Shown here in pieces: positions 1-64,000 of a stretch of DNA of 64,000 nt. A program made the translations under genes and the position numbers. The notes below the pieces were generated by a model. It ran no database searches. It saw only the letters and a program-made list of their open reading frames with translations, and was not told where the DNA came from. Where the stretch lies: assembly GCF_000230555.1 (NCBI RefSeq), contig NC_016078.1:1798001-1862000 (forward strand), written 5' to 3'. Each line of letters begins with the position of its first letter. Positions within the stretch are counted from its first letter, which is position 1. The DNA is from Pelagibacterium halotolerans B2. GTDB taxonomy: Bacteria > Pseudomonadota > Alphaproteobacteria > Rhizobiales > Devosiaceae.

Positions 1-245
1 TCGATTTCAAGATCGAGTGCGGCCGGCTCTATGAGGGCGACCTGATGCGCATCGTGCTCGCCGACGAAATCTCGCCCGACAATTGCCGGCTCTGGGACAT
101 CAAGACCCGTAACAAGCTCGACAAGGACCGCTTCCGCGAAGACCTCGGCGGGCTCGTCGATGCCTATCGCGAAGTCGCCCAGCGTCTGGGCATTCTCGTT
201 GAAGCCGATAACGCACTGACCACGGGCCCCCGGCTCGTTCAGTAA
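1..245 (+). CDS. purC: Phosphoribosylaminoimidazole-succinocarboxamide synthase, 3' end only
   Basis: The open frame enters from the left edge (first full codon at position 3) and stops at 245. It would join CAIR and aspartate to make SAICAR in purine synthesis. The visible C-terminal part reads [20 protein letters not shown] and then CRLWD, the usual SAICAR synthetase segment around the aspartate-rich LADEISPD motif. The N-terminal ATP-binding half lies outside the window. purS follows 42 bases downstream, as in many alphaproteobacterial purine operons. The internal ATG at 45 is not a start. Confidence 0.93.
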
Positions 246-287
246 TCGCATCTCTCCGCCCAACCCGAAAAGGCCAAACGGATCGTC

Positions 288-530
288 ATGAAAGCCCGAG
301 TCATCGTCACTTTGAAAGCAGGTGTGCTGGACCCCCAGGGTCAGGCCATCGAAGGTTCACTCGAAGGTCTCGGCTTTGCCGGCGTCGAGTCCGTCCGGCA
401 AGGCAAAGTATTCGACCTGGAACTTTCGGCCACCGACCCCGTTAATGCCAAAACGGAAATCGAGAGGATGTGCGAAAAGCTTCTCGCCAACACCGTGATC
501 GAAAATTACGCAGTAGAGATCATCGGTTAA
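288..530 (+). CDS. purS: Phosphoribosylformylglycinamidine synthase subunit PurS
   Basis: This 80-residue protein has the normal PurS length and opening (MKARVIVTLKAGVLDPQGQA), with the family's conserved GVESVRQGK segment near residue 32. PurS is the small dimeric subunit that bridges PurL and PurQ in the three-part FGAM synthase, which converts FGAR and glutamine to FGAM. It lies between purC and purQ/purL, which is the standard context for the split enzyme. No strong ribosome-binding site is obvious before the ATG. Confidence 0.95.
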   Translation: MKARVIVTLKAGVLDPQGQAIEGSLEGLGFAGVESVRQGKVFDLELSATDPVNAKTEIERMCEKLLANTVIENYAVEIIG

Positions 531-595
531 CCTCTCCCATTTAATTTAAACTTTGCGCAGTTTGTCGCGTCCGCGCGCCATGGAGTATGCCTGAA

Positions 596-682
596 ATGTT
601 GAAGACCGTGTCCCTTTCCGCTCTGTTCTTTCTTGCCATCGGGGTGATGGTTGCCGCCTACGGCACTGTCCCTGTGGTTTAA
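596..682 (+). CDS. Possible 28-residue single-pass membrane peptide
   Basis: The frame reads MLKTVSLSALFFLAIGVMVA and ends AYGTVPVV. A positive N-terminus precedes about 18 hydrophobic residues, so a single transmembrane helix or an uncleaved signal anchor is expected. A GGAG lies at 582-585, about 10 bases before the ATG, and a tight terminator follows at 724-752, so the peptide could be the last gene of a purC-purS transcript. No family is recognised. It could be spurious; only conservation across relatives would settle this. Confidence 0.4.
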   Translation: MLKTVSLSALFFLAIGVMVAAYGTVPVV

Positions 683-723
683 ATAACGCCCCGGTTGCCG
701 CCTCCAGGCGCATGAAAAACCCG

Positions 724-752
724 AAAAAGCCGGAGCACCGCTCCGGCTTTTT
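724..752 (+). terminator. Rho-independent terminator after purS
   Basis: The inverted repeat AAAAAGCCGGAGC / GCTCCGGCTTTTT has a 3-base loop and 13-bp arms. The A-tract on one side and T-tract on the other make it usable in both directions. It should end the purC-purS transcript before the acyltransferase gene. Confidence 0.85.
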
Positions 753-849
753 CGCATTCTTAACCACGCTTTCATTTGTAATCATTGGTGAAAGGCACCT
801 TTTAGTCCGCTGCCCTATCATGGCCCCGAATTTTGCTTGGGGACGCGCC

Positions 850-1935
850 ATGACCGAAACGACAAAACACCGCCACGCCTGGGTCGATGTGGCCAAGGGC
901 CTTTCCATCATCCTCGTGGTGATGATGCATTCCACCTACGGAGTGGGCGAAGCGACCGAACGGGTCGGCTTCATGCACTATATCCTTGGTTTTGCCACCC
1001 CGTTCCGCATGCCCGAATTCTTTCTGGTTTCGGGCCTCTTCCTCTCGGCGGTCATCGCCCGCCCATGGCGCAACTTCGCCGACCGCCGCGTCGTCCATTA
1101 CCTTTATTTCTATGCGCTCTGGGCGGTGATCCTGATAACCTTCAAGCACCTGATCGTCGACCGCGACCCCGCCGGCACGCTCGCCCTTACGGCCAGCGCC
1201 ATCTACGAGCCCTATTCCATCCTGTGGTTCATTTACGCTTTGGCGGTTTACGGCCTGATCGCCAAGCTGCTCTTTCAGTTGCGCGTGCCCCATATTGCCG
1301 TGCTGATCGTGGCCGCTGCGGCATCTATTGCCCCCGTCGCGACGCCGGTCTCAATCGTCAATTACGTGGCCGAGTATTTCGTCTATTTCTATGCCGGCTA
1401 CGCTCTGGCACCGGCCGTCTTCAGGCTGGCTGAATGGATCCAGTCCCATCCCGCACGCGCTATCGCCGGGCTTGCCGCCTGGGCGCTTGCCAATGGCGCT
1501 CTGGTGTTTTCTCCGGGCCATTCCGTCACCTATGGGGTCGTGACCAGCGGCGTCGCTCATATCCCGGGGGCAAACTTTATCATGGCCATGGCCGGCGCCA
1601 CCGCCATCTGCGCGGCCTCGGTGCTGCTCGCGCGCCTTGCATCCATGGATTGGCTGCGCTGGATCGGCGCCCATTCCATCGTCATCTATCTCAGCTTCGT
1701 TATTCCCATGGGCAGTTTCCGGACGGTACTGCTGCGCGTCATGCCCGAAATCGATGCCGGCATCGCCAGCCTTGCCTGCCTGATCGTCGCGATCGTCTGC
1801 CCGCTGATCCTCTATTGGATTATCGGCAAAACCGGGTTCGGCAAGTTCCTCTTCGAACGCCCGGCCTGGGCCCATCTCCCCGGCGCGCCGGGGAGCCGCT
1901 GGACCCGGCCACCGGTATCCGTCCCGGCCGAATAG
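850..1935 (+). CDS. Acyltransferase 3 family integral membrane protein
   Basis: This 361-residue polytopic protein has about ten hydrophobic segments. Its start resembles acyltransferase-3 (OafA/NodX/OpgC-like) proteins: WVDVAKGLSIILVVMMH near residues 11-27, the family's R/D-x-x-K/R-G motif followed by a helix with a histidine, and then a PFRMPEFFLVSGLFLS segment. Such enzymes O-acylate exported sugars, glucans or lipids at the inner membrane; the substrate here cannot be told. The ATG at 850 is preferred over one at 712 because the longer version would run through the terminator. The gene interrupts the usual purS-purQ order. Confidence 0.8.
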   Translation: MTETTKHRHAWVDVAKGLSIILVVMMHSTYGVGEATERVGFMHYILGFATPFRMPEFFLVSGLFLSAVIARPWRNFADRRVVHYLYFYALWAVILITFKHLIVDRDPAGTLALTASAIYEPYSILWFIYALAVYGLIAKLLFQLRVPHIAVLIVAAAASIAPVATPVSIVNYVAEYFVYFYAGYALAPAVFRLAEWIQSHPARAIAGLAAWALANGALVFSPGHSVTYGVVTSGVAHIPGANFIMAMAGATAICAASVLLARLASMDWLRWIGAHSIVIYLSFVIPMGSFRTVLLRVMPEIDAGIASLACLIVAIVCPLILYWIIGKTGFGKFLFERPAWAHLPGAPGSRWTRPPVSVPAE

Positions 1936-1955
1936 ACCTTGCTTGAACACTATCG

Positions 1956-1989
1956 AGGGGATTCGTATGCGCGAGCGTACGAATCCCCT
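1956..1989 (+). terminator. Perfect 12-bp inverted repeat after the acyltransferase gene
   Basis: AGGGGATTCGTA and TACGAATCCCCT flank a 10-base loop and begin 20 bases after the acyltransferase stop. There is no long T-run, so it may be a processing or stabilising hairpin, or a weak terminator before purQ. Both arms contain GANTC. Confidence 0.55.
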
Positions 1990-2066
1990 TGCATTTTGCG
2001 GCCAGAATCCCGACAAGGCGGCCATCCGGTTCAGCCCCCAAATTCCAAGAAGCGAGACGTAGCGCG

Positions 2067-2735
2067 ATGAAGTCCGCAGTCGTTGTCTTTCCCGGCCTCA
2101 ACCGCGAACGCGACATGATCGCGGCGCTGACAAAGATCGGCGGCACGCCGCCCGCTGTCGTCTGGCACAAGGATGCCGAACTGCCCGATGTTGACCTGAT
2201 TGTCATTCCCGGCGGCTTTTCCTACGGCGATTACCTGCGCTGCGGCGCCATCGCCGCCCGCTCGCCCATGATGGATATCATCCGTGAGCGCGCCGAGCAG
2301 GGCGTTCATGTCCTCGGTGTCTGCAACGGTTTTCAGATCCTCACCGAAGCCGGCCTGCTCCCCGGCGCCCTGATGCGCAACGCTTCGCTCAAATTCGTCT
2401 GCCGCGAGGTCAACCTCGAAGTCGCCAACGCCAACACCCCCTTCTCGCGCCGCTACGAGCAGGGCCAGGTGTTCCGCTGCCCGGTCGCTCACCATGACGG
2501 CAATTATTTCGCGGACAACGACACGATCAGATCGCTCGAGGACAACGGCCAGGTGGTCTTCCGCTACACCGCCGAAACCAACCCCAACGGCTCGATCAAC
2601 AATATCGCCGGCATCACCAACAAGCGCGGCAATGTGCTGGGTATGATGCCGCACCCGGAAAACCTCATCGAGCCCGCCCATGGCGGCGAAGACGGCAGAA
2701 ACCTTTTCGCGGGTCTTCTAGGCCTACCTGCATGA
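2067..2735 (+). CDS. purQ: Phosphoribosylformylglycinamidine synthase subunit PurQ (glutaminase)
   Basis: This 222-residue class I glutamine amidotransferase supplies ammonia to PurL. Visible landmarks are the start [17 protein letters not shown], the [15 protein letters not shown] oxyanion region, the nucleophile cysteine in GVCNGFQIL (about residue 88), and the C-terminal MPHPEN histidine with its following Glu. The ATG at 2067 gives the canonical PurQ N-terminus; an in-frame codon at 1989 lies in the preceding hairpin. The stop codon overlaps the next start by four bases (ATGA), implying translational coupling to the membrane-protein gene. Confidence 0.96.
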
Positions 2736-3376
2736 ACGGGACGGGCCAAATGCTGCTTGCGGCGGTCGGGCTGGCCAACGGCCTGGTTGCGATAGGCCTG
2801 CAATGGTCGTTGTCCATGCCGGCGCTCTATGGCACCGGCCACAATTTTCTGACCGCCAACATCCATTTCCTGAGCTATCTAACCATCCTGTCCAACACCG
2901 GCCTGATTCTGGCCTATGCCGGGACCTTGTTTCCCGTAAAGCCGCTGGCCTGGGCTCGGCACCCGGTCATGCGCGGCATGATGGCAGGCGTCATCACACT
3001 TGTAATGATTTTCTATCATTTCCTTTTGGCGCCGCTTCAGGATTTCGAAGGTCCGCATCTGCTCGCAACCACCCTGCTCCACTACGTTGCACCCACGCTC
3101 TATATCGTCTGGTGGATCGGATTCGTGCCGCATGGCCAGTTGGCTTGGCGCAACCTGCCCCTCATGCTGGTCCCAACGCTGATCTATTTTCTCTATACTC
3201 TGGCCAGAGGTGCCCTTGTTGCCGAGTACCCCTATCCGCCCCTCGACGTTGCGGCCCTGGGCTATGAGCGTGTCCTCGTCAACGCCTTGATGGTCGCCGT
3301 GGGCCTCGCCGTACTTTGTATGTTTGCAATTTTTCTCGATCGTCTGCTTGGACGAAAAAATCCAATCGCGCCCTGA
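2732..3376 (+). CDS. Pr6Pr-type multi-pass membrane protein
   Basis: This 214-residue protein has about six hydrophobic helices and fits the Pr6Pr (predicted, FAR-17a/AIG1-like) membrane family. The [16 protein letters not shown] segment near residues 45-60 and a YHFLLAP segment are typical. Function is unknown; eukaryotic AIG1/ADTRP relatives are threonine hydrolases of fatty-acid esters of hydroxy fatty acids, but no such role can be claimed here. It overlaps the purQ stop by four bases and ends 29 bases before purL, so it is embedded in the purine operon. Confidence 0.7.
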
Positions 3377-3405
3377 TCCCGAACCGTTTCCAGAAATCAC
3401 CCCAC

Positions 3406-5616
3406 ATGACCCTCCGCAACGACATCGAAATCACCCCCGAACTCGTCGCCAATCACGGCCTCAAGCCTGACGAATACCAGAAGATTCTCGACCTGATCGG
3501 GCGTGAACCGACTTTCACCGAACTCGGCATCTTCTCGGCCATGTGGAACGAGCACTGTTCCTACAAGAGCTCGAAAAAATGGCTCAAGACGCTGCCAACC
3601 AAGGGCCCCCGCGTGTTGCAGGGACCGGGCGAAAATGCGGGCGTTGTCGATATCGGGGATGGTCAGGCCGTCGTCTTCAAGATGGAATCGCACAACCACC
3701 CGTCCTTCATCGAGCCCTATCAGGGCGCGGCGACCGGCGTTGGCGGCATCCTGCGCGACGTCTTCACCATGGGCGCACGCCCCATCGCGGCGATGAACGC
3801 CCTGCGCTTCGGAGAGCCCAATCACGAAAAGACAAAGCACCTCGTCTCAGGCGTCGTGGCCGGCGTCGGCGGCTATGGCAATTCCTTCGGCGTCCCCACG
3901 GTTGGCGGTGAAGTCCAGTTCGATGCCCGTTACAATGGCAATATCCTCGTCAATGCGTTTGCGGCCGGGCTTGCCGATGCCGACAAGATTTTCCTCTCCG
4001 AAGCCAAGGGCGTCGGCCTGCCCGTCGTTTATCTCGGGGCCAAGACCGGACGCGATGGCGTCGGTGGCGCGACTATGGCCTCGGCCGAATTTGGCGACGA
4101 CATCGAGGAAAAGCGCCCCACCGTCCAGGTCGGCGATCCCTTCACCGAAAAGCGCCTGCTCGAAGCCTGTCTCGAACTGATGAAGACCGGTGCGGTCATC
4201 GCCATTCAGGACATGGGCGCGGCAGGCCTCACCTGCTCGGCCGTCGAAATGGGCGCCAAGGGCGATCTGGGGATCGAACTCAACCTCGATGCCGTCCCTG
4301 TCCGCGAAGAGCGCATGACGCCCTACGAGATGATGCTGTCCGAATCCCAGGAGCGCATGCTCATGGTCCTCCATCCTGAAAAGGAAGCCCAGGCCCGCGC
4401 CGTGTTCGAGAAATGGGAACTCGATTTCGCCACCGTCGGCAAGACCACCGACGATTTGCGCTTCCGCGTTCTGTTCCAGGGCGATGAAGTCGCCAACCTT
4501 CCCATAAAGGAACTGGGCGACGAGGCCCCCGAATACGACCGCCCCTGGGTCGCCCCGACACTGCCCGCCCCGTTCGATCCCGCAACGGTGCCCGATACGG
4601 ATGTGGCGGACGCCCTGTTGGCGCTCCTCAACTCCGCCAATCATTCCTCCCGCCGCTGGGTTTATGAGCAATACGACACCCTCATTCAGGGCAATTCGCT
4701 CCAGACCCCAGGCGGCGATGGCGGCGTCGTGCGCGTCGATGGCCACCCCACAAAGGCGCTGGCCTTTTCCTCGGACGTCAATCCGCGCTATTGCGAAGCC
4801 GATCCCTTCGAGGGCGGCAAGCAGGCCGTTGCCGAATGCTGGCGCAACCTGATCGCCACCGGTGCCGAACCGCTCGCGGCCACCGACAATCTCAATTTCG
4901 GCAATCCCGAGCGTCCCGAAATCATGGGCCAGATCGTCCACGCCATCAAAGGCATTGGCGAGGCCTGTACCGCGCTCGATTTCCCCATCGTTTCGGGCAA
5001 TGTCTCGCTCTACAACGAAACCAATGGCCGAGGCATCCTGCCCACACCCACCATCGCCGGCGTCGGTCTGATCGAAGACCATGCGAAAATGGCCCGCGCC
5101 GGTTTCGCCCGCGAAGGCGATGTGATCGTCCTGATTGGCGCCCCCGAAAACTGGGGCAGCCATCTGGGCCAATCGGCCTATCTGCGCGACGTTCTGGGCC
5201 GCCGCGAAGGCAATGCGCCTTACGTCGACCTCGACCATGAGAAAAAGGCTGGGCTTTTCGTCCTTTCCCTCATCCGCAGCGGCAAAGTGCGCTCGGCCCA
5301 CGATCTGTCCGATGGCGGGCTCGCCCTCGGCCTGGCCGAAGCGGCGATCAAATCGGGCATCGGCGCTGAAATCCCGGCACCCGGACACGAAACCCTCGCC
5401 ACCTGGTTCGGTGAGGATCAGGGCCGCTATGTCGTTACCGCGTCCGCCAACGCGGCCGAGGAAATCGTGGCCGCCTCCCCCGTTTCCGCCGCCATTATCG
5501 GCACAACGGGCGGCGACACCTTGAAGCTGGGCACGGCCCGGTCCATATCGATTGCAGATCTCAATGCCGCCTACGAAGGCTGGTTTCCGACTTTCATGGG
5601 CGCTACAATCAACTAG
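3406..5616 (+). CDS. purL: Phosphoribosylformylglycinamidine synthase subunit PurL
   Basis: At 736 residues this is the small-type PurL, the ATP-dependent synthetase subunit that works with PurS and PurQ to make FGAM. Motifs include [15 protein letters not shown] near residue 45, the [16 protein letters not shown] nucleotide and metal loop near residue 98, the [11 protein letters not shown] repeat near residue 268, and [10 protein letters not shown] near residue 530. The ATG at 3406 gives the standard [14 protein letters not shown] opening; earlier in-frame codons lie inside the upstream gene. bolA follows after 46 bases. Confidence 0.97.
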
Positions 5617-5662
5617 GTTCCGACGTGCTCACCACAGCACGACAAGAAAGAAAGTGCCTCAC

Positions 5663-5896
5663 ATGCCAATGGATGCAGCCGAAATCGAGACCCTCATCAA
5701 ACAGGCTCTCCCCGATGCGAAGGTTGATATCCGCGATCTGGCCGGCGATGGCGACCACTACGCCGCCACCGTCACCTCCGAGGAGTTCCGCGGCAAATCC
5801 CGCGTGCAGCAGCACCAGCTCGTCTATCAGGCGCTCAAAGGCAATATGGGCGGCGAATTGCATGCCCTGGCGCTGACCACCAACGCCCCCGATTGA
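5663..5896 (+). CDS. bolA: BolA-family protein
   Basis: This 77-residue protein has the BolA core: an N-terminal helix (AAEIETLIKQALPDA), the DLAGDGDHYAATVTS strand pair, FRGKSRVQQHQLVYQAL, and a C-terminal HALAL strand. BolA proteins bind monothiol glutaredoxins through a shared [2Fe-2S] cluster and take part in iron-sulfur trafficking. Its partner grxD lies about 420 bases downstream. The start at 5663 (MPMDAAEIE) gives the normal family length; a second ATG six bases later is also possible. Confidence 0.92.
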   Translation: MPMDAAEIETLIKQALPDAKVDIRDLAGDGDHYAATVTSEEFRGKSRVQQHQLVYQALKGNMGGELHALALTTNAPD

Positions 5897-5903
5897 GCCT
5901 GAA

Positions 5904-6218
5904 ATGAGCCTGCGCGACAGCCTCGATCTTATCAGGGCCGTCAATCCCGAAGGCGGCCATGCCGTTCTCGAACACGAGATCATGGGCGAGCGCGCCGCCT
6001 CGCTCGGTGCCGCCGAACAACGGGTCGCAAAGACCGTTTCGGCCTATAACACTGCCACGCCTGGCGAACGCACCGAACAGCTCGCCGCCGCGCAAAATGC
6101 CGTATGGGCTTATTTCGTCCAGCGCGAGTTGTGCGGCTTCAAGCGCCATCAGGACGTGATCGCCGCCTTCGCAATTCCCCGCGAAGTGCTAAACGGGCTG
6201 GGTGCCGTTCGCCGATGA
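5904..6218 (+). CDS. DUF6665-like protein between bolA and grxD
   Basis: This 104-residue, mostly helical protein begins [20 protein letters not shown] and ends with an [19 protein letters not shown] segment. It is recalled as the small DUF6665-type gene found between bolA and grxD in Hyphomicrobiales; that assignment is from memory of gene order and is tentative. It starts seven bases after bolA and is surely co-transcribed. There is no signal peptide or membrane segment. A role in Fe-S or redox handling is possible only by association. Confidence 0.75.
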
Positions 6219-6319
6219 TTGAAGGGGGTGACCTCGACATGGCCACCATCATCCCCTATCTATCGGGAAACGCCGATCAACGCCCCGAACCTCCCCAACG
6301 GGCCGAAAGGACATTTGTG

Positions 6320-6655
6320 ATGAGCGACATCAACGCATTTATTGACCAGCAGGTGAAGTCCAACGACGTCTTCCTGTTCATGAAGGGCACGCCCGATTTT
6401 CCTCAATGCGGGTTTTCGGGACAGGTCGTCCAGATTCTCAACTACCTCGGCGTCGAATACAATTCCGCCAACGTCCTTGAAACCGACGAGCTGCGTCAGG
6501 GCATCAAGGACTATTCCAACTGGCCCACCATTCCCCAGCTCTACGTGAAGGGCGAATTCGTCGGCGGCTGCGACATCATCCGTGAAATGTTCCAGGCCGG
6601 CGAGCTCCAGACCCATTTCGAAAACGCCGGCATTCCGGTCAAGCAAACCGCCTGA
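6320..6655 (+). CDS. grxD: Monothiol glutaredoxin Grx4 type
   Basis: This 111-residue protein carries the monothiol CGFS active site in FPQCGFSGQ near residue 30, preceded by FMKGTPD and followed by [19 protein letters not shown] with the cis-proline and glutathione-binding residues. Grx4-type proteins carry a glutathione-ligated [2Fe-2S] cluster and pass it on, often with BolA. The ATG at 6320 gives the canonical [20 protein letters not shown] start. A strong terminator closes the pur-bolA-grxD stretch. Confidence 0.96.
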
Positions 6656-6669
6656 CCGGCCAATCGCCG

Positions 6670-6710
6670 CAACAAAAAAGCCCCAGGCCTCGCTTGGGGC
6701 TTTTTTGTTG
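6670..6710 (+). terminator. Rho-independent terminator after grxD
   Basis: CAACAAAAAAGCCCCA and TGGGGCTTTTTTGTTG form 16-bp perfect arms around a 9-base loop, with a T6 run on the + strand. It begins 15 bases after the grxD stop and is symmetrical enough to work both ways. Confidence 0.93.
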
Positions 6711-6780
6711 CCGACGGCATTAGATCAATTCTGTTGATGATATCCATCGCTTTTTTTCGTTTGTGACACGCTCGGAAGTC

Positions 6781-6802
6781 TTTATCGTTATCCGACGATA
6801 AA
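6781..6802 (+). promoter_or_regulatory. Inverted repeat in front of the first MFS gene
   Basis: TTTATCGT and ACGATAAA form 8-bp perfect arms with a 6-base spacer, ending 16 bases before the ATG at 6819. The position suits an operator for a repressor of the transporter gene. No regulator gene lies next to it, so the binding protein is unknown. Confidence 0.4.
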
Positions 6803-6818
6803 AGTGGAATCCCGAAAA

Positions 6819-8054
6819 ATGTCCGCCATAACCGCCCGCCGCGTCCTGCCGGTCCCCTTGCCTGTCATCATCGTGGCCGGCTGCTTCATCGCCATGGTGA
6901 CCTTTGGCGCCCGTTCCACCTCCGGCATTTTCCTCCTGCCCATGACCGAGGACCTCGGCTGGTCGCGCGAGGGCTTTGCCATGGCGCTGGCCATCCAGAA
7001 CCTTGTCTGGGGCATCACCCAGCCCTTCGCCGGCGGCATGGCCGACAAGTTCGGCACCGGACGTGTTCTTGCGGCGGGGGCCCTGGTTTATGCGCTGGGC
7101 CTGTTTTTGTGGTCCATCACGCCAACCGAGGGCATATTCATGCTCACCGGCGGCGTCCTGATGGGCGTCGGCATCGGTACGGCCTCGTTCGGCGTGGTCA
7201 TGGCAGCCTTTGGTCGCGCCGTTCCGCCGGAAAAGCGCTCCTTTGTGTTCGGCATCGCCACCGCCGCGTCGTCCATGGGTCAGTTCGTCTTCGCTCCGCT
7301 CGGTCAGGCTTTCATCTCGAATTTCGGCTGGCAGACGGCGCTGGTCTATCTCGGGCTTATCATTCTCATGGTTGTCCCGCTCTCGACAATGCTGCGCGGC
7401 CAGACCCAAAGCGCGCCGGGTGACGCCGATATGCCGTTCATGCAGGCACTCTCCAAGGCGTTGGGCCATGGTTCCTATCGCCTGCTTGTCATCGGCTTTT
7501 TCGTCTGCGGCTTCCATCTGGCCTTTATCACGGTCCACTTTCCGGCTTTCCTTGTCCAGTGTGGGCTGACGCCGGAAGCCAGTTCCTGGGCGCTGGGCCT
7601 GATTGGCCTGTTCAACGTTGCGGGCTCGCTGTTGGCCGGCTGGCTGGGCGACAGGCTGCCCAAGCAGATCCTGCTTTCGGTCATCTATCTGCTGCGTGCC
7701 GTTGGCACCGCTGCCTTCCTGCTGCTGCCGATTACCGAGGTCAGCGCCTATATCTACGCGGCAACCCTGGGCATGCTCTGGCTGGCCACTGTGCCGTTGA
7801 CCGCCGGACTGGTCAGCCTTTTCTTCGGTCCGCGCTATATGGGCATGCTCTATGGCGTTGCCTTCCTCTCGCACCAGATCGGATCGTTCTTCGGGGTCTG
7901 GCTGGGGGGCGTCTCCTACGACATGACCGGCGATTACTACGCCGTCTGGTATCTGGGCATTATCATCGGCCTGCTCTCGGCGGCAATTCACATCCCGATC
8001 AAGGAAGTCAAGGCGCCCGCCTTCATTGGCCCTCAACCTGCCCCCATCGGCTAG
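6819..8054 (+). CDS. MFS transporter
   Basis: This 411-residue protein has 12 predicted transmembrane helices. An MFS signature-like loop, QPFAGGMADKFGTGRVLAAG, follows helix 2, and a second GWLGDRLPKQ loop lies in the C-terminal half. The long opening RSTSGIFLLPMTEDLGWSREGFA resembles the monocarboxylate/oxalate-formate-type branch of MFS carriers; the substrate is unknown. ATG at 6819 is chosen over an in-frame GTG at 6804 that falls next to the inverted repeat. A hairpin follows and then a second, unrelated MFS gene. Confidence 0.85.
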   Translation: MSAITARRVLPVPLPVIIVAGCFIAMVTFGARSTSGIFLLPMTEDLGWSREGFAMALAIQNLVWGITQPFAGGMADKFGTGRVLAAGALVYALGLFLWSITPTEGIFMLTGGVLMGVGIGTASFGVVMAAFGRAVPPEKRSFVFGIATAASSMGQFVFAPLGQAFISNFGWQTALVYLGLIILMVVPLSTMLRGQTQSAPGDADMPFMQALSKALGHGSYRLLVIGFFVCGFHLAFITVHFPAFLVQCGLTPEASSWALGLIGLFNVAGSLLAGWLGDRLPKQILLSVIYLLRAVGTAAFLLLPITEVSAYIYAATLGMLWLATVPLTAGLVSLFFGPRYMGMLYGVAFLSHQIGSFFGVWLGGVSYDMTGDYYAVWYLGIIIGLLSAAIHIPIKEVKAPAFIGPQPAPIG

Positions 8055-8103
8055 TGCCGATTTTAGGGTTGCCAAACCCGGCAGAGGGGTTCAAGCTTTA
8101 CCA

Positions 8104-8133
8104 ACAAGGCCGGGCCGACGAGTCCCGGCCTTG
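8104..8133 (+). terminator. GC-rich hairpin between the two MFS genes
   Basis: CAAGGCCGGG and CCCGGCCTTG form 10-bp arms around a 10-base loop. It lies 20 bases before the next start codon. No long T-run follows, so it could be a weak terminator or an mRNA-stability or attenuation hairpin. Confidence 0.5.
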
Positions 8134-8152
8134 CCATTTCCAGGGTATCCCC

Positions 8153-9409
8153 ATGACGACCACCACCGCCGCGACCCGGGACGTTTCCCGGCCAGAATTT
8201 ATTGCCCTGATTGCAGGGCTCATGGCGCTCAACGCCATGGCAATCGATGTCATGCTGCCTGCGCTGCCCTATATGGGCGAGGCGCTGGGGGTGATGAATG
8301 AAAACGACCGCCATTATGTGCTCACCGCCTATATGCTCGGATTCGGCGCGGCCCAGATCGCGTTCGGCCCGCTTTCGGATCGTTTCGGGCGCCGTGCTCC
8401 GCTCATGGTCGGTCTGGTCATCTATGTCATCGCGGCCTTTGCCGCTGCATTCTCGCCGACATTTGCAACGCTTCTGGTGCTTCGCTTTGTTCAGGGCATG
8501 GGCGCCGCATCGACGCGCGTGATCGCCACATCCCTGGTGCGCGACCGGTTTGGTGGCCGGGCGATGGCCGAGGTGATGTCGCTTGTGTTCATGGTGTTCA
8601 TGATTATTCCGGTCATCGCGCCGGCGGTCGGCCAGGTCCTCCTGCTGACCGGTCCTTGGGAGTACATCTTCTTCTTCATGGCCGCACTCGGATTGGTCAT
8701 CGCAATCTGGGCGTTCCTGCGGCTGCCCGAAACATTGCTGCCGGAAAACCGCCGTGCCCTGCGCCTTAAGGTGATCGTGGAGGGCTTCCGGCTGGTTTTC
8801 ACCAACAAGATGGCCTTCAGCTACGGGCTTTCGGCAATGTTTGTGTTCGGCGCCCTGTTCGGCTTTATCAGCACCGCTCAGCAGATCTATGTCGACATCT
8901 ACGACCTGGGCGCCTATTTCCCCGTGGCCTTTGCCGCGATTGCCGGGCTGATGTCGGTTTCCTCCTACACCAATTCGCGCATGGTCCGGAAAATCGGCAT
9001 GCGGCGGTTGAGCCATGGCGCCATGCTGGTCTTCACGGTGATGAGCGGCATCTGGCTCCTTGTCTCGCTCACCGGTTTCATGCCGCTCTGGCTGTTCCTG
9101 GCGTTCCTTGCCGTCATCATGTTCATGTTCGGTTGGTCGATGGCCAATATCAACTCACTGGCCATGGAGCCGCTCGGCAAGGTCGCCGGCACCGCGTCAG
9201 CCGTCTTCGGGCTGATCCAGACGGTTGGCGGCGCCTTGATCGGCACGGCGATCGGTCAATTCTATAACGGCACGATCACGCCCATTGCCGCGGGATACTT
9301 CGTCCTCGGCTGTGTAGCACTGGGCTTCATCCTGATCGCGGAAAACGGCAAACTGTTTGGCGTCGGCGAAGAATACCGCGAAGACGCAGTGCCGGCCGAT
9401 ATACACTGA
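8153..9409 (+). CDS. Bcr/CflA-type drug-resistance MFS transporter
   Basis: This 418-residue, 12-helix protein follows the DHA1 Bcr/CflA pattern: FIALIAGLMALNAMAIDVML in helix 1, QIAFGPLSDRFGRRAPLMVG in the loop after helix 2, and RFVQGMGAASTRVIA in helix 4 (motif B region with its arginine). Family members export drugs and small metabolites using the proton gradient. The ATG at 8153 lies after the hairpin and gives a normal length. A degenerate palindromic repeat lies between its stop and the convergent phosphatase gene. Confidence 0.85.
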   Translation: MTTTTAATRDVSRPEFIALIAGLMALNAMAIDVMLPALPYMGEALGVMNENDRHYVLTAYMLGFGAAQIAFGPLSDRFGRRAPLMVGLVIYVIAAFAAAFSPTFATLLVLRFVQGMGAASTRVIATSLVRDRFGGRAMAEVMSLVFMVFMIIPVIAPAVGQVLLLTGPWEYIFFFMAALGLVIAIWAFLRLPETLLPENRRALRLKVIVEGFRLVFTNKMAFSYGLSAMFVFGALFGFISTAQQIYVDIYDLGAYFPVAFAAIAGLMSVSSYTNSRMVRKIGMRRLSHGAMLVFTVMSGIWLLVSLTGFMPLWLFLAFLAVIMFMFGWSMANINSLAMEPLGKVAGTASAVFGLIQTVGGALIGTAIGQFYNGTITPIAAGYFVLGCVALGFILIAENGKLFGVGEEYREDAVPADIH

Positions 9410-9431
9410 GATGCAGTGCCCGCCGATAGGC

Positions 9432-9536
9432 TAGAGCGCGTCCAGCAAAAGTGGAAACGGTTTTGCGGTTCGGACGCGCGAAGAAACAACAACTTAGAGG
9501 ATTTTCGCGATTCGAAGAAAAGCGGAAATGCTCTAA
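9432..9536 (+). repeat. Dispersed 'AAGTGG' palindromic repeat, copy 1
   Basis: Outer ends TAGAGC and GCTCTA bracket an imperfect palindrome with inner arms GCGCGTCC and GGACGCGC, followed by a tail ending AAATGCTCTA. Related copies lie at 43461, 47243 and 63938. This resembles the very common Hyphomicrobiales intergenic repeat of the AGAGCgTTTCCaG-AAAAGTGG type. Its right end runs into the TAG stop of the convergent phosphatase gene. Confidence 0.75.
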
Positions 9537-10345
9537 AGCGTAAACACCTCACGGCGCAGCTCGTCCCAGCTCTCCTTGCTGCCTGCCACCAGAAGCCCGC
9601 CCTCCATATGGGCGGGCCTGTAAGGTGACCCGTCGAAATGGGCGACATGGGCGCCCGCTTCCACCATCATCAGCGATCCCGCGGCGTGATCCCAGGGGGT
9701 GAGCTTGTTGTACATCATGAAGTTGAGGCTGCCGCCCGCCCCCAGCCGATATTCATGCCCCGCGCAGCGATAGGCCGCCAGCGTATGCACCTTGGCCAGA
9801 TTGCCCAGAATCTCGGCCCGCTTTTCCTTGGCGATATAGGACGCCGACGCGGTTCCGGCCATTTCGTCCAGCGGCACCGGATCGGCAAATTTCTGCGCCA
9901 GCATACGCCCATCGGGGAACACCTGAAAACACCCGCAGCCACGCTCGGTCATCATCCAGTCGTCACCGACCGGATCGTAGATCACCCCTGCAACCACTTC
10001 CCCCTTATGGACCACCGCCGCCATCACCGCGAACAAGGGCAAGCCGGCGGCGAAATTCCACGTGCCGTCCACCGGGTCGACATAGACCACGGTCTCGTTT
10101 TCGAAATGGGTGTCGAGCAGTTTCGGGTTGGCCGCCACCGCCTCTTCGCCGATCACCACGGTCTGGGGCGACGCGGTCTTGATGGCATTGGTAATGAAAC
10201 GCTCGGAAGCCTCGTCAGCCTCGGTCACCAGATCATGAACATGGGACTTGGTGCGGATCGCGCCTTCGTCGAGCCGCCGGAAGCGCGGCATGATCTCGGT
10301 TTTTGCGGCCTCGCGCAGGATGGCGGTCAGGCGCTCGATATTCAT
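9533..10345 (-). CDS. Inositol monophosphatase family protein
   Basis: This 270-residue protein has the lithium-sensitive phosphatase motifs: a metal-binding glutamate in [22 protein letters not shown] (about residues 89-98, in place of the usual DPIDGT), and the C-terminal [14 protein letters not shown]. The family hydrolyses inositol phosphate, PAP/PAPS or fructose-1,6-bisphosphate; the substrate is not identifiable here. The ATG at 10345 overlaps the ttcA stop by four bases, so the two are translationally coupled. Its stop codon lies inside repeat copy 1. Confidence 0.87.
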
Positions 10346-11193
10346 TGGTCCACCCCCGCCGCCAGCGCGGCGAAATCGAAAAGTTTCGGGTCCAGCATGT
10401 GGCTGGGATTGATATTGCCCAGCGCCCGGATCATCACGTCCTTGCGCCCCGGCATCTTGCGCTCGAAATCGTCGAGCATCGCCTTCATCGCATTGCGCTG
10501 GAGCCCGTCCTGTGAGCCGCACAGATCGCAGGGGATGATGGGAAATTCCAATGCCTCGGCAAACCGGGCGAGATCGGCCTCGGCGCACAGCGCCAGGGGC
10601 CGCAGAACCTCGACGTCCCCCTCGTCATTGAGCAGTTTCGGCGGCATCGCCGCCAGCTTTCCCCCGTGAAACAGGTTCATGAAGAAGGTTTCCAGAATAT
10701 CCTCGCGATGGTGACCCAGCACCAGCGCCGAACATCCTTCCTCGCGCGCGATGCGATAAAGATGTCCGCGCCGCAGCCGCGAGCACAGCGAGCAGTACGT
10801 TGCACCGGCCGGCAGCTTGTCGGTAACGATCGAATAGGTGTCCTGATATTCGATCCGATGCGCGATCCCGTTGCTTTCGAGAAATTCGGGCAGGATGTGT
10901 TTGGGAAAGTTCGGCTGTCCCTGATCGAGGTTGCACGCCAGAAATTCGACCGGCAAAAGCCCGCGCCATTTGAGATCGAGCAGCACCGCCAGCAACCCGT
11001 AGCTGTCCTTGCCGCCCGACAGGGCCACCAGCCACTTCGCACCCGGTCTGATCATTCCATAGGTATCGAGTGTCTCGCGCACCTGACGGATCAGGCGTTT
11101 GCGCAGCTTGTTGAATTCGACACCCGCCGGCGCGTTGCGGAACAGCGCCGGACAGGAATCGTCGATATCCGCGATCGGTTCGGCAATGCTCAT
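10342..11193 (-). CDS. ttcA: tRNA 2-thiocytidine(32) synthetase TtcA
   Basis: This 283-residue PP-loop ATPase carries SGGKDS near residue 59 and two CxxC pairs (CSLCSR near 135 and CDLCGS near 222), which hold the Fe-S cluster TtcA uses. It replaces the C2 oxygen of cytidine 32 in certain tRNAs with sulfur. Other family marks are [21 protein letters not shown] and a C-terminal [11 protein letters not shown]. It is the first gene of a two-gene unit with the phosphatase. The ATG at 11193 gives a normal-length protein. Confidence 0.94.
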
Positions 11194-11601
11194 TTTGAAC
11201 CCTTCTCACGCCAATTAAAGAGTGAAGCTTCGGCGCATGCGCTTGATACATGCCGCCGGGGCGCGGGAAAAGGGGGAGGCGGCCGATTTGACGTCTGCAG
11301 GCCGGGCGAAACCCCACTTAGGGGTCACCCGGCCCAGTGACGCAGAACAAGGTCGCTGTCAACCCGTTCGAGCCGGACCCGTCAGGAACCAATCTGCGAT
11401 CCGGCTTGCACCTCCATATCGTTCAAGCCTTGCCCTCCCATCAACGGGTCGCTACGCATTCTTGTCAAAAACCGGTCAATTGCCTTGGATCGGCCCAGAT
11501 ACCGCCCTTTCTTACTCTTGCATGTGCCGAATTCCCGGCCTTAGATCATCGTCCGCGACCCGCAGCGGAAAGGCGAGTCGTCCTCTTGTGCGGAGTACGC
11601 A
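11194..11601. other. 408-bp divergent intergenic region with an RNA-like hairpin
   Basis: This region separates ttcA (-) from sbmA (+). No convincing gene was found. GCCGGGCGAAACCCC and GGGGTCACCCGGC at 11301-11334 form a stable imperfect hairpin, and a TTGTCA-like -35 element lies near 11462. It probably holds both promoters. A small RNA cannot be excluded but does not match SRP RNA, 6S RNA, tmRNA or RNase P RNA landmarks. Confidence 0.5.
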
Positions 11602-12978
11602 ATGTTTCGATCCTTCTTCCCCGTCCCCAAGCTCTTTTTTTCATCCCTGCTTGGCGTGATGCTCGTGGCCATCCTTGCCTGGACCAGCATCGGTCCAACG
11701 CTGCAGCCCTATTTGAGTATCGATCGGCTGATCCTCCCCCCGGCCTGCGCCCCGACCGAAGCGGAAGCGCCTCCCGGCGTCGGCGATACCGCCCAGGCCG
11801 TTCCGGGCGCCGAACTTACCGAACCCGATCTGCCCGATTCATCGGTAACTCAATCGGATTCTCCCGCTGCAAGCGAAGTCCGCTGCCTGCCCGAAGGTTC
11901 ATTCCTCACAGCCGAACGCGTCTGGTTCTACCAATACCTGCTCATCCTCGCCGCCGCGTTCTGCGTATTCTGGTACTTTTACAAGCGCAATGAGTGGTAC
12001 TGGTGGTCGGTGGTCAGCACCGTGGCGATCATGCTGCTGGTCTATTTCAACGTCCAGGTCGACGCCTTCATCAACAACTGGCAAGGCCGCTTCTTCAACA
12101 CAATGCAAATGGCCCTGACCGAGCCCGGCTCGGTCACACCGGAAGAGTTTTACGGCCAGATCATGGAGGCCTTCGTCGTCCTGATGCCCCGCATCATCGT
12201 CGCGGTGATCGTCGCCTTCTATACGGCCCATTATGTCTTTCGCTGGCGCAAGGCGATGAACTCCTACTACATGGCCTGGTGGCCCTCGATCCGCACCACC
12301 GAGGGCGCGGCCCAGCGCGTCCAGGAAGACACGATGCGCTTTGCTTCGATCACCGAGGATCTCGGCGTCGCCTTCCTCGATTCCCTGATTACGCTTGTGG
12401 TGTTCATTCCGCTCTTGTGGACGCTGTCTCAAAACGTCACCTCCCTGCCCCTGATCGGCGACGTTCCGGGCAGCCTTGTCTGGGTGGCTTTGCTCTCGGC
12501 GGCTTTCGGCACGGTGCTTCTCGCCCTCGTCGGGTTCAAGCTGCCGGGCCTCAATTTCGAGAACCAGAAGGTCGAGGCGGCCTACCGCAAGGAATTGGTC
12601 TATGGCGAAGACCACGAGGAATACGCCCAGCCAGCCACTTGGAAGGAACTTTTCGCCAATGTGCAGAAGAACTATTTCCGCCTCTACTGGCACTACACCT
12701 ACTTCAATCTCGCCCGTTACGGCTATCTCAACCTGGCGGGCTACATCCCCCTCCTCGCCCTCTCGCCGTCAATTCTTGCCGGCGCGTTGACGCTGGGCCT
12801 CTACCAGCAGGTGCAGCAGGCGTTCGGCCAGGTGGCCTCATCGTTCCAGTTCCTGGCCCGCGCCTGGTCCACGGTCATCGAACTGCTCTCGGTCCACAAG
12901 CGCCTTATGCACTTTGAGAGCCACATCCCGCGCGATCAGGAGCCGATCAAGGAATCGGTCAGCGAATACGCGAGCTGA
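11602..12978 (+). CDS. sbmA: SbmA/BacA-family peptide importer
   Basis: This 458-residue inner-membrane protein matches the SbmA/BacA group: FYKRNEWYWWSVVSTVAIML, NNWQGRFFNTMQMALT near residue 155, and FQFLARAWSTVIELLSVHKRL at the C-terminus. These proton-driven transporters import proline-rich peptides, bleomycin and microcins; BacA also affects very-long-chain lipid A and symbiosis. E. coli SbmA has 406 residues. The extra length here is an acidic, Pro/Ala-rich stretch (about residues 45-100) between helices 1 and 2, bounded by two cysteines. A bidirectional terminator follows. Confidence 0.93.
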   Translation: MFRSFFPVPKLFFSSLLGVMLVAILAWTSIGPTLQPYLSIDRLILPPACAPTEAEAPPGVGDTAQAVPGAELTEPDLPDSSVTQSDSPAASEVRCLPEGSFLTAERVWFYQYLLILAAAFCVFWYFYKRNEWYWWSVVSTVAIMLLVYFNVQVDAFINNWQGRFFNTMQMALTEPGSVTPEEFYGQIMEAFVVLMPRIIVAVIVAFYTAHYVFRWRKAMNSYYMAWWPSIRTTEGAAQRVQEDTMRFASITEDLGVAFLDSLITLVVFIPLLWTLSQNVTSLPLIGDVPGSLVWVALLSAAFGTVLLALVGFKLPGLNFENQKVEAAYRKELVYGEDHEEYAQPATWKELFANVQKNYFRLYWHYTYFNLARYGYLNLAGYIPLLALSPSILAGALTLGLYQQVQQAFGQVASSFQFLARAWSTVIELLSVHKRLMHFESHIPRDQEPIKESVSEYAS

Positions 12979-12984
12979 CAAACA

Positions 12985-13020
12985 AAAAAGGGCCGCCCAC
13001 CGGGCGGCCCTTTTCTCTTT
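12985..13020. terminator. Bidirectional terminator between sbmA and rpsD
   Basis: AAAAGGGCCGCCC and GGGCGGCCCTTTT form a 13-bp stem around a 3-base loop, with T-rich sequence on the + side and a complementary A-tract on the other. It lies between the convergent sbmA and rpsD stop codons and can serve both. Confidence 0.92.
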
Positions 13021-13036
13021 AAACTGTGTGCTTCGC

Positions 13037-13654
13037 TTAGCGCGAATAGAATTCGACGACCAGGTTCGGTTCCATCTGCACCGGATAGGGCACATCGCTA
13101 AGGGCCGGAACACGGACGAAGGTCGCGGTCATCTTGGAGTGATCGGCGTCCACGTAATCGGGCACGTCACGCTCGGCGAGCTGGACGGCTTCGAGAACGA
13201 TGGTGAGCTGCTTGGAGCGCTCACGGATCGAGATCACATCGCCCGGCTGCACGTTGTAGCTCGGGATGTTGACGCGCTTGCCGTTGACCTGAACATGGCC
13301 ATGGTTGACGAACTGACGCGCCGCGAACACGGTCGGCACGAATTTGGCGCGATAAACGATGGCGTCCAGACGGCTTTCGAGAATGCCGATCAGGTTTTCG
13401 CCGGTGTCACCACGGCGACGGGCGGCTTCGGCGTAAACGCGCTTGAAGGCCTTTTCGGTGATCGAGCCATAATAGCCCTTGAGCTTCTGCTTGGCGCGGA
13501 GCTGAATACCGAAATCGGAAAGCTTGCTCTTGCGGCGCTGGCCGTGCTGGCCGGGGCCATAGGCGCGGGCATTGAGCGGGGACTTCGGACGACCCCAGAT
13601 ATTTTCGCCGAGACGGCGGTCGATCTTGTGCTTTTGCGTATGACGTTTCGACAT
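13037..13654 (-). CDS. rpsD: 30S ribosomal protein S4
   Basis: This 205-residue protein is the normal alphaproteobacterial S4, starting [20 protein letters not shown]. It contains the S4 RNA-binding domain ([20 protein letters not shown] and [22 protein letters not shown]) and ends [16 protein letters not shown]4 nucleates 30S assembly on the 16S 5' domain. AAAAGGA lies 7 bases before the ATG. As is common in this order, it stands alone rather than in the rpsK-rpoA operon. The 203-bp leader to the next gene has a CTGCCTTTCGGCAG hairpin near 13708. Confidence 0.98.
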
Positions 13655-13857
13655 CGCATGTCCTTTTTAAACCAGAAATAAAAGACAGCGCCCTCCTCTG
13701 TCCTGCCGAAAGGCAGAACCGACAGACCGTGCGAAAAACGTGAATTCCAGGTCCGGCTCGAAAGCCGACCCCAAAACGCAAACCGACGGTCCCGGGTGCT
13801 TCCCGATGGGCAAAGCCGATCAGGATGGCCGGTTTCTATGGGGCAAAGCGCATAAAG

Positions 13858-14778
13858 TCAAGCGCTGCGGGCGGCCCTGCGCTCGCGGTGGAAGACGTAG
13901 AGCCCGGAGGCCAGGATGATCGCCGTGCCCACCCATGTCCACAGGTCCGGAAAATCGCCGAACACGATATATCCCACGATCGTCGCCCCGATGATCTCGA
14001 TATACTGGAACGGCGCCAGCGTCGAAGCCGGCGTGCGCCGAAAGGCTTCGGCGAACAGAAAGAAGGTCAGCCCCGAGAACATGCCCATGAACACCAGCAA
14101 CCCCCAGGGTCCGCTGCTATCGATACCGCCCGAAAGACTTACCAACTGGAACTGGCCCAGCAGCGCAAAACCGACCCCGATCAACGCCATCGCAATAAGC
14201 GAAAACCAGAACTGCATGGAAATGGCGTCCATGTGCTGCCCCAGCTTGCGCATGACGATGGCATTGGAGGCAAATCCGGTCGCTGCGATCAGCGGCAGGA
14301 TCGACGCCCAGCCGAAAATATCCCAACTCGGCCGAATGACGACAACCGCGCCAACCAGCCCCACGGCCACCGCCACATAGCGCCGCCAGCCGGTCTTCTC
14401 ACCCAGCAACAGGCCCGAAAGCACCGTCAGGATCAACGGCTCGACGAAAAAGATCGCGATCGCCGTGGCAATCGGCATGGTGACGAACGCCCCGATCAGC
14501 GAGGAGAGAACGACCGCCATCGTCGCCCCGCCCACAAGCATCAGCCCCCATGGCCCCCGCGCCAGCCGCCGGCGCGTTACCACAATGAACAGCCCCAGCA
14601 TCGCCATCTGAAACCCGAACCGCCAGAAGGCGATCTCGAACGGGTTGAGAATACCCGTCAGGCTTTTCGACATCGCATCGCTGATCGGCACCAGCAGCAC
14701 GGCCGCGATCATAAGCGCCATCCCGCTTTGCGGTGACCCTGCCCCGGCCTTGGGAGCGGGCGATTGCGTGGCGACCAT
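13858..14778 (-). CDS. DMT-family (EamA) transporter
   Basis: This 306-residue, roughly ten-helix protein is made of two EamA halves, with GGATMAVVLSSLIGAFVTMPIA near the end of the first half and ASTLAPFQYIEIIGATIVGY in the second. DMT transporters usually export metabolites or amino acids; the substrate is unknown. The ATG at 14778 opens MVATQSPAPKAGAG and is preferred to one at 14847, which would add a stretch without family character. It lies 77 bases downstream of trmJ and is probably read from that transcript or its own promoter. Confidence 0.85.
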   Translation of the reverse strand: MVATQSPAPKAGAGSPQSGMALMIAAVLLVPISDAMSKSLTGILNPFEIAFWRFGFQMAMLGLFIVVTRRRLARGPWGLMLVGGATMAVVLSSLIGAFVTMPIATAIAIFFVEPLILTVLSGLLLGEKTGWRRYVAVAVGLVGAVVVIRPSWDIFGWASILPLIAATGFASNAIVMRKLGQHMDAISMQFWFSLIAMALIGVGFALLGQFQLVSLSGGIDSSGPWGLLVFMGMFSGLTFFLFAEAFRRTPASTLAPFQYIEIIGATIVGYIVFGDFPDLWTWVGTAIILASGLYVFHRERRAARSA

Positions 14779-14855
14779 AATATACCTGATTGGAAAACAC
14801 GGGTGGGATTTGCTCCCTACCCTAGCCACGAGACTGCCGCCGGGCAACCTCGACC

Positions 14856-15659
14856 CTATTCGGCCTCGTCCTCGCCCTTGTGCCGGGATGGATTGGGCCG
14901 CTCGTGCCGCCGGTCGAGCGCCGCGACGATGCCGCGAAGCGTACGCACCTCCTGCGCGTTGAACCCACCGCGCGCGAACATGGCGCGGATATTGTTCATC
15001 ATGCCGGGCCGCTTGGCCGGCGTCTTGAAAAACCCTGCCCGGTCCAGCGCCTCGCCAAGTTGTTCGGTCATCGCCGCCAATTGTCCGCGTGGCGCCGGCT
15101 CCCCCTCATCGGCCGAAAACGGCAATGGCTGGTCCTTGAGCGCTGCCCGCCGCCATTCATAGGCCAGAACCAGCACGGCCTGGGCGATATTGAGCGAGGC
15201 AAAGGCCGGCTCGACCGGCAGCGTCACGATGGCATCGGCCAGCGCCACCTCGTCATTGTTGAGCCCCCAGCGCTCACGCCCGAACAGGATGCCCGCCTTC
15301 TGCCCGCCCCCGATATGGGCCGAAAGCCGGTCCGCCGCTTCGTCGGGGCCGATCACCGGCTTGAACATCTCCCGGTTGCGCGCCGTCGTGGCGAGCACCA
15401 GATTGAGGTCCGCCATCGCCTCGGTCAACGTCTCGAACACCTGCACCCGCTCGATCACCGGCAGCGCCTTGGCCGCCGAAGCTGTGGCCTTTTCGTTCGG
15501 CCACCCGTCGCGCGGATTGACCAGCCGCAGATCCCAAAGCCCGAAATTGGCCATGGCGCGCGCCGCCGCGCCGATATTTTCGCCAAGCTGCGGCTCGACA
15601 AGAATGATCGCCGGCGTGGGCCGGAACGCGAATTCCTTGCTGCTGTCGGTCCCCGCCAT
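14856..15659 (-). CDS. trmJ: tRNA (cytidine/uridine-2'-O-)-methyltransferase, TrmJ type
   Basis: This 267-residue SPOUT-fold methylase has the three TrmH/SpoU motifs: NIGAAARAMANFG near residue 28, ILFGRERWGLNNDEV near residue 129, and LNIAQAVLVLAYEW near residue 155, which together make the knotted SAM site. TrmJ 2'-O-methylates position 32 of several tRNAs. The ATG at 15659 overlaps the upstream GNAT stop (ATGA). The C-terminal extension is charged and helical. A related SpoU enzyme with another target is possible, but length and motifs favour TrmJ. Confidence 0.88.
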   Translation of the reverse strand: MAGTDSSKEFAFRPTPAIILVEPQLGENIGAAARAMANFGLWDLRLVNPRDGWPNEKATASAAKALPVIERVQVFETLTEAMADLNLVLATTARNREMFKPVIGPDEAADRLSAHIGGGQKAGILFGRERWGLNNDEVALADAIVTLPVEPAFASLNIAQAVLVLAYEWRRAALKDQPLPFSADEGEPAPRGQLAAMTEQLGEALDRAGFFKTPAKRPGMMNNIRAMFARGGFNAQEVRTLRGIVAALDRRHERPNPSRHKGEDEAE

Positions 15660-16222
15660 CAGTTTGCTCCCTGCGCCGCGCGCCATTCATCTTCGAGGAT
15701 GGCGTAAACCAACTCCTGGTCCCACTCCCCCTTGAAAATCGCATGCTCCCGAAAATGGGCCTCGCGCCGCATGCCAAGCTTTTCCATCACCCGCCACGAG
15801 CCGGTGTTGCGCGCATCGCAACGCGCCGAAATCCTGTGCAAACCAACCTGCCCGAAGCCAACGGCAAGCACCGCCTCCATCGCTTCGGTCGCATAACCCT
15901 GCCCCTGAAACGCTGGGCTCATAACATAGCCGATCTGCCCCTGCCGGGCCGCCAGGTCCTCAAACATCAGCACCACGTCGCCGATCAACGCCCCGCTTGT
16001 CCTGAGCACCACGGCATATTGAATGCCTTCGCTGTTCTCGCCCGTTCCATCCATGGCGATCCAGCGCGGGATCAACTCGCGGACACGCTCGAGCGAACGC
16101 GGCTCCCACATGCAATAGCGCGCGACTTCAGGCAGCCCTTGATAGGCGGCCGTCGCCTCCGCGTCGGCGGGCGTAAATTTGCGCAGGATCAGCCGCTTGG
16201 TCTCAATGGGAAAAAAGGTCAT
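15659..16222 (-). CDS. GNAT N-acetyltransferase (RimJ/RimL-like)
   Basis: This 187-residue protein starts ETKRLILRKFTPADAEA and carries the acetyl-CoA binding loop PAFQGQGYATEAMEAVL near residue 105, followed by HRISARCDARNTGSWRVMEK, as in the RimJ/RimL branch. Targets could be a protein N-terminus or a small amine; none can be inferred. It is coupled by a four-base overlap to trmJ and is the first gene of this minus-strand unit. Confidence 0.88.
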   Translation of the reverse strand: MTFFPIETKRLILRKFTPADAEATAAYQGLPEVARYCMWEPRSLERVRELIPRWIAMDGTGENSEGIQYAVVLRTSGALIGDVVLMFEDLAARQGQIGYVMSPAFQGQGYATEAMEAVLAVGFGQVGLHRISARCDARNTGSWRVMEKLGMRREAHFREHAIFKGEWDQELVYAILEDEWRAAQGAN

Positions 16223-16321
16223 CAGCTCGACGCCCGGTTACCCCGGGGTCAGTAATGCCTGCCGCTCGCAATGGCAACAATTGCGCTGGATTTGTCCGCA
16301 AGCTCATGCCAGCTTTCGTCA

Positions 16322-16753
16322 ATGCCGACGCTCAGTCTCGATGAAACCGCCAATTGCGCTTGCGGCGCCGTGAGCCTCCGGATCGAAGGCCCCGTCCTTT
16401 CGATGCTGGTCTGCTCATGCCTGGATTGCCGCAAGGCGACCGGCACGGGCCATTCGGCGGTCATCCTGATGTCCACCGATGCCGTCGAAATCTCGGGAGA
16501 CGTCAAGGGACACACGCGCAAGGCCGCCTCGGGGTCGGAAATCACCCGCAATTTCTGTCCCGAATGCGGCACCCCATTGTTCGCCAGAACCGCCCGCGCG
16601 CCTCTGCTGGCCCTGATACCTGCCGGTCTGTTCGACAATCCTGACTGGTTTGCCCCCCGTCAGGCCATTTTCTCGCGCACCCATCTCCAATGGGACACGC
16701 TCAATGAGGCACTGCCTCAATACGATACCTATCGCGACACTGGAGGATTTTGA
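16322..16753 (+). CDS. GFA-family zinc-binding protein, first of a tandem pair
   Basis: This 143-residue protein has the GFA (glutathione-dependent formaldehyde-activating enzyme/centromere protein V) zinc pattern: CACGAV near residue 11, CSCLDCRKATGTGHSA near residue 32, and FCPECGTPLF near residue 79. The family is annotated as S-hydroxymethylglutathione synthase-like, but most members lack proven activity. The ATG at 16322 gives the usual length. Its TGA overlaps the ATG of the second GFA gene. Confidence 0.85.
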   Translation: MPTLSLDETANCACGAVSLRIEGPVLSMLVCSCLDCRKATGTGHSAVILMSTDAVEISGDVKGHTRKAASGSEITRNFCPECGTPLFARTARAPLLALIPAGLFDNPDWFAPRQAIFSRTHLQWDTLNEALPQYDTYRDTGGF

Positions 16754-17151
16754 TGTTTGCCACCGGACGCTGCCTGTGCGGAACCATAAGCTTTTCGGTC
16801 ACCGAACCGCCGATCCGCATGGCCCAGTGTCATTGCGAGGATTGCCGGCGCCTGACCGGCACCGGGCACATCGTACAGGCCTTCTTCAAGACCGACGGCG
16901 TAACCGTCAACGGAAAGCCCGCCGTGTTCGAAAATGTCGCCGACAGCGGCAGCGAACGCCGCCGCTCGTTCTGCGCTACCTGCGGCTCCACCCTGTTTTC
17001 GGAACGCAATACCGCCCCGGGGGTCATCGGCATCGCCATCGGCGCCTTCGACAATTCCGACTGGTTCAGCCCCGGAATGGTGCTTTACACCAACCAGCGC
17101 CCGCCATGGGACCCCGAGGTGCCCGGTGTCCAAGCGCATGAGAAGATGTAG
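16753..17151 (+). CDS. GFA-family zinc-binding protein, second of a tandem pair
   Basis: This 132-residue paralogue of the preceding protein carries CLCGTISF near residue 8, QCHCEDCRRLTGTGH near residue 26, and FCATCGSTLF near residue 74. The metal-binding CHC..C version here is closer to the family consensus than the CSC..C of its neighbour. The start overlaps the preceding stop (TGATG), and the tfoX-like gene begins directly after its stop, so the three genes form one unit. Confidence 0.85.
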   Translation: MFATGRCLCGTISFSVTEPPIRMAQCHCEDCRRLTGTGHIVQAFFKTDGVTVNGKPAVFENVADSGSERRRSFCATCGSTLFSERNTAPGVIGIAIGAFDNSDWFSPGMVLYTNQRPPWDPEVPGVQAHEKM

Positions 17152-17487
17152 ATGAGCCACGCAGCCGAGGCCCTGTCCGACCGCGTCCGTGAACGCCTCG
17201 CTCCCGTTCCGGGCGTCACCGAACAAAAGATGTTCGGCGGCCACGCCTTCATGCTCGATGGCAACATGATCTGCGGCATCATGAAAAACGGAGCCCTCCT
17301 CGCCCGAGTCGGCAAGGACGGCTATGAGGCCGCCCTCGCCCTTCCCGGTTGCCAGCCCATGACCATGGGCACAAAAACCATGTCTGGCTTCGTTGAAGTC
17401 GATGGCGATGTGCTCGACACCGAAATGGGCCTCGCCCAATGGGTCGACCGCTGCATGGCCTTCGCTGCAACCCTTCCGCCGAAATAG
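17152..17487 (+). CDS. TfoX N-terminal-domain protein
   Basis: This 111-residue protein matches the TfoX/Sxy N-terminal domain: VTEQKMFGGHAFMLDGNMICGI near residues 22-43 and a C-terminal WVDRCMAFA. Full TfoX regulates competence in gammaproteobacteria; single-domain alphaproteobacterial versions have no established role. It begins the base after the second GFA stop. Its stop faces the convergent ketoacyl-synthase stop with a one-base gap. Confidence 0.85.
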   Translation: MSHAAEALSDRVRERLAPVPGVTEQKMFGGHAFMLDGNMICGIMKNGALLARVGKDGYEAALALPGCQPMTMGTKTMSGFVEVDGDVLDTEMGLAQWVDRCMAFAATLPPK

Positions 17488-17488
17488 T

Positions 17489-18760
17489 TCAGGCGCCCCC
17501 GAACACCAGCGTTGCATTGATACCCCCAAAGCCGAATGAATTGGACATCACATAGTCCACATTCTTCGCGATCGGCTTATTGGGCACGAGTTCGAAACCC
17601 CGGCCCTCGGGCACCGGATCGTCGAGATTGATCGTGGCGGGCAGCATGTTTTCGCGAATTGCCATCACCGAAAACATCGCCTCGATTGCGCCGGCCGCAC
17701 CAAGAAGATGCCCCGTTGACGATTTGGTCGATGAAACCGCCAGCGTCTTCCCCCGGTCACCGAACACGGCGCCAATGCCGGCCAGTTCCGCCGCATCTCC
17801 AACCGGCGTCGAGGTTGCATGCGCGTTGATGTAGCCGACCGCGTCGGGAGAAATTCCCGCCATGGCCAACGCCTTGCGCATCGCCACCTGCGCGCCCGCG
17901 CCATCCGGCGAACCCGCTGTCAGGTGATAGGCGTCGGCCGAGGTGCCATAGCCCGCCACGACCGCAAGCGGCTTCGCTCCGCGCGCCTTGGCATGGCTGA
18001 GTTTTTCGATCACCAGCACTGCCGCTCCCTCCGCCAGCACGAACCCGGAATGTCCGGCGTCGAATGGCCGCGAGGCCTTGTGCGGCTCATCATTATAGGA
18101 CGAGGTCAGGGCGCGTGACGCGCCAAATCCGCCGATCGATATGGGATCAACCGACCCTTCAGCCCCGCCCACGACGGCAATTTCGGCCTCTCCGGTCATA
18201 ATCAGCCGCATGCCGTCGCCAATCGCCTGGGCCGACGCCGCGCACGCCGTCACCGGCGTTCCGATCGGGCCACGAAACCGATGCACGATGGAAATCCAGC
18301 CCGCTGCCATATTGGCGAGGAACGAGGGCACGGTGAACGGGGAGAGTCGCCGCGGCCCTTTTTCGGCAATGGTGCGCGCAGCCTGCGCCATCACCGGCTC
18401 TCCGCCCACACCGGACGCGATAATCGTGGCCGTTGCCTGCTGCCCTGCATCGTCCTGAGGGTGCCAGCCGGCCTGATCGAGCGCCTGCGCCGCAGCGGCA
18501 AGGCCATACTGGATAAAGAGATCCATCTTCTTGATCTCCTTGGGCTCGATCCATTCGGACGGATCGAACCCTTGGGGATCGTTCGCCTTGTCGGGCACCA
18601 ATCCGGCGATATGGGAGCCAAATCCCGTCGTATCGAAGCGATTGTTCCGCACGATCCCGCTTTTGCCCGCAAGAAGCCGCTCCCAATTGGTCGCAACGCC
18701 CACCCCGAGCGGGGACACCACTCCCATGCCGGTTACAACAACCGGATCATCGCTTTGCAT
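17489..18760 (-). CDS. Beta-ketoacyl-ACP synthase II-like condensing enzyme
   Basis: This 423-residue KAS II-type enzyme has the full catalytic set: cysteine in TACAASAQAIG near residue 170, histidine in NAHATSTPVGD near residue 311, and lysine and histidine in SSTKSSTGHLLGAAG near residues 343-351. It should elongate acyl-ACP by condensation with malonyl-ACP. No ACP or other fab gene is beside it, so it is likely an accessory FabF rather than the housekeeping copy. It lies 37 bases downstream of a MarR gene and is probably controlled with it. Confidence 0.88.
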   Translation of the reverse strand: MQSDDPVVVTGMGVVSPLGVGVATNWERLLAGKSGIVRNNRFDTTGFGSHIAGLVPDKANDPQGFDPSEWIEPKEIKKMDLFIQYGLAAAAQALDQAGWHPQDDAGQQATATIIASGVGGEPVMAQAARTIAEKGPRRLSPFTVPSFLANMAAGWISIVHRFRGPIGTPVTACAASAQAIGDGMRLIMTGEAEIAVVGGAEGSVDPISIGGFGASRALTSSYNDEPHKASRPFDAGHSGFVLAEGAAVLVIEKLSHAKARGAKPLAVVAGYGTSADAYHLTAGSPDGAGAQVAMRKALAMAGISPDAVGYINAHATSTPVGDAAELAGIGAVFGDRGKTLAVSSTKSSTGHLLGAAGAIEAMFSVMAIRENMLPATINLDDPVPEGRGFELVPNKPIAKNVDYVMSNSFGFGGINATLVFGGA

Positions 18761-18797
18761 CGAAAGTCTCCATCACTGGCTTTGTATTGATTTGGCT

Positions 18798-19238
18798 TCA
18801 GGCGTCCGCGTGTTCGCGAGCCTCACCGGCGGTAAGCGCGCGCAATCCGCCAAGGAAATCCTCGGGCCCCGGATCGGCGACCAACGCTCGCAATTCGTCC
18901 TGCGAATCCCGCCAGAGCGGCAGGATCTCTTCGAGCAGCGCCGCGCCCTTCCCGGTCAGTTCAAAGTGTCGGACATTGCCCTTTTCCGGGCGCCCCGCGA
19001 TCACCAGCCCGCGCTTGCGCAACGGCTCGAGATTGCGCAGGAGCGTCGTTCGATCCATGGAAATCCGTGCCGCCATCGAATTGACCGACATGCGCGGTGA
19101 GTTCTTGACGGTCATCAGAACCGTAAATTGAACGACCGAGATTTCAAACGGACGAAGCACTTTGTCATAGCGGCGCGTCAGAGCCCGCGCGGCCATCACG
19201 GTGTTGAGCACGAGGCAATCAAAAAAGGCAAAGGTCAT
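18798..19238 (-). CDS. MarR-family transcriptional regulator
   Basis: This 146-residue winged-helix protein has the MarR signature around residues 50-95: MAARISMDRTTLLRNLEPLRKRGLV followed by a GRPEKGNVRHFELT wing. It begins 10 bases from a 34-bp palindrome, so autoregulation is very likely. The ketoacyl-synthase gene follows 37 bases downstream, suggesting that the regulator controls that enzyme, perhaps in response to a fatty acid or phenolic ligand. The icd gene is divergent. Confidence 0.9.
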   Translation of the reverse strand: MTFAFFDCLVLNTVMAARALTRRYDKVLRPFEISVVQFTVLMTVKNSPRMSVNSMAARISMDRTTLLRNLEPLRKRGLVIAGRPEKGNVRHFELTGKGAALLEEILPLWRDSQDELRALVADPGPEDFLGGLRALTAGEAREHADA

Positions 19239-19248
19239 GCCGGCAAAC

Positions 19249-19282
19249 TATAGTGTAATTACACATGTGTAAATACACTATA
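19249..19282. promoter_or_regulatory. 34-bp palindromic operator before marR
   Basis: TATAGTGTAATTACACA and TGTGTAAATACACTATA are 17-bp arms with no spacer and a single mismatch; the left arm contains the exact palindrome GTGTAATTACAC. It is AT-rich against a GC-rich background and ends 10 bases before the marR start, a typical place for an autorepressing MarR dimer, possibly two dimers. It could also touch the divergent icd promoter about 55 bases away. Confidence 0.8.
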
Positions 19283-19336
19283 CGATCCCACCAATCCCCG
19301 CTGCCGCTCGACACGCCCCCTTCGCGGCGAGACACT

Positions 19337-19364
19337 TTGCGCCTTACCAATGCTCTGCTATAGG
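19337..19364 (+). promoter_or_regulatory. Candidate sigma-70 promoter for icd
   Basis: TTGCGC at 19337-19342 and TATAGG at 19359-19364 are separated by 16 bases and lie about 65 bases upstream of the icd start. This is the only good -35/-10 pair seen between the MarR palindrome and icd. Confidence 0.4.
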
Positions 19365-19429
19365 GACCGCGAACTTTGGCTGGCCCTTGCTGGCCGAACC
19401 GGATTTTTGCGCGCGAGGAGCACATATTT

Positions 19430-20641
19430 ATGACCAAGATCAAAGTCGCCAATCCCGTCGTCGAACTCGACGGCGACGAGATGACACGCATCATCTGGCA
19501 GGCCATCAAAGACAAGCTCATCCACCCCTATCTCGACATCGATCTTGAATATTACGACCTCAGCGTCCAGAAGCGCGACGAGACCGACGACCAGATCACC
19601 GTCGACGCCGCCAACGCCATCAAGAAGCACGGCGTGGGCGTCAAATGCGCCACCATCACTCCCGATGAAGGCCGCGTCGAGGAATTTGGGCTCAAGAAGA
19701 TGTGGCGCTCGCCCAACGGCACCATCCGCAACATCCTGGGCGGCGTGATCTTCCGCGAGCCCATCATCTGCAAGAACGTGCCGCGCCTCGTTCCCGGCTG
19801 GACCCAGCCCATCATCGTCGGTCGCCACGCCTATGGCGATCAGTACCGCGCCACCGATTTCAAATTCCCCGGCAAGGGCAAGCTGTCCATCAAGTTCGTC
19901 GGCGAAGACGGCCAGGAAATCGAACACGAAGTGTTCGACGCTCCCTCCTCGGGCGTGGCCATGGCCATGTACAACCTCGACGATTCGATCCGCGATTTCG
20001 CCCGCGCCTCGCTCAACTACGCCCTCCAGCGCGGCGTCCCCTGCTACCTCTCGACCAAGAACACAATTCTCAAGGTCTATGACGGTCGCTTCAAGGACAT
20101 CTTCGAGGAGGTCTTCCAGGCCGAGTTCAAGGAAAAATACGAAGCCAAGAAGATCTGGTACGAGCATCGTCTGATCGACGACATGGTCGCTGCCGCCCTC
20201 AAATGGTCCGGCGGCTATGTCTGGGCCTGCAAGAACTACGATGGCGACGTGCAGTCCGACATCGTCGCCCAGGGCTTTGGCTCGCTCGGTCTGATGACCT
20301 CGGTTCTCATGACCCCCGATGGACAGACCGTCGAAGCCGAAGCGGCCCACGGCACCGTGACCCGTCACTACCGCCAGCACCAGCAGGGCAAGGAAACCTC
20401 GACCAATTCCACGGCCTCGATCTTTGCCTGGACCCGTGGCCTTGCCCACCGCGCCAAGCTCGACGGCAATGACGAACTGGCAACCTTCGCCGCCACGCTC
20501 GAAAAGGTCACCATCGACACCATCGAGCAAGGCAAAATGACCAAGGATCTGGCCCTTCTGGTCGGCCCCGACCAGCCCTGGCTCACCACAATGGGGTTCC
20601 TGGACGCCATCGACGCCAACCTTCAGAAGGCGATGGCGTAA
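19430..20641 (+). CDS. icd: NADP-dependent isocitrate dehydrogenase
   Basis: This 403-residue enzyme is of the dimeric, eukaryote-like IDH type. It starts [20 protein letters not shown] and contains [22 protein letters not shown] (substrate loop near residue 90), [27 protein letters not shown] with metal-binding aspartates near residue 250, and [22 protein letters not shown] for NADP. It oxidises isocitrate to 2-oxoglutarate in the TCA cycle. GAGGAG precedes the ATG at 19430 by 11 bases. A strong terminator follows. Confidence 0.97.
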
Positions 20642-20664
20642 GCCGTCCCTTACCGGCACCTATC

Positions 20665-20693
20665 GAAGCGGCCCTTGTGGCCGCTTCTTTTTT
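20665..20693 (+). terminator. Rho-independent terminator after icd
   Basis: GAAGCGGCC and GGCCGCTTC form a 9-bp stem around a 5-base loop, followed by a T6 run. It begins 24 bases after the icd stop. Confidence 0.92.
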
Positions 20694-20802
20694 GCCCGCT
20701 TGATCGATCCGGTCGAATTTGCTCGACGCCCGAACATATTGGTCATATGAGCCAGTTTGGCCCGCCATCCGGCGGATACGTCACCAAAGCTGGAAGTTGC
20801 CG

Positions 20803-21756
20803 ATGCCGACCGGCGTGCTCATCGCCTTTGCCGCCTATGCCAGCTTCGCGTTTGGCGATGCCACGATAAAGAGCTTCGGCGGCTCCATGTCGGTCTTCCA
20901 GATCGGCTTTTTCGTCACGCTGTTCTCCTTCGTTCCGGCCCTTCTCGTCAAACCGCGCGGCGAGCGCTGGCGCGACGCCTTCAAGCTCACCCATGTCTGG
21001 CTCATGCAGTTGCGCGGCATCTGCGGCATCATGTCGATGGTGATGGTCACCATCGCTTTCACGACGATCCCGCTCGCCGAAGTTTACGCGCTGGTTTTTC
21101 TCACCCCGATCATCGTGACCATTCTTTCGGTCGTCATCCTGCGCGAGTCCATGACCCCGGCCCGCTGGTTGGCCCTCGCCATCGGCTTTGCCGGTGTGAT
21201 GCTGGTCGTCCGGCCCGGCTTCCGCACGCTTGAGTTGGGCCATCTGACCGCGGTTTGCGCCGCGCTTGCCGCCTCGGTGGGTGCCATCGTTCTCAAAAAG
21301 GTCTCGGCCACCGAGCGGCGCGTCTCGCTGCTGGGCGTGCTTTTGACCTATGCCCTGATTTTCAACGGCATCGCCATGATCCCGAATTTCGTCGTCCCCA
21401 CGCTCGACCAGATCGGCAGGCTGGTGCTCATCGGGCTGTTCGGCGGCACCGGGCAATTGCTGATGATCGCCGCGCCCCGCCGCGCGGCGGCCAACCAGAT
21501 CGCGCCTACCCAGTACAGCCAGATTTTCTGGGCCATTGCACTGGGTGGGCTGTTTTACGGCGAATATCCCGACACCGTCGCCGTAGTGGGGCTGGCGATC
21601 GTGGTTGCCGCCGGCATCGCGACACCCGGCGTCGATGCCGCCCGTTCGATCCTCGGCGCCCGTCTCGCCCGCTTCGGTCGCCGCAAACCAAAGCCGTTCC
21701 AGCCGCAACAGACAGAAGCGGCCGATCCCCAAAAGGAACCGGCCGCCATCAAATGA
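20803..21756 (+). CDS. DMT-family (EamA) transporter
   Basis: This 317-residue, roughly ten-helix protein starts MPTGVLIAFAAYASFAFGDA. Two EamA repeats are visible, the first ending ...FTTIPLAEVYALVFLTPIIVT and the second ...RRAAANQIAPTQYSQIFWAI. A soluble, Pro/Lys-rich tail of about 35 residues follows the last helix. Export of a small metabolite is likely; the substrate is unknown. The ATG at 20803 gives the right first helix. The gene converges on alaS with only 18 bases between stops and no terminator. Confidence 0.85.
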   Translation: MPTGVLIAFAAYASFAFGDATIKSFGGSMSVFQIGFFVTLFSFVPALLVKPRGERWRDAFKLTHVWLMQLRGICGIMSMVMVTIAFTTIPLAEVYALVFLTPIIVTILSVVILRESMTPARWLALAIGFAGVMLVVRPGFRTLELGHLTAVCAALAASVGAIVLKKVSATERRVSLLGVLLTYALIFNGIAMIPNFVVPTLDQIGRLVLIGLFGGTGQLLMIAAPRRAAANQIAPTQYSQIFWAIALGGLFYGEYPDTVAVVGLAIVVAAGIATPGVDAARSILGARLARFGRRKPKPFQPQQTEAADPQKEPAAIK

Positions 21757-21774
21757 TCGCCCGTCGCGCGGGGC

Positions 21775-24435
21775 TCAGGCTGAAAGATGCGCCTTGATCG
21801 CCTCGACCGCCGCCTGGGCTTGTGACGCGTCGGGGCCACCGGCCTGCGCCATGTCGGGGCGCCCGCCGCCGCCCTGTCCACCAAGCGTCGACGAACCGAT
21901 CCGCACCAGATCGACCGCGCTGTAGCGCGATACAAGGTCTTCGCTCACGCCCACCGAAATGCCGGCCTTGCCGTCCTCGGTCGTGCCGACGATAACGACG
22001 ATCCCCGAGCCGATCTGCTTTTTGCCCTGGTCGACAAGGCCGCGCAGATCCTTGGGCTGCAAGCCTTCCACGACCCGTCCCATGAAGGTCACCCCATTGA
22101 CGGTCTCGCTGGCCGCGCCATTGCCGGAGCCGCCGCCCATCGCCAGTTTCTGGCGCAGATCGGCAACCTGGCGCTCCAGCGCCCGCCGTTCCTCGACAAG
22201 TGCTTCGACCCGCGAAACCGCATCGCGCGGCGAAACCTTGAGAGCGGCCGCAACGGTCTTGAGCTGGTCTTCCTGCTCGTTGAGATAGGCACGCGCGCCA
22301 TCCGCGGTCAGCGCTTCCAGACGCCGGACACCTGCCGCGACCGAGCTTTCCTGCACGATCTTGACCAGCCCGATATCGCCGGTGCGCCGCACATGGGTGC
22401 CGCCGCACAATTCCATCGAATAGGTCTTGCCCGCCTTTTCCCCTTCGAGCGCCGTGCCCATGGAGACAACGCGCACCTCGTCGCCGTACTTTTCGCCAAA
22501 CAGCGCCATGGCACCGGCCTTGACCGCATCGTCGACCGCCATCAGCCGCGTTTCGACCGGCGCGTTCTGCAAAACGATGGCATTGGCCATGCGCTCGACT
22601 TCGGCCAGTTCCGCTTCGCTCATGGGCTTGGTGTGCGAATAGTCGAACCGCAGGCGCTCGGGTGAAACCAGCGAACCCTTCTGGGCCACATGGCTGCCCA
22701 GCACCTCGCGCAGCGCCTCATGGAGCAGATGGGTCGCCGAGTGGTTGGCGCGGATCGCCGTGCGGCGGGAATGGTCGACCCGCAGCGTCAGCGCCTCATC
22801 GATCCTGACGGTTCCCGCCTCGACCCTGACCCGGTGCGCAAAGACGCCACCCGCCTGCTTGGTGGTGTCGAGCACGGTGATCCTGGCGCCATCCTCGCTC
22901 TGCATGATCCCGGTGTCGCCCACCTGCCCGCCGCTTTCGCCGTAAAACGGGGTCTGGTTGAGCACGATGAAGCCCTCATCACCGGCGTTGAGCGCATCGA
23001 CGCTCGTGCCATCCTTGATCAGCGCTTTCACCGCGCCGTCGCTGTCCTCGGTTTCGTAACCGAGAAACTCGGTCGGGCCGGCCGCATCGGCAATCGAGAA
23101 CCAGACGGCGCTCGTTGCCGCATCGCCCGAGCCCGACCAGTTCTTGCGCGCTTCGGCCTTCTGGCGGGCCATGGCCGCATCGAACCCGGTCTGGTCGACC
23201 GAAACACCGCGCAGCCGCAGCGCATCCTGGGTCAGGTCGAGCGGAAAACCGTAGGTGTCATAAAGCTTGAACGCCGTCTCGCCCGCCAGCGTATCGCCCT
23301 GCCCGAGACCCGCGCTCTCGTCCTCGAGAATCTGCAACCCCCGGCTGAGGGTCTTGAGGAAACGCTCCTCTTCGAGCCTGATGGTTTCCGAGATCATCGC
23401 CTCGCCGGCCACGAGGTCGGGATAGGCCTGCCCCATCTCGCGCACCAGCGATGGCACGAGCTTGAAGATCGTGGGCGCATTGGTGCCCAAAAGCGTGGCG
23501 TGGCGCATGGCGCGGCGCATGATACGGCGCAGCACATAGCCGCGCCCTTCATTGGCCGGCAGCACGCCGTCGGCGATCAGGAACGACATCGAGCGCAAAT
23601 GATCGGCGATGACGCGGTACGAAGCGACGGTCTCTGCCGTCGGCCCCTTCCCGACCGCCGAAGCCGTCGCATCGATCACATGGCGGAACATATCGGTTTC
23701 AAAGACGCTCTCGACGCCCTGCAGGATCGACGCCATGCGCTCGAGGCCCATCCCCGTATCGATCGAGGGGTTGGGCAGGGCTTCCTGCGTGCCATCGGCG
23801 AACTGCTCATACTGCATGAACACCAGGTTCCAGAACTCGAGGAACCGGTCGCCATCCTCTTCCGGCGTGCCCGGAGGGCCACCCCAGATGTGATCGCCGC
23901 GATCGATGAAGATTTCCGAGCACGGCCCGCACGGACCCGTATCGCCCATGGACCAGAAATTGTCCGAGGTCGGGATGCGGATGATCTTGTCGTCGGAGAA
24001 CCCGGCGATCTTTTTCCAGAGGTCGGCCGCTTCGTCATCGGTGTGATAGACAGTGACCAGCAGCTTGTCCTTGTCGAGCCCGAACTCCTTGGTGACCAGC
24101 GTCCAGGCCAGATCGATCGCCTGTTCCTTGAAATAGTCGCCGAATGAGAAATTGCCCAGCATCTCGAAAAAGGTCAGGTGCCGGGCGGTAAAGCCCACAT
24201 TGTCGAGATCGTTGTGCTTGCCCCCGGCCCGGACGCATTTCTGCGACGTCGTGGCGCGCGAATAGGGACGCTTTTCAAGCCCGGTAAACACGTTCTTGAA
24301 CTGCACCATGCCCGCATTGGTGAACATCAGCGTCGGATCGTTGCGCGGCACGAGCGGGCTGGAGGCGACTTTCTCATGACCGTTCCCGGCAAAGAAGTCG
24401 AGGAAGGTCGAACGGATGTCGTTTACGCTTGTCAT
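21775..24435 (-). CDS. alaS: Alanyl-tRNA synthetase
   Basis: This 886-residue class II synthetase starts [20 protein letters not shown]. It has the catalytic region ([39 protein letters not shown]), the editing-domain zinc ligands HSATHLLHE near residue 580 and [13 protein letters not shown] near residue 685, and the C-Ala tail with [16 protein letters not shown]. It charges tRNA-Ala and clears mischarged Ser/Gly. The ATG at 24435 is canonical. It lies downstream of recA on the same strand, separated by the recA terminator. Confidence 0.97.
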
Positions 24436-24631
24436 GATCGAGCCAAAAACCCTGTCTGCGGCCAAGACGCCGCACCATATCTTTATCGTTCTGGATGCGC
24501 CGGATACGCGGCTGATCGCGCCCCGTTTCACCGGCTGGAAACCTGAGCAAGCCTTCTAGCGTGTGCATCGGGGGAGTGCAATGCGAAGGCTGCGGCACCC
24601 GGGCATTAAGTGAGCGATCGAACGCCGGCGC

Positions 24632-24664
24632 ACCAAAAAAGAAAGGCGCCGGTTACCCGGCGCC
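24632..24664 (-). terminator. Rho-independent terminator of recA
   Basis: Read on the minus strand, GGCGCCGG and CCGGCGCC form an 8-bp stem followed by TTTCTTTTTTGG. It lies about 55 bases after the recA stop and separates recA from alaS. Confidence 0.88.
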
Positions 24665-24719
24665 AGGAGGTCATAGACAAATCTTGCTTCTGGCCGGCGA
24701 GAACCCCGCGCCGCCAAAG

Positions 24720-25793
24720 CTAGTCCTCACCGTCCTCGGCGCTATCTTCTCCCGCCGTAATCAGTTCGGCGGCAATAAGCCCGGCGCTCTCGCGCACCCC
24801 ATTTTCGATCTGGTGCGCGATTTCGGGATTGTCCTTGAGGAACTGGCGCGAATTTTCACGCCCCTGCCCCAACCTCTGGCTATCATAGGAGAACCAGGCC
24901 CCCGACTTTTCCACGATCCCGGCCTTGACGCCCAGATCGAGCAATTCACCCGTCTTGGAAATCCCCTCGCCATACATGATGTCGAACTCGACCTGCCGGA
25001 ACGGAGGGGCCATCTTGTTCTTGACCACCTTGACGCGTGTCTGGTTGCCCACGACTTCCTCGCGGTCCTTGATCGCGCCGATACGGCGGATATCGAGGCG
25101 AACCGACGAATAGAACTTGAGCGCATTGCCACCGGTTGTGGTTTCGGGAGACCCGAACATCACGCCGATCTTCATGCGGATCTGGTTGATGAAGATCACC
25201 ATGGCCTTCGATTTGGAGATCGAGGCCGTAAGCTTGCGCATGGCCTGGCTCATCAGGCGCGCCTGAAGGCCCGGCAGGGAATCGCCCATTTCGCCTTCGA
25301 GTTCTGCCCGCGGCGTCAGCGCCGCCACCGAATCCACGACAAGGACGTCGATCGCACCCGAGCGTACCAGCGTGTCGGCGATCTCAAGCGCCTGTTCGCC
25401 CGCATCGGGCTGGGAGATCAGCAGGTCGTCGATATTGACGCCGAGCTTGCGGGCATAGGTGGGATCCAGCGCATGTTCAGCGTCGATGAACGCGCAGATA
25501 CCGCCCGACTTCTGGGCCTCCGCAAGCACATGCAGGGCAAGGGTCGTCTTGCCCGAACTTTCCGGTCCGAAAACTTCGATAATGCGGCCACGCGGCAGTC
25601 CACCGATGCCCAGCGCAATGTCGAGACCGAGCGAGCCCGTGGAAATCGATTCGACATTGACCTGGGTGTTCTCCCCAAGCTTCATGATCGAACCCTTGCC
25701 GAAATTGCGCTCGATCTGCCCCAGAGCGGCTTCGAGCGCCTTGTTCTTGTCCATCGAACCCCCGTCAACCACGCGAAGCTGTGAAACTGCCAT
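24720..25793 (-). CDS. recA: Recombinase RecA
   Basis: This 357-residue protein is full-length RecA: Walker [10 protein letters not shown] near residue 76, Walker [10 protein letters not shown] near residue 150, loop-2 region [20 protein letters not shown], and a short acidic tail ([10 protein letters not shown]). It catalyses strand exchange and triggers LexA self-cleavage in the SOS response. AGGAGAG lies upstream of the ATG at 25793. Its promoter carries GTTC-N7-GTTC-type SOS motifs, and a terminator follows. Confidence 0.99.
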
Positions 25794-25867
25794 TGTTAGC
25801 TCTCCTTATTTCACCAAATGCCCTGCGCGTGCAACGCGATCGGACGACCCTCAACGCCTATTTCTAG

Positions 25868-25921
25868 GTTGCACATTTGTTCTCATTTTGTTTTCGATAT
25901 GTCAAGAGACAAAATAAGAAC
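25868..25921 (-). promoter_or_regulatory. recA promoter with SOS (LexA) boxes
   Basis: On the + strand, GTTG (25868), GTTC (25879) and GTTT (25890) stand exactly 11 bases apart, giving GTTG-N7-GTTC-N7-GTTT. This is very close to the alphaproteobacterial LexA box GTTC-N7-GTTC. A further minus-strand GTTC-N7-GTCT begins at 25921. A minus-strand TTGACA (-35) lies at 25905-25900 between the two, so LexA would cover the -35/-10 region. Confidence 0.75.
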
Positions 25922-25987
25922 ACCCATAAAGGGTGGAACCGCATCGCCCCATGATCATTGCAGAAACAGATCGGCATGGAGACTACC

Positions 25988-26137
25988 ATGAACATGGGCA
26001 CGGGAATCGCCATGGGAATCGCGATCGGCGCCGGTATCGGTGTCGCGATCGATAACATCGCCATGGGAATCGGCATTGGCGTCGCAATCGGCGCCGGCCT
26101 TGGTGCGGCGTTTGTCGCCGCCTCGAAGAAAGACTAG
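25988..26137 (+). CDS. 49-residue glycine-zipper small protein
   Basis: The frame reads MNMGTGIAMGIAIGAGIGVA, then IDNIAMGIGIGVAIGAGLGA, and ends AFVAASKKD. It consists of repeated GxAxG/GxxxG units typical of glycine-zipper membrane helices, with an internal duplication and a basic end. GGAG lies 6 bases before the ATG; an in-frame ATG at 25976 is an alternative. It is divergent from recA, and its stop overlaps the cckA stop on the other strand. No function is known. Confidence 0.6.
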   Translation: MNMGTGIAMGIAIGAGIGVAIDNIAMGIGIGVAIGAGLGAAFVAASKKD

Positions 26138-28680
26138 TCTTCGCCGGCCGCCGGGCTTCCCGAGAGCACTTCCTTGACCTTGGAGTTGATCTGGTCGAGC
26201 GTATAGGGCTTGGGCAGAAATTCCACGCTGCGGTCATCCTCGAGCCCCTGCCGGACGCTTTCCTCGGCGTAGCCGGAAACGAAGATCACCTTGAGCTCGG
26301 GATAGAGCTTGCGCACATGGGTCAGCAGCGTCGGCCCGTCCATCTCGGGCATCACCACATCGGAAATGATGAGGTCGACCTTGCCCTCGATCTCTTCGAG
26401 CACCTCGAGTGCCTCCTCGCCCGATCCCGCCTCGAACACCTCGTACCCCGTGGTCGAAAGCGCCCGCGCCGAAAACATGCGCACGCTTTCCTCGTCCTCG
26501 ACGAGAAGAATGCGTTCATTGCCGGTCAGGTCCTTGACTGGCGCCGCGACGGCCTTGACCGCTTCCTCCTTTTCCACCGGTATGTGCCGGGGCAGCAGCA
26601 GCCGGAACGTCGTGCCCTTGCCAACCTCGGATTCGGGATAGATGTAGCCGCCGGTCTGCTTGATGATGCCATAGACCATCGACAGGCCGAGCCCGGTCCC
26701 CTTGCCCAGTTCCTTGGTCGAAAAGAACGGTTCGAAGATCTTTTCCATGACCTCCTGGGTCATGCCCGTGCCCGTATCGCCGACCTCGATCAGAACGAAA
26801 TCGGCCGGGACGAACCCGGGATAGGTGAAGGTCTCGGCCTCGGCCTGCTCCACATTGCGCGTGCGCAGGGTAATCTGCCCGCCATCGGGCATGGCGTCGC
26901 GCGCGTTGACCGCAAGGTTGATGATCACCTGCTCGAGCTGCACCAGATCGGCGCGGATCGGCCACACGTCGCGCCCGTGCTCGACATCGAGCGTCACATG
27001 CTCGCCGATCAGGCGCTTGAGCAACACCGTCAGATCGTCGATATGCTGGGGCACCTCGAGCACCTGCGGGCGCAGCGTCTGGCGCCGCGAGAAAGCCAGA
27101 AGCTGGCGCACCAGCCCCGCCGCGCGGTTGGCGCTCTGCTTGATCGACATGATGTCGCCAAACGAAGGATCGGACGGCTTGTGCTTGAGCAACAGCAGGT
27201 CCGAAAACCCGATGATCGCCGTCAGAACGTTGTTGAAATCATGGGCCACACCGCCCGCCAATTGCCCCACCGCCTGCATCTTCATGCCTTGGGCAAACTG
27301 CTCTTCGAGTTGGCGCTGCTCGGTCATGTCCAGAGCATAAAGGATCGCCGCTTCGTCGCTTTCTCCGCCCTGCTCGACGCCGGAAATGAACATGCGCACG
27401 CTGCGCGGCTTTTCCCCGGGAATCGTCGCATCGACCGGCGCGATCTCGGATCGGTGCGCCTTGGCGTCGACAAGCGCCATCGCCAGTTTTTCCCGGCTTT
27501 CCGGATCGATCAGCGAGGCGACATTGAGCCCCTCGATCCCGCGTTCGCCCGATGTCAGTCCGAAAATCCGGGTAAAGGGCGCGTTGGTGCGCACCACCTT
27601 GCCCGCCCCGTCGAGCGCTGCAATGGCGATCGGGGTGTGATTGAAAAACCGCGAAAACCGCACTTCGGCGGCCCGCAGGGCTTCCTCGCCCTCGATGCCG
27701 CGCGAGCGGTCGAGCACCAGCGTGCGCGTCTCGCCAAGCTCACCCTCGGCCAGCCGCGCCGCGCGATGGAGCAGCCGCACCGGAAGATTGGTCCCGTCGT
27801 GGCGCACCAGATCGAGATCGATCACCTCGGTGCGCACCGCCCCGTCCTGCCCGCCGCCCATCAACAGCCCGGCGCCATCGCCCTGGACGATTTCGCCAAG
27901 ATCGAGATCGCCGGCCTCAAAGGCCGCAAGATCATACCCGAGCCAGTCGGCAAGCGTTGAGTTGATATATTGAATGCGCCCCCGCGCATTGGCAGAAAAG
28001 AACCCGGCCGGCGCATGGTCGAGATAGTCGATGGCCTTTTGCAATTCGACGTAGAAATTTTCCTGCGCGTCGCGGTCGCGGGTTATGTCCTCCACCGTCC
28101 AGATCACCGACTTGCCCGAAGCGCCGTCATAGTCGGGAAGGCTGCGCGCCCCGATCCGGAACCATTGCGCGGCGCTCTTGCCGCGCGAAATCCGCACGTC
28201 CTCGACAATGGCCCGCCCGTCCCGCGCGGCGCGCGACAGGCGATAGACCGCCTCGCTCGCCTCGGGCTGGCTGGCAAACAGCCTTGGCACACCAACCGGA
28301 ACCCCCTTGGATACCGATTTGGACAGGTCCGAATATTGCGCATTGGCATAAAAGATCTTGCCGTCGCGATCGGTAACCACTGCCCCGTAAGGCAGGCTGT
28401 CGACGATAGCGCGGGCCAGTGTGCGCTTTTCGGAACCGCCGACGAACCGGAACAGGCCCGCCGCCAGCGCAAACAGCGAAAACACCCCGATGACCGAAAG
28501 AATGCCAAGGAACAGCACGATCGTTTCGGGCGAAGCGGCTTCCCCCATCAGCGAGAACGCCACGGCCACGGCAACGAAGGCCAGCGAAAGGATGACCACC
28601 CGCCACAGCGCCGCATTGGAGGACGGGCGCGCCATCATCGGCTCGGGATAGCTGTCCTCGTCCATCGGGGCCACCGCCAT
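26134..28680 (-). CDS. cckA: Cell-cycle hybrid histidine kinase CckA
   Basis: This 848-residue protein has two N-terminal transmembrane helices (residues about 25-80), a series of PAS-like domains to about residue 460, a HisKA domain with the phosphoacceptor in [20 protein letters not shown] near residue 490, an HATPase domain ([34 protein letters not shown]), and a receiver domain with [14 protein letters not shown] near residue 780. CckA phosphorylates CtrA and CpdR through ChpT. AAGGAAAG precedes the ATG at 28680. An exact CtrA box lies upstream, giving a likely feedback loop. Confidence 0.94.
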
Positions 28681-28771
28681 CGCTTTTCTTTCCTTAGTGC
28701 AAACACCCACCCGTAAATCGAATCGGGCTTCCCATTGGTAGCAAACCCGGGTTTGCCTTGGGTAGTGCGGA

Positions 28772-28787
28772 TTAACCGCTCGTTAAC
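28772..28787. promoter_or_regulatory. Exact CtrA box upstream of cckA
   Basis: TTAA-CCGCTCG-TTAAC matches the CtrA consensus TTAA-N7-TTAAC in every fixed position. It lies about 92 bases upstream of the cckA start, in the gap after flhB. A GAATC (CcrM-type GANTC) lies at 28720. CtrA control of its own activating kinase is the likely meaning. Confidence 0.85.
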
Positions 28788-28795
28788 AATCTCGG

Positions 28796-29881
28796 TTAAT
28801 TTCCACTGCGCCAGCTCGAGCGATTTTTCAACCGCATGACATAGCCGATGATCTGCGCCACCGCCTTGAAATGCTCCGCCGGGATCGTCTCGCCCACCTC
28901 GGCGCCGGCATAAAGCGCCCGGGCCAGCGGGGGATTTTCGACGATCGGGATGTCGTGATCCCTGGCCAGTCCGCGAATCCTGAGCGCAACCGCATCGACC
29001 CCCTTGGCCAGCACCTCGGGCGCGGCCATGTCCTTGTCGTATTTGAGCGCCACGGCAAAATGGGTCGGGTTGGTCACCACAACCGTCGCGTCGGGCACCG
29101 CCGCCATCATGCGCTTGCGGCTGCGCTCCATGCGAATCTGGCGGATACGGCCCTTGACGTGCGGATCGCCCTCCATCTGCTTGTACTCGTCGCGCACTTC
29201 CTTGACCGTCATCATCTGGCGCTGCCACCATTTGTGGCGCATGTAGATGTAATCGAGCAGCGCCACGATGGTGATGGCGATCAGGGTCGCGATGAAGATC
29301 TTGATGCCGATTTCCTGGAACAATTCCAAGGTCACGACGGGGTCGGCGGTCATGATGGTCGAAAGCCGGTCCCGGTCGGGCCAGACCACCAGCACCATGA
29401 TGGTGGAAAACACGACGAGCTTGAACAGCCCCTTGCCGAAATTGACCAGCGCCTCGCTCGAAAACAGCCGCTTGGCCCCGGCCAGCGGGGAGACTTTCGA
29501 GAATTTGGGTTTGAGGTTTTCAGCCGAAAACACCATGCGGTGCTGCACCATGTTTCCCGCGATCCCGCACAGCGCCAGAAGGATCATGGGAATCAAAAGC
29601 GCGCTCAAAAGGCTGATCGTCGCGCCATAGACGAACTGGTTGAACCCCGGCCCACCCACCTCGTAAAGGTCCGCGCGCCCGAGATAATCGCCAAGGCTGG
29701 TCATGATCTGCGCGCTGGTCATCGGCGCAACGAACGCAAAGATCAGCGCCGAGCCCAGGATCATGAACCAGGTCGTCACCTCCTGGCTCTTGACCACATC
29801 GCCCTTCTTGTGGGCATCCTCGAGCCGTTTTTGGGAGGGGTCCTCTGTCTTTTCGCTCTGTTCGGGTTTGTCGTCGCTCAT
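28796..29881 (-). CDS. flhB: Flagellar export gate protein FlhB
   Basis: This 361-residue protein has four membrane helices (residues about 35-210) after a charged N-terminus (KTEDPSQKRLEDAHKKGDV), and a cytoplasmic domain with the autocleavage site in VVTNPTHFAVALKYD near residue 270. FlhB switches export from rod/hook to filament substrates. It ends the minus-strand unit fliQ-fliR-flhB, starting three bases after the fliR stop. Confidence 0.97.
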   Translation of the reverse strand: MSDDKPEQSEKTEDPSQKRLEDAHKKGDVVKSQEVTTWFMILGSALIFAFVAPMTSAQIMTSLGDYLGRADLYEVGGPGFNQFVYGATISLLSALLIPMILLALCGIAGNMVQHRMVFSAENLKPKFSKVSPLAGAKRLFSSEALVNFGKGLFKLVVFSTIMVLVVWPDRDRLSTIMTADPVVTLELFQEIGIKIFIATLIAITIVALLDYIYMRHKWWQRQMMTVKEVRDEYKQMEGDPHVKGRIRQIRMERSRKRMMAAVPDATVVVTNPTHFAVALKYDKDMAAPEVLAKGVDAVALRIRGLARDHDIPIVENPPLARALYAGAEVGETIPAEHFKAVAQIIGYVMRLKNRSSWRSGN

Positions 29882-29884
29882 GGA

Positions 29885-30646
29885 CTAGCCCAGGAACTGC
29901 GAAAAATGGTCTTCGAGATAGGTCATATAAAGGGTCATCGTGAGGCTCAGCAGCAGCGCGAACAGGATCAGCCCGATGATGATGTTGGCCGGCATGGCCA
30001 TGAAAAACACCTGAATCTGGGGCATCAGCCGCCCCAGAATCCCCAGCCCCAGATAAAACACCAGTCCGAAAACCAGAAATGGCGCCGACATCTGCGTTCC
30101 GATCAGGAAGGCCTGCGCCACGATCTCCGTTGCCATCTCCGCCGCATCGCCCAGCATCAGCGGCGCATCGGGCGGGAAATAGCTGTAGCTGGCATAAATT
30201 CCCGCCAGCAGCACGTGATGCAGATCGGTGGCGAAAATCAGCGTCACGCCCAGCATGGCCAGAAAATTGCCAACGATCGCCCCCTGCACGCCCGGCTGGG
30301 TGGGATCGGAGGTCTGGGCCATCGAAAGCCCCATCTGGAACGCGATCACCGCACCTGCGACCTGCGCGGCGGTGATAATAAGCCTTGTCAGCCCCCCGAG
30401 GATAAATCCCACTGCAAGTTCATGCGCGAGTGCGGTCAAAAGCCCGCCCAGAGTCACCGGAACGGCGCCGAGATTGGGCAGGATCAGCGGGTAAAGCACC
30501 AGCGAAAACGCCAGCGCGAAGGTGAGCCGCAGCCGCATGGGAATCGTCGATTCCCCCAGCGCCGGCAACAGCATGAGGATCGTGCCGAGCCGTGCGAAAA
30601 TGAGAAAGAAATAATAGGCGACATCGGGGCCCCAGCTCACGCTCAT
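29885..30646 (-). CDS. fliR: Flagellar export gate protein FliR
   Basis: This 253-residue, six-helix membrane protein starts WGPDVAYYFFLIFARLGTIL and contains the conserved FALAFSLVLYPLI and HELAVGFILGG segments and a late MPQIQVFFMAMPANI motif. FliR forms the export gate with FliP and FliQ. It lies six bases after fliQ and three before flhB, in the usual order. Confidence 0.96.
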   Translation of the reverse strand: MSVSWGPDVAYYFFLIFARLGTILMLLPALGESTIPMRLRLTFALAFSLVLYPLILPNLGAVPVTLGGLLTALAHELAVGFILGGLTRLIITAAQVAGAVIAFQMGLSMAQTSDPTQPGVQGAIVGNFLAMLGVTLIFATDLHHVLLAGIYASYSYFPPDAPLMLGDAAEMATEIVAQAFLIGTQMSAPFLVFGLVFYLGLGILGRLMPQIQVFFMAMPANIIIGLILFALLLSLTMTLYMTYLEDHFSQFLG

Positions 30647-30652
30647 GGCCCG

Positions 30653-30919
30653 CTACCCGCCCGTGATGATCATGTCGACGATCTGGTTCATATAGGTGTT
30701 CATCGTGGCGCCCATGAAGGGCAGCGTGAGCAGCAGCGTGAAGAAGATCGCGATGATCTTGGGCACGAAAACCAGCGTCATTTCCTGGATTTGCGTCAAA
30801 GCCTGAAACAGGGCGATGATGACGCCGACCACAAGCCCCACGATCATCATCGGCCCTGAAACGATGATCAGGGTCCAGATGCCGGATGTGGCGATATCGA
30901 GAGTTTCTGCCCCGCTCAT
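30653..30919 (-). CDS. fliQ: Flagellar export gate protein FliQ
   Basis: This 88-residue, two-helix protein carries the FliQ pattern: ...LIIVSGPMMIVGLVVGVIIALFQALTQIQEMTLVFVPKI, then a second helix ending MNTYMNQIVDMI. It is the third small component of the FliPQR gate. A near-perfect CtrA site lies 20-34 bases upstream of its start, and a long hairpin separates it from fliE, so fliQRflhB probably has its own promoter. Confidence 0.96.
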   Translation of the reverse strand: MSGAETLDIATSGIWTLIIVSGPMMIVGLVVGVIIALFQALTQIQEMTLVFVPKIIAIFFTLLLTLPFMGATMNTYMNQIVDMIITGG

Positions 30920-30938
30920 GTCAATCCCGCGCGATTCG

Positions 30939-30953
30939 TTAACGCCACCTTAC
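30939..30953. promoter_or_regulatory. CtrA-like box upstream of fliQ
   Basis: TTAA-CGCCACC-TTAC (read in reverse, GTAA-N7-TTAAC) matches the CtrA site with one mismatch. It lies 20 bases upstream of the fliQ ATG. The Caulobacter fliQR promoter is a classic CtrA target, which supports the reading. Confidence 0.6.
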
Positions 30954-30983
30954 ATCAAATGCGTCCGATCCGGTGGTGTGGAG

Positions 30984-31100
30984 ATTGCGTCAAGGCGAGG
31001 CGAAAATGGTGGCCGCCGAGAACCGGAGCGGAGCGTACATTCAAGTACGTGAGCACCGGAAGCGCAGGCGGCTGCCATTTGCAGCCCGCCTTCACGCAAT
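30984..31100. repeat. Long palindromic repeat (family 2), copy 1
   Basis: An imperfect palindrome of about 117 bp starts ATTGCGTCAAGGCG and ends CGCCTTCACGCAAT, with a centre containing GGAGCGGAGCGTAC and GTACGTGAGCACCGGAAGC. It abuts the fliE stop and would fold into a very long hairpin. A second copy lies at 60888-61003. Both copies sit inside minus-strand flagellar gene runs. Confidence 0.85.
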
Positions 31101-31424
31101 CTAAATGGGCATGCGCATGATTTCTTCGTAGGCCGAGATCACCCGATCGCGGACCGTGACCATGGTTTCCATTGCAGATTCGGTTTCGGCCAGCGCGGTC
31201 ACCACATCGACAACGTTTGCCTTGCCGTTGATCATGTCGACGGCCACCTGGTCCGAGCGCTGCCCGGTTTCGACGATGCCGCCGAGCTGGTCGGCCAGCA
31301 TCTGCCCGAAATCGGCGCCCGATGGCGAAGCTGTGGGCGCGGTCAGCTTGCCGCCCGCCTGATCGGAAATCAGGCGCGAGACATTGCCGTAGGCAGCGGT
31401 AGCTGCATTGAATGGCGTGCTCAT
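31101..31424 (-). CDS. fliE: Flagellar basal-body protein FliE
   Basis: This 107-residue protein has the FliE core in its C-terminal half: FGQMLADQLGGIVETGQRSD, then ADMINGKANVVDVVTALAE-like helix (VAVDMINGKANVVDVVTALAETE) and a final VRDRVISAYEEIMRMPI. FliE links the MS ring and export gate to the proximal rod. It follows flgC by 12 bases. Confidence 0.95.
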   Translation of the reverse strand: MSTPFNAATAAYGNVSRLISDQAGGKLTAPTASPSGADFGQMLADQLGGIVETGQRSDQVAVDMINGKANVVDVVTALAETESAMETMVTVRDRVISAYEEIMRMPI

Positions 31425-31436
31425 CTATCGAACTCC

Positions 31437-31850
31437 TTAACCGCGCAGAATATCGAGCGTCCGCCCAAGCATCTGGCGCGATACGGTGACGACGTTGAGA
31501 TTGGCCTCATAGGTGCGCTGGGCCTCGCGCATGTCCATGGTCTCGATCAGCGTGTTGACATTGGGGTATTTGACATAGCCGTTCTCGTCGGCCGCCGGAT
31601 GGCCCGGTTCATAGCGCGAGGAAAAATCGCTCATGTCCGTTGCGAGCGCACCAACCGTCACTTCGGTGGCGCCCAGTTCGCGATTGAGCACGGCGTGAAA
31701 GGTCGGCACCTTGCGCCGATAGGGATCCTCGTCCGGTGTATGCCCGGCGGAATCGGCATTGGCCATATTCTCGGCGATCACCCGCATGCGCGCCGTCTGG
31801 GCGTTGAGCCCCGATCCGGCGATCTTGATCGATGTCATGAAATCGTTCAT
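31437..31850 (-). CDS. flgC: Flagellar proximal rod protein FlgC
   Basis: This 137-residue protein carries the rod signature near its start (SGLNAQTARMRVIAENMANA with the ANANTPG-like DSAGHTPDEDPYRRK following) and the C-terminal MREAQRTYEANLNVVTVSRQML helix. It forms part of the proximal rod with FlgB and FlgF. It lies 11 bases after flgB and 12 before fliE. Confidence 0.96.
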   Translation of the reverse strand: MNDFMTSIKIAGSGLNAQTARMRVIAENMANADSAGHTPDEDPYRRKVPTFHAVLNRELGATEVTVGALATDMSDFSSRYEPGHPAADENGYVKYPNVNTLIETMDMREAQRTYEANLNVVTVSRQMLGRTLDILRG

Positions 31851-31861
31851 GCGCTAGCGTC

Positions 31862-32266
31862 CTATACGTTCTTGCCCAGCGCGATCTTCATCAATCGCAT
31901 GGAGCGTGTGTAGAGCGTGGTCGCGGCCTGATAGTCCATCTGGTTGGTCGTGACCTTCATCATCTCTTCTTCCAGCGTCACCCCGTTGCCCTCGGGCATG
32001 ACCTCGAAACTGTTCATGGTCCGCGCGCCCATGGCCCGGCTCGGGTCGCCCCCCACCGAATAATGGTTGCGGTTGGTCGCGGTCGTCGTGACAGTGGCAC
32101 CCGAACGGCGCGCCGTGCTCTCGATGGAAAAGGGCGCAAGGTCGCGCCCGCGATAGCCGGGTGTTTCGGCATTGGCGACGTTTTCGGCCAGAAGCGTCTG
32201 GCGGGTCTGGTGCCATTGCATCCTGTTCTTGAGCGCGGCAAAGATGGGCAGGTCACCAATGGCCAT
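31862..32266 (-). CDS. flgB: Flagellar proximal rod protein FlgB
   Basis: This 134-residue protein has the FlgB opening (IFAALKNRMQWHQTRQTLLA), the ENVANAETPGYRGRDL rod motif near residues 29-44, and a C-terminal TTNQMDYQAATTLYTRSM. It is the first gene of flgB-flgC-fliE. The 206-bp divergent region before fliO contains an exact CtrA box. Confidence 0.96.
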   Translation of the reverse strand: MAIGDLPIFAALKNRMQWHQTRQTLLAENVANAETPGYRGRDLAPFSIESTARRSGATVTTTATNRNHYSVGGDPSRAMGARTMNSFEVMPEGNGVTLEEEMMKVTTNQMDYQAATTLYTRSMRLMKIALGKNV

Positions 32267-32326
32267 TTCGGGTCCGCCGAATCCGGTTACAGTTCGTTAA
32301 CTGGGCAAACTTTGCCCACTGCATGG

Positions 32327-32342
32327 TTAACGACGCGTTAAC
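32327..32342. promoter_or_regulatory. Exact CtrA box between flgB and fliO
   Basis: TTAA-CGACGCG-TTAAC matches the consensus exactly. It lies 61 bases upstream of flgB (-) and 131 bases upstream of fliO (+), so it could control both early flagellar units. An additional TTAAC half-site lies at 32297, and a GGGCAAA/TTTGCCC inverted repeat at 32304-32317. Confidence 0.85.
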
Positions 32343-32472
32343 CGATCGGAAACCAAGGGCCGGAAATCTCCCAATTTTGAACAAAGCTAAGCTATAGTAG
32401 GCAGCTATTGCCCAGCGCCAAGCGTCCGGCTATGTGTCGCGGGACGAGTTGCCCATTTCCAGGAGCGTGCCA

Positions 32473-33054
32473 GTGGGATTTCTGAACAGCCTTTTCGGTG
32501 GTGAAAACGGCTATCTGACAATGATCGTGGCGCTGGCCATCGTGATCGTTTTGATCGTCCTCGCCGTCTGGCTCATCAAGCTGGTGGGCGACGCCTCTGC
32601 CAGCGTGGGGCGCGGCCGCAACCGGCGCCTGATGGTCATCGATTCCATCGCCATCGACAACAAACGCCAGGCCGTCATCATACGCCGCGACGAGACCGAG
32701 CACCTGATCGTCATTGGCGGCCCCAACGATCTTGTCGTTGAAGGCGGCTTTGAAGCCCCGCCCGTCCAGCAGGTCCAGCGCGCCCGCCGCAAACCCGCCG
32801 AACCCGCGCCCGCCGTTGCACCCGAGCCCGCGCCCCCGGCCCGGCCGATGGGCAAGTCGCTGCGCCATACCGGCCTGCTGCGCCCCGTCGAGGACAACGA
32901 ACCCAAACTCGATGGGGGAAAGCCCGACAATAAGGGCCGCACCTCCTCCGACTCAGCTACAAGCGTTGCCATGTCGGCCACCACGACCGTGGAGCCCGAA
33001 CCGCCGCTTGAAGCGAGGGACAGAGATTACGAGGACACGGCAACCAGGTCCTGA
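32473..33054 (+). CDS. fliO: FliO-like flagellar biosynthesis protein
   Basis: This 193-residue protein has one transmembrane helix (YLTMIVALAIVIVLIVLAVW, residues about 12-31), then a FliO-like RRLMVIDSIAIDNKRQAVIIRR strand pair, and a long Pro/Ala-rich cytoplasmic tail. FliO helps FliP assemble the export gate. GTG at 32473 is chosen because AGGAG lies at 32461-32465, 7 bases upstream. Its 3' end overlaps the probable fliP start. Confidence 0.83.
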   Translation: MGFLNSLFGGENGYLTMIVALAIVIVLIVLAVWLIKLVGDASASVGRGRNRRLMVIDSIAIDNKRQAVIIRRDETEHLIVIGGPNDLVVEGGFEAPPVQQVQRARRKPAEPAPAVAPEPAPPARPMGKSLRHTGLLRPVEDNEPKLDGGKPDNKGRTSSDSATSVAMSATTTVEPEPPLEARDRDYEDTATRS

Positions 33055-33814
33055 TACCGCACCGCGCCGGGCCGGAACGCCCCGCGCGGCACTTGCCGTC
33101 GTTCTTGGCCTCGCCGCCATCCTCCTGCTGCCCGCCACGGGAATCGCGCAGGACATCTCCATCGATTTCGGCGACGAAACCACGCTGACCGAGCGCGCGA
33201 TCCAGTTGATCGCCCTCATCACAATTCTCGCGCTCGCCCCCTCCATCCTCGTGATGGTGACGAGCTTTACCCGCATCGTCGTGGTGCTCTCGCTGTTGCG
33301 CACCGCCATCGGGCTGCAGACCGCACCGCCCAATTCGGTGATGATCTCGCTGGCGCTGTTTCTCACCGCCTTCATCATGGCACCCACCCTGCAGCAAAGC
33401 TACGAGGTGGGCATCGAGCCCCTGGTGGCCGGCGAGGTCGAAATCGTCGAAGCCATCGACCTTGCCTCCGGCCCGCTGCACGAATTCATGCGCACCCATG
33501 TCCGCCCTCAGGACGTCATGCTGTTCATGGACCTGACCGAAACCCCGGCTCCGGAAAACCCCGAAGACCTCGAACTGCGCATCCTCATCCCCGCCTTCAT
33601 GATCTCCGAACTCCGCCGCGCCTTCGAAATCGGGTTTCTTCTCTTTTTGCCCTTCGTGGTCATCGACATGGTCGTGGCCTCGGTGCTGATGAGCATGGGC
33701 ATGATGATGCTCCCCCCGGTCATCATCTCCCTGCCCTTCAAGCTGATCTTTTTCGTCCTCGTCGACGGCTGGCACCTTGTGGCAGGGTCGCTGATACGGA
33801 GCTTCACCGGCTAA
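33008..33814 (+). CDS. fliP: Flagellar export gate protein FliP
   Basis: The mature region is unmistakable FliP: ERAIQLIALITILALAPSIL, FTRIVVVLSLLRTAIGLQT, RTHVRPQDVMLFM and LRILIPAFMISELRRAFEIG, ending FVLVDGWHLVAGSLIRSF. No ATG or GTG lies within about 60 codons upstream of the signal peptide; TTG at 33008 (reading MKRGTEITRTRQP, then a hydrophobic signal ending GIAQD) gives 268 residues and is the best start. It overlaps fliO by 47 bases. Its stop overlaps the convergent vapC stop. Confidence 0.9.
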   Translation: MKRGTEITRTRQPGPDTAPRRAGTPRAALAVVLGLAAILLLPATGIAQDISIDFGDETTLTERAIQLIALITILALAPSILVMVTSFTRIVVVLSLLRTAIGLQTAPPNSVMISLALFLTAFIMAPTLQQSYEVGIEPLVAGEVEIVEAIDLASGPLHEFMRTHVRPQDVMLFMDLTETPAPENPEDLELRILIPAFMISELRRAFEIGFLLFLPFVVIDMVVASVLMSMGMMMLPPVIISLPFKLIFFVLVDGWHLVAGSLIRSFTG

Positions 33815-34182
33815 CGGGCCAAGGCTGCGGCGAGACCGAGGCTCTGCGCACGGTCCCTCAGCCTGCGGTCGCGGGTGGCAAGCCTGGCCTCCGGTGTAAG
33901 GGCGGCAGCAGAGAGAAGATGCGCGTCGACATACCCTATCCCCCGCCCGAACAATGCGTGAAGACTGATAAATTCGAGAACTTCATCGTCTCTGGCGACG
34001 ACGCACTGGGGCAGGTCGGCCAGCGAAGTGAGTATGAGATTGCGTTGCCGCAGGTTCCCCAGCGCAAGTTCGCCGAGAACAAACGGATGCATCAGCACCC
34101 TGTTGGCGCCCAACAGCAGCTCCAATTCCTCATCGACCGCCCGAAAATGGTCGATCCATACGGAAGTGTCCACAAGGATCAT
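33811..34182 (-). CDS. vapC: VapC-type PIN-domain ribonuclease toxin
   Basis: This 123-residue PIN protein has the acidic active-site set: MILVDTSVWIDHF at the start, glutamate in FVLGELALG near residue 38, GYVDAHLLSAA near residue 83, and TRDRRLRDRA near residue 103. VapC toxins cut tRNA or rRNA when free of antitoxin. It overlaps vapB by four bases, in antitoxin-first order. Its TAG stop overlaps the fliP TAA on the other strand. Confidence 0.92.
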   Translation of the reverse strand: MILVDTSVWIDHFRAVDEELELLLGANRVLMHPFVLGELALGNLRQRNLILTSLADLPQCVVARDDEVLEFISLHALFGRGIGYVDAHLLSAAALTPEARLATRDRRLRDRAQSLGLAAALAR

Positions 34183-34373
34183 ATAGCTGTTCGTCGCCGC
34201 GGTACGTCCTTGAGCTGAGGCTCAGTGCCGCCGAGAAGCGCGAGACGACGGGCGCTCTCGCGCTCGATAAGCGCCTTCAGCCCCTCTCTGACCAGAGCTG
34301 ACTTCTCGTTAAGACCGGTAAGAGATTTGGCTTTTTCGACCAGTTCATCGTCGATGGCGATTGTTGTGCGCAT
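34179..34373 (-). CDS. vapB: VapB-type antitoxin
   Basis: This 64-residue protein starts MRTTIAIDDELVEKAKSLTG and continues EKSALVREGLKALIERE, a ribbon-helix-helix DNA-binding domain of the VapB (DUF2191) type, then a short toxin-binding tail. It should bind VapC and repress the operon. Direct repeats of GCACCAAAT lie 16-36 bases upstream of its start. Confidence 0.9.
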   Translation of the reverse strand: MRTTIAIDDELVEKAKSLTGLNEKSALVREGLKALIERESARRLALLGGTEPQLKDVPRRRTAI

Positions 34374-34388
34374 GGCTGTGCTCCCGAT

Positions 34389-34409
34389 GCACCAAATATA
34401 GCACCAAAT
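34389..34409 (-). promoter_or_regulatory. vapBC operator: direct repeats over the -10 region
   Basis: GCACCAAAT occurs at 34389-34397 and 34401-34409, spaced 12 bases start to start. On the minus strand a TATATT -10-like element lies between them. This suits binding of ribbon-helix-helix dimers for autorepression. Confidence 0.6.
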
Positions 34410-34426
34410 GATGCGTATTCAAATGC

Positions 34427-37400
34427 CTACAAGCTCGCCACTGCCCCCGTCTCCGGCGCTGCCCGCAACGGAGTCACTGTGCCCGGCCCCGAATAAATCT
34501 CGCGATACGCATTCAAAAACGCATTGATCGCCTGCGTATCGGCGACCTGCCGGGCAATCTCGCGGAAATTGACGCCGTTGGGATCGACGTTTTCGACCAC
34601 GAAGGCAAAGACCGGCCATTCGGGGGTTGTCGACATGGCCTCGGAAAACCGGCTGCGCAGGCGGGCCAGTCCGATCTGGTCGTTCGACAGCACATAGCCC
34701 ACCGCCGCCTTGACCACATTGGTCCGCGCCATGGGGCTGAGACCACCCGAGCTCAGATCGGGCGAATAGAGCGCCTCGATCAATTCGCTGGCCGCCGAAA
34801 AGCGGTTGGCCTGCCACAGGGCGTCGATGCGCAGCAATTCGGTGTCGCGGCCCGTCAGGCTCGAAAGCAGGTCGAGCGCCAGATCGTGGCGATGGGCGTG
34901 AATGAGCGCGCTGGCCTCGAGCACGCGGCGCTGGCGTTCCAGCCCCGGCGGCAGCCCCGCCAGCCGCGTATCGTAGAGCACCCGCAGCGCCGAATTGGGA
35001 TCGCGATTGGCGATATAGACCACTGCCAGGTCGGCCGCCACCTGCGCGCGCGCCGCGCCGTCGAGCCGGTTTTCCACCTGGTAGCTGAGCAATTCGGAAG
35101 CCTGGGCGAGCAGATCGACCTCGATCAGCCGCTGGGCCAGATTGCGGATCATCATGTCGCCCTCGGCCCCCGGCGGGGTGAGATGGCGATAGTCGTAATA
35201 GATCGAAAGCGCCGAGACCGGATCGAGCGCATCGGCCTGCCCGTCGAGAAACAGCCCCGAAAACTCGGTGCGCGCCCGGGTCAGAAGCGCGTCGAGCGAG
35301 CGGTTGTCCGCGAAATCCGCCGCCATCTCACGGGTCAGGACAAACGCATCGCGATAGTCCCCGTGGCGGTATTGCAGATCGGTCAGCTTGGCGACGATGT
35401 CGATTTCGAGCTGGTCGCCGCGCCAGATGGTCGATTGCACCGCCAGCGCATGGATTGCCTTTTCCACGTCGAGCTGGCCCATGCCGTCCAAAATCTCGAT
35501 GGTGCGCAGCACGGCCTCGGCCGACGATCCCCGCCGGTCGGCGGCGATCACCCGCCCATAGCCTTCCAGTGCTTCGTCCTCGAGCCCGTTGATGTGGTCG
35601 AGCCGCGCCGAAAGCAGTTGATATTGCGCCACCTGATCGGGCGTCAGCGCGGCAAGGTCGACGGCGCGGATCATATCCGCCGCCATCGTCGCATCGCTCT
35701 GTTCCACCGCGGCGCGGATAGCCGCCAGGTGAAAGCGGGCCCGTATCCAGTTGGGATAATTGTCAACGACATGGTCGCCACCGAACGCGTCGAGCCGCGC
35801 GCCGGCAAAGTCTCCGGCATCGACCTTGGCGATGGTGCGCCAGATCATGGCGTCGGCATCGTTGAGCATCGCATCGGCGTTGAGCAGGTCCAGGGCGTCC
35901 GCGTGCCGTCCGGCCAGCGCGTTGGCGGCGGCAAGGGTCGCGTTCATGGCCGGCTCCAGACTGTGCTGGCGCAAATCCCGCCTGAGCACATTGAGCACCC
36001 CGATCGCCTCGAACGCGAAATCATTGGCGAGGTAGAACTGGGCCAGATCGAGCCTGGCGCGGTCGAGGTCCCTGCCCTCGGCCATCGCCGCCCGCGCCAT
36101 GTATTCGTCGCGCCGCAGCCCGAATTCATCGGGGTTGGGGGTCATCATGGCGTTGAGATCGAGCGCGCTGACGCTCGCTTCGTCCGGCGCGTAAAGTCGC
36201 TGCCCGGCGTCGACGGAGACGGTCAGCCCCCCATCGGCGGCGATGACCGCATACCGGTCCTCGATGGAAACGCTGACCCCTTCATGCAGCGGCTTGACGA
36301 CCAGCCCATGGACCGAGCGCGGCGCCTGGAAATCCACGAACCCCAGATCGCGGACCACGCCACGCGCCGGTGGATAGGTGGTCACGACATCGAGAATGTC
36401 GCCCACATCGGGATCGCGTAGCTGGTGGACATTTGCCGGTCGTTCCAGATCGGCCACCACTTCATAAAGTCCCGATTGCGACCGGCGGCGCTCGAGCGTC
36501 ACCGGATGGACGGCCGAGAGAAGGATGTCGCCGAGCGAGAGGACCCAACTGCGCCCTTCCGAAGCCAGCGTCGCCAGCCGGTTGTCGTCGAGCACCATGC
36601 GCACGACATAGGACGCGCCGGTGCTCTCCACCGTCAGATCGCTCGCCAGCCCGTCGAGAATTTCGCCCGACTGGGCGTCGGGGCTGACCAGCCGCGCCGG
36701 CGTATCGAACAGCATCCACACGACATTGCCGCGCCGGAACACGGCGGCGGGCGTTTCCTGGGCAAAGGGAAAGACGATGCGCACCGTCTGGCCCACAGTG
36801 CTGACATAGGGCTGCACGGTTGCCGTCTCATCGCGAACCGGCTCGACGGTATCCTCGGGGTGCTCGCCTTGCGCGGCCGGAGCTTCAGGCTGCGACAGCG
36901 ACGCGGCAACTTCGGCCAGATCGAACTCCTGTTCGGCGTCGCCGGGATGGTCGATATCGAGAATGAACTCGGTGCTCGACTGCTCGTAAAAGCGCACGGG
37001 CACATCCTCGGGGATGGCCATGGCAATCTCGGTCTCGCCACCATGGACGATGTTGGTAACCTCGCCCAGTTGCTCGGGGCGGTCCGAGAGGATTTCATAA
37101 AGATCGACGGGAACGGGCCAGTCGAAACGGATCGAGGCGTTTTCTCCTTCGCGGACGAATTCGGCCTTGGTGCCCACGTTCCAGGTAAATTCGATACGGG
37201 AAAAGGTCGGATGCCTCCCAACCCGTATCGTGGGGCGCGGATCATATTCGATGGCCAGTTCGGCGCGACGGCGCTCCTCGGCGATCCGGGCTGCCTCTTC
37301 GGCGCGCTCGGCAAGCTTTGTGATGATCTCGGGCGGCAGGGCCGGCGGCAACCCCACCCAGTCGGGCGGCAGCAGGTCGATATAGAGCTGTTCGCCAGCA

Positions 37401-37780
37401 GCCATGGTGTTGAGCGCGAACTGCTCGCGCATGCCCATGCGGATGCCGGTGCGGTCCGGATCGAACCGCGCAACGGCAAGATATTCCGAAAGGATGGTTC
37501 CCACGTCCGGCAGAACCCCGGCCATCGGCGTGTCGGGCACGGAGATGACAAGCACGCCATTGTCGCTGGTGACGGTGTGTTCGGGCAGGTTCAGCCTGTC
37601 GGGAAAGGTCAGGATCAGCCGGCCGTAATTTTCGTGCCGCTGCGCCTCGAATGTAATGTTTTCCTGCGCCAACGCCGAACCGGCGCACCCCAAAAACACG
37701 AAAAACGCCAGCAAGATGGCTCCTGCAGCGTCCAAAAATCCATAAACCTGGCGTCCACGTTTTCTTGTGGTCGAAAGCAT
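34427..37780 (-). CDS. Giant secreted AMIN/TPR-like protein of the flagellar cluster
   Basis: This 1117-residue protein has a signal peptide (hydrophobic residues about 18-36, cleavage after SALA). Three beta-rich segments resemble AMIN-type repeats: YGRLILTFPDRLNLPEHTV near 52, FSRIEFTWNVGTKAEFV near 195, and VRIVFPFAQETPAAVFRRGN near 335. From about residue 540 it is almost all helical, with TPR-like repeats such as ARLDLAQFYLANDFAFEAIG. It lies directly downstream of fliL-fliM-DUF6468-motE. A periplasmic role in motor or stator assembly is inferred from position only; no named family was recognised. Confidence 0.75.
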   Translation of the reverse strand: MLSTTRKRGRQVYGFLDAAGAILLAFFVFLGCAGSALAQENITFEAQRHENYGRLILTFPDRLNLPEHTVTSDNGVLVISVPDTPMAGVLPDVGTILSEYLAVARFDPDRTGIRMGMREQFALNTMAAGEQLYIDLLPPDWVGLPPALPPEIITKLAERAEEAARIAEERRRAELAIEYDPRPTIRVGRHPTFSRIEFTWNVGTKAEFVREGENASIRFDWPVPVDLYEILSDRPEQLGEVTNIVHGGETEIAMAIPEDVPVRFYEQSSTEFILDIDHPGDAEQEFDLAEVAASLSQPEAPAAQGEHPEDTVEPVRDETATVQPYVSTVGQTVRIVFPFAQETPAAVFRRGNVVWMLFDTPARLVSPDAQSGEILDGLASDLTVESTGASYVVRMVLDDNRLATLASEGRSWVLSLGDILLSAVHPVTLERRRSQSGLYEVVADLERPANVHQLRDPDVGDILDVVTTYPPARGVVRDLGFVDFQAPRSVHGLVVKPLHEGVSVSIEDRYAVIAADGGLTVSVDAGQRLYAPDEASVSALDLNAMMTPNPDEFGLRRDEYMARAAMAEGRDLDRARLDLAQFYLANDFAFEAIGVLNVLRRDLRQHSLEPAMNATLAAANALAGRHADALDLLNADAMLNDADAMIWRTIAKVDAGDFAGARLDAFGGDHVVDNYPNWIRARFHLAAIRAAVEQSDATMAADMIRAVDLAALTPDQVAQYQLLSARLDHINGLEDEALEGYGRVIAADRRGSSAEAVLRTIEILDGMGQLDVEKAIHALAVQSTIWRGDQLEIDIVAKLTDLQYRHGDYRDAFVLTREMAADFADNRSLDALLTRARTEFSGLFLDGQADALDPVSALSIYYDYRHLTPPGAEGDMMIRNLAQRLIEVDLLAQASELLSYQVENRLDGAARAQVAADLAVVYIANRDPNSALRVLYDTRLAGLPPGLERQRRVLEASALIHAHRHDLALDLLSSLTGRDTELLRIDALWQANRFSAASELIEALYSPDLSSGGLSPMARTNVVKAAVGYVLSNDQIGLARLRSRFSEAMSTTPEWPVFAFVVENVDPNGVNFREIARQVADTQAINAFLNAYREIYSGPGTVTPLRAAPETGAVASL

Positions 37781-37823
37781 TCTGCCTGCCGCCCTTATTC
37801 AAGGGCACACTATGCAGCAGCGC

Positions 37824-37838
37824 TTAAGATGGAATTAC
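37824..37838. promoter_or_regulatory. Weak CtrA-like site upstream of the giant TPR-like gene
   Basis: TTAA-GATGGAA-TTAC lies 44 bases upstream of the start at 37780. It has one mismatch in the second half-site and lacks the final C context, so it is suggestive only. Confidence 0.3.
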
Positions 37839-37865
37839 CACGCGGCCCAAAAACCGGCGCGATGC

Positions 37866-38615
37866 CTATTGCCCGACGATCTGCGGCAGGTTGGCAAAGT
37901 CCTGGCTGGCCTGTTCCACCGGCCCCGTCGGCCCGGTCTGGGCAAGCAGCACGGTCAGTTGCTGCGCCTTGGCGGGGATCATCTTGGCCATGATCGGCCC
38001 GAGCTTTCGCGGGTTCATCGCATGCCCCACCCGCACCAGCACATCCTCGTCGAGATCGTTGAAAATGGTCGCCGCGTCCCCGGCCCGCATGTTTTCATAC
38101 ATCGCGACGATGGCCGCGAATTGTTCGGCTTCGGCGCTTTCCTGAGCATCGACCAGCGCGTTGATCTGCGTTTCCATCGCGCTCAATTCGCTCATGCGCT
38201 CTTCGATGCGCAGCTCGGCGGCTTCGACCACCGCAAGCCGGGTTTCCAGTTCGGCGGCAAAGCTGTCCAGCTCCGTCCTGCGCTCAGCCAGCCGCTGGAG
38301 GATAATGGCCTCGGTCGAGCCGGGCGCCGCATCGGAAGCGCCCTCGAGCGTTTCCAACTCGCCATCGGTGGGAAAATTCTCGAAAAGCGCCTGCGCAGCC
38401 GCGTCCGCCGCCGAAAGTTCGACTTCGGGCTCCGCCTCGCTTTCGGGCTGCGCTTCTTCCTCCGGCTCGTGAGCCGGCTGGGCACTTCCCGCCGCCTGCG
38501 CCTGGCTCATCCCGCCCATCACATAGCTCTGCCCTGAGACGATGCCGAATGTCTTGAGCATCAGCAGCGCCGAGGCCGCGACAACCACGACGGGCAGAAG
38601 GCGAACCTGGTTCAC
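37866..38615 (-). CDS. motE: MotE-like flagellar motility protein
   Basis: This 249-residue protein has an N-terminal anchor or signal helix (LLPVVVVAASALLMLKTFGI), an acidic Glu/Ala/Pro-rich linker, a coiled coil (residues about 110-165), and a C-terminal MgtE-N/FliG-like domain (MYENMRAGDAATIFNDLDED ... NPRKLGPIMAKM). In Sinorhizobium, MotE is a periplasmic chaperone for the motor protein MotC. It overlaps the DUF6468 gene by four bases. A motC homologue was not seen in the window. Confidence 0.8.
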   Translation of the reverse strand: MNQVRLLPVVVVAASALLMLKTFGIVSGQSYVMGGMSQAQAAGSAQPAHEPEEEAQPESEAEPEVELSAADAAAQALFENFPTDGELETLEGASDAAPGSTEAIILQRLAERRTELDSFAAELETRLAVVEAAELRIEERMSELSAMETQINALVDAQESAEAEQFAAIVAMYENMRAGDAATIFNDLDEDVLVRVGHAMNPRKLGPIMAKMIPAKAQQLTVLLAQTGPTGPVEQASQDFANLPQIVGQ

Positions 38616-39022
38616 GCGGCGTGCTCCCGGCGCTTCTGGTGGTCTTTCAGCGTCTTGAGCGCGCTGCCGGCCCGGCTGCCGTCGCCGCCATCGCCCGGCG
38701 AACGCGCCGCCTGGGTGATCTTGGCGATCCGGTCCATGACCGCCTGCCCCGCATTGACATGATTGGCCAGTTCGATCGCGAACCGCTCGGCCTCGTTAAG
38801 GCGCGTATTGAGCTTTTCGTCAGCCTCCACCGCCGTTTCGCGCAGCCCCTTGATGGCGCTGTTGGCCATCGAGGTCGCTTGCACCAGATCGGCGATCATC
38901 TGCTGAAGCGCTGCGCGATCGGACTGCAGCGTCCGGATTCGCTTGTTGAGCACAATGCAGTAACCGATTGTCGTTGCGAGAAGAACGGCAACGGCAATTT
39001 CAATCATCAGTCCTAAAGGCAT
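38612..39022 (-). CDS. DUF6468-type flagellar-cluster membrane protein
   Basis: This 136-residue protein has one N-terminal helix (LMIEIAVAVLLATTIGYCIV), then a coiled-coil region (NKRIRTLQSDRAALQQMIAD onwards) and a basic tail. It matches the DUF6468 type found between fliM and motE in alphaproteobacteria; the name is from memory. It is coupled to fliM by a one-base overlap (TAATG) and to motE by ATGA. A cytoplasmic coiled coil anchored near the switch is plausible, but the function is unknown. Confidence 0.75.
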   Translation of the reverse strand: MPLGLMIEIAVAVLLATTIGYCIVLNKRIRTLQSDRAALQQMIADLVQATSMANSAIKGLRETAVEADEKLNTRLNEAERFAIELANHVNAGQAVMDRIAKITQAARSPGDGGDGSRAGSALKTLKDHQKRREHAA

Positions 39023-40116
39023 TATTTGCCCTCCGCCTTTTCTTCCATCGCCTCAAAGGCCGCCATCGTCACCTTCGGCGGGTTGAGCGGCCGGGTCACC
39101 CGGACCGAAACATTTTTCCCGATATGGCCCATCACCGCCCGCGTCAGGTCCACATCGCCGCAGCGCAGCGTCACGGGGTCGGACGGGGTCATGTCGAACA
39201 TGATCGTGTCACCCTCGGCCAGATTGAGGGCTTTGGACAACGGCAGGTCGAGTTCATGCAGCACGGCGGAAATTTCCGTGTCGGCGGCGTGGATCTCGGT
39301 GGCAAGATGGCCTTCCCAGATCGGATCGCGCCCGAACTTTTCGCCCATATACATCTGGAGCAACTGCTCGCGGATCGGCTCGATCGTCGCATAGGGCAGC
39401 ATGATCTCGATCTTGCCGCCCCGCTCGTCCATATCGATGCGCAACTCCACAAGGATTGCCGCATTGCCCGGACGCGAAATGGCGGCAAAGCGCGGATTTG
39501 TCTCCAGCCGGTCGAGCTTGAAGGTCACCGGCGCCAGCGGCTCGAACGCCTTGTGCATGTCGTCGAGGATATGCTCGATCATCCGCCGCGCCAGCGCCAT
39601 CTCGATCGTGGTGTAAGGCCGCCCCTCCACCCGGATGACGCTCGATCCGCGCCGCCCGCCCAACAGAACGTCGATCATCGAATAGATGAGCGCGCTGTCC
39701 ACCGTCATGAGCCCGAAATTGTCCCATTCCTCGGCCTTGATGACCGAAAGGATGGCCGGGAGCGGTATGGAATTGAGATAGTCCCCGAACCGCACCGAGG
39801 TAATCGATTCGAGCGTCACTTCCACATTGTCCGAGGTGAAATTGCGCAACGTGGTCGTCGCCAGCCGCACGAGGCGGTCGAAGGCGATTTCCAGCATCGG
39901 CAGGCGCTCATAGGACACCAGCGCCGAATTGATAAGCGCCCTGACCCCGGTCAGCTCGACGCTGGAGGCAGCGCTGGAATCGAAACCGAGCAGGGAATCG
40001 ATCTCGTCCTGGTTAAGGACGCGGTCGATATCGTCGCCCCCGCCCGCCTCGGCTTCGAGCATGGCAGCCCAGTCATCGCCGAGCGCCCCTTCCGATTTTC
40101 CCGTCTCGTTGGCCAT
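39022..40116 (-). CDS. fliM: Flagellar motor switch protein FliM
   Basis: This 364-residue protein opens with an acidic stretch and the VLNQDEIDSLLGF motif (the CheY-P binding segment, residues about 32-44). The CheC-like middle domain contains SVRFGDYLNSIPLPAILSVI and DVLLGGRRGSSV, and the C-terminal SpoA domain contains LNLAEGDTIMFDMTPSDPVTLRCGDV. FliM transmits CheY signals in the C ring. It follows fliL by nine bases. Confidence 0.96.
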   Translation of the reverse strand: MANETGKSEGALGDDWAAMLEAEAGGGDDIDRVLNQDEIDSLLGFDSSAASSVELTGVRALINSALVSYERLPMLEIAFDRLVRLATTTLRNFTSDNVEVTLESITSVRFGDYLNSIPLPAILSVIKAEEWDNFGLMTVDSALIYSMIDVLLGGRRGSSVIRVEGRPYTTIEMALARRMIEHILDDMHKAFEPLAPVTFKLDRLETNPRFAAISRPGNAAILVELRIDMDERGGKIEIMLPYATIEPIREQLLQMYMGEKFGRDPIWEGHLATEIHAADTEISAVLHELDLPLSKALNLAEGDTIMFDMTPSDPVTLRCGDVDLTRAVMGHIGKNVSVRVTRPLNPPKVTMAAFEAMEEKAEGK

Positions 40117-40125
40117 GAAGCCCCG

Positions 40126-40623
40126 CTATTGAACCAGAATGTCCTTGAACAGGATGTTGTCCACGCTCGCCGGATAGACGGCGAGGTTGACGCGGCGCAG
40201 CAATTCTTCCTTGAGCCGGTAGATACCGGCCGACCCTTCGATGTCGGACCGGCGAAGCTCGCGCAGATAGACCTGAAACGCATCGAGAACCCGCGGCAGG
40301 CGCGGCTCGATCACCTCGATCATCGTCTCGTCGCGCACTTCCAGCGCAATCCGCATCCGCAGGAACTCGGCCGCGCCACCCGGATTGCTCAGATTGACCG
40401 TGATATCGGGGAGGTCATAGAACGCCGTTTCCGCCGCAACCTCGATTTCGCCGTCATGGCCGGCATCGCCGCCCCCCGATTGCGTGAGAAACCAGCCGCC
40501 GGCCCCCGCGACCAGCAACAGAACGGCAACGCCCCCGCCGATCAGCGCCATCTTCGGCAGCCCTTTTTTTGCGGGCGCCGCCTCCGATGTGGCGTTAATT
40601 TCCGTTTCGGTCACATCAGTCAT
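40126..40623 (-). CDS. fliL: Flagellar basal-body-associated protein FliL
   Basis: This 165-residue protein has a cytoplasmic N-terminus, one transmembrane helix (MALIGGGVAVLLLVAGAGGW), and the periplasmic FliL domain with YDLPDITVNLSNPGGAAEFL, ending LREELLRRVNLAVYPASVDN-type sequence and IDNILFKDILVQ. FliL supports the stator. It is the first gene of the minus-strand fliL-fliM-DUF6468-motE-TPR run, divergent from flgF. Confidence 0.94.
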   Translation of the reverse strand: MTDVTETEINATSEAAPAKKGLPKMALIGGGVAVLLLVAGAGGWFLTQSGGGDAGHDGEIEVAAETAFYDLPDITVNLSNPGGAAEFLRMRIALEVRDETMIEVIEPRLPRVLDAFQVYLRELRRSDIEGSAGIYRLKEELLRRVNLAVYPASVDNILFKDILVQ

Positions 40624-40688
40624 TCAAGGCCTTCCGAATCCCCCGGTTTCAGGCGCTTTTGCCTTGTGCCCAGCTAATCCCGACAGGG

Positions 40689-40703
40689 TTAACGAATGGT
40701 TAC
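40689..40703. promoter_or_regulatory. CtrA-like box between fliL and flgF
   Basis: TTAA-CGAATGG-TTAC (in reverse, GTAA-N7-TTAAC) has one mismatch to the CtrA consensus. It lies 66 bases upstream of fliL, so it most likely serves the fliL-fliM operon. Confidence 0.6.
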
Positions 40704-40820
40704 GATTTGCCTAAGGGCGGCAAGTATTGCCGGGTAGAATTTTCCCCGCCGGCAGACCCTTACCGCAAAGCCGATAACGCCGCGCCAAGGTAATACATTG
40801 TTTTATATCGATTTATGGAG

Positions 40821-40838
40821 TTGGCACGCCACCTGCAT
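40821..40838 (+). promoter_or_regulatory. Sigma-54 promoter of flgF
   Basis: TTGGCACGCCACCTGCAT holds GG and GC at the exact -24/-12 spacing (12 bases between first G's) and matches TTGGCACG-N4-TTGCA at all but one strongly conserved position. It lies about 66 bases upstream of the flgF ATG, with transcription expected to start near 40847. Confidence 0.88.
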
Positions 40839-40903
40839 TGTCTTTTGCGAGGCGCCCGGCCTGGGGAGGCAGGGCCCTTGAAGAGATTAACGGGGAAACG
40901 CGC

Positions 40904-41647
40904 ATGATCGAGAACGCGCAACTGATCGGCCTCTCGCGCCAGATGGCGCTGCAACGGCAGATGGATGTGGTGGCCAACAATCTGGCCAACATCAATTCGA
41001 CCGGCTTTAAGGCCGAGGCGATCCTGTTCGAGGAATACGTCATGCCGGTCGCCTCCGACCGCACCTTCCCGAGCGGCAGCCAGCAGCTTTCCTATGTCCA
41101 GGACTGGGCGACGATGCACGATCTGGCCGCCGGGTCCATGACCCAGACCGGCAACCCCCTCGACGTCGCGCTCTCGGGCGAAGGCTTTCTGTCGGTCGAG
41201 GGGCCCGAGGGCACCCGCTACACCCGCAACGGCGCGCTTGAAATCAATTCGGACGGCGTGCTCGTCACCCAGAACGGTTTTCCGGTGCTCTCGGAGGGCG
41301 GCAACCCGATCGTCTTCGGACCCGATGAGACCGGCATTTCCATTACCGCCGAGGGCGCGATCAGCTCGAGCGCCGGCAACAAGGGCAAGCTCGCCATCGT
41401 CGAGTTTGAAAACCCGCAGGAATTGACCCGCACCGGCGACACCATGTTTGCCGGCGGCACGCCGCTGGCCATTTCGACCACCCGGGTCGTGCAGGGCGCC
41501 CTTGAGCGTTCCAACGTCTCGGGCGTGGGCGAAATGACCGAAATGATCCGGGTGACGCGGGCCTATTCCTCGCTCGCCGACCTCATGAACAAGCAGGACG
41601 AATTGCGCCGCAGCGCCATCCAGCGTCTTGGCGACACTCAAGCCTAA
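40904..41647 (+). CDS. flgF: Flagellar rod protein FlgF
   Basis: This 247-residue rod protein carries the N-terminal signature QMDVVANNLANINSTGFKAE near residues 20-39 and the C-terminal AYSSLADLMNKQDELRRSAI helix of hook/rod proteins. The ATG at 40904 follows GGGGAA and gives the normal MIENAQLIGLSRQ start. It is the first gene of flgF-flgG-flgA-flgH, read from a sigma-54 promoter. Confidence 0.95.
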   Translation: MIENAQLIGLSRQMALQRQMDVVANNLANINSTGFKAEAILFEEYVMPVASDRTFPSGSQQLSYVQDWATMHDLAAGSMTQTGNPLDVALSGEGFLSVEGPEGTRYTRNGALEINSDGVLVTQNGFPVLSEGGNPIVFGPDETGISITAEGAISSSAGNKGKLAIVEFENPQELTRTGDTMFAGGTPLAISTTRVVQGALERSNVSGVGEMTEMIRVTRAYSSLADLMNKQDELRRSAIQRLGDTQA

Positions 41648-41659
41648 GGGACCACACCG

Positions 41660-42445
41660 ATGAAAGCACTTTATATCGCATCGACCGGCATGGCCGCCCA
41701 GGAGCGCAATGTCGAAGTCATCTCCAACAACATCGCCAACATGCGCACCACGGGCTTCAAGCGCCAGCGCGCCGAGTTCCAGGACCTGCTCTACCAGTCC
41801 TATCGTCGCGCAGGTGCCTCGACATCGGAAACCGGAACCCAGGTGCCCGTCGGCATCGAGATCGGCTCGGGTGTCCGGGTTTCGGCCACCGCCCGCATCA
41901 TGAGCCAGGGCAATGTGGCGCCCACCGAAAAGGAAAACGACGTCGCCATCCGCGGCGAGGGCTATTTCATGGTCAACATGCCCGACGGCCGCACCGCCTA
42001 CACCCGCGACGGCACCTTCGAGCGCGACGCCACCGGCATGCTGGTGACGGTGGATGGCTATCAGGTCGAACCGGGGATCATCATCCCCGCCGACGCCACC
42101 TCGGTTTCGATCAGCCGTGACGGGATCGTCGAGGGCTTCATCAACGGCAACACCGAGCCCGTGCAACTCGGTCAGTTCCAGATGGCCCGCTTCGTCAACA
42201 AGGCCGGTCTTGAATCGATTGGCGACAATCTGTTCCTCGAAACCGCGGCATCGGGCGAGGCCCAGATCGGCGTGCCGGGCGTCGACGGCATGGGCGACCT
42301 GCTCCAGGGATATCTCGAAAGCGCCAACGTCAACGCGGTGACCGAAATGGCCGACCTGATCTCGGCCCAGCGCGCCTACGAAATGAACGCGCGCGTGATC
42401 TCGGGCGCCGACCAGATGCTCCAGGCCACCGCCCAGCTTCGCTAA
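41660..42445 (+). CDS. flgG: Flagellar distal rod protein FlgG
   Basis: This 261-residue protein starts MKALYIASTGMAAQERNVEV and contains ISNNIANMRTTGFKRQRAEF, then FQDLLYQ, as in FlgG, ending ISAQRAYEMNARVISGADQM. It forms the distal rod. It lies 12 bases after flgF and 25 before flgA. Confidence 0.97.
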   Translation: MKALYIASTGMAAQERNVEVISNNIANMRTTGFKRQRAEFQDLLYQSYRRAGASTSETGTQVPVGIEIGSGVRVSATARIMSQGNVAPTEKENDVAIRGEGYFMVNMPDGRTAYTRDGTFERDATGMLVTVDGYQVEPGIIIPADATSVSISRDGIVEGFINGNTEPVQLGQFQMARFVNKAGLESIGDNLFLETAASGEAQIGVPGVDGMGDLLQGYLESANVNAVTEMADLISAQRAYEMNARVISGADQMLQATAQLR

Positions 42446-42470
42446 GACCTTGAAAAAGGGGGTACAAACG

Positions 42471-43424
42471 ATGTTCGCTTCGCTTCTCAAACGCACGGGA
42501 TTTGCGCTCACTTTCGCAGCGCTTGCCGCCACCGCCCAGGCCGAGCCTGTCCTGCGCGGCGACGTGACGGTCAACGCCGCCATCGTTACCGTCGGCGACC
42601 TTTTCGATGGCGCCGGTCTGATGGCGGAAACAGCCGTGTTCCGCGCTCCCGCTCCCGGCACGTCGGGCATCTTGTCCCTCGAAGACATCGCCGCGGCGGT
42701 TCGGGCCGCCGGTATCGAGACCTTCGAGCCCTCCGGGTTCAACCGGATTCGCGTTGCCCGGACGGGGGTCGAAATCGGCCAGGACCTGCTCTCGGACCTC
42801 ATTGCCGCCGATCTGCGCGCCAAGGGCATCCTCAATACGGATATGGACATGGACATTGCGCTCGACGCGCCGTTGCCGGGGCTCATTGCCGCCGACACCG
42901 ACAATCCCGCGTCGCTGACCATCCTGCGCTACATGCCCGGATCATCGACCTTTTCGGCCCGCTTCCAGGTGTCCGGCCTCGATCGCCCGCTCGACATTTC
43001 CGGCCAGATCCAGCTTTTGATCGCCGCACCGCATCTCAAGCGCACCTTGCCACAGGGCACCATCCTTGGCCCCGACGACATCGAGATGCGCATGATCCCG
43101 CTCGCTTACGCCGAATCCACTGGCCTTGTGACGCTCGAGGAAATCATGGGCATGGCCTTGCAGCGCCAGTCGCGCCAGGGCGTCATGCTCAAGCCCTCCG
43201 ACATCGCCGCGCCGGAAGTCGTCTCGCGCAACGAGCAGGTCACCGTCATCTTCCAGCAGGGCGCCCTGACGCTGACCACCACCGGTAAGGCGCTCAACGC
43301 CGCCAGCCTGAGCCAGCCGGTTTCCGTGCTCAACACAATGACCAACAAGGTTCTGCAGGGCGTCGCCACGCAGAACGGCACCGTCACAGTTTCATCGGGC
43401 CCCCAGCAACTCGCCGGGCTCTGA
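42471..43424 (+). CDS. flgA: P-ring assembly chaperone FlgA
   Basis: This 317-residue exported protein has a signal peptide (FALTFAALAATAQA) and a C-terminal SAF domain (LPQGTILGPDDIEMRMIPLA, then GMALQRQSRQGVMLKPSDIA), as in periplasmic FlgA. It helps FlgI form the P ring. AAAGGGGGT lies upstream of the ATG at 42471; an in-frame TTG at 42450 is less likely. It is longer than enteric FlgA (about 219 residues), mainly in the N-terminal part. A repeat separates it from flgH. Confidence 0.92.
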   Translation: MFASLLKRTGFALTFAALAATAQAEPVLRGDVTVNAAIVTVGDLFDGAGLMAETAVFRAPAPGTSGILSLEDIAAAVRAAGIETFEPSGFNRIRVARTGVEIGQDLLSDLIAADLRAKGILNTDMDMDIALDAPLPGLIAADTDNPASLTILRYMPGSSTFSARFQVSGLDRPLDISGQIQLLIAAPHLKRTLPQGTILGPDDIEMRMIPLAYAESTGLVTLEEIMGMALQRQSRQGVMLKPSDIAAPEVVSRNEQVTVIFQQGALTLTTTGKALNAASLSQPVSVLNTMTNKVLQGVATQNGTVTVSSGPQQLAGL

Positions 43425-43460
43425 TCCTTCATTGCCGGACTTGGGGAAGTCCGGCGCATG

Positions 43461-43509
43461 GCGCGTTTCCGGAAGAAGTGGCCACCGGTTCTTCGGTTCG
43501 GAAACGCGA
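43461..43509 (+). repeat. Dispersed 'AAGTGG' palindromic repeat, copy 2
   Basis: GCGCGTTTCCGGAAGAAGTGG on one side and TTCTTCGGTTCGGAAACGCG on the other form an imperfect hairpin. It sits in the 111-bp gap between flgA and flgH, inside the operon, and ends 27 bases before the flgH start. Confidence 0.75.
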
Positions 43510-43535
43510 CCACTTAAAAACCACGGGGAAATAAA

Positions 43536-44276
43536 ATGAACGCACTTCTCAAACTCGCAACGGGCCTGCTGCTCGTTTCCACCCTCGGCGCCTGCGCCAC
43601 AACCGACAGGCTGGCCAATGTGGGCCGGGCCCCGGCCCTGACGCCCATCGTCGATCCCACCGTAACCGCCGGCTATCGCCCGGTGACCATGCCCATGCCC
43701 GCCGCCGAGCCGGCCACCTACCAGCCCAATTCGCTGTTTTCCTCCGACGCGCGCGGCTTTTTCAAGGACCAGCGCGCCGCCAAGGTCGGCGATATCCTCA
43801 CCGTGCTCGTCACCATCGACGACCGCGCCCAGATCGGCAACACCACAACCGCCACGCGCTCTTCATCCAACGAGGCCGGGCTGGGCGGCGCGCTGGGCTC
43901 GATCTTTAATGCCGTCGCTCCCGCCGATGTGTCCGCCGATGCCGCCATCGGCACCAATTCGGGCGTCTCCAACGCCGGCAACGGCTCGGTCAACCGCTCC
44001 GAACAGGTCACCACCCAGGTCGCCGCCGTGGTGACGCAGGTTCTCCCCAACGGCAATCTGGTGATCGAGGGCCGCCAGGAAGTCCGCGTCAATTTCGAGG
44101 TCCGCGACCTGATCGTCGCCGGCATCGTGCGCCCCGAGGACATCGGCTCGGACAACACAATCGCCTCCTCCAAGATCGCCGAAGCCCGCATCGCTTACGG
44201 TGGACGCGGCCAGATCACCGACGTCCAGCAACCCCGCTACGGCCAGCAGATCCTCGACGCCATCCTGCCGTTCTGA
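43536..44276 (+). CDS. flgH: Flagellar L-ring lipoprotein FlgH
   Basis: This 246-residue outer-membrane lipoprotein has a lipobox at LGAC (cysteine about residue 20), the NSLFSSDARGFFKDQRAAKVGDILTV segment of FlgH, and a C-terminal EARIAYGGRGQITDVQQPRYGQQ. It forms the L ring around the rod. It is the last gene of the flgF unit. A repeat and then a terminator follow. Confidence 0.96.
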   Translation: MNALLKLATGLLLVSTLGACATTDRLANVGRAPALTPIVDPTVTAGYRPVTMPMPAAEPATYQPNSLFSSDARGFFKDQRAAKVGDILTVLVTIDDRAQIGNTTTATRSSSNEAGLGGALGSIFNAVAPADVSADAAIGTNSGVSNAGNGSVNRSEQVTTQVAAVVTQVLPNGNLVIEGRQEVRVNFEVRDLIVAGIVRPEDIGSDNTIASSKIAEARIAYGGRGQITDVQQPRYGQQILDAILPF

Positions 44277-44315
44277 CCCCGGAAGGGAGGCACACCACGC
44301 CTCCCCACCCTCAAC

Positions 44316-44370
44316 GGTCATCCCGGACTTGATCCGGGATCCAGTACCCAGCGCCGCCTTTTCCCGGCGC
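44316..44370 (+). repeat. REP-like repeat of the GTCATCCCGGA type, copy 1
   Basis: GGTCATCCCGGACTTGATCC and the following CGGGATCCAGTA form a short hairpin, and GCGCCG/CGGCGC forms a second one. This motif is widespread between genes of alphaproteobacteria. Other copies lie at 46091-46174 and 62856-62954. Confidence 0.75.
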
Positions 44371-44448
44371 TTCAGTCCCCAACCGCCTGCCGTTCCCCAA
44401 TTCGCGGCAGCCGGTTAACCGGCCCGTCTTCCCCGTCGGGCCGGATTC

Positions 44449-44490
44449 AAAAGGGGGTGCGCCCTCCCCGGCGCGCCCCTTTTCCTTTTC
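44449..44490 (+). terminator. Terminator after flgH
   Basis: AAAAGGGGGTGCGCC and GGCGCGCCCCTTTTC form a long, slightly imperfect stem followed by CTTTTCTTC. It lies about 170 bases after the flgH stop and before the carboxypeptidase gene. Confidence 0.7.
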
Positions 44491-44548
44491 TTCGCCACCG
44501 AGCGCAGCTACAAAGCCGCCGGCAAATATCTTTCCTCCGGAGCCTCCC

Positions 44549-46042
44549 ATGTCCTACGCCGAACTCGAAACCCTTGGCAAAAAGCTCGAATCCATCGAGC
44601 ACGCCATCGCCATCCTCTCGGCGGACGAGGCGACCAACATGCCGGTGGGCGGAGGCGAAAAGCGCGCGGAATCGGTATCCTTCCTCTATGGGCTGCGGCA
44701 CGAAACCGCGACCGCGCCGCAAATCGCCGACTGGATCGCCAAAGCCGAATCCGAAGACCTTTCCGACGATCAAAAGCTCGCCGTCCGCGAATTCAAGCGC
44801 GTCTATACCAACGCCACCTGCCTGCCCGCCGATTTCGTGGTGCGCAAATCCCAGGCCGAAATGCGTTCCGAACAGCTCTGGCGCGATCTGCGCGCCAGGA
44901 ACGATTGGGCAAATTTCGCCCCCGCGCTCGAAGGCGTCGTGGCGCTGGCCCGCGAGGAAGCGCAGATGCGCGCCGATGTGCTCGGCCTTGCCCCCTATGA
45001 CGCGCTGATGGAACAGTTCGACCCCGGCAACCGCGTCGCCGAAGTCGCCCCCGTCCTCGAAAAGCTCAAATCCTTCCTCGTCGATTTCGTGCCCGAAGCG
45101 CTCGAGGCACAGGAAAACCGCTACGCCAGCCGCCCGGCAAAATCGGTCGAAGGCCCCTTCGCAATCGAAAAGCAGCGCGAGCTGGGCCTGTCGATGATGG
45201 GCGCGCTGGGGTTCGATTTCACCCATGGCCGGCTCGACGTCTCCCACCATCCCTTCTGCGGCGGCGTTCCCACCGATGTGCGCATGACCACCCGCTACAA
45301 GACCGAGGAATTTCTCACCGCCCTGATGGGCGTCCTGCACGAAACCGGCCACGCGCTTTACGAGCAGGGCCTGCCCAAGGACCTTTCGCACATGGCGGTC
45401 GGTCAGGCGCGCGGCATGGCCATGCACGAAAGCCAGTCGCTTTTCGTCGAACAGCAACTGGCCCACGCCCCCCAATTCTGGCACTGGGCCATGCCCATCG
45501 TGTCCCAGCATCTCGGTGACGATGCGCTAAAAGGCTGGGAGATCGAGGACGTCGTGGCCGAGGTCAACAAGGTCGAGCGCGGCTTCATCCGCGTCGATGC
45601 CGATGAGGTGACCTACCCGCTCCACATCATCCTGCGCTTCGAACTCGAACAGGCGCTGATCGGCGGCGATCTCGAAGTTGTCGACCTCCCCGAGGCCTGG
45701 GACGCGAAAATGACCGAGTATCTGGGCCTCTCCACCATCGACAACCCCAAGGACGGCCCCATGCAGGACGTCCATTGGCCGGCCGGTGCCTTCGGCTATT
45801 TCCCCAGCTACACGCTGGGCGCCATGCTCGCCGCCCAGCAATGGCAGGCCATCGAAAAGTCCCGCCCCGACGTTCTCAACGAAATCTCCCGAGGCGATTT
45901 CTCCGGCGTCAACCAATGGCGGAGCGAAAACATCTGGTCGCAGGGCTCGCGCTATTCCACCCCCGACCTCATCAAACGCGCCACCGGCTCGACCCTCGAC
46001 CCCGACATCTTCATCGCGCATCTCAAAAAGCGGTACGCCTAG
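44549..46042 (+). CDS. M32-family metallocarboxypeptidase (Taq type)
   Basis: This 497-residue, mostly helical protein has the zinc site HETGHALYEQ near residue 266 and its downstream glutamate in MAMHESQSLFVEQQL near residue 295, with the late GYFPSYTLGAMLAAQ segment typical of peptidase family M32. It removes C-terminal residues from peptides in the cytoplasm. It has no link to flagella beyond position and splits the flagellar region in two. Confidence 0.95.
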   Translation: MSYAELETLGKKLESIEHAIAILSADEATNMPVGGGEKRAESVSFLYGLRHETATAPQIADWIAKAESEDLSDDQKLAVREFKRVYTNATCLPADFVVRKSQAEMRSEQLWRDLRARNDWANFAPALEGVVALAREEAQMRADVLGLAPYDALMEQFDPGNRVAEVAPVLEKLKSFLVDFVPEALEAQENRYASRPAKSVEGPFAIEKQRELGLSMMGALGFDFTHGRLDVSHHPFCGGVPTDVRMTTRYKTEEFLTALMGVLHETGHALYEQGLPKDLSHMAVGQARGMAMHESQSLFVEQQLAHAPQFWHWAMPIVSQHLGDDALKGWEIEDVVAEVNKVERGFIRVDADEVTYPLHIILRFELEQALIGGDLEVVDLPEAWDAKMTEYLGLSTIDNPKDGPMQDVHWPAGAFGYFPSYTLGAMLAAQQWQAIEKSRPDVLNEISRGDFSGVNQWRSENIWSQGSRYSTPDLIKRATGSTLDPDIFIAHLKKRYA

Positions 46043-46090
46043 AGGGTTCAGCCAGGCGCACCCTTGCTTGCGACCTCCCACCTTCGCTGC

Positions 46091-46174
46091 CCCGGCGAAA
46101 GCCGGGGTCCATGTGCGCCCCAACATCCACTGGTGGCCGGGCCAGGCTGCTGGGTCCCGGATGTAGTCCGGGAC
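46091..46174. repeat. REP-like repeat, copy 2 (paired hairpins)
   Basis: CCCCGGCGAAAGCCGGGG at 46091-46108 and GTCCCGGATGTAGTCCGGGAC at 46154-46174 are two hairpins of the same family in opposite orientation. They fill the 168-bp gap between the convergent carboxypeptidase and outer-membrane-protein genes and may act as a transcription end. Confidence 0.75.
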
Positions 46175-46210
46175 AGCGATGGGGGAAATCTCTACGAGCG
46201 CACCCTATTA

Positions 46211-47170
46211 TTAAAACGGCACGCTCGCCCCGACGCTGACCCCGGCATGTCCGGCCACCGACCACGCCCAGAGCGGGCCGGTCTGTGCGCCACCGGCGCT
46301 GCCGAAGGTCACGCCTCCCAGCCCGAGTTGCCCGCCTGCAAAGACGCTGGCCGATAGCTCGGCGCCCTGCCCGGTCTCGTAGCGATAGGTCGCCTCGGCC
46401 AGCCCGCCCAGCGTCGCCAGATCGTAAAAGATATTGGGCACCGGGCCGAGATCGGGGCGCAAATAGTGGCTGTCGGTCACCCCGAGATAGCCGCCATTGA
46501 TCTCGAACCGCAGATCGATCGTCTCTGCTTCGGAAATCTCGTTCTCCAGCCACACGCCAAGCCCGGCCGAGGCGGAAAACAGATCGTGCCCGATTACGGT
46601 GACACTTGTCGGAAAAGGCCCACTCGGGCACGCCGCCCCGCACCGCAGCCCATCCATTCCGTAGCGTTCCAGCCCGAAGCCGCCGGTCACGTAAGGCCGC
46701 ACGACCATGTCGTTCCAGACCAGCGTCCCATCGCTCGGCAATCCATAGCGCAGCGCGACGCTGCCACCATTTTCGAGCGTGATATCGCTGAAGGTCTCCG
46801 AATAAAGCGCCTGCCCGGCCTCGTAGTCGCGATCCCCGAACGTACCGCCCGCCGCGATGGGGAAGCCGGCGATCAGATCGAACCAGCCTTCCTCTCCGCG
46901 CCCGGTCAGGGAAAATTCGATATCGGCCTCATAGAGCGGTTCGTAACTCAGGATCGAGGTCGGATCGCCATAACTCGCCATCCCCGAACTGCCCGGCGGC
47001 GTCAGATGGGACGCGTCGTGATTGAGCGAGAGATACCCCGCGCTCAGCCGGACCTGCGAGCCGACCGATATATCCATCGCGGACGCTCCGGTGGCAAAAA
47101 CCGCCGTCAGCGAAATCATTGTCGTGGTGAGTAATGTTTTCGAGCCCATGACGTCAGAAAGCGTCAGCAT
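46211..47170 (-). CDS. Outer-membrane beta-barrel-like protein of unknown family
   Basis: This 319-residue protein has a signal peptide (LLTTTMISLTAVFATGASA) and then alternating amphipathic strands such as VRLSAGYLSLN, YEADIEFSLTG, VRPYVTGGFGLE and AEATYRYETG, ending in a terminal phenylalanine (GVSVGASVPF), the usual barrel end. One CGAAC pair of cysteines lies near residue 192. Role unknown; loosely reminiscent of omptin or OmpA-like barrels. The ATG at 47170 follows AGGGA; the in-frame ATG at 47149 is an alternative. Confidence 0.65.
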   Translation of the reverse strand: MLTLSDVMGSKTLLTTTMISLTAVFATGASAMDISVGSQVRLSAGYLSLNHDASHLTPPGSSGMASYGDPTSILSYEPLYEADIEFSLTGRGEEGWFDLIAGFPIAAGGTFGDRDYEAGQALYSETFSDITLENGGSVALRYGLPSDGTLVWNDMVVRPYVTGGFGLERYGMDGLRCGAACPSGPFPTSVTVIGHDLFSASAGLGVWLENEISEAETIDLRFEINGGYLGVTDSHYLRPDLGPVPNIFYDLATLGGLAEATYRYETGQGAELSASVFAGGQLGLGGVTFGSAGGAQTGPLWAWSVAGHAGVSVGASVPF

Positions 47171-47242
47171 GGCTTCCCTGTCAACCTGCGCGACTTGACT
47201 TGTCTCCATTGCGCCCTATCTTGAGGCGCAATCGCAACAGAA

Positions 47243-47342
47243 GTGCTTCCAGGATAAGTGGCGTCACTTATCCGGTTCAGAAGCGCGACGACGCAAAGAC
47301 TTGCAGCAACTAAGGCGATTCCAAGAAGCGCCGAAACGCTCC
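47243..47342 (+). repeat. Dispersed 'AAGTGG' palindromic repeat, copy 3
   Basis: GTGCTTCCAGGATAAGTGG and CACTTATCCGGTTCAGAAGCG form the hairpin head, followed by a tail of about 50 bases ending CGAAACGCTCC. The tail aligns with that of copy 1. It fills the divergent gap before the ABC-F gene. Confidence 0.75.
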
Positions 47343-47415
47343 AACAGGATGTGTGCCCAAATGGATTTTCTTCCGACAGCAAATCGCAATTGCCTCGGAA
47401 CGGAATCCATCTTTC

Positions 47416-48996
47416 ATGCCCGCACACATCACACTTTCTGCCCTCGGTTTTTCAACGCCTGACGGCACGCAGCTTTTCTCCAATCTCGATCTCGCCTTTT
47501 CCCGCCAGCGCACCGGCCTTGTGGGCCGCAACGGCGTGGGCAAATCGACCCTGTTCAGGCTCGTCACCGGCACGCTCACCCCGCAATCGGGCAGCGTCAC
47601 CATCGATGGTACCATCGGTCTCCTGCGCCAGTCGCTCAAACCCGGGCCGGGCGAAACCATAGCCGATCTGTTCGGCGCCACCGCCCAACTGACGATCCTC
47701 GCTCGCGCCGCTTCCGGAACCGCGACCGCCGACGAGCTGGCCGATGCCGACTGGACAATCGAAGCCCGGATCGATGAAGCCCTTGCCCGCTTTTCCCTGC
47801 CCGCCACCGCCGATACCCCGCTCGCAACCCTCTCGGGCGGCCAGCGGACCCGTGCCATGCTGGCCGCGCTGGTGTTCGCCGATCCCGATTTCCTGCTGCT
47901 CGATGAACCCACCAACAATCTCGATCACGATGGCCGCGACGCGGTGATCGACCTGCTCGCCAATTGGCGCGGCGGCGCCATCGTCGTCAGCCATGACCGC
48001 GAACTGCTTGAAACCATGGACGCCATTGTCGAGTTGACCAGTTTGGGCGCCACGACCTATGGCGGCAATTATTCCCTGTATCGCGAACGCAAATCCATAG
48101 AACTCGCCGCCGCCGAGCACGATCTGGCCAACGCCGAAAAGCGCACGGCCCAGGTCGAGAAGAAGGCGCAACAGACCCGCGAGCGCCAGCAGAAATCCGA
48201 CGCCGGAGGAAAGCGCAAGCGCGCCAAGGGCGATCTGCCGAAAATCCTGCTCAACGGCCGCAAGAACGCCGCGGAAAACTCGGCGGGCGAAAATGCCCGC
48301 CTTGCCAGTCGCTTACGCCAGCAGGCGGAATCGGATGCTCAAACAGCCCGCGAAAAAATCGAAGTGCTCAAGCACGTCACCATTTCCCTTCCGCCCACCA
48401 ATCTGCCAACCGGCAAAAAGGTGCTGACCCTCGACGCCGTTTCAGCGGGCTACGATCCGGCCACCCCGATCCTCAGGGATGTCTCCCTCGCCATCACCGG
48501 CCCCGAGCGCGTGGCAATCACCGGGCCGAACGGGTCGGGCAAGACCACCCTTCTCCGCCTCGTTAGCGGCACTCTCGAACCGTGTGCCGGCACCGTCAGC
48601 GTCCAGGTCCCCCACGCCCTGCTCGATCAGCAGGTCTCCATCCTCGACCCGCAAAAAACGGTGCGCGACAATTTCCTCGCCCTCAATCCGGCATCGGACG
48701 AAAATGCCTGCCGCGCCGCCCTCGCCCGGTTCAAATTCCGGGCCGATGCCGCGCTGAAAATGACCGCCTCGCTTTCAGGTGGCGAAACCCTGCGTGCCGG
48801 TCTCGCCTGCGCGCTGGGCACCGACACCCCGCCGCAACTGCTCGTCCTCGACGAACCTACAAACCACCTCGACCTCGAATCCATCGAAGCGGTCGAAGTC
48901 GGGTTGCGCGGCTATGACGGCGCCTTGCTCGTCGTCAGCCACGACCGCCCGTTCCTCGAGGCCATAGCCGTCACAAGGGAAATATCATTGGCCTGA
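47416..48996 (+). CDS. ABC-F family ATPase
   Basis: This 526-residue protein has two ABC domains and no membrane helices: Walker A GRNGVGKST near residue 38 with LSGGQ and LLDEPTNNLDHDGRD, and Walker A GPNGSGKTT near residue 375 with LSGGE and LVLDEPTNHLDLESIE. The linker between them is charged and Lys/Arg-rich (residues about 225-320). ABC-F proteins act on ribosomes to relieve stalling or resist antibiotics. The ATG at 47416 (MPAHITLSALGFSTPDG) is the natural start. The subtype is not clear. Confidence 0.88.
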   Translation: MPAHITLSALGFSTPDGTQLFSNLDLAFSRQRTGLVGRNGVGKSTLFRLVTGTLTPQSGSVTIDGTIGLLRQSLKPGPGETIADLFGATAQLTILARAASGTATADELADADWTIEARIDEALARFSLPATADTPLATLSGGQRTRAMLAALVFADPDFLLLDEPTNNLDHDGRDAVIDLLANWRGGAIVVSHDRELLETMDAIVELTSLGATTYGGNYSLYRERKSIELAAAEHDLANAEKRTAQVEKKAQQTRERQQKSDAGGKRKRAKGDLPKILLNGRKNAAENSAGENARLASRLRQQAESDAQTAREKIEVLKHVTISLPPTNLPTGKKVLTLDAVSAGYDPATPILRDVSLAITGPERVAITGPNGSGKTTLLRLVSGTLEPCAGTVSVQVPHALLDQQVSILDPQKTVRDNFLALNPASDENACRAALARFKFRADAALKMTASLSGGETLRAGLACALGTDTPPQLLVLDEPTNHLDLESIEAVEVGLRGYDGALLVVSHDRPFLEAIAVTREISLA

Positions 48997-49004
48997 AACG
49001 GCAA

Positions 49005-49037
49005 GCGGCCCGCTGAAGTGTTCCTTCAACGGGCCGC
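49005..49037. terminator. Hairpin between the ABC-F gene and dksA
   Basis: GCGGCCCGCTGAAG and CTTCAACGGGCCGC form a 14-bp stem with one mismatch around a 5-base loop. It lies between convergent stop codons. T-runs are weak on both sides, so termination may be inefficient. Confidence 0.6.
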
Positions 49038-49063
49038 CGCAAGCGATTCTAAAGGCTTGACAA

Positions 49064-49483
49064 TCAATCGTCGCGATAGACCTTTTCGCGCCGCTCGTGC
49101 ATTTCCTGGGCCTCCAGGCTCAGGGTAGCAATCGGACGGGCATCGAGCCGGGCCAGACCGATCGGCTCGCCGGTTTCCTCGCAAAATCCGTAGGAGCCGT
49201 CCTCGATCCGCTTGAGCGCCGCGTCGATCTTGGCGATCAGCTTGCGCTGGCGGTCCCGGGTGCGCAATTCGAGCGCCCGGTCGCTTTCCGAGGATGCCCG
49301 GTCGGCCATGTCTGGATGATTTGTGCTTTCTTCCTGCAGATTTTCGAGCGTCTCGCGGCTCTCGCGGAGAATCTCGTCCTTCCAGGCGTTGAGCTTTTTA
49401 CGGAAATATTCGCGCTGGCGCGCATTCATGAATTCTTCGTCCTCGGAAGGACGGTAGTCGTCAGCAAGGGCCTCGACCGACAT
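49064..49483 (-). CDS. dksA: RNA polymerase-binding protein DksA
   Basis: This 139-residue protein has the DksA coiled coil with tip acidic residues (HPDMADRASSESDRALELRT) and a globular C-terminus, YGFCEETGEPIGLARLDARP. Of the four zinc cysteines in E. coli DksA only the first is kept; the others align with Thr, Ser and Ala, as in other alphaproteobacterial forms. DksA works with ppGpp on initiation. The ATG at 49483 is chosen over one at 49507 because of a GGGGAG and family length. It lies 130 bases downstream of fliX. Confidence 0.93.
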   Translation of the reverse strand: MSVEALADDYRPSEDEEFMNARQREYFRKKLNAWKDEILRESRETLENLQEESTNHPDMADRASSESDRALELRTRDRQRKLIAKIDAALKRIEDGSYGFCEETGEPIGLARLDARPIATLSLEAQEMHERREKVYRDD

Positions 49484-49613
49484 CGTAAGACTCACTCCCC
49501 TTGGCAACAGGTCGCCGCCTATATAGTGGGGTCAAACTTATCGGGCAATTGGAAAGTGACCGGGGTGTTAACAACACCGTGAGGTGCCGCAAACAGGTCA
49601 CAGCCCTCGCCGG

Positions 49614-50030
49614 TCACGCTCCGGGATATCGTCCGAGCTTGGCAAGCTCGACCCGCACCCGCAATTCGATGTCGGCCACGATGGCTTCGAGCTCCGGCTC
49701 GATCTGGGTTTTTGCCTGCGCCAGCAGCGCGGCGGCGCGATTGAGCCGCCCCTCGCCCATCCGCCCGACCAGAAGATCGGCCTTGATTTCTTCGAGCACG
49801 TCGAGCAGCGAATTGGCCCGCTTGAGCGCCTTGCGCCGCCCGGTGGTCGCATCGTCCGCCGCCTGCAGCGCCAGCAGCGCATCGATGCCCCCTGCCGCGA
49901 TCGGCGCCGAAGTCTGCGCGGTGCGGGCCGAACCCTGGCCGGATTCGATCTGGAACGTGGGCCCTGACGATTTTGCCGCCGTGCCCGACCGGTTCGCTGG
50001 GATGACCCGCCCTGTTCCGTCGATCCGCAT
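49614..50030 (-). CDS. fliX: Flagellar assembly regulator FliX
   Basis: This 138-residue protein matches FliX: MRIDGTGRV at the start, a Ser/Ala-rich linker, IDALLALQAADDATTGRRKALKRANSLLDVLEEIK near residues 49-83, and a helical C-terminus. In Caulobacter FliX binds FlbD and couples basal-body assembly to sigma-54-dependent transcription. It is divergent from flgI across a CtrA box, the same layout as in Caulobacter. Its presence supports the sigma-54 cascade predicted here. Confidence 0.88.
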   Translation of the reverse strand: MRIDGTGRVIPANRSGTAAKSSGPTFQIESGQGSARTAQTSAPIAAGGIDALLALQAADDATTGRRKALKRANSLLDVLEEIKADLLVGRMGEGRLNRAAALLAQAKTQIEPELEAIVADIELRVRVELAKLGRYPGA

Positions 50031-50052
50031 ATCTGGCCCGATTGGCTTATGG

Positions 50053-50106
50053 TTAATGGACTGCTAACCGGCAGATTTTGCCGGGAGGCGTTAATTTACC
50101 CTTAAC
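50053..50106. promoter_or_regulatory. CtrA boxes between fliX and flgI
   Basis: TTAA-TTTACCC-TTAAC at 50091-50106 is an exact CtrA box. TTAA-TGGACTG-CTAAC at 50053-50068 matches with one mismatch. The pair lies 23-76 bases upstream of fliX on the minus strand, so fliX is the likeliest target. Confidence 0.82.
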
Positions 50107-50200
50107 GGCCCGGCAAACACTGCCCATAAGCCCCGATCCGATATTTCGCTGTTCAGCAAAAATCATTTTTAGAACAATCGGTTAACCGAACCGGCGCCTG

Positions 50201-50218
50201 GTTGGCACACTTTTCGCT
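50201..50218 (+). promoter_or_regulatory. Sigma-54 promoter of flgI
   Basis: GTTGGCACACTTTTCGCT has TTGGCAC and GC with exact -24/-12 spacing; only one base of the TTGC element differs. It lies 75 bases upstream of the flgI ATG. Confidence 0.8.
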
Positions 50219-50292
50219 CTATAGCCCGTCAATAGCGGCACGCCATCGTGGGGACGAGGGCACGCCGCCCGGAAACGGGGAATCGGACGAAA

Positions 50293-51417
50293 ATGAAAAC
50301 AGGTTTGTTTCGCAGCACATTGGTCATCGCCCTCGCCGCCGCGCTGGCGGTCACAGGGACGCTCCCGGCGCTCGCCGCCCCGGCGCGCATCAAGGATATC
50401 GTCGAAATCGAGGGCGTGCGCGAAAACCAGTTGATCGGCTACGGCCTCGTGGTCGGTCTCAACGGCACTGGCGACAGCCTCAACAATTCCCCCTTCACCC
50501 GCCAGTCGATGATCGCCATGCTTGAGCGCATGGGGGTCAACACCCGCGGCGAGACCATGCGCACGGCAAATGTTGCCGCCGTGATGGTCACCGCCAATCT
50601 TCCGCCCTTTTCCACCCAGGGCTCGCGCATCGACGTTTCGGTTGCCGCCATGGGCGATGCCTCCTCGCTCCAGGGCGGCACGCTGCTGGTCACGCCCCTG
50701 CTCGGCGCCGATGGCGAGGCCTATGCCATCGCCCAGGGCCCTGTTCTCATCAACGGGTTTTCGGCCCAGGGCGAGGCCGCGACCGTGGTTTCGGGCGTGC
50801 CCACCACCGGCATGGTGTCCTCGGGCGCCCTGATCGAACGCGAGATCAATTTCGCGCTCGGCGCCCAGCATTCCGTGCGCCTCTCGCTGCGCAATCCCGA
50901 CCTCACCACCTCGCGCCGCATCGCGCTGGCCATCAACGATCTGATCGGCCTGCCCGTCGCCATCCCGACCGATCCGGCCAATGTGCGCCTGTCGCTGCCC
51001 AACGATTTCAACGGCAACATCGTCGATCTTCTCACCGATATCGAGCAATTGGTCATCCAGACCGATCAGGCCGCCCGCATCGTCATCAACGAAAATTCCG
51101 GCATCATCGTCATCGGCCGCGACGTGCGGGTGTCCTCGGTCGCCATCGCCCACGCCAATCTGACCATCTCGATCGCCGAAAACCCCAATATCGTGCAGCC
51201 CGAGCCCTTCACCGACGGGGTGACCGCCGTCGAGCCGCGCACCCAGATCGACGTCAACGAGGACGGCACCCAGCTTGCCGTCGTCCCGGAATCGATTTCG
51301 CTGCAACAACTCGTCGATGGGCTGAACACGCTGGGCATCTCCCCGCGCGATCTCATCGCCATCCTCCAGGCCATCAAGGCATCCGGCGCCCTGCAAGCCG
51401 AAATCGAGGTGATCTGA
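50293..51417 (+). CDS. flgI: Flagellar P-ring protein FlgI
   Basis: This 374-residue periplasmic protein has a signal peptide (LVIALAAALAVTGTLPALA) and the FlgI core: ARIKDIVEIEGVRENQLIGYG, VVGLNGTGDSLNNSPFTRQS, and a C-terminal LQQLVDGLNTLGISPRDLIAILQAIKASGAL. It forms the P ring. The ATG at 50293 is chosen for the signal peptide; an in-frame one at 50248 is upstream of it. The stop overlaps the flgJ start (TGATG). Confidence 0.97.
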   Translation: MKTGLFRSTLVIALAAALAVTGTLPALAAPARIKDIVEIEGVRENQLIGYGLVVGLNGTGDSLNNSPFTRQSMIAMLERMGVNTRGETMRTANVAAVMVTANLPPFSTQGSRIDVSVAAMGDASSLQGGTLLVTPLLGADGEAYAIAQGPVLINGFSAQGEAATVVSGVPTTGMVSSGALIEREINFALGAQHSVRLSLRNPDLTTSRRIALAINDLIGLPVAIPTDPANVRLSLPNDFNGNIVDLLTDIEQLVIQTDQAARIVINENSGIIVIGRDVRVSSVAIAHANLTISIAENPNIVQPEPFTDGVTAVEPRTQIDVNEDGTQLAVVPESISLQQLVDGLNTLGISPRDLIAILQAIKASGALQAEIEVI

Positions 51418-51731
51418 TGGCCATTGCATTGAACCCTGCCCACCACTCCATGCCCGGCTACGCCAATCTGCGTGAAAAAGCCGTCGAACTCGAAGGCGTG
51501 TTTTTGAACACCCTGGTCTCGGAAATGTTCAAGGGGCTGGAAACCGATTCAATGTTCGGCGGCGGTTACGCCGAGGAAACATGGCGCGGCATGATGGCCG
51601 AACAATACGCGGCCGAAATGGCCCAGGCCGGCGGCATCGGCATCGCCGACCAGATGGTCGCCGCCCTTATCGAAACACAGGCTGCACAAGACAGCGCGCC
51701 TCAATTGTCATCCATGGGAGCATACAGATAA
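51417..51731 (+). CDS. flgJ: FlgJ-like rod-binding protein, rod domain only
   Basis: This 104-residue protein matches the N-terminal rod-binding half of FlgJ: ELEGVFLNTLVSEMFKGLET near residue 24 and GMMAEQYAAEMAQAGGIGIAD near residue 60. The C-terminal glucosaminidase domain of enteric FlgJ is absent, as usual in alphaproteobacteria, where a separate enzyme opens the peptidoglycan. Coupled to flgI and to the next gene by overlapping stop/start codons. Confidence 0.9.
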   Translation: MAIALNPAHHSMPGYANLREKAVELEGVFLNTLVSEMFKGLETDSMFGGGYAEETWRGMMAEQYAAEMAQAGGIGIADQMVAALIETQAAQDSAPQLSSMGAYR

Positions 51732-52198
51732 TGACCGCCGCAGAACGCCTCACAGCGCTTGAATCCCTGGATGCGGAAACCCTTTGCGCCCGCGCCGAAA
51801 CCGCGCTCGGTGCGCTGGTCGAGGTGATGAACCGGGAAACCACCTATCTGCGGGCCGGCCATATGCGCGAAGCCACGGCGCTCACCGGCGAAAAGACCCA
51901 ACTCGCCCAGGATTACGTGACGCTGGCCCGCGCCATCCAGCGCGCCGCCCCGCGCCTGAAGGCCGAAGCGCCAACCCGCATCGACGCCCTGCGCCGCGGC
52001 CACGAAGCGCTGGCCACCCAGATGGCCGAAAACCTGCGCGTGCTCGCCACGGCCCGCACGGTAACCGAAAACCTGCTCTCGGACGTGGCCCGCGCCGCCG
52101 GCAACACCGCCAGGCCAAAGACCTACGGCGCCGCCGGCCAGGCGGCCAAGCCTTCGACCGAATCCATGAAGGGCATTTCGATCAACCGGGCGCTTTGA
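51731..52198 (+). CDS. FlgN-like flagellar protein (possible export chaperone)
   Basis: This 155-residue, almost fully helical protein starts MTAAERLTALESLDAETLCA, with a long coiled-coil-like region (ALGALVEVMNRETTYLRAGH ... ALTGEKTQLAQDY) resembling FlgN-type chaperones of hook-filament junction proteins. It ends with a basic, Ser/Pro-rich tail. It overlaps the flgJ stop (TAATG), so it is co-transcribed with flgI-flgJ. The FlgN link rests on size, helical character and position. Confidence 0.6.
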   Translation: MTAAERLTALESLDAETLCARAETALGALVEVMNRETTYLRAGHMREATALTGEKTQLAQDYVTLARAIQRAAPRLKAEAPTRIDALRRGHEALATQMAENLRVLATARTVTENLLSDVARAAGNTARPKTYGAAGQAAKPSTESMKGISINRAL

Positions 52199-52208
52199 TC
52201 AAAAGAGC

Positions 52209-52312
52209 AAGGCCCCTCGCCTCAAGAGAGAGGTAGCTCCCGGCGCTTGCGGCGTTTCTTACCTCTCCCTCAGGGGGAGAGGTCGGCGCGAAGCGACGGG
52301 TGAGGGGGCCTT
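52209..52312. repeat. CCTCTCCCT-type palindromic repeat
   Basis: AAGGCCCCTCGCC at the left and GGGTGAGGGGGCCTT at the right are inverted ends, with the inner CCTCTCCCTCAGGGGGAGAGG hairpin between. Fragments recur at 52388-52415. This is a common alphaproteobacterial intergenic repeat. Together they fill most of the 339-bp gap before the next small ORF. Confidence 0.7.
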
Positions 52313-52537
52313 CCCCTTTTAAGCACCGCCGCCCAAGGGCTTTCACCTATCCTGCACACGCTCCAATTGCCACAAAGCACCATCCCCCTGCTCAAACGGG
52401 TGAGGGGGGCCCTCGCCCAAAGCCCAATCGTTCCAATTTTCATAAAACACCACAGCCCCGCCTAACCCGCCCGACAGCCTTTGCGGCACATTATGCCCGG
52501 CAGATTTTGCCGCATCGGCACGGGAAATGGTTAACGG

Positions 52538-52888
52538 GTGACAGGGTTCATTCCACCGCAGCAGGGTCCTCTCGGGATCGCCGCAGCCATGGCGCGACCG
52601 GTCGAACGACCGTCGGCGCCACCGCCTCATCTCATCCGCGATTCCGCCGGCGCCGGCCTTGGCCAGCCCCTGCCCAGACGCCCCGCGCCCAATCGGCAGA
52701 AGCGCGAAAATTCCGAACAGGATCAGTACCTTGAGCCCACCGTCTCGCCAGCGACGCTGCTTGAGACCAGCCTGATTGCCTCAACCCTCGCCAACGCCGA
52801 ATCCGACGGCAATGCGCCTGCCCTTTCGCGCCCGGCGCCCTGGCAGCCTCCCCAGTCCAGCCTGACGCTGCGCGACCGCACGGTCTAG
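52538..52888 (+). CDS. Possible Pro-rich small protein upstream of flagellin
   Basis: An open frame of up to 116 residues runs from GTG 52538; ATG 52589 would give 99 residues (MARPVERPSAPPPHLIRDSA...). It is rich in Pro, Arg and Ser, lacks hydrophobic segments, and ends SSLTLRDRTV. It may be an unstructured flagellar-locus protein; the second half (LEPTVSPATLLETSLIASTL) looks helical. No family is recognised and a spurious frame is possible. Confidence 0.45.
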   Translation: MTGFIPPQQGPLGIAAAMARPVERPSAPPPHLIRDSAGAGLGQPLPRRPAPNRQKRENSEQDQYLEPTVSPATLLETSLIASTLANAESDGNAPALSRPAPWQPPQSSLTLRDRTV

Positions 52889-52963
52889 CGCAAAAGGTAA
52901 ATTTACCCCTTGATGATCAGACTTTGTTAACCATTCGGTAGCACTTGTCCAAGCACTGTATGG

Positions 52964-52979
52964 TTAACGCGCTCCTAAC
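52964..52979. promoter_or_regulatory. CtrA-like box upstream of flagellin 1
   Basis: TTAA-CGCGCTC-CTAAC matches TTAA-N7-TTAAC with one mismatch and lies 46 bases upstream of the flagellin 1 start. A GCAC...GCAC stretch at 52941-52956 looks like a sigma-54 promoter but has the wrong spacing. Confidence 0.55.
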
Positions 52980-53024
52980 GGGGAGTGATTCTGTTCATAC
53001 CAATCGACGACGGGGGTTTTGGCC

Positions 53025-54545
53025 ATGTCTGATGTGACGCTATCGAAGGCTGTACGTTCCAACCTTCTGCACCTTCAAAACACAGCCAAGATGATGGACT
53101 CCACCCAGGAGCGTTTGGCAACGGGCAAGAAGGTCAATTCGGCCCTCGACAATCCCACCAATTTCTTCACCGCCGCCTCGCTGAGCGGCAGGGCCGCCGA
53201 TATCGGCACGCTGCTCGACGCCATGAGCAATGGCATCCGCACCATCGAGGCTGCCGACAATGGCCTGACCTCCATCACCAAGGCGATTGAATCGATGCAG
53301 TCCACGCTGCGCCAGGCGCGGCAGGACAATTCCTTCAAGACCGAGAGCTATACGCTCAACATGGCCGACACCCCGGCCGGTACCGAAGTGCTCAACTTCG
53401 CCGGCGGCGCCCTGCCCGACGGCACCGACTATGATGTCGATCTTACAGCCTCCCGGTCCGAACTGGCCGCCGGCGCGTTTACACCGGCCGGGGTCGATCT
53501 TTCCGATCCGGGCGACACGATCGGTTTCGATATCGCCGTGCATGGTGGTGATCCGGTGTCCATTTCCATCACCAATGCCGACATCACCTCCCCCGGAGCG
53601 GTTGCCGATCCGACAGCGGTAACGGCCGATGAAATCGCAGCCATTATCAACGCCAAGCTCGACAATGCCGGTGTTGCCGCCACAGCCACCGTCAACGGTG
53701 GAGACCTGGTGCTGACCACCGACGATTTTGCCGGCAGCAGTTCCTCGGCCATCGAGATTTCCAACTACGCTGAAACCACGACCGCTGGCACGACGGGCAT
53801 AGCCGATGGCACGGGCACGGCAATCGGCACCCGCGCCCGCACCGTCGATGACATGGTGACCGCCATCAACGCCAATGCCGACCTCGACGGTTTCGTCCGG
53901 GCCTCCAACGACAATGGCAAGCTGCGCATCGAAAACCGTTCGACGACCGATATGACCCTGACCGGTCTCACCAATGGAGAGATCACCGGCGGTATCGGGC
54001 AGTCCGATATCGAGGGCAATGACGTCCGTGCCAGCCTGGCGCGCCAGTTCAACGAATTGCGCACCGAACTCGACCGTCTGTCCGAAGATGCTTCATTCAA
54101 CGGCGTCAACCTGCTGCGCGGCGACCAGCTCAAGATCGTCTTCAACGAATCCGGCACCTCGACGATCGAGATCCAGGCCAAAAATTCCAAGGGTGAAGCG
54201 CGCGCCATCAACGTTGCCAATCTCGGCCTGCTCGAACTCAACGCCGAGGATCTCGACCTCAACACAGATATCGATGGTCTGCTTTCCAACCTCCAGAACG
54301 CTCTTAACGAGGTGCGCGCGCAAGCCTCCGATCTCGGCTCGACCCTGTCGGTGGTTCAGAACCGCGAGGATTTCACCAAGCGCATGATCAATACGCTGGA
54401 AACCGGCGCGGCCAATCTTACGCTCGCCGATACCAATGAGGAAAGCGCCAACCTGCTGGCGCTGCAGACCCGCCAGCAGCTCTCCCAGACCGCGCTCAGC
54501 CTGGCCAGCCAGGCCGATCAGGCCGTTCTGCGGCTCTTCGGCTAA
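53025..54545 (+). CDS. Flagellin 1
   Basis: This 506-residue protein has the flagellin N-terminal coil (SDVTLSKAVRSNLLHLQNTA, then LATGKKVNSALDNPTNFFTA) and C-terminal coil (NLLALQTRQQLSQTALSLAS, ending ADQAVLRLFG). The central 300 residues are rich in Gly, Asp, Thr and Ala and form the variable, surface domains. At this length it is larger than typical rhizobial flagellins. The ATG at 53025 follows a GGGGG tract by 7 bases. It has its own terminator and differs in codon use from flagellin 2. Confidence 0.96.
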   Translation: MSDVTLSKAVRSNLLHLQNTAKMMDSTQERLATGKKVNSALDNPTNFFTAASLSGRAADIGTLLDAMSNGIRTIEAADNGLTSITKAIESMQSTLRQARQDNSFKTESYTLNMADTPAGTEVLNFAGGALPDGTDYDVDLTASRSELAAGAFTPAGVDLSDPGDTIGFDIAVHGGDPVSISITNADITSPGAVADPTAVTADEIAAIINAKLDNAGVAATATVNGGDLVLTTDDFAGSSSSAIEISNYAETTTAGTTGIADGTGTAIGTRARTVDDMVTAINANADLDGFVRASNDNGKLRIENRSTTDMTLTGLTNGEITGGIGQSDIEGNDVRASLARQFNELRTELDRLSEDASFNGVNLLRGDQLKIVFNESGTSTIEIQAKNSKGEARAINVANLGLLELNAEDLDLNTDIDGLLSNLQNALNEVRAQASDLGSTLSVVQNREDFTKRMINTLETGAANLTLADTNEESANLLALQTRQQLSQTALSLASQADQAVLRLFG

Positions 54546-54570
54546 ACCGCAGGTCAAAGACGATGAAACG

Positions 54571-54596
54571 AGGCGGGCTGCGGCCCGCCTTTTTTA
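54571..54596 (+). terminator. Rho-independent terminator of flagellin 1
   Basis: AGGCGGGC and GCCCGCCT form an 8-bp stem around a 4-base loop, followed by TTTTTT. It starts 26 bases after the stop codon. Confidence 0.93.
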
Positions 54597-54627
54597 TTGC
54601 GCGATATTTCCGATGAGAGCGAGCACC

Positions 54628-54722
54628 TTAACCAATCTTTAGAAGATATCGCACAGTGTCGGGCCAGCCGTCTCAGGAAGAGGCGCTTTGAAATTGCATA
54701 AATCCTAGAAGGGGATTTCTAA
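54628..54722 (+). promoter_or_regulatory. Leader of flagellin 2 with CtrA-like site and RBS hairpin
   Basis: TTAA-CCAATCT-TTAG at 54628-54642 is a degenerate CtrA-like match. Near the start codon AAATCC (54700-54705) and GGATTT (54713-54718) can pair across the AAGGGG ribosome-binding site (54709-54714). FlbT, encoded downstream, binds the 5' leader of flagellin mRNA in Caulobacter, so this hairpin is a candidate control point. Confidence 0.45.
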
Positions 54723-56216
54723 ATGTCTGATGTAACGCTCTCGAGCGCGGTTCGTTCGAACCTTCTTTCCCTCCAGAACACCGCTGACATGATGTCGGCA
54801 ACCCAGACCAAGCTTGCCACCGGCAAGAAGGTCAATTCGGCTCTGGACAACCCGACAAACTTCTTCACCGCTTCCTCGCTCAACAGCCGCGCTGGCGACA
54901 TGAACGCCCTTCTGGACGGCATGGCCAACGGCATTCAGACCCTGGAAGCCGCCGATAACGGCCTGTCCGCGATCACCAAGACCCTCGAATCCATGCAGTC
55001 GACGCTGCGTCAGGCCCGTCAGGACAAGTCTTTCCAGACCGCCTCCTACGATCTTGCCGAAGGTCTTACCGATGCAGAAACCCTCTCGTTCTCGGGCGGC
55101 GCTGTCGGTGATACGGCTGTCGATATCGAGCTGGGCACCGCGGCGGTCGCCGCAACGCCGGCAACCCTGACCGCCGCTGGCGGCACCGACCTGACCACTG
55201 GTACTGGTACGGACCTTCAGGCCCTCGACGGCGAATCCATCACCGTCACGGGTGAAGATGGCAGCACCGCGACCTTCACGTTCAACGCCACCGATGACAA
55301 CGCCACCCAGATCGCCGACATGAACACGGCTTTCGCTGCGGCGGGTGTTGTGGCAACGGCCAGCGCCGATGGTCTCGATCTGGCCAACGCTGACGGCGTC
55401 GACTTCACCGTCACCACGTCCGATGGCGCAGTCGATACGGCCGTCGGCCTGACAAGCGGTACGACCTCGACCGACGGTGTTGAAGCGGTCGCCGCCGCCT
55501 CCAAGACGGTCGATGAACTGGTCAGCGAGATCAACAACTCGTCTGAACTCGATGGCAAGATCCGGGCTTCCAACGACAACGGCAAGCTCCGCGTCGAAAA
55601 CCTTTCGACCCAGGACCTCACTGTCGATGGCGCCTCTGCCAGCGGCACGATCGACGGCACCTCTTCGGGCGCCAACACGATCGAAGGCAACTCGGTGCGC
55701 GCCGGCCTTGCCGATCAGTTCCGCGAACTGCGCGATCAGCTCGACAAGCTGGCCGACGATGCCTCGTTCAACGGTGTGAACCTGCTCCGCGGCGATAACC
55801 TGCAGATCACGTTCAACGAAACCGGCACGTCCGAGCTCAACATCCAGACCAAGATCGATGGTGAAGAGGGTGCGTCGGTCAACTCGACCACACTGGGTAT
55901 CGAAACCAACCTGCAGGCCGAAGATCTCGACTCCGACACCAACATCGACAGCCTGCTGGGCGATGTGAAGTCCGCGATCAACACGGTCCGCTCGCAGTCG
56001 TCCGCTTTCGGTTCCTCGCTCTCGATCGTTGAGAACCGTCAGAACTTCTCCAACAACATGATCAACACCCTGGAGACCGGTGCGTCCAACCTCACCCTGG
56101 CCGATGCCAATGAGGAAGCCGCCAACCTTCTGGCCCTGCAGACCCGCCAGCAGCTCTCTTCGACCGCTCTGTCGATGGCTTCGCAGGCCGATCAGTCGGT
56201 CCTCCGTCTGTTCTAA
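54723..56216 (+). CDS. Flagellin 2 (probable major flagellin)
   Basis: This 497-residue paralogue of flagellin 1 has nearly the same N-terminus (SDVTLSSAVRSNLLSLQNTA, LATGKKVNSALDNPTNFFTA) and C-terminus (NLLALQTRQQLSSTALSMAS, ending SVLRLF), with a divergent central domain. It uses CGT, AAC and other favoured codons more than its neighbour, as expected of a very highly expressed gene. It has a separate leader and terminator. flbT and flaF follow. Confidence 0.96.
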   Translation: MSDVTLSSAVRSNLLSLQNTADMMSATQTKLATGKKVNSALDNPTNFFTASSLNSRAGDMNALLDGMANGIQTLEAADNGLSAITKTLESMQSTLRQARQDKSFQTASYDLAEGLTDAETLSFSGGAVGDTAVDIELGTAAVAATPATLTAAGGTDLTTGTGTDLQALDGESITVTGEDGSTATFTFNATDDNATQIADMNTAFAAAGVVATASADGLDLANADGVDFTVTTSDGAVDTAVGLTSGTTSTDGVEAVAAASKTVDELVSEINNSSELDGKIRASNDNGKLRVENLSTQDLTVDGASASGTIDGTSSGANTIEGNSVRAGLADQFRELRDQLDKLADDASFNGVNLLRGDNLQITFNETGTSELNIQTKIDGEEGASVNSTTLGIETNLQAEDLDSDTNIDSLLGDVKSAINTVRSQSSAFGSSLSIVENRQNFSNNMINTLETGASNLTLADANEEAANLLALQTRQQLSSTALSMASQADQSVLRLF

Positions 56217-56254
56217 TGATCTGACGCTCCCAGAACGGGAGTATCCATTGCGCG

Positions 56255-56287
56255 AAAGGGCGGGCCAGAAGGCCCGCCCTTTTCTTT
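56255..56287 (+). terminator. Rho-independent terminator of flagellin 2
   Basis: AAAGGGCGGGCC and GGCCCGCCCTTT form a 12-bp stem around a 4-base loop, followed by TCTTTT. It begins 39 bases after the stop. Confidence 0.93.
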
Positions 56288-56335
56288 TGCAAGCGCAGCC
56301 GCCATAGTTCGGAAAACGTGAAGGGGATACGAATC

Positions 56336-56779
56336 ATGGCGCTCAAGGTCGAGCTGAAGCCCGGTGAAAAACTGATCGTGGGCAGTTGCGTGATCACCAA
56401 TTCCGACCAGCGCACCCGTCTGTTCATCGAGGGCAAGGCGCCCATCCTGCGCGAAAAGGACATCCTGTCGGCAGCCACCGCCGACACGCCCGCCAAGGCC
56501 ATCTATCTCGCCATCCAGATCATGTATGTGGAGGGCAATGTCGACAAGCTCACCAGGAGCTATTTCGAGCTCATCAACGAAATGGTCCGCGCTGCGCCGT
56601 CCACTTTGCCTTATGTCGACGCTATAAATAATGAGATATTAACCGGCGATCTCTACAAGGCTCTCAGGGCCGCTAAAAAGCTTATCGAATACGAAGGGGA
56701 GTTGCTGGGGCATGCAACATCAGGGGGCGCTCGCATACCAGAGGACCGCGCAACAGACAGCGAGTCCCAGAGATCTTGA
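56336..56779 (+). CDS. flbT: Flagellin mRNA regulator FlbT
   Basis: This 147-residue protein has the full FlbT pattern: MALKVELKPGEKLIVGSCVI at the start, RLFIEGKAPILREKDIL near residue 31, and AIYLAIQIMYVEGN near residue 60. FlbT binds flagellin transcripts and limits translation until the hook is complete. AAGGGGAT precedes the ATG at 56336 by 8 bases. Its 3' part overlaps flaF by 68 bases in another frame. Confidence 0.95.
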   Translation: MALKVELKPGEKLIVGSCVITNSDQRTRLFIEGKAPILREKDILSAATADTPAKAIYLAIQIMYVEGNVDKLTRSYFELINEMVRAAPSTLPYVDAINNEILTGDLYKALRAAKKLIEYEGELLGHATSGGARIPEDRATDSESQRS

Positions 56780-57080
56780 GGCCAATCTTCTGGCCCGCCT
56801 TGCCTCCCGTCTGCAGAACATCCGCGACACCTGGCCCGAGCACTATGACCAGCTCGAAGAAACCCTCAACAAGAACCGCAAGGTGTGGTCGATCTTCGTC
56901 CAGGCTGTGACCCGCGACGACAGCCCCCTGCCCCAACCCATCCGCCAGAACATCGCCAATCTGGGCATCTTCGTCATGGGCCAGACCTATGAGCTGCTCG
57001 CCGGCGCCGACCCCGCCAAGCTCGACGCGCTCATCAACATCAACCGTCAGATTTCAGCGGGCCTGCGCGGAAACGGCTGA
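56712..57080 (+). CDS. flaF: Flagellar biosynthesis regulator FlaF
   Basis: This 122-residue helical protein starts MQHQGALAYQRTAQQTASPR and contains RKVWSIFVQAVTRDDSPLPQ and QNIANLGIFVMGQTYELLAG, the FlaF core. FlaF promotes flagellin secretion and acts opposite FlbT. The ATG at 56712 lies inside flbT, giving a 68-base overlap and probable translational coupling. A terminator follows its stop. Confidence 0.93.
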   Translation: MQHQGALAYQRTAQQTASPRDLEANLLARLASRLQNIRDTWPEHYDQLEETLNKNRKVWSIFVQAVTRDDSPLPQPIRQNIANLGIFVMGQTYELLAGADPAKLDALININRQISAGLRGNG

Positions 57081-57100
57081 GCGCCCTCAACGCCGATACG

Positions 57101-57136
57101 AAAAAGCCCCGGTCGATGCCGGGGCTTTGTTTTTGG
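57101..57136 (+). terminator. Rho-independent terminator after flaF
   Basis: AAAGCCCCGG and CCGGGGCTTT form a 10-bp stem around a 6-base loop, followed by GTTTTTGG. It starts 20 bases after the flaF stop and also bounds the minus-strand small-gene pair. Confidence 0.92.
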
Positions 57137-57151
57137 AACCCTTTCGAATAC

Positions 57152-57265
57152 CTACTCGGCAGGGCCATCCTGCCGACCATCGTTGCGGGTGACATAGAGC
57201 CCGAAAATTCCGATGCCGCCGAGCACGAGCAATATCCAGAGGTACATAAAAAGCGTTTCCATCAT
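57152..57265 (-). CDS. 37-residue single-pass membrane protein (pair member 2)
   Basis: The frame reads MMETLFMYLWILLVLGGIGI, then FGLYVTRNDGRQDGPAE. One transmembrane helix (residues about 6-24) is followed by a short charged tail. The start at 57265 lies one base after the stop of the upstream 75-residue gene (ATG at 57262 is also possible), so the two are coupled. No family is recognised. Its position between flaF and flgL suggests a possible envelope or flagellar link, but nothing proves one. Confidence 0.6.
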   Translation of the reverse strand: MMETLFMYLWILLVLGGIGIFGLYVTRNDGRQDGPAE

Positions 57266-57266
57266 T

Positions 57267-57494
57267 TCATTCCCTCAGTCTTTCCAGAACACCACGCGCC
57301 AGCAAATGTAGCACAACCGCCAGCACTATACCAAATAGGCTCAGTGACACTATATTCCAAATGTCTTGGGCCGGCATGGTTCCCAAAGCCGTGCTGACCA
57401 GCGGCCCGATCAGGGAAATCGTGACAGTCCCGGCTGCGACAGCATTCATGAAACTGGCCGTCAGTTTGGCTTTTTCATTTGAAACAAGACTCAT
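57267..57494 (-). CDS. 75-residue two-helix membrane protein (pair member 1)
   Basis: The protein starts MSLVSNEKAKLTASFMNAVA and has two hydrophobic helices (residues about 14-38 and 45-65), ending LLARGVLERLRE. It is read just before the 37-residue gene and lies 52 bases downstream of the flgL stop on the same strand. No family is recognised. The two-gene layout resembles small toxin or membrane-sensor pairs, but that is speculation. Confidence 0.65.
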   Translation of the reverse strand: MSLVSNEKAKLTASFMNAVAAGTVTISLIGPLVSTALGTMPAQDIWNIVSLSLFGIVLAVVLHLLARGVLERLRE

Positions 57495-57546
57495 AATCCG
57501 CCCGCAGCTTGAGCACCAATTCTGGCCGCTCTACTTTCACCCCGCC

Positions 57547-59013
57547 CTAAAGATAATTCACCAGCGTCAATTGGCTGGCCATCGCCGTGGCCTGATAGCT
57601 GGCCTCAAGCTGTGTCTGGAGCGTGAGCAGCATCATGGCCACCTCCTCCTTTGGCGCTTCGGAGATTTCGGCAAGCATGGTCTCAAGCTGTGAGCCATAC
57701 TGCGAATGGCGCTCCTTGACGGTGTTGACCGTCGAGGCGGCGATGCCCAGTTCCATCGTGATCACTTCGATCGAGCCGGGCTGGGAATTGTTGTCTTCTG
57801 AAAGCCGTGAGCGCTGAATGTCGACAAGTGCGTCGTAACGGGCGGCATTGTCCTCGTCGAGCGGTGAAAGCTCGGACACCGAGAACACCGCCAATCCCTT
57901 GATCAGTTCGACGAACCCCGATTCATTGGCCTGAACGCCGTACTGGGTCTTTGTGTTCTCGTCGATATTGGCCGAGACGGTCTGGCGGGGATTGGTGCTG
58001 TCCTGGCCATTGTACCATACATTGGCATCGGGATCCTGGGCCTCGCCCATGCCGTTGAAGAACCCGTCGGCAGCCGCATAGGTCGAAGATGAGCGCAGAT
58101 CGGTCCTGGTCAGCGCTGCGAGCTTGTCGGAAATCGCCGTATTGAGATTGGCCGCCGTTTCCTCGGCGTCGGCCCCGATGGCAAAGCCATCCGCCGGAAC
58201 CGGATCGGTATCGGTGGCCGTGAAGGTGAAATACTGAACCGTATCGCGGTCATGGGGCAAGGTGAGCCCGATGGTTATGGTATCCCCGTCGGCCGGCACA
58301 GCGTCCATTGTGGCCGATAGGACCTGCTCGGCGTCGGGCGCCAGAATATCCACCGGCCCCGCCGAAGCGGTCATTGCCGTGCCGGTCGTGGTCACCGAAG
58401 CGATCTTGAATCCGTATTCGTGATCGCCATCCTCGGTCAGGGTGATCGTGTCGGTGGCAAGAACCTGGTCGATCCGGCCTGAATTGCCCGCGATCGTCCC
58501 CATGTCCTCGTCATTGCGGTTCTGGGTGTAGCGCACGAACCCGTTCGGCCCGTTCATGATCTCATCGAAGCTCGAAACCGGCTTGGTGTCGGACTTGTTG
58601 CCCCCGAAAATGAACTGCCCGGTAATATCTGTATTGAGGACGTCTATGACTTCCTTGAGCAGGTTGGTCGCCTGGTTGCGCGCGCTTGTGAGATTTATAC
58701 CGTCGGTGCCATAGGCGTTGGGCACCGCCAGGGCCCGCGCGGACTCCTCGATCTCGTCGAGCCGCTCCAACCCATTGGTGTAAAAGCTCATCCGGTTCTC
58801 GACTGTCAGGATGTTGGACTGATAGCCCTCGATCCGCGACAGGCGGTTGCGCAAATTGATGTCGTGCACCCGTTCGCTGCCCATCTCGGCGAGCGTGTTG
58901 TACTTGTTGCCGCTCGCCAGTTGCAGTTGGAGGCTCTCGAGCTTCTTGTGCATCGAGGTGATGGTCGAGAGCGTCGATGACACCGGATAAAGCGATTTGT
59001 TGATGATCGTCAT
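57547..59013 (-). CDS. flgL: Flagellar hook-filament junction protein FlgL
   Basis: This 488-residue protein has flagellin-like ends: SSTLSTITSMHKKLESLQLQ at the N-terminus and AMMLLTLQTQLEASYQATAM at the C-terminus. The ITGQFIFGGNKSDTKPV segment near residue 135 is a FlgL landmark. At 488 residues it is much longer than enteric FlgL (317), with a large central insertion of about residues 180-330. It is the third junction gene after flgE and flgK. Confidence 0.93.
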   Translation of the reverse strand: MTIINKSLYPVSSTLSTITSMHKKLESLQLQLASGNKYNTLAEMGSERVHDINLRNRLSRIEGYQSNILTVENRMSFYTNGLERLDEIEESARALAVPNAYGTDGINLTSARNQATNLLKEVIDVLNTDITGQFIFGGNKSDTKPVSSFDEIMNGPNGFVRYTQNRNDEDMGTIAGNSGRIDQVLATDTITLTEDGDHEYGFKIASVTTTGTAMTASAGPVDILAPDAEQVLSATMDAVPADGDTITIGLTLPHDRDTVQYFTFTATDTDPVPADGFAIGADAEETAANLNTAISDKLAALTRTDLRSSSTYAAADGFFNGMGEAQDPDANVWYNGQDSTNPRQTVSANIDENTKTQYGVQANESGFVELIKGLAVFSVSELSPLDEDNAARYDALVDIQRSRLSEDNNSQPGSIEVITMELGIAASTVNTVKERHSQYGSQLETMLAEISEAPKEEVAMMLLTLQTQLEASYQATAMASQLTLVNYL

Positions 59014-59019
59014 GAGACC

Positions 59020-60849
59020 TCACATAGCCAGCAGGGCATCGATCAGTTCCTGGACCGTCGAAACCACGCGCGCGCTTGCCGAATAGGCGTTCTGGAGTTG
59101 CATCAGCCCCGCCATCTCCTCGTCCACGTTCACGCCGTATTCGGCATCCATGCGCGTCGTGATCGAAGACAGCGTATAGCTGACGGCCGAGCTTTCCGAC
59201 TGGGCCTTGGAAACCACATTGCCCTGATGATTGATCATCTGGCCGATGAGGTCGGTGACCTTGCCCGAGAGCCGCACGCCACCATCGGAAAGCGCGGTCA
59301 TCTTGTCGGAAACGAATTCCATCGATTTGAGATTGTCGAGCAGGAATTCGGGCCGCGTCGCATCGCCCAGCGACACCCCGCTCGCAAACTGCACCATAAG
59401 CGCCGGATCGGAGATCAGCGCCGTGTTGATCGATATCCGCCCGGCAAATCCGCGCTTCTGGCCATTGCCGTCGAGCGAATTGGTAAAGGCCGCGTCGCGG
59501 CTGTCGACGAACAGGTTGAGCGCGCCGACCCCGTCCTGCGTCCCGGTCACGCTGATACTTGAGGACATGGCGCGCATGTCCGCGCTGTCTATGGAGAGAA
59601 CGCCGCCCGCGTCGGTGATGACCGCGCCCCCCGGCAATTCGCCGGCCAGTGCTGCCGCAATCGCCGCTGCGGGATCGCCGCCCGAAATATCGACGCCGAT
59701 CACCCGCTCACCGCTGGCATTGGGCGAGGCGAGCGGCAGATTGGCGGCGTCGCCCATGGCAACGACCCGTATCGTACGGTCGGTCGTTCCGTCATTGTAG
59801 CTGATGGCAACCGAATTGCCCGGCTGCATGCCGGAAAGATCGAGCTCGTAAAGGTCCGGCGTCAGTTCGTCGGGTTCCGCCACGCTATTGACGGTATTCA
59901 TCGCCTGGGCGAGCCCTGCGGCGATCTCGTCGAGCTGGTCCTGCATGTTGACGAGGGTCGTGTCGCGCAGCTCCAGCAGCCCCGCAAGGCGCCCCGAGGA
60001 CAGCAATTCCTGCCCGGCCAGGTCGACCTGCAACCCTGAAGGGGTGCGCAGGGTCAATTCGCCGACCCCGTTCTTGGCCGGATCGGGATCGAACAGCGAG
60101 GTCGAATTGAGCCCGCCCCCCGAGCGGAAGCCGAACTGGGAGGCTTCGACATCGAGAATGCCGACCCCGCTTTCCGTCATCAGCGCGACGGTGCCGTCGG
60201 TGCGATAGGTGGCGCGCACGTCGACAAGTTCGGAAATCGACGCCACCAGCCGGTCGCGTTCGTCCATGAGCGAAAGCCGCGCCTGCTGGTCCTGCGAAAT
60301 GTCGAGGATGCGCACATTGACATCGGCCAGCGCGTTGAGCTGCCGGTTGAGCTCGGAGACCCCGTTGGAAATCTGCTGCTCGGCCTCCACGCGCATTTCC
60401 TGCACGGCGCCGGTCAGGGTGTTGAGCTGTTCGACGAGCTGCTGGGCCGAATTGAGCACGCCGGCCCGTGTCGTCACGTCATTGGGGTTGGTGACCAGCG
60501 CCTGCATCGCGTTCTCGAACCCCGCATAGAGCGTATCGAGGGAGTTGGCATCGCCCGGCTTGCCAAGATGCATCTGCAGCCGGTCGAGGAAGCTGGTGCG
60601 AACATCGTGATAGCTGGCCGAGGAGACAGCCGCCAGATGCTGCTTTTCCAGTGCTTCGTTGAAAGCCCGGCTGAGCGTCGAGGCGCGAACCTGCGCGCTC
60701 GTGCCATAGGCCGTCTCTTCGATGACGATGGACTGCCGGTGATAGCCCGGCATCCCCTGATTGGCGATGTTGCGCGAAACGACATCGATGCCACGCTGAC
60801 TGGCATTCATGCCCCCCAGTGCATTCGATAGCGTCGAACTCAATCCCAT
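59020..60849 (-). CDS. flgK: Flagellar hook-filament junction protein FlgK (HAP1)
   Basis: This 609-residue protein starts with the rod/hook signature GMNASQRGIDVVSRNIANQG-MPGYHRQ and ends VDEEMAGLMQLQNAYSASARVVSTVQELIDAL. The domain order and length fit FlgK of alphaproteobacteria. It joins hook to filament with FlgL. It ends six bases before flgL and follows flgE across the palindromic repeat. Confidence 0.95.
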   Translation of the reverse strand: MGLSSTLSNALGGMNASQRGIDVVSRNIANQGMPGYHRQSIVIEETAYGTSAQVRASTLSRAFNEALEKQHLAAVSSASYHDVRTSFLDRLQMHLGKPGDANSLDTLYAGFENAMQALVTNPNDVTTRAGVLNSAQQLVEQLNTLTGAVQEMRVEAEQQISNGVSELNRQLNALADVNVRILDISQDQQARLSLMDERDRLVASISELVDVRATYRTDGTVALMTESGVGILDVEASQFGFRSGGGLNSTSLFDPDPAKNGVGELTLRTPSGLQVDLAGQELLSSGRLAGLLELRDTTLVNMQDQLDEIAAGLAQAMNTVNSVAEPDELTPDLYELDLSGMQPGNSVAISYNDGTTDRTIRVVAMGDAANLPLASPNASGERVIGVDISGGDPAAAIAAALAGELPGGAVITDAGGVLSIDSADMRAMSSSISVTGTQDGVGALNLFVDSRDAAFTNSLDGNGQKRGFAGRISINTALISDPALMVQFASGVSLGDATRPEFLLDNLKSMEFVSDKMTALSDGGVRLSGKVTDLIGQMINHQGNVVSKAQSESSAVSYTLSSITTRMDAEYGVNVDEEMAGLMQLQNAYSASARVVSTVQELIDALLAM

Positions 60850-60887
60850 CGCTTAAACTCCATAACAGTCTTGCCGCAGCGTTGCCG

Positions 60888-61003
60888 GGCTGGTCAGGGT
60901 GGAGCGAGAAAGGTGGCTTTCGGGAACCGGAGCGGAGCGTACTTTAAGGTACGTGAGCACCGGAAGCGCAGAAAGCCGCCTTTCGCAGCCCGCCCTCACC
61001 GGC
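60888..61003. repeat. Long palindromic repeat (family 2), copy 2
   Basis: An imperfect palindrome of about 116 bp starts GGCTGGTCAGGGTGGAGCG and ends CGCAGCCCGCCCTCACCGGC. Its centre, GAACCGGAGCGGAGCGTACT..GTACGTGAGCACCGGAAGCGCAG, is almost identical to copy 1 at 30984-31100. It lies between the flgE stop and flgK start. Confidence 0.85.
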
Positions 61004-61006
61004 CCA

Positions 61007-62626
61007 CTATCTAATCATGTTGAGGGCTTCTTGGAGCATTTCATCGGACGTCGAGACGATGCGTGTGCCCGCCGAATAGGCCTGCTGGGTGACGATCAGC
61101 TTGGTGAACTCCTCGGAAATGTCTGTGTTCGAGGATTCAAGGGCGCCGCCGGTGATACCGCCATCGGTTGAAAGGATCGCCTCGCCCGACGCCGCCGTTG
61201 CCGAATAGATGCCGCCGTCGAGCCGCTTCATCTGGTTCTCGGCGTTGAAATTGGCCGTCACGAGCTGGAAGATCTCGATCTGCTCGCCATTGGAATAGGT
61301 GGCGACCACCCGGCCATTGTCGTTGATGGCAACCGACATGAACGAGCCGGCCGGATATCCGTTCTGGTTGAGCGTCGAGACCGCGGCCCGGCCATTGGCA
61401 TTGTCGAACTGGGTCAGCCCGCCGGCGCCGAGATCGAGTTCGACATCACCCACCACCGTGCCGTTGATGGTGAGATTGGGCAATTCGAGCCGCAACGGCT
61501 CGCTGAGCGAGACCGACGATCCGCCCTGGGTTTGCAGGACACCGTCCTCGAAGGTAAATTCGCCATCGGGGACCTCTGCCCAGGTCTGCGGTTCACTGTT
61601 GCTCATGTAGTAGAGCCGCCAGGTATCGGGCTCGTTGGACACCTTGCCCCAGCGCATCTGTACGTTCACCGAGGCGCCATTGGGCGCATAGACGGTGATG
61701 GCGCCGCCTTCGACCGAGCGCGCCACGAAGTCGTTATTGGTCTCGGGCGCGTCTGGAGCGGGCTGCGAGACGATGCCGGCGATGGTGCCGGTGCCGCCGA
61801 TGGCGATGTCGTGATTTGTGTCGTCGGCCACGATCTGCAGCCGTCCTTCGGAATCCAGGGACGCAGAGGCGCCCGCAACCGAGGAATTGACCCAATCGAC
61901 AAGATCCTGAAGCGTCGTTCCGTCAACGCCCTCCTCGAAGGTCTCGACGGCCCCACCACCGACCGAGATGGTGAACTGGTCGCTTGCCGCCCAGCCAAAG
62001 CCCGGCGCCGCGCCCTGCAGCGTCTCGGTGCCGTCAAGGTCGCCATCGTCCGAGAGCGTCGTGGCGAAATCGGCAGCCAGGCCGACGGCCGGCGTATCGG
62101 GCAGGTTGACCTCGTAGTCGATGCGCTGGGTTGCCTTGGCCGGGATCAACCCGTTGGAAACCTGCACCATCTGGGGCACCGAGCCGGCGACATTGCCCGT
62201 GGTGGCATCGATGGGCACGCCCTTGAGATAATAGCCGGCGCCGTTGCGCAGATAACCCTCGCGGTCCATCTCGAAGTCGCCGCGCCGCGTGTAATAATTC
62301 GCGTCGCCGAACACCGAGGTCCCGTCGGTCGTGCCGGTCTTTTCAGCGACAACGAAAAAGCCCGAGCCGTTCAGCGCAACATGGGTGCCGGTCGAGGAGG
62401 TGATGATGTCGCCACGCACATCGTTGGTCGAGCGCGAATAGGCGAGCACCGCCCCAGGCTTCTGCCGACCCACCGCCGCATCGGGGATCAGGTCGATGAA
62501 GCCGGTTTCCATGCGCTTGTAGCCGGTGGTCTGCGAATTGGCGATGTTGCCCGAGATATTCTCGAGCGCGAACGACTGCGCCGCCATGCCGGTCACGGCC
62601 GTCGACAATGCCCCATAGATACCCAT
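61007..62626 (-). CDS. flgE: Flagellar hook protein FlgE
   Basis: This 539-residue protein starts MGIYGALSTAVTGMAAQSFA with LENISGNIANSQTTGYKRME and ends AYSAGTRIVSTSDEMLQEAL, the hook pattern. GGAGAG precedes the ATG at 62626; a longer frame from 62707 would start at or before the transcription start expected from the sigma-54 promoter at 62715-62731. It heads flgE-flgK-flgL. Confidence 0.96.
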   Translation of the reverse strand: MGIYGALSTAVTGMAAQSFALENISGNIANSQTTGYKRMETGFIDLIPDAAVGRQKPGAVLAYSRSTNDVRGDIITSSTGTHVALNGSGFFVVAEKTGTTDGTSVFGDANYYTRRGDFEMDREGYLRNGAGYYLKGVPIDATTGNVAGSVPQMVQVSNGLIPAKATQRIDYEVNLPDTPAVGLAADFATTLSDDGDLDGTETLQGAAPGFGWAASDQFTISVGGGAVETFEEGVDGTTLQDLVDWVNSSVAGASASLDSEGRLQIVADDTNHDIAIGGTGTIAGIVSQPAPDAPETNNDFVARSVEGGAITVYAPNGASVNVQMRWGKVSNEPDTWRLYYMSNSEPQTWAEVPDGEFTFEDGVLQTQGGSSVSLSEPLRLELPNLTINGTVVGDVELDLGAGGLTQFDNANGRAAVSTLNQNGYPAGSFMSVAINDNGRVVATYSNGEQIEIFQLVTANFNAENQMKRLDGGIYSATAASGEAILSTDGGITGGALESSNTDISEEFTKLIVTQQAYSAGTRIVSTSDEMLQEALNMIR

Positions 62627-62714
62627 TTTACTCTCCGTCGTACCAGCGACCCCAATAGCGATCGCGACAGCCCCAAACATCTGCACGCCAAGCACGCGCA
62701 TTCGCAAAGAGATG

Positions 62715-62731
62715 ATGCAAGGGGAGTGCCA
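62715..62731 (-). promoter_or_regulatory. Sigma-54 promoter of flgE
   Basis: Read on the minus strand, TGGCACTCCCCTTGCAT matches TGGCAC-N5-TTGCA perfectly, with exact -24/-12 spacing. It lies about 89 bases upstream of the flgE start codon. Confidence 0.92.
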
Positions 62732-62855
62732 GACTCCAAGAGCATTGATTTTATTGGCTTTTATTCAGAAGGATGGATGGCAAAGACCGGATTTCCGGGA
62801 AATTTCCGCCGCCCACCCGGCAAATTTTTCCTCTTGGCTGCCCCCACCCACCGCC

Positions 62856-62954
62856 GTCATCCCGGGCGAAGACCCGGGACCCAGTAACCGGCAGCGCCGG
62901 TGCTTTTTTCTCTGGCGTGGAGTGTACTGGACCCCGGATCGGGTCCGGGGTGAC
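62856..62954. repeat. REP-like repeat, copy 3 (inverted pair)
   Basis: GTCATCCCGGGCGAAGACCC...CCAGTA and TACTGG...GGGTCCGGGGTGAC are two hairpin units in head-to-head orientation. They lie in the 435-bp divergent gap between flgE and the ATPase gene; the rest of that gap holds the sigma-54 promoter and nothing else recognised. Confidence 0.8.
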
Positions 62955-63061
62955 AGACCGAGGTCTTGGGGCATCCCCAGCGAATGACTGGACGCCCGTC
63001 TTATAAGAATCTAAGCAGTCAGCCCTATAGGATTTTCGTAAGTTTGCCCGGGACCCGCCCC

Positions 63062-63940
63062 ATGCTGTTTGCCTCCGCCGATCAATTCCGCGCCCTCCCC
63101 CGCAAGGCCGTCACGGTCTTCGGCATGGCCGGCGTGGGCAAGACGCGTCTGGGCAACATATTGCGCCGCGCCGACTGGTTTCATTTCTCGGTCGATTTCC
63201 GCATCGGCACGCGGCACATGGGCGAATACATCGTCGACAATTTCAAGCGCGAGGCGATGAAGGTCCCTTTCCTTGCCGACCTGCTGCGCTCGGATTCAAT
63301 CTCGATCCAGTCCAACATTTCCTTCGACAATCTCGACCCGCTCTCGAGCTATCTCGGCACGCCGGGCAATCCGGCCAAGGGCGGGCTGACCTTTTCCGAA
63401 TACCAGCGCCGTCAGGAACAGCACCGCGTGGCCGAAATCTACGCCCTGCTCGACGTTCCCTATTTCATCGAGCGCGCCAAGGCGCTCTATGGTTATGACG
63501 ATTTCCTGTGCGACACCGGCGGTTCGCTGATCGAGGTGCTCGACCCGCACAATCCCGAAGATCCTGTGGTCAAGGCTTTGACCGACACCACAGCCCTGCT
63601 CTACCTGCGCGGCACCGAGGGCGATGCCCAGCGCCTGATCGACAGGTACAAGGCCAACCCCAAACCCATGTACTACCCGCCCGATTTCCTCGTTGCCAAA
63701 TGGGACGAGTTCAAGCGCGAAAACGGCGTCACCCACGATGACGACGTCGATCCCGACGCATTCGGCGTGTGGGGCTTCGAGGCCCTGCTGCGCGACCGGC
63801 TCCCGCGCTATCAGGCGCTTGCCGACAATTTCGGCTATCAGGTCGACGCGTCCGAGCTTTCCGACGTGCGCGACGAAAAGGATTTCATGGAGCTCATGTG
63901 CAGGGCCATCGCCAATCGTCTGGCGGTGGCCGCATCCTAG
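63062..63940 (+). CDS. P-loop ATPase of unknown role
   Basis: This 292-residue protein has a Walker A motif, GMAGVGKTRLGN, near residue 21, and a probable Walker B or switch region around YDDFLCDTGGSL near residue 145. The C-terminal half is charged and helical. It resembles a conserved alphaproteobacterial ATPase annotated only as such. The ATG at 63062 gives a start just before MLFASADQFRALPRKAVTVF; an in-frame ATG at 62966 lies next to the repeat. Its TAG stop is also the first three bases of repeat copy 4. Confidence 0.78.
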   Translation: MLFASADQFRALPRKAVTVFGMAGVGKTRLGNILRRADWFHFSVDFRIGTRHMGEYIVDNFKREAMKVPFLADLLRSDSISIQSNISFDNLDPLSSYLGTPGNPAKGGLTFSEYQRRQEQHRVAEIYALLDVPYFIERAKALYGYDDFLCDTGGSLIEVLDPHNPEDPVVKALTDTTALLYLRGTEGDAQRLIDRYKANPKPMYYPPDFLVAKWDEFKRENGVTHDDDVDPDAFGVWGFEALLRDRLPRYQALADNFGYQVDASELSDVRDEKDFMELMCRAIANRLAVAAS

Positions 63941-64000
63941 AGGGTTTCCAGGATAAGTGGACACCACTTATCCGTTTCGGAAACGCGACAGACTAAGATC
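63938..64000 (+). repeat. Dispersed 'AAGTGG' palindromic repeat, copy 4 (cut by window edge)
   Basis: TAGAGGGTTTCCAGGATAAGTGG and CCACTTATCCGTTTCGGAAACGCG form the hairpin head; the tail runs off the window. As in copy 1 the element begins at a TAG stop codon, here that of the ATPase gene. Confidence 0.75.

Follow-up and report, generated by a model that had tools for sequence, protein, structure and literature searches.

The flagellar genes of Pelagibacterium halotolerans B2 are most probably governed by a vertically retained cascade that runs from CtrA through FliX and FlbD to sigma-54, a reading to which we assign a probability of about 0.88. Judging from genes and predicted sites, two-step control of this kind appears to be the usual arrangement in the order to which Pelagibacterium belongs, as it is in Caulobacter. 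Membership of Pelagibacterium in this scheme covers the early and middle tiers only, because its flagellin genes are without -24/-12 sites. The sequence-only reading of this DNA had placed early genes under CtrA and assigned the hook genes and those of the distal rod and rings to sigma-54, and the sites and genes agree with that assignment. As a whole the reading was only partly supported, and the FlbD-type dyad and the misfit of the flagellin genes to the Caulobacter pattern were absent from it.

The genes, the sites, their spacing and their conservation are what the sequences show; the binding, activation, repression and order in time of the steps are predicted as follows. CckA and ChpT would give rise to phosphorylated CtrA, which would turn on the early operons (fliF, flgBC-fliE, fliO-fliP, fliQR-flhB, fliLM and fliX), and FliX would restrain FlbD up to the completion of early assembly. 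FlbD would then occupy GGCA-N5-TGCC dyads; from those lying approximately 100–130 bp 5′ of -24/-12 sites it may act as an enhancer for flgF-flgG-flgA-flgH, flgI, flgE and fliK-flgD, and from gene-side dyads located 22–24 bp from the CtrA dyad (at fliX, flgB and fliF in Pelagibacterium) it may shut off the early promoters. Pelagibacterium resembles Caulobacter crescentus in the predicted control of early genes by CtrA, in having FlbD along with FliX, in the putative RpoN-type promoters that precede its hook and rod/ring genes, and in having both FlbT and FlaF.

Regulators, cluster genes and CtrA boxes

All genes of the CckA-ChpT phosphorelay and CtrA are present with matches over cut-off: cckA, encoding the cell-cycle histidine kinase, lies in the window, i.e., the whole stretch of 64,000 nucleotides that was analysed (26134..28710, minus strand; NCBIfam NF046020, 1253.7 bits against a cut-off of 1000), and CtrA (NF045991) and ChpT were found in the genome. 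The proposed genome check likewise detected RpoN and FlbD (NF050807, 817.8 bits against a cut-off of 750), and neither VisN (E≤1e-12) nor the orphan OmpR-type regulator Rem/FtcR (E≤1e-25) was found at the thresholds used. The fliX, flbT and flaF genes named by the sequence-only reading were all detected, at 49614..50030 on the minus strand (PF10768, 136.3 bits against 25) and at 56318..56779 and 56712..57080 on the plus strand (NF009432 and NF009435, both over cut-off).

Over their cut-offs on the minus strand are flhB (28796..29881; TIGR00328), fliR (29885..30646; TIGR01400), fliQ (30653..30919; TIGR01402 and NF004671), fliE (31101..31424; TIGR00205), flgC (31437..31850; TIGR01395), flgB (31862..32266; NF004654 and TIGR01396), fliM (39022..40116; TIGR01397) and flgK (59020..60849; TIGR02492), and on the plus strand flgA (42450..43424; TIGR03170), flgH (43536..44276; NF001305) and a frame containing fliP (32714..33814; TIGR01103), in which the match spans residues 168–364 and the true start lies further in. 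A weak candidate for fliO (32434..33054, plus) matches TIGR03500 with E=1.3e-8 and 34.8 bits, below the cut-off of 55.25, and has zero Pfam matches at E≤0.001; fliL (40126..40623, minus) matches NF009420 with E=3.1e-52 and 176.6 bits, below the cut-off of 197. The plus-strand genes flgF (40904..41647) and flgG (41660..42445) carry rod-protein Pfam domains and were named by position and order. A gene of the flgL type for a hook-associated protein (57547..59013, minus) matches flagellin/FlgL families below cut-off. The starts of flgI (50293..51417, plus; PF02119, 457 bits) and flgE (61007..62626, minus) were set by reading; the latter matches FlgE families (best E=9.9e-85), with the FlgE equivalogs below cut-off and the subfamily TIGR03506 over it.

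Exact CtrA boxes (TTAA-N7-TTAAC) were located at all three places where they had been reported: 5′ of cckA (28772..28787, plus, overlapping a one-mismatch match at 28771 on the minus strand), in the flgB-fliO gap (32326..32342, exact on both strands, at 32326/32327) and in the fliX-flgI gap (50090..50106, likewise, at 50090/50091). One-mismatch sites on the minus strand precede fliQ-fliR-flhB (30938..30953) and fliL-fliM (40688..40703). With up to one mismatch and palindromic sites scored on both strands, the window holds 14 matches at nine places against 1.33 expected, a number reached by 0 of 100 shuffles, and the 28.6 kb at its start hold zero; among these nine, the places at 37824 and 56628 (within flbT) are away from any obvious promoter. 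Exact boxes are mildly in excess in the whole genome (25 matches vs. 14 for the reversed pattern). At the same tolerance, a box is present in 63 of 69 fliX-flgI gaps from 24 families, our own gap included (shuffles, 4.2%; reversed pattern, 9/69), and missing from six, including both gaps of one family; CtrA-type sites also occur in 69 of 70 fliF 5′ regions and, with one mismatch, in 8/8 fliL 5′ regions of relatives. Predicted CtrA boxes are thereby present at the early operons fliF, flgB, fliX and fliL.

It is conceivable that a VisNR-Rem/FtcR-type cascade, as in Rhizobiaceae, governs these flagellar genes and that the boxes are relics or chance occurrences. CtrA boxes alone are not decisive on this point, because a pathway feeding CtrA influences motility in Agrobacterium, according to the part of PMC7003649 available. 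This explanation is nevertheless very improbable: besides the failure of the VisN and Rem/FtcR searches, none of the 10 OmpR-type regulators detected in the genome is Rem/FtcR-like as judged by eye, and the sites are kept across families, with at least one in the fliX-flgI gap in 23 (CtrA), 24 (-24/-12) and 19 (dyad) of the 24. The VisN reference gene was confirmed with NF047402. Accepted Rem/FtcR members scored 6e-60 or better, and five genomes with matches of only ~1e-26 were counted as background; the label itself is a putative one, given from the position just 5′ of flgE.

Sigma-54 sites and the FlbD-type dyad

The predicted sigma-54 promoters were found before flgF (TGGCACGCCACCTGCA, 40822..40837, plus), flgI (TGGCACACTTTTCGCT, 50203..50218, plus) and flgE (TGGCACTCCCCTTGCA, 62716..62731, minus). 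The raw number of -24/-12 matches in the window does not back them, being not above chance (eight with up to two mismatches vs. 11.78 expected), but conservation does. When ten further Devosiaceae genomes were scanned with up to one mismatch allowed, eight had a site before flgE and nine had one before flgI, and the 69 fliX-flgI gaps carry one on the flgI strand in 54 cases and on the opposite strand in none. Such sites are thus present at the rod/ring/hook operons, at flgF in only half of the relatives where that gene was found (4/8, at most one mismatch), and their conservation supports the predicted sites as promoters.

A dyad, GGCA-N5-TGCC, lies approximately 100–130 bp 5′ of the sigma-54 sites and adjoins CtrA boxes, and is probably the FlbD (ftr) box; its presumed equivalence to Caulobacter ftr is drawn from its position. 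In the window, copies lie on the flgB side of the CtrA dyad, 24 bp from its centre as measured by hand (GGCAAACTTTGCC, 32304..32316), 5′ of fliO (GGCAGCTATTGCC, 32400..32412), 110 bp from the flgF -12 element, also by hand (GGCAAGTATTGCC, 40719..40731), and on both sides of the CtrA dyad in the fliX-flgI gap: 22 bp away on the fliX side (GGCAGATTTTGCC, 50070..50082), and 20 bp away at a distance of 98 bp from the flgI -12 (GGCAAACACTGCC, 50112..50124). A degenerate copy with one mismatch is located 107 bp from the flgE -12 (GGCAAATTTTTCC, 62819..62831).

An unbiased count of dyads in the 69 fliX-flgI gaps ranked GGCA-N5-TGCC first, in 58 (shuffles, 0.6%), the exact dyad being missing from 11, and in 58 of 61 measurable dyads the distance to the centre of the CtrA dyad is 18–22 bp. 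The dyad is also present in 50 of the 70 fliF 5′ regions and in 8/8 flgF 5′ regions of relatives, and 7/10 other Devosiaceae carry it in exact form 106–107 bp from the flgE -12. Gene-side dyads are rarer: at fliX they occur in 10 gaps only, nine of them from Devosiaceae, and at fliF in 18 of 70 loci (counted by hand), most Devosia having a dyad only on the far side, at 38–40 bp. With its near-constant spacing, the putative CtrA/FlbD cassette lends itself readily to footprinting and reporter assays.

The cascade could operate as described with a protein other than FlbD bound to the dyad, for which the mild genome-wide excess of CGGCA-N5-TGCCG (35 places vs. 25 for the reversed pattern) may speak. 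We consider this unlikely, given that the dyad keeps a near-constant distance 5′ of the -24/-12 sites of flgF, flgI, flgE and fliK and is sparser in the clusters of Rem-only genomes, where ten stretches from six genomes (167.7 kb) contain five dyads and seven CtrA-type matches, compared with nine and 14 in 34.4 kb here. The dyad also stands at fliF, which may be a further likeness to Caulobacter, in which FlbD represses fliF through ftr4 according to the part of PMC3930126 available.

Flagellin genes

In Caulobacter, according to the same part of that source, the genes for the hook protein and the flagellins belong to the middle and late classes, and FlbD binds their ftr sites (PMC3930126). 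The Devosiaceae flagellin genes differ, showing CtrA-type sites and no -24/-12 element. Two flagellin genes lie on the plus strand of the window (53025..54545, start by reading, and 54723..56216), both matching flagellin families below cut-offs; a one-mismatch CtrA-type site precedes the first (52963..52979), with no -24/-12 site there, and only a two-mismatch CtrA-type site the second. In Devosiaceae, 18 of 27 flagellin genes have a CtrA-type site (at most one mismatch) and none has a -24/-12 site (at most one mismatch, within 150 bp), so that the sigma-54/FlbD control of flagellin genes that marks a Caulobacter-type hierarchy is not found in these sequences. From this pattern the filament genes of Pelagibacterium seem to be wired to the first, CtrA, step.

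Alternatively, the flagellin genes may be under sigma-54/FlbD through promoters too degenerate for the scan or situated far 5′. The nine Devosiaceae flagellin genes without a CtrA-type site (at most one mismatch) would fit this proposal. So would the five Pelagibacterium examined, each of which has at least one exact dyad 525–540 bp 5′ of its first flagellin gene, as part of a tandem pair with both members exact in three of the five. Yet the pattern that detects no site at these 27 genes recovers 8/10 flgE sites, and it also finds none at 14 cluster flagellin genes from six other families (one genome each); such promoters are therefore a less likely, though by no means negligible, explanation. 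The departure of the flagellin genes raises the question of what would time the supply of filament in place of sigma-54; since CtrA-type sites occur there without -24/-12 elements, FlbT/FlaF may provide a post-transcriptional gate.

FlbD-FliX and Rem/FtcR across the order

Flagellar control in Hyphomicrobiales is also exerted by VisNR-Rem (Sinorhizobium/Rhizobium) and FtcR/LafR-type regulators, as stated in the accessible part of PMC8429497, and Pelagibacterium differs in that VisN and Rem/FtcR were not found. VisNR-Rem with FtcR is the common view of flagella in the rhizobial order; our survey points to a FlbD-FliX majority. Among 397 genomes sampled, 287 carry flbT, and of these FlbD is present in 206, which contradicts the rarity implied by the sequence-only reading, Rem/FtcR alone in 72 and both in 44. 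FliX and FlbD occur together in 222 of 233 genomes having either, and the pair is present in 21/21 sampled Devosiaceae genomes and in most flbT-bearing families. These counts suggest that FlbD-FliX is the majority scheme of the order. Pelagibacterium, a relative of nodule-forming rhizobia, appears Caulobacter-style in flagellar control.

Bradyrhizobium diazoefficiens belongs to the same order and has the same FlbD and FliX regulators; Pelagibacterium differs in lacking a detected Rem-type second system (E≤1e-25). FlbD-FliX control in that species is said, going by a title, to be already in print from Dardis et al. in 2021. The available part of PMC6406911 assigns Pelagibacterium and Devosia the subpolar type of flagellum, and its table gives no lateral flagellum for Pelagibacterium, the column order being deduced from other rows.

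The sequence-only reading had left open whether the scheme was kept or regained. That it was lost and that a Caulobacter-like donor later restored it through horizontal transfer is scarcely credible, because the tree of the subpolar system, in which Pelagibacterium and Devosia are named, follows the Rhizobiales tree and horizontal transfer is unsupported, as far as the available part of PMC6406911 goes; the occurrence of FlbD and FliX throughout the sampled Devosiaceae and in most flbT-bearing families also argues for retention.

We tentatively propose a broader scheme for the Hyphomicrobiales branch of the Caulobacter-type cascade, which we hold somewhat less likely than its converse: the flagellin tier would have moved from sigma-54/FlbD to direct control by CtrA, leaving FlbT/FlaF to gate assembly; the CtrA and FlbD dyads would form a fixed-geometry cassette (mostly 18–24 bp) coupling middle-gene activation to early-gene control; and each flagellar system of the order would carry one of two regulator sets, FlbD-FliX or Rem/FtcR. 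The two sets occur together almost only in genomes with at least two flbT genes (43/44), and loss or gain of regulators is therefore testable for each flagellar system.

Flagellar genes and their regulators

The window lies within the 3.94 Mb chromosome (C1) of a genome that comprises this chromosome and one small contig, and its host, Pelagibacterium, belongs to the family Devosiaceae of the order Hyphomicrobiales. Curated family cut-offs were passed by cckA, flhB, fliR, flgC, fliE, fliM, flgH, flgA and flgK, as well as by flgB (31862–32266), fliQ, fliP, flbT and flaF, while flgI was identified by PF02119 and fliX by PF10768; the presence of fliX, flbT and flaF, claimed in a sequence-only reading that proposed Caulobacter-type control of flagellar genes by CtrA and sigma-54, is thus borne out. 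The genome check for rpoN and flbD that this reading called for was run, and both genes are present on the chromosome outside the window, at C1:3405431 and C1:2394546, respectively. The ctrA gene, which is also outside the window (within C1:2404171–2407401), is approximately 10 kb from flbD, with chpT in between; flbD itself is positioned immediately before flhA and has fliK, flgD and fliF upstream, and the N-terminal part of its product shows 97–98% identity to two Pelagibacterium records. A gene for a VapC-like toxin lies between flagellar operons at 33811–34182 (E=3.6e-7, under the cut-off).

CtrA boxes, sigma-54-type sites and a putative FlbD box

Exact CtrA boxes (TTAA-N7-TTAAC) are located where the sequence-only reading had placed them, at 28772, 32326/7 and 50090/1. 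With at most one mismatch, the window contains 14 CtrA-type matches at nine places (1.33 expected), and a CtrA-type site was identified upstream of fliF in 69 of 70 loci (shuffles, 4.8%). For fliF, 81 loci were examined and 70 counted, with a simple letter shuffle as the control; the 80 named loci are the closest FlbD relatives, mainly from Devosiaceae and Stappiaceae. The box at 28772 precedes cckA, which suggests that CtrA may feed back on the gene for its own kinase. Two CtrA-type sites with one mismatch each are found in the upstream region of ctrA, at positions 18488 and 18673 of the locus L077 (L077:18488 and L077:18673), as for an autoregulated gene.

Candidate -24/-12 sites do precede flgF, flgI and flgE, as had been claimed, although the window as a whole contains 8 such matches versus 11.78 expected; because this count is not above chance, the sites were tested by conservation. 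No promoter pattern was detected upstream of flgK and flgH in relatives, and 8 of the 18 flgE rows in relatives, which are weaker and lie in fliX-side stretches, were taken as other rod proteins and remained uncounted.

An element missed by the first reading ranked first in an unbiased spaced-dyad count of the gaps between fliX and flgI: GGCA-N5-TGCC is present in 58 of 69 gaps, ahead of the CtrA-box dyad TTAA-N7-TTAA (35/69), and arises in 0.6% of dinucleotide shuffles of these gaps. The set comprised 70 loci, of which 69, including that of the host, were counted and one (L116) was omitted for lack of a fliX match by tblastn; because the 30 FliX loci with the highest scores form part of the 70, and 16 of these 30 come from one family, counts were made by family. 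By hand count, the centre of the dyad is 18–22 bp from that of the CtrA dyad for 58 of the 61 measurable dyads in the fliX–flgI gaps and 96–130 bp upstream of the -12 element in 52 of the 63 cases with a -24/-12 site. The corresponding distances to -12 in the host genome, also determined by hand, are 110 bp for flgF, 98 bp for flgI, 107 bp for flgE (where the dyad has one mismatch) and 116 bp for fliK, and the flgE dyad is 106–107 bp away in 7 of 10 other Devosiaceae genomes. Upstream of fliF, the dyad occurs in 50 of the 70 loci (shuffles, 0.4%), in 40 of which it is positioned, as judged by hand, 38–40 bp beyond the CtrA dyad, 24 bp on its fliF side, or both. A dyad on the gene side, which would overlie the core promoter, was identified for fliX in 10 gaps (nine of them from Devosiaceae), for flgB in the window and for fliF in 18 of the 70 loci.

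Because FlbD of Caulobacter represses fliF via ftr4 and activates middle genes via other ftr sites, according to PMC3930126, we infer that GGCA-N5-TGCC is a putative FlbD box that may be identical with ftr; a printed ftr consensus was sought in the literature, and none was found. Genome-wide, exact CtrA boxes (25 matches vs 14 for the reversed pattern) and the longer dyad CGGCA-N5-TGCCG (35 places vs 25) show a mild excess only, and the argument for these predicted sites rests on position and conservation. Five of the 35 places of the longer dyad are within or adjoining flagellar clusters, one of these being inside flgI.

Distribution within the order

Among 397 genomes of the order, drawn from a larger group, FliX was found in 228, FlbD in 227 and FlbT in 287, and FliX and FlbD occur together in 222 of the 233 genomes having either. 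The rival rhizobial regulator genes, which we take to be Rem/FtcR, were identified in 121 of the 397 genomes after five weak matches (E ~1e-26) were treated as background (126 less 5); the reference genes sit directly upstream of flgE, and the one scanned was not named by any NCBIfam model over cut-off. The 287 FlbT genomes divide into 162 with FlbD only, 72 with Rem/FtcR only, 44 with both and 9 with neither, and at least two flbT genes are present in 43/44 genomes with both regulators, 15/162 with FlbD only and 1/72 with Rem/FtcR only. All 21 sampled Devosiaceae genomes possess FlbD and FliX, and none of the 21 has an accepted Rem/FtcR, the match in G202, a genome of this family, being one of the five background matches. 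Strong VisN matches are limited to one family, with 8 genomes better than 1e-90 and nine further genomes at 1e-23 to 1e-28; the remaining matches are weaker. Ten stretches from six genomes that have flbT and Rem/FtcR without FlbD (167.7 kb) contain 7 CtrA-type matches and 5 dyads, compared with 14 and 9 in a 34.4 kb part of the window; thus, both elements are sparser in the former.

FlbD–FliX of B. diazoefficiens was reportedly the subject of work by Dardis et al. in 2021. PMC3096577 places FliX and FlbD in dozens of alphaproteobacteria with polar flagella and includes Bradyrhizobium and Rhodopseudomonas in a FliX alignment; FlbD and FliX have therefore already been published for members of the order and are not new there. 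An order-wide tally per flagellar system and the spacing rule were not found in the open-licence literature searched. Rhizobiales flagella are sorted into subpolar and lateral types in PMC6406911, whose table marks Pelagibacterium and Devosia plus/minus, taken here as subpolar only; searching the main text of this paper for FlbD, FliX and CtrA yielded no mention of any of them. In B. diazoefficiens, LafR, a Rem homologue, governs the lateral and not the polar flagellum (PMC8429497). The sequence-only reading had left open whether the lineage kept the scheme or regained it; regain by horizontal transfer is disfavoured, since PMC6406911 finds no trace of, or support for, such transfer.

Flagellin genes

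No -24/-12 site with at most one mismatch was found within 150 bp of the start of any of 27 flagellin genes from 13 Devosiaceae genomes (shuffles, 1.5%), and a CtrA-type site with at most one mismatch was identified for 18 of the 27 (shuffles, 3.7%). For six other families, 23 flagellin rows were obtained, of which four (L298–L301) were removed as second pieces of listed genes and five of the remaining 19 (L279, L280, L292, L295 and L297) were uncounted as off-cluster or resembling another protein type. The resulting 14 cluster flagellin genes (one genome per family) include none with a -24/-12 site and eight with a CtrA-type site within 180 bp (shuffles, 4.2%), and all 19 rows are without a -24/-12 site even at up to two mismatches. 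Sigma-54 control of flagellins was accordingly found neither in Devosiaceae nor in the six other families.

In Caulobacter, the hook protein and flagellins are encoded by middle/late genes with FlbD-bound ftr sites (PMC3930126), whereas the Devosiaceae flagellin genes scanned lack -24/-12 sites and often have a CtrA-type site; for this reason, as judged by sequence, the early and middle tiers belong to the Caulobacter scheme and the flagellin tier does not. The observation made in the sequence-only reading is confirmed, and its interpretation is right in part; within the order, the scheme is of an ordinary kind, the flagellins being its single unexplained deviation.

Seven consecutive flagellin genes are present at L278, a locus of the Devosiaceae genome G093, and six of them have a CtrA-type site (at most one mismatch) 74–119 bp upstream; the fliX–flgI gap of the same genome (L090) has neither a CtrA box nor a dyad. 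In the window, a 116 aa open frame at 52538–52888 comes after a tandem FlbD-type dyad at 52485–52511, approximately 500 bp ahead of the first flagellin gene. This frame, for which no Pfam match was obtained at E≤0.001, perhaps encodes a small unknown protein of the flagellar cluster, and its product shows 37–42% identity over its length in 4 of 4 other Pelagibacterium genomes.
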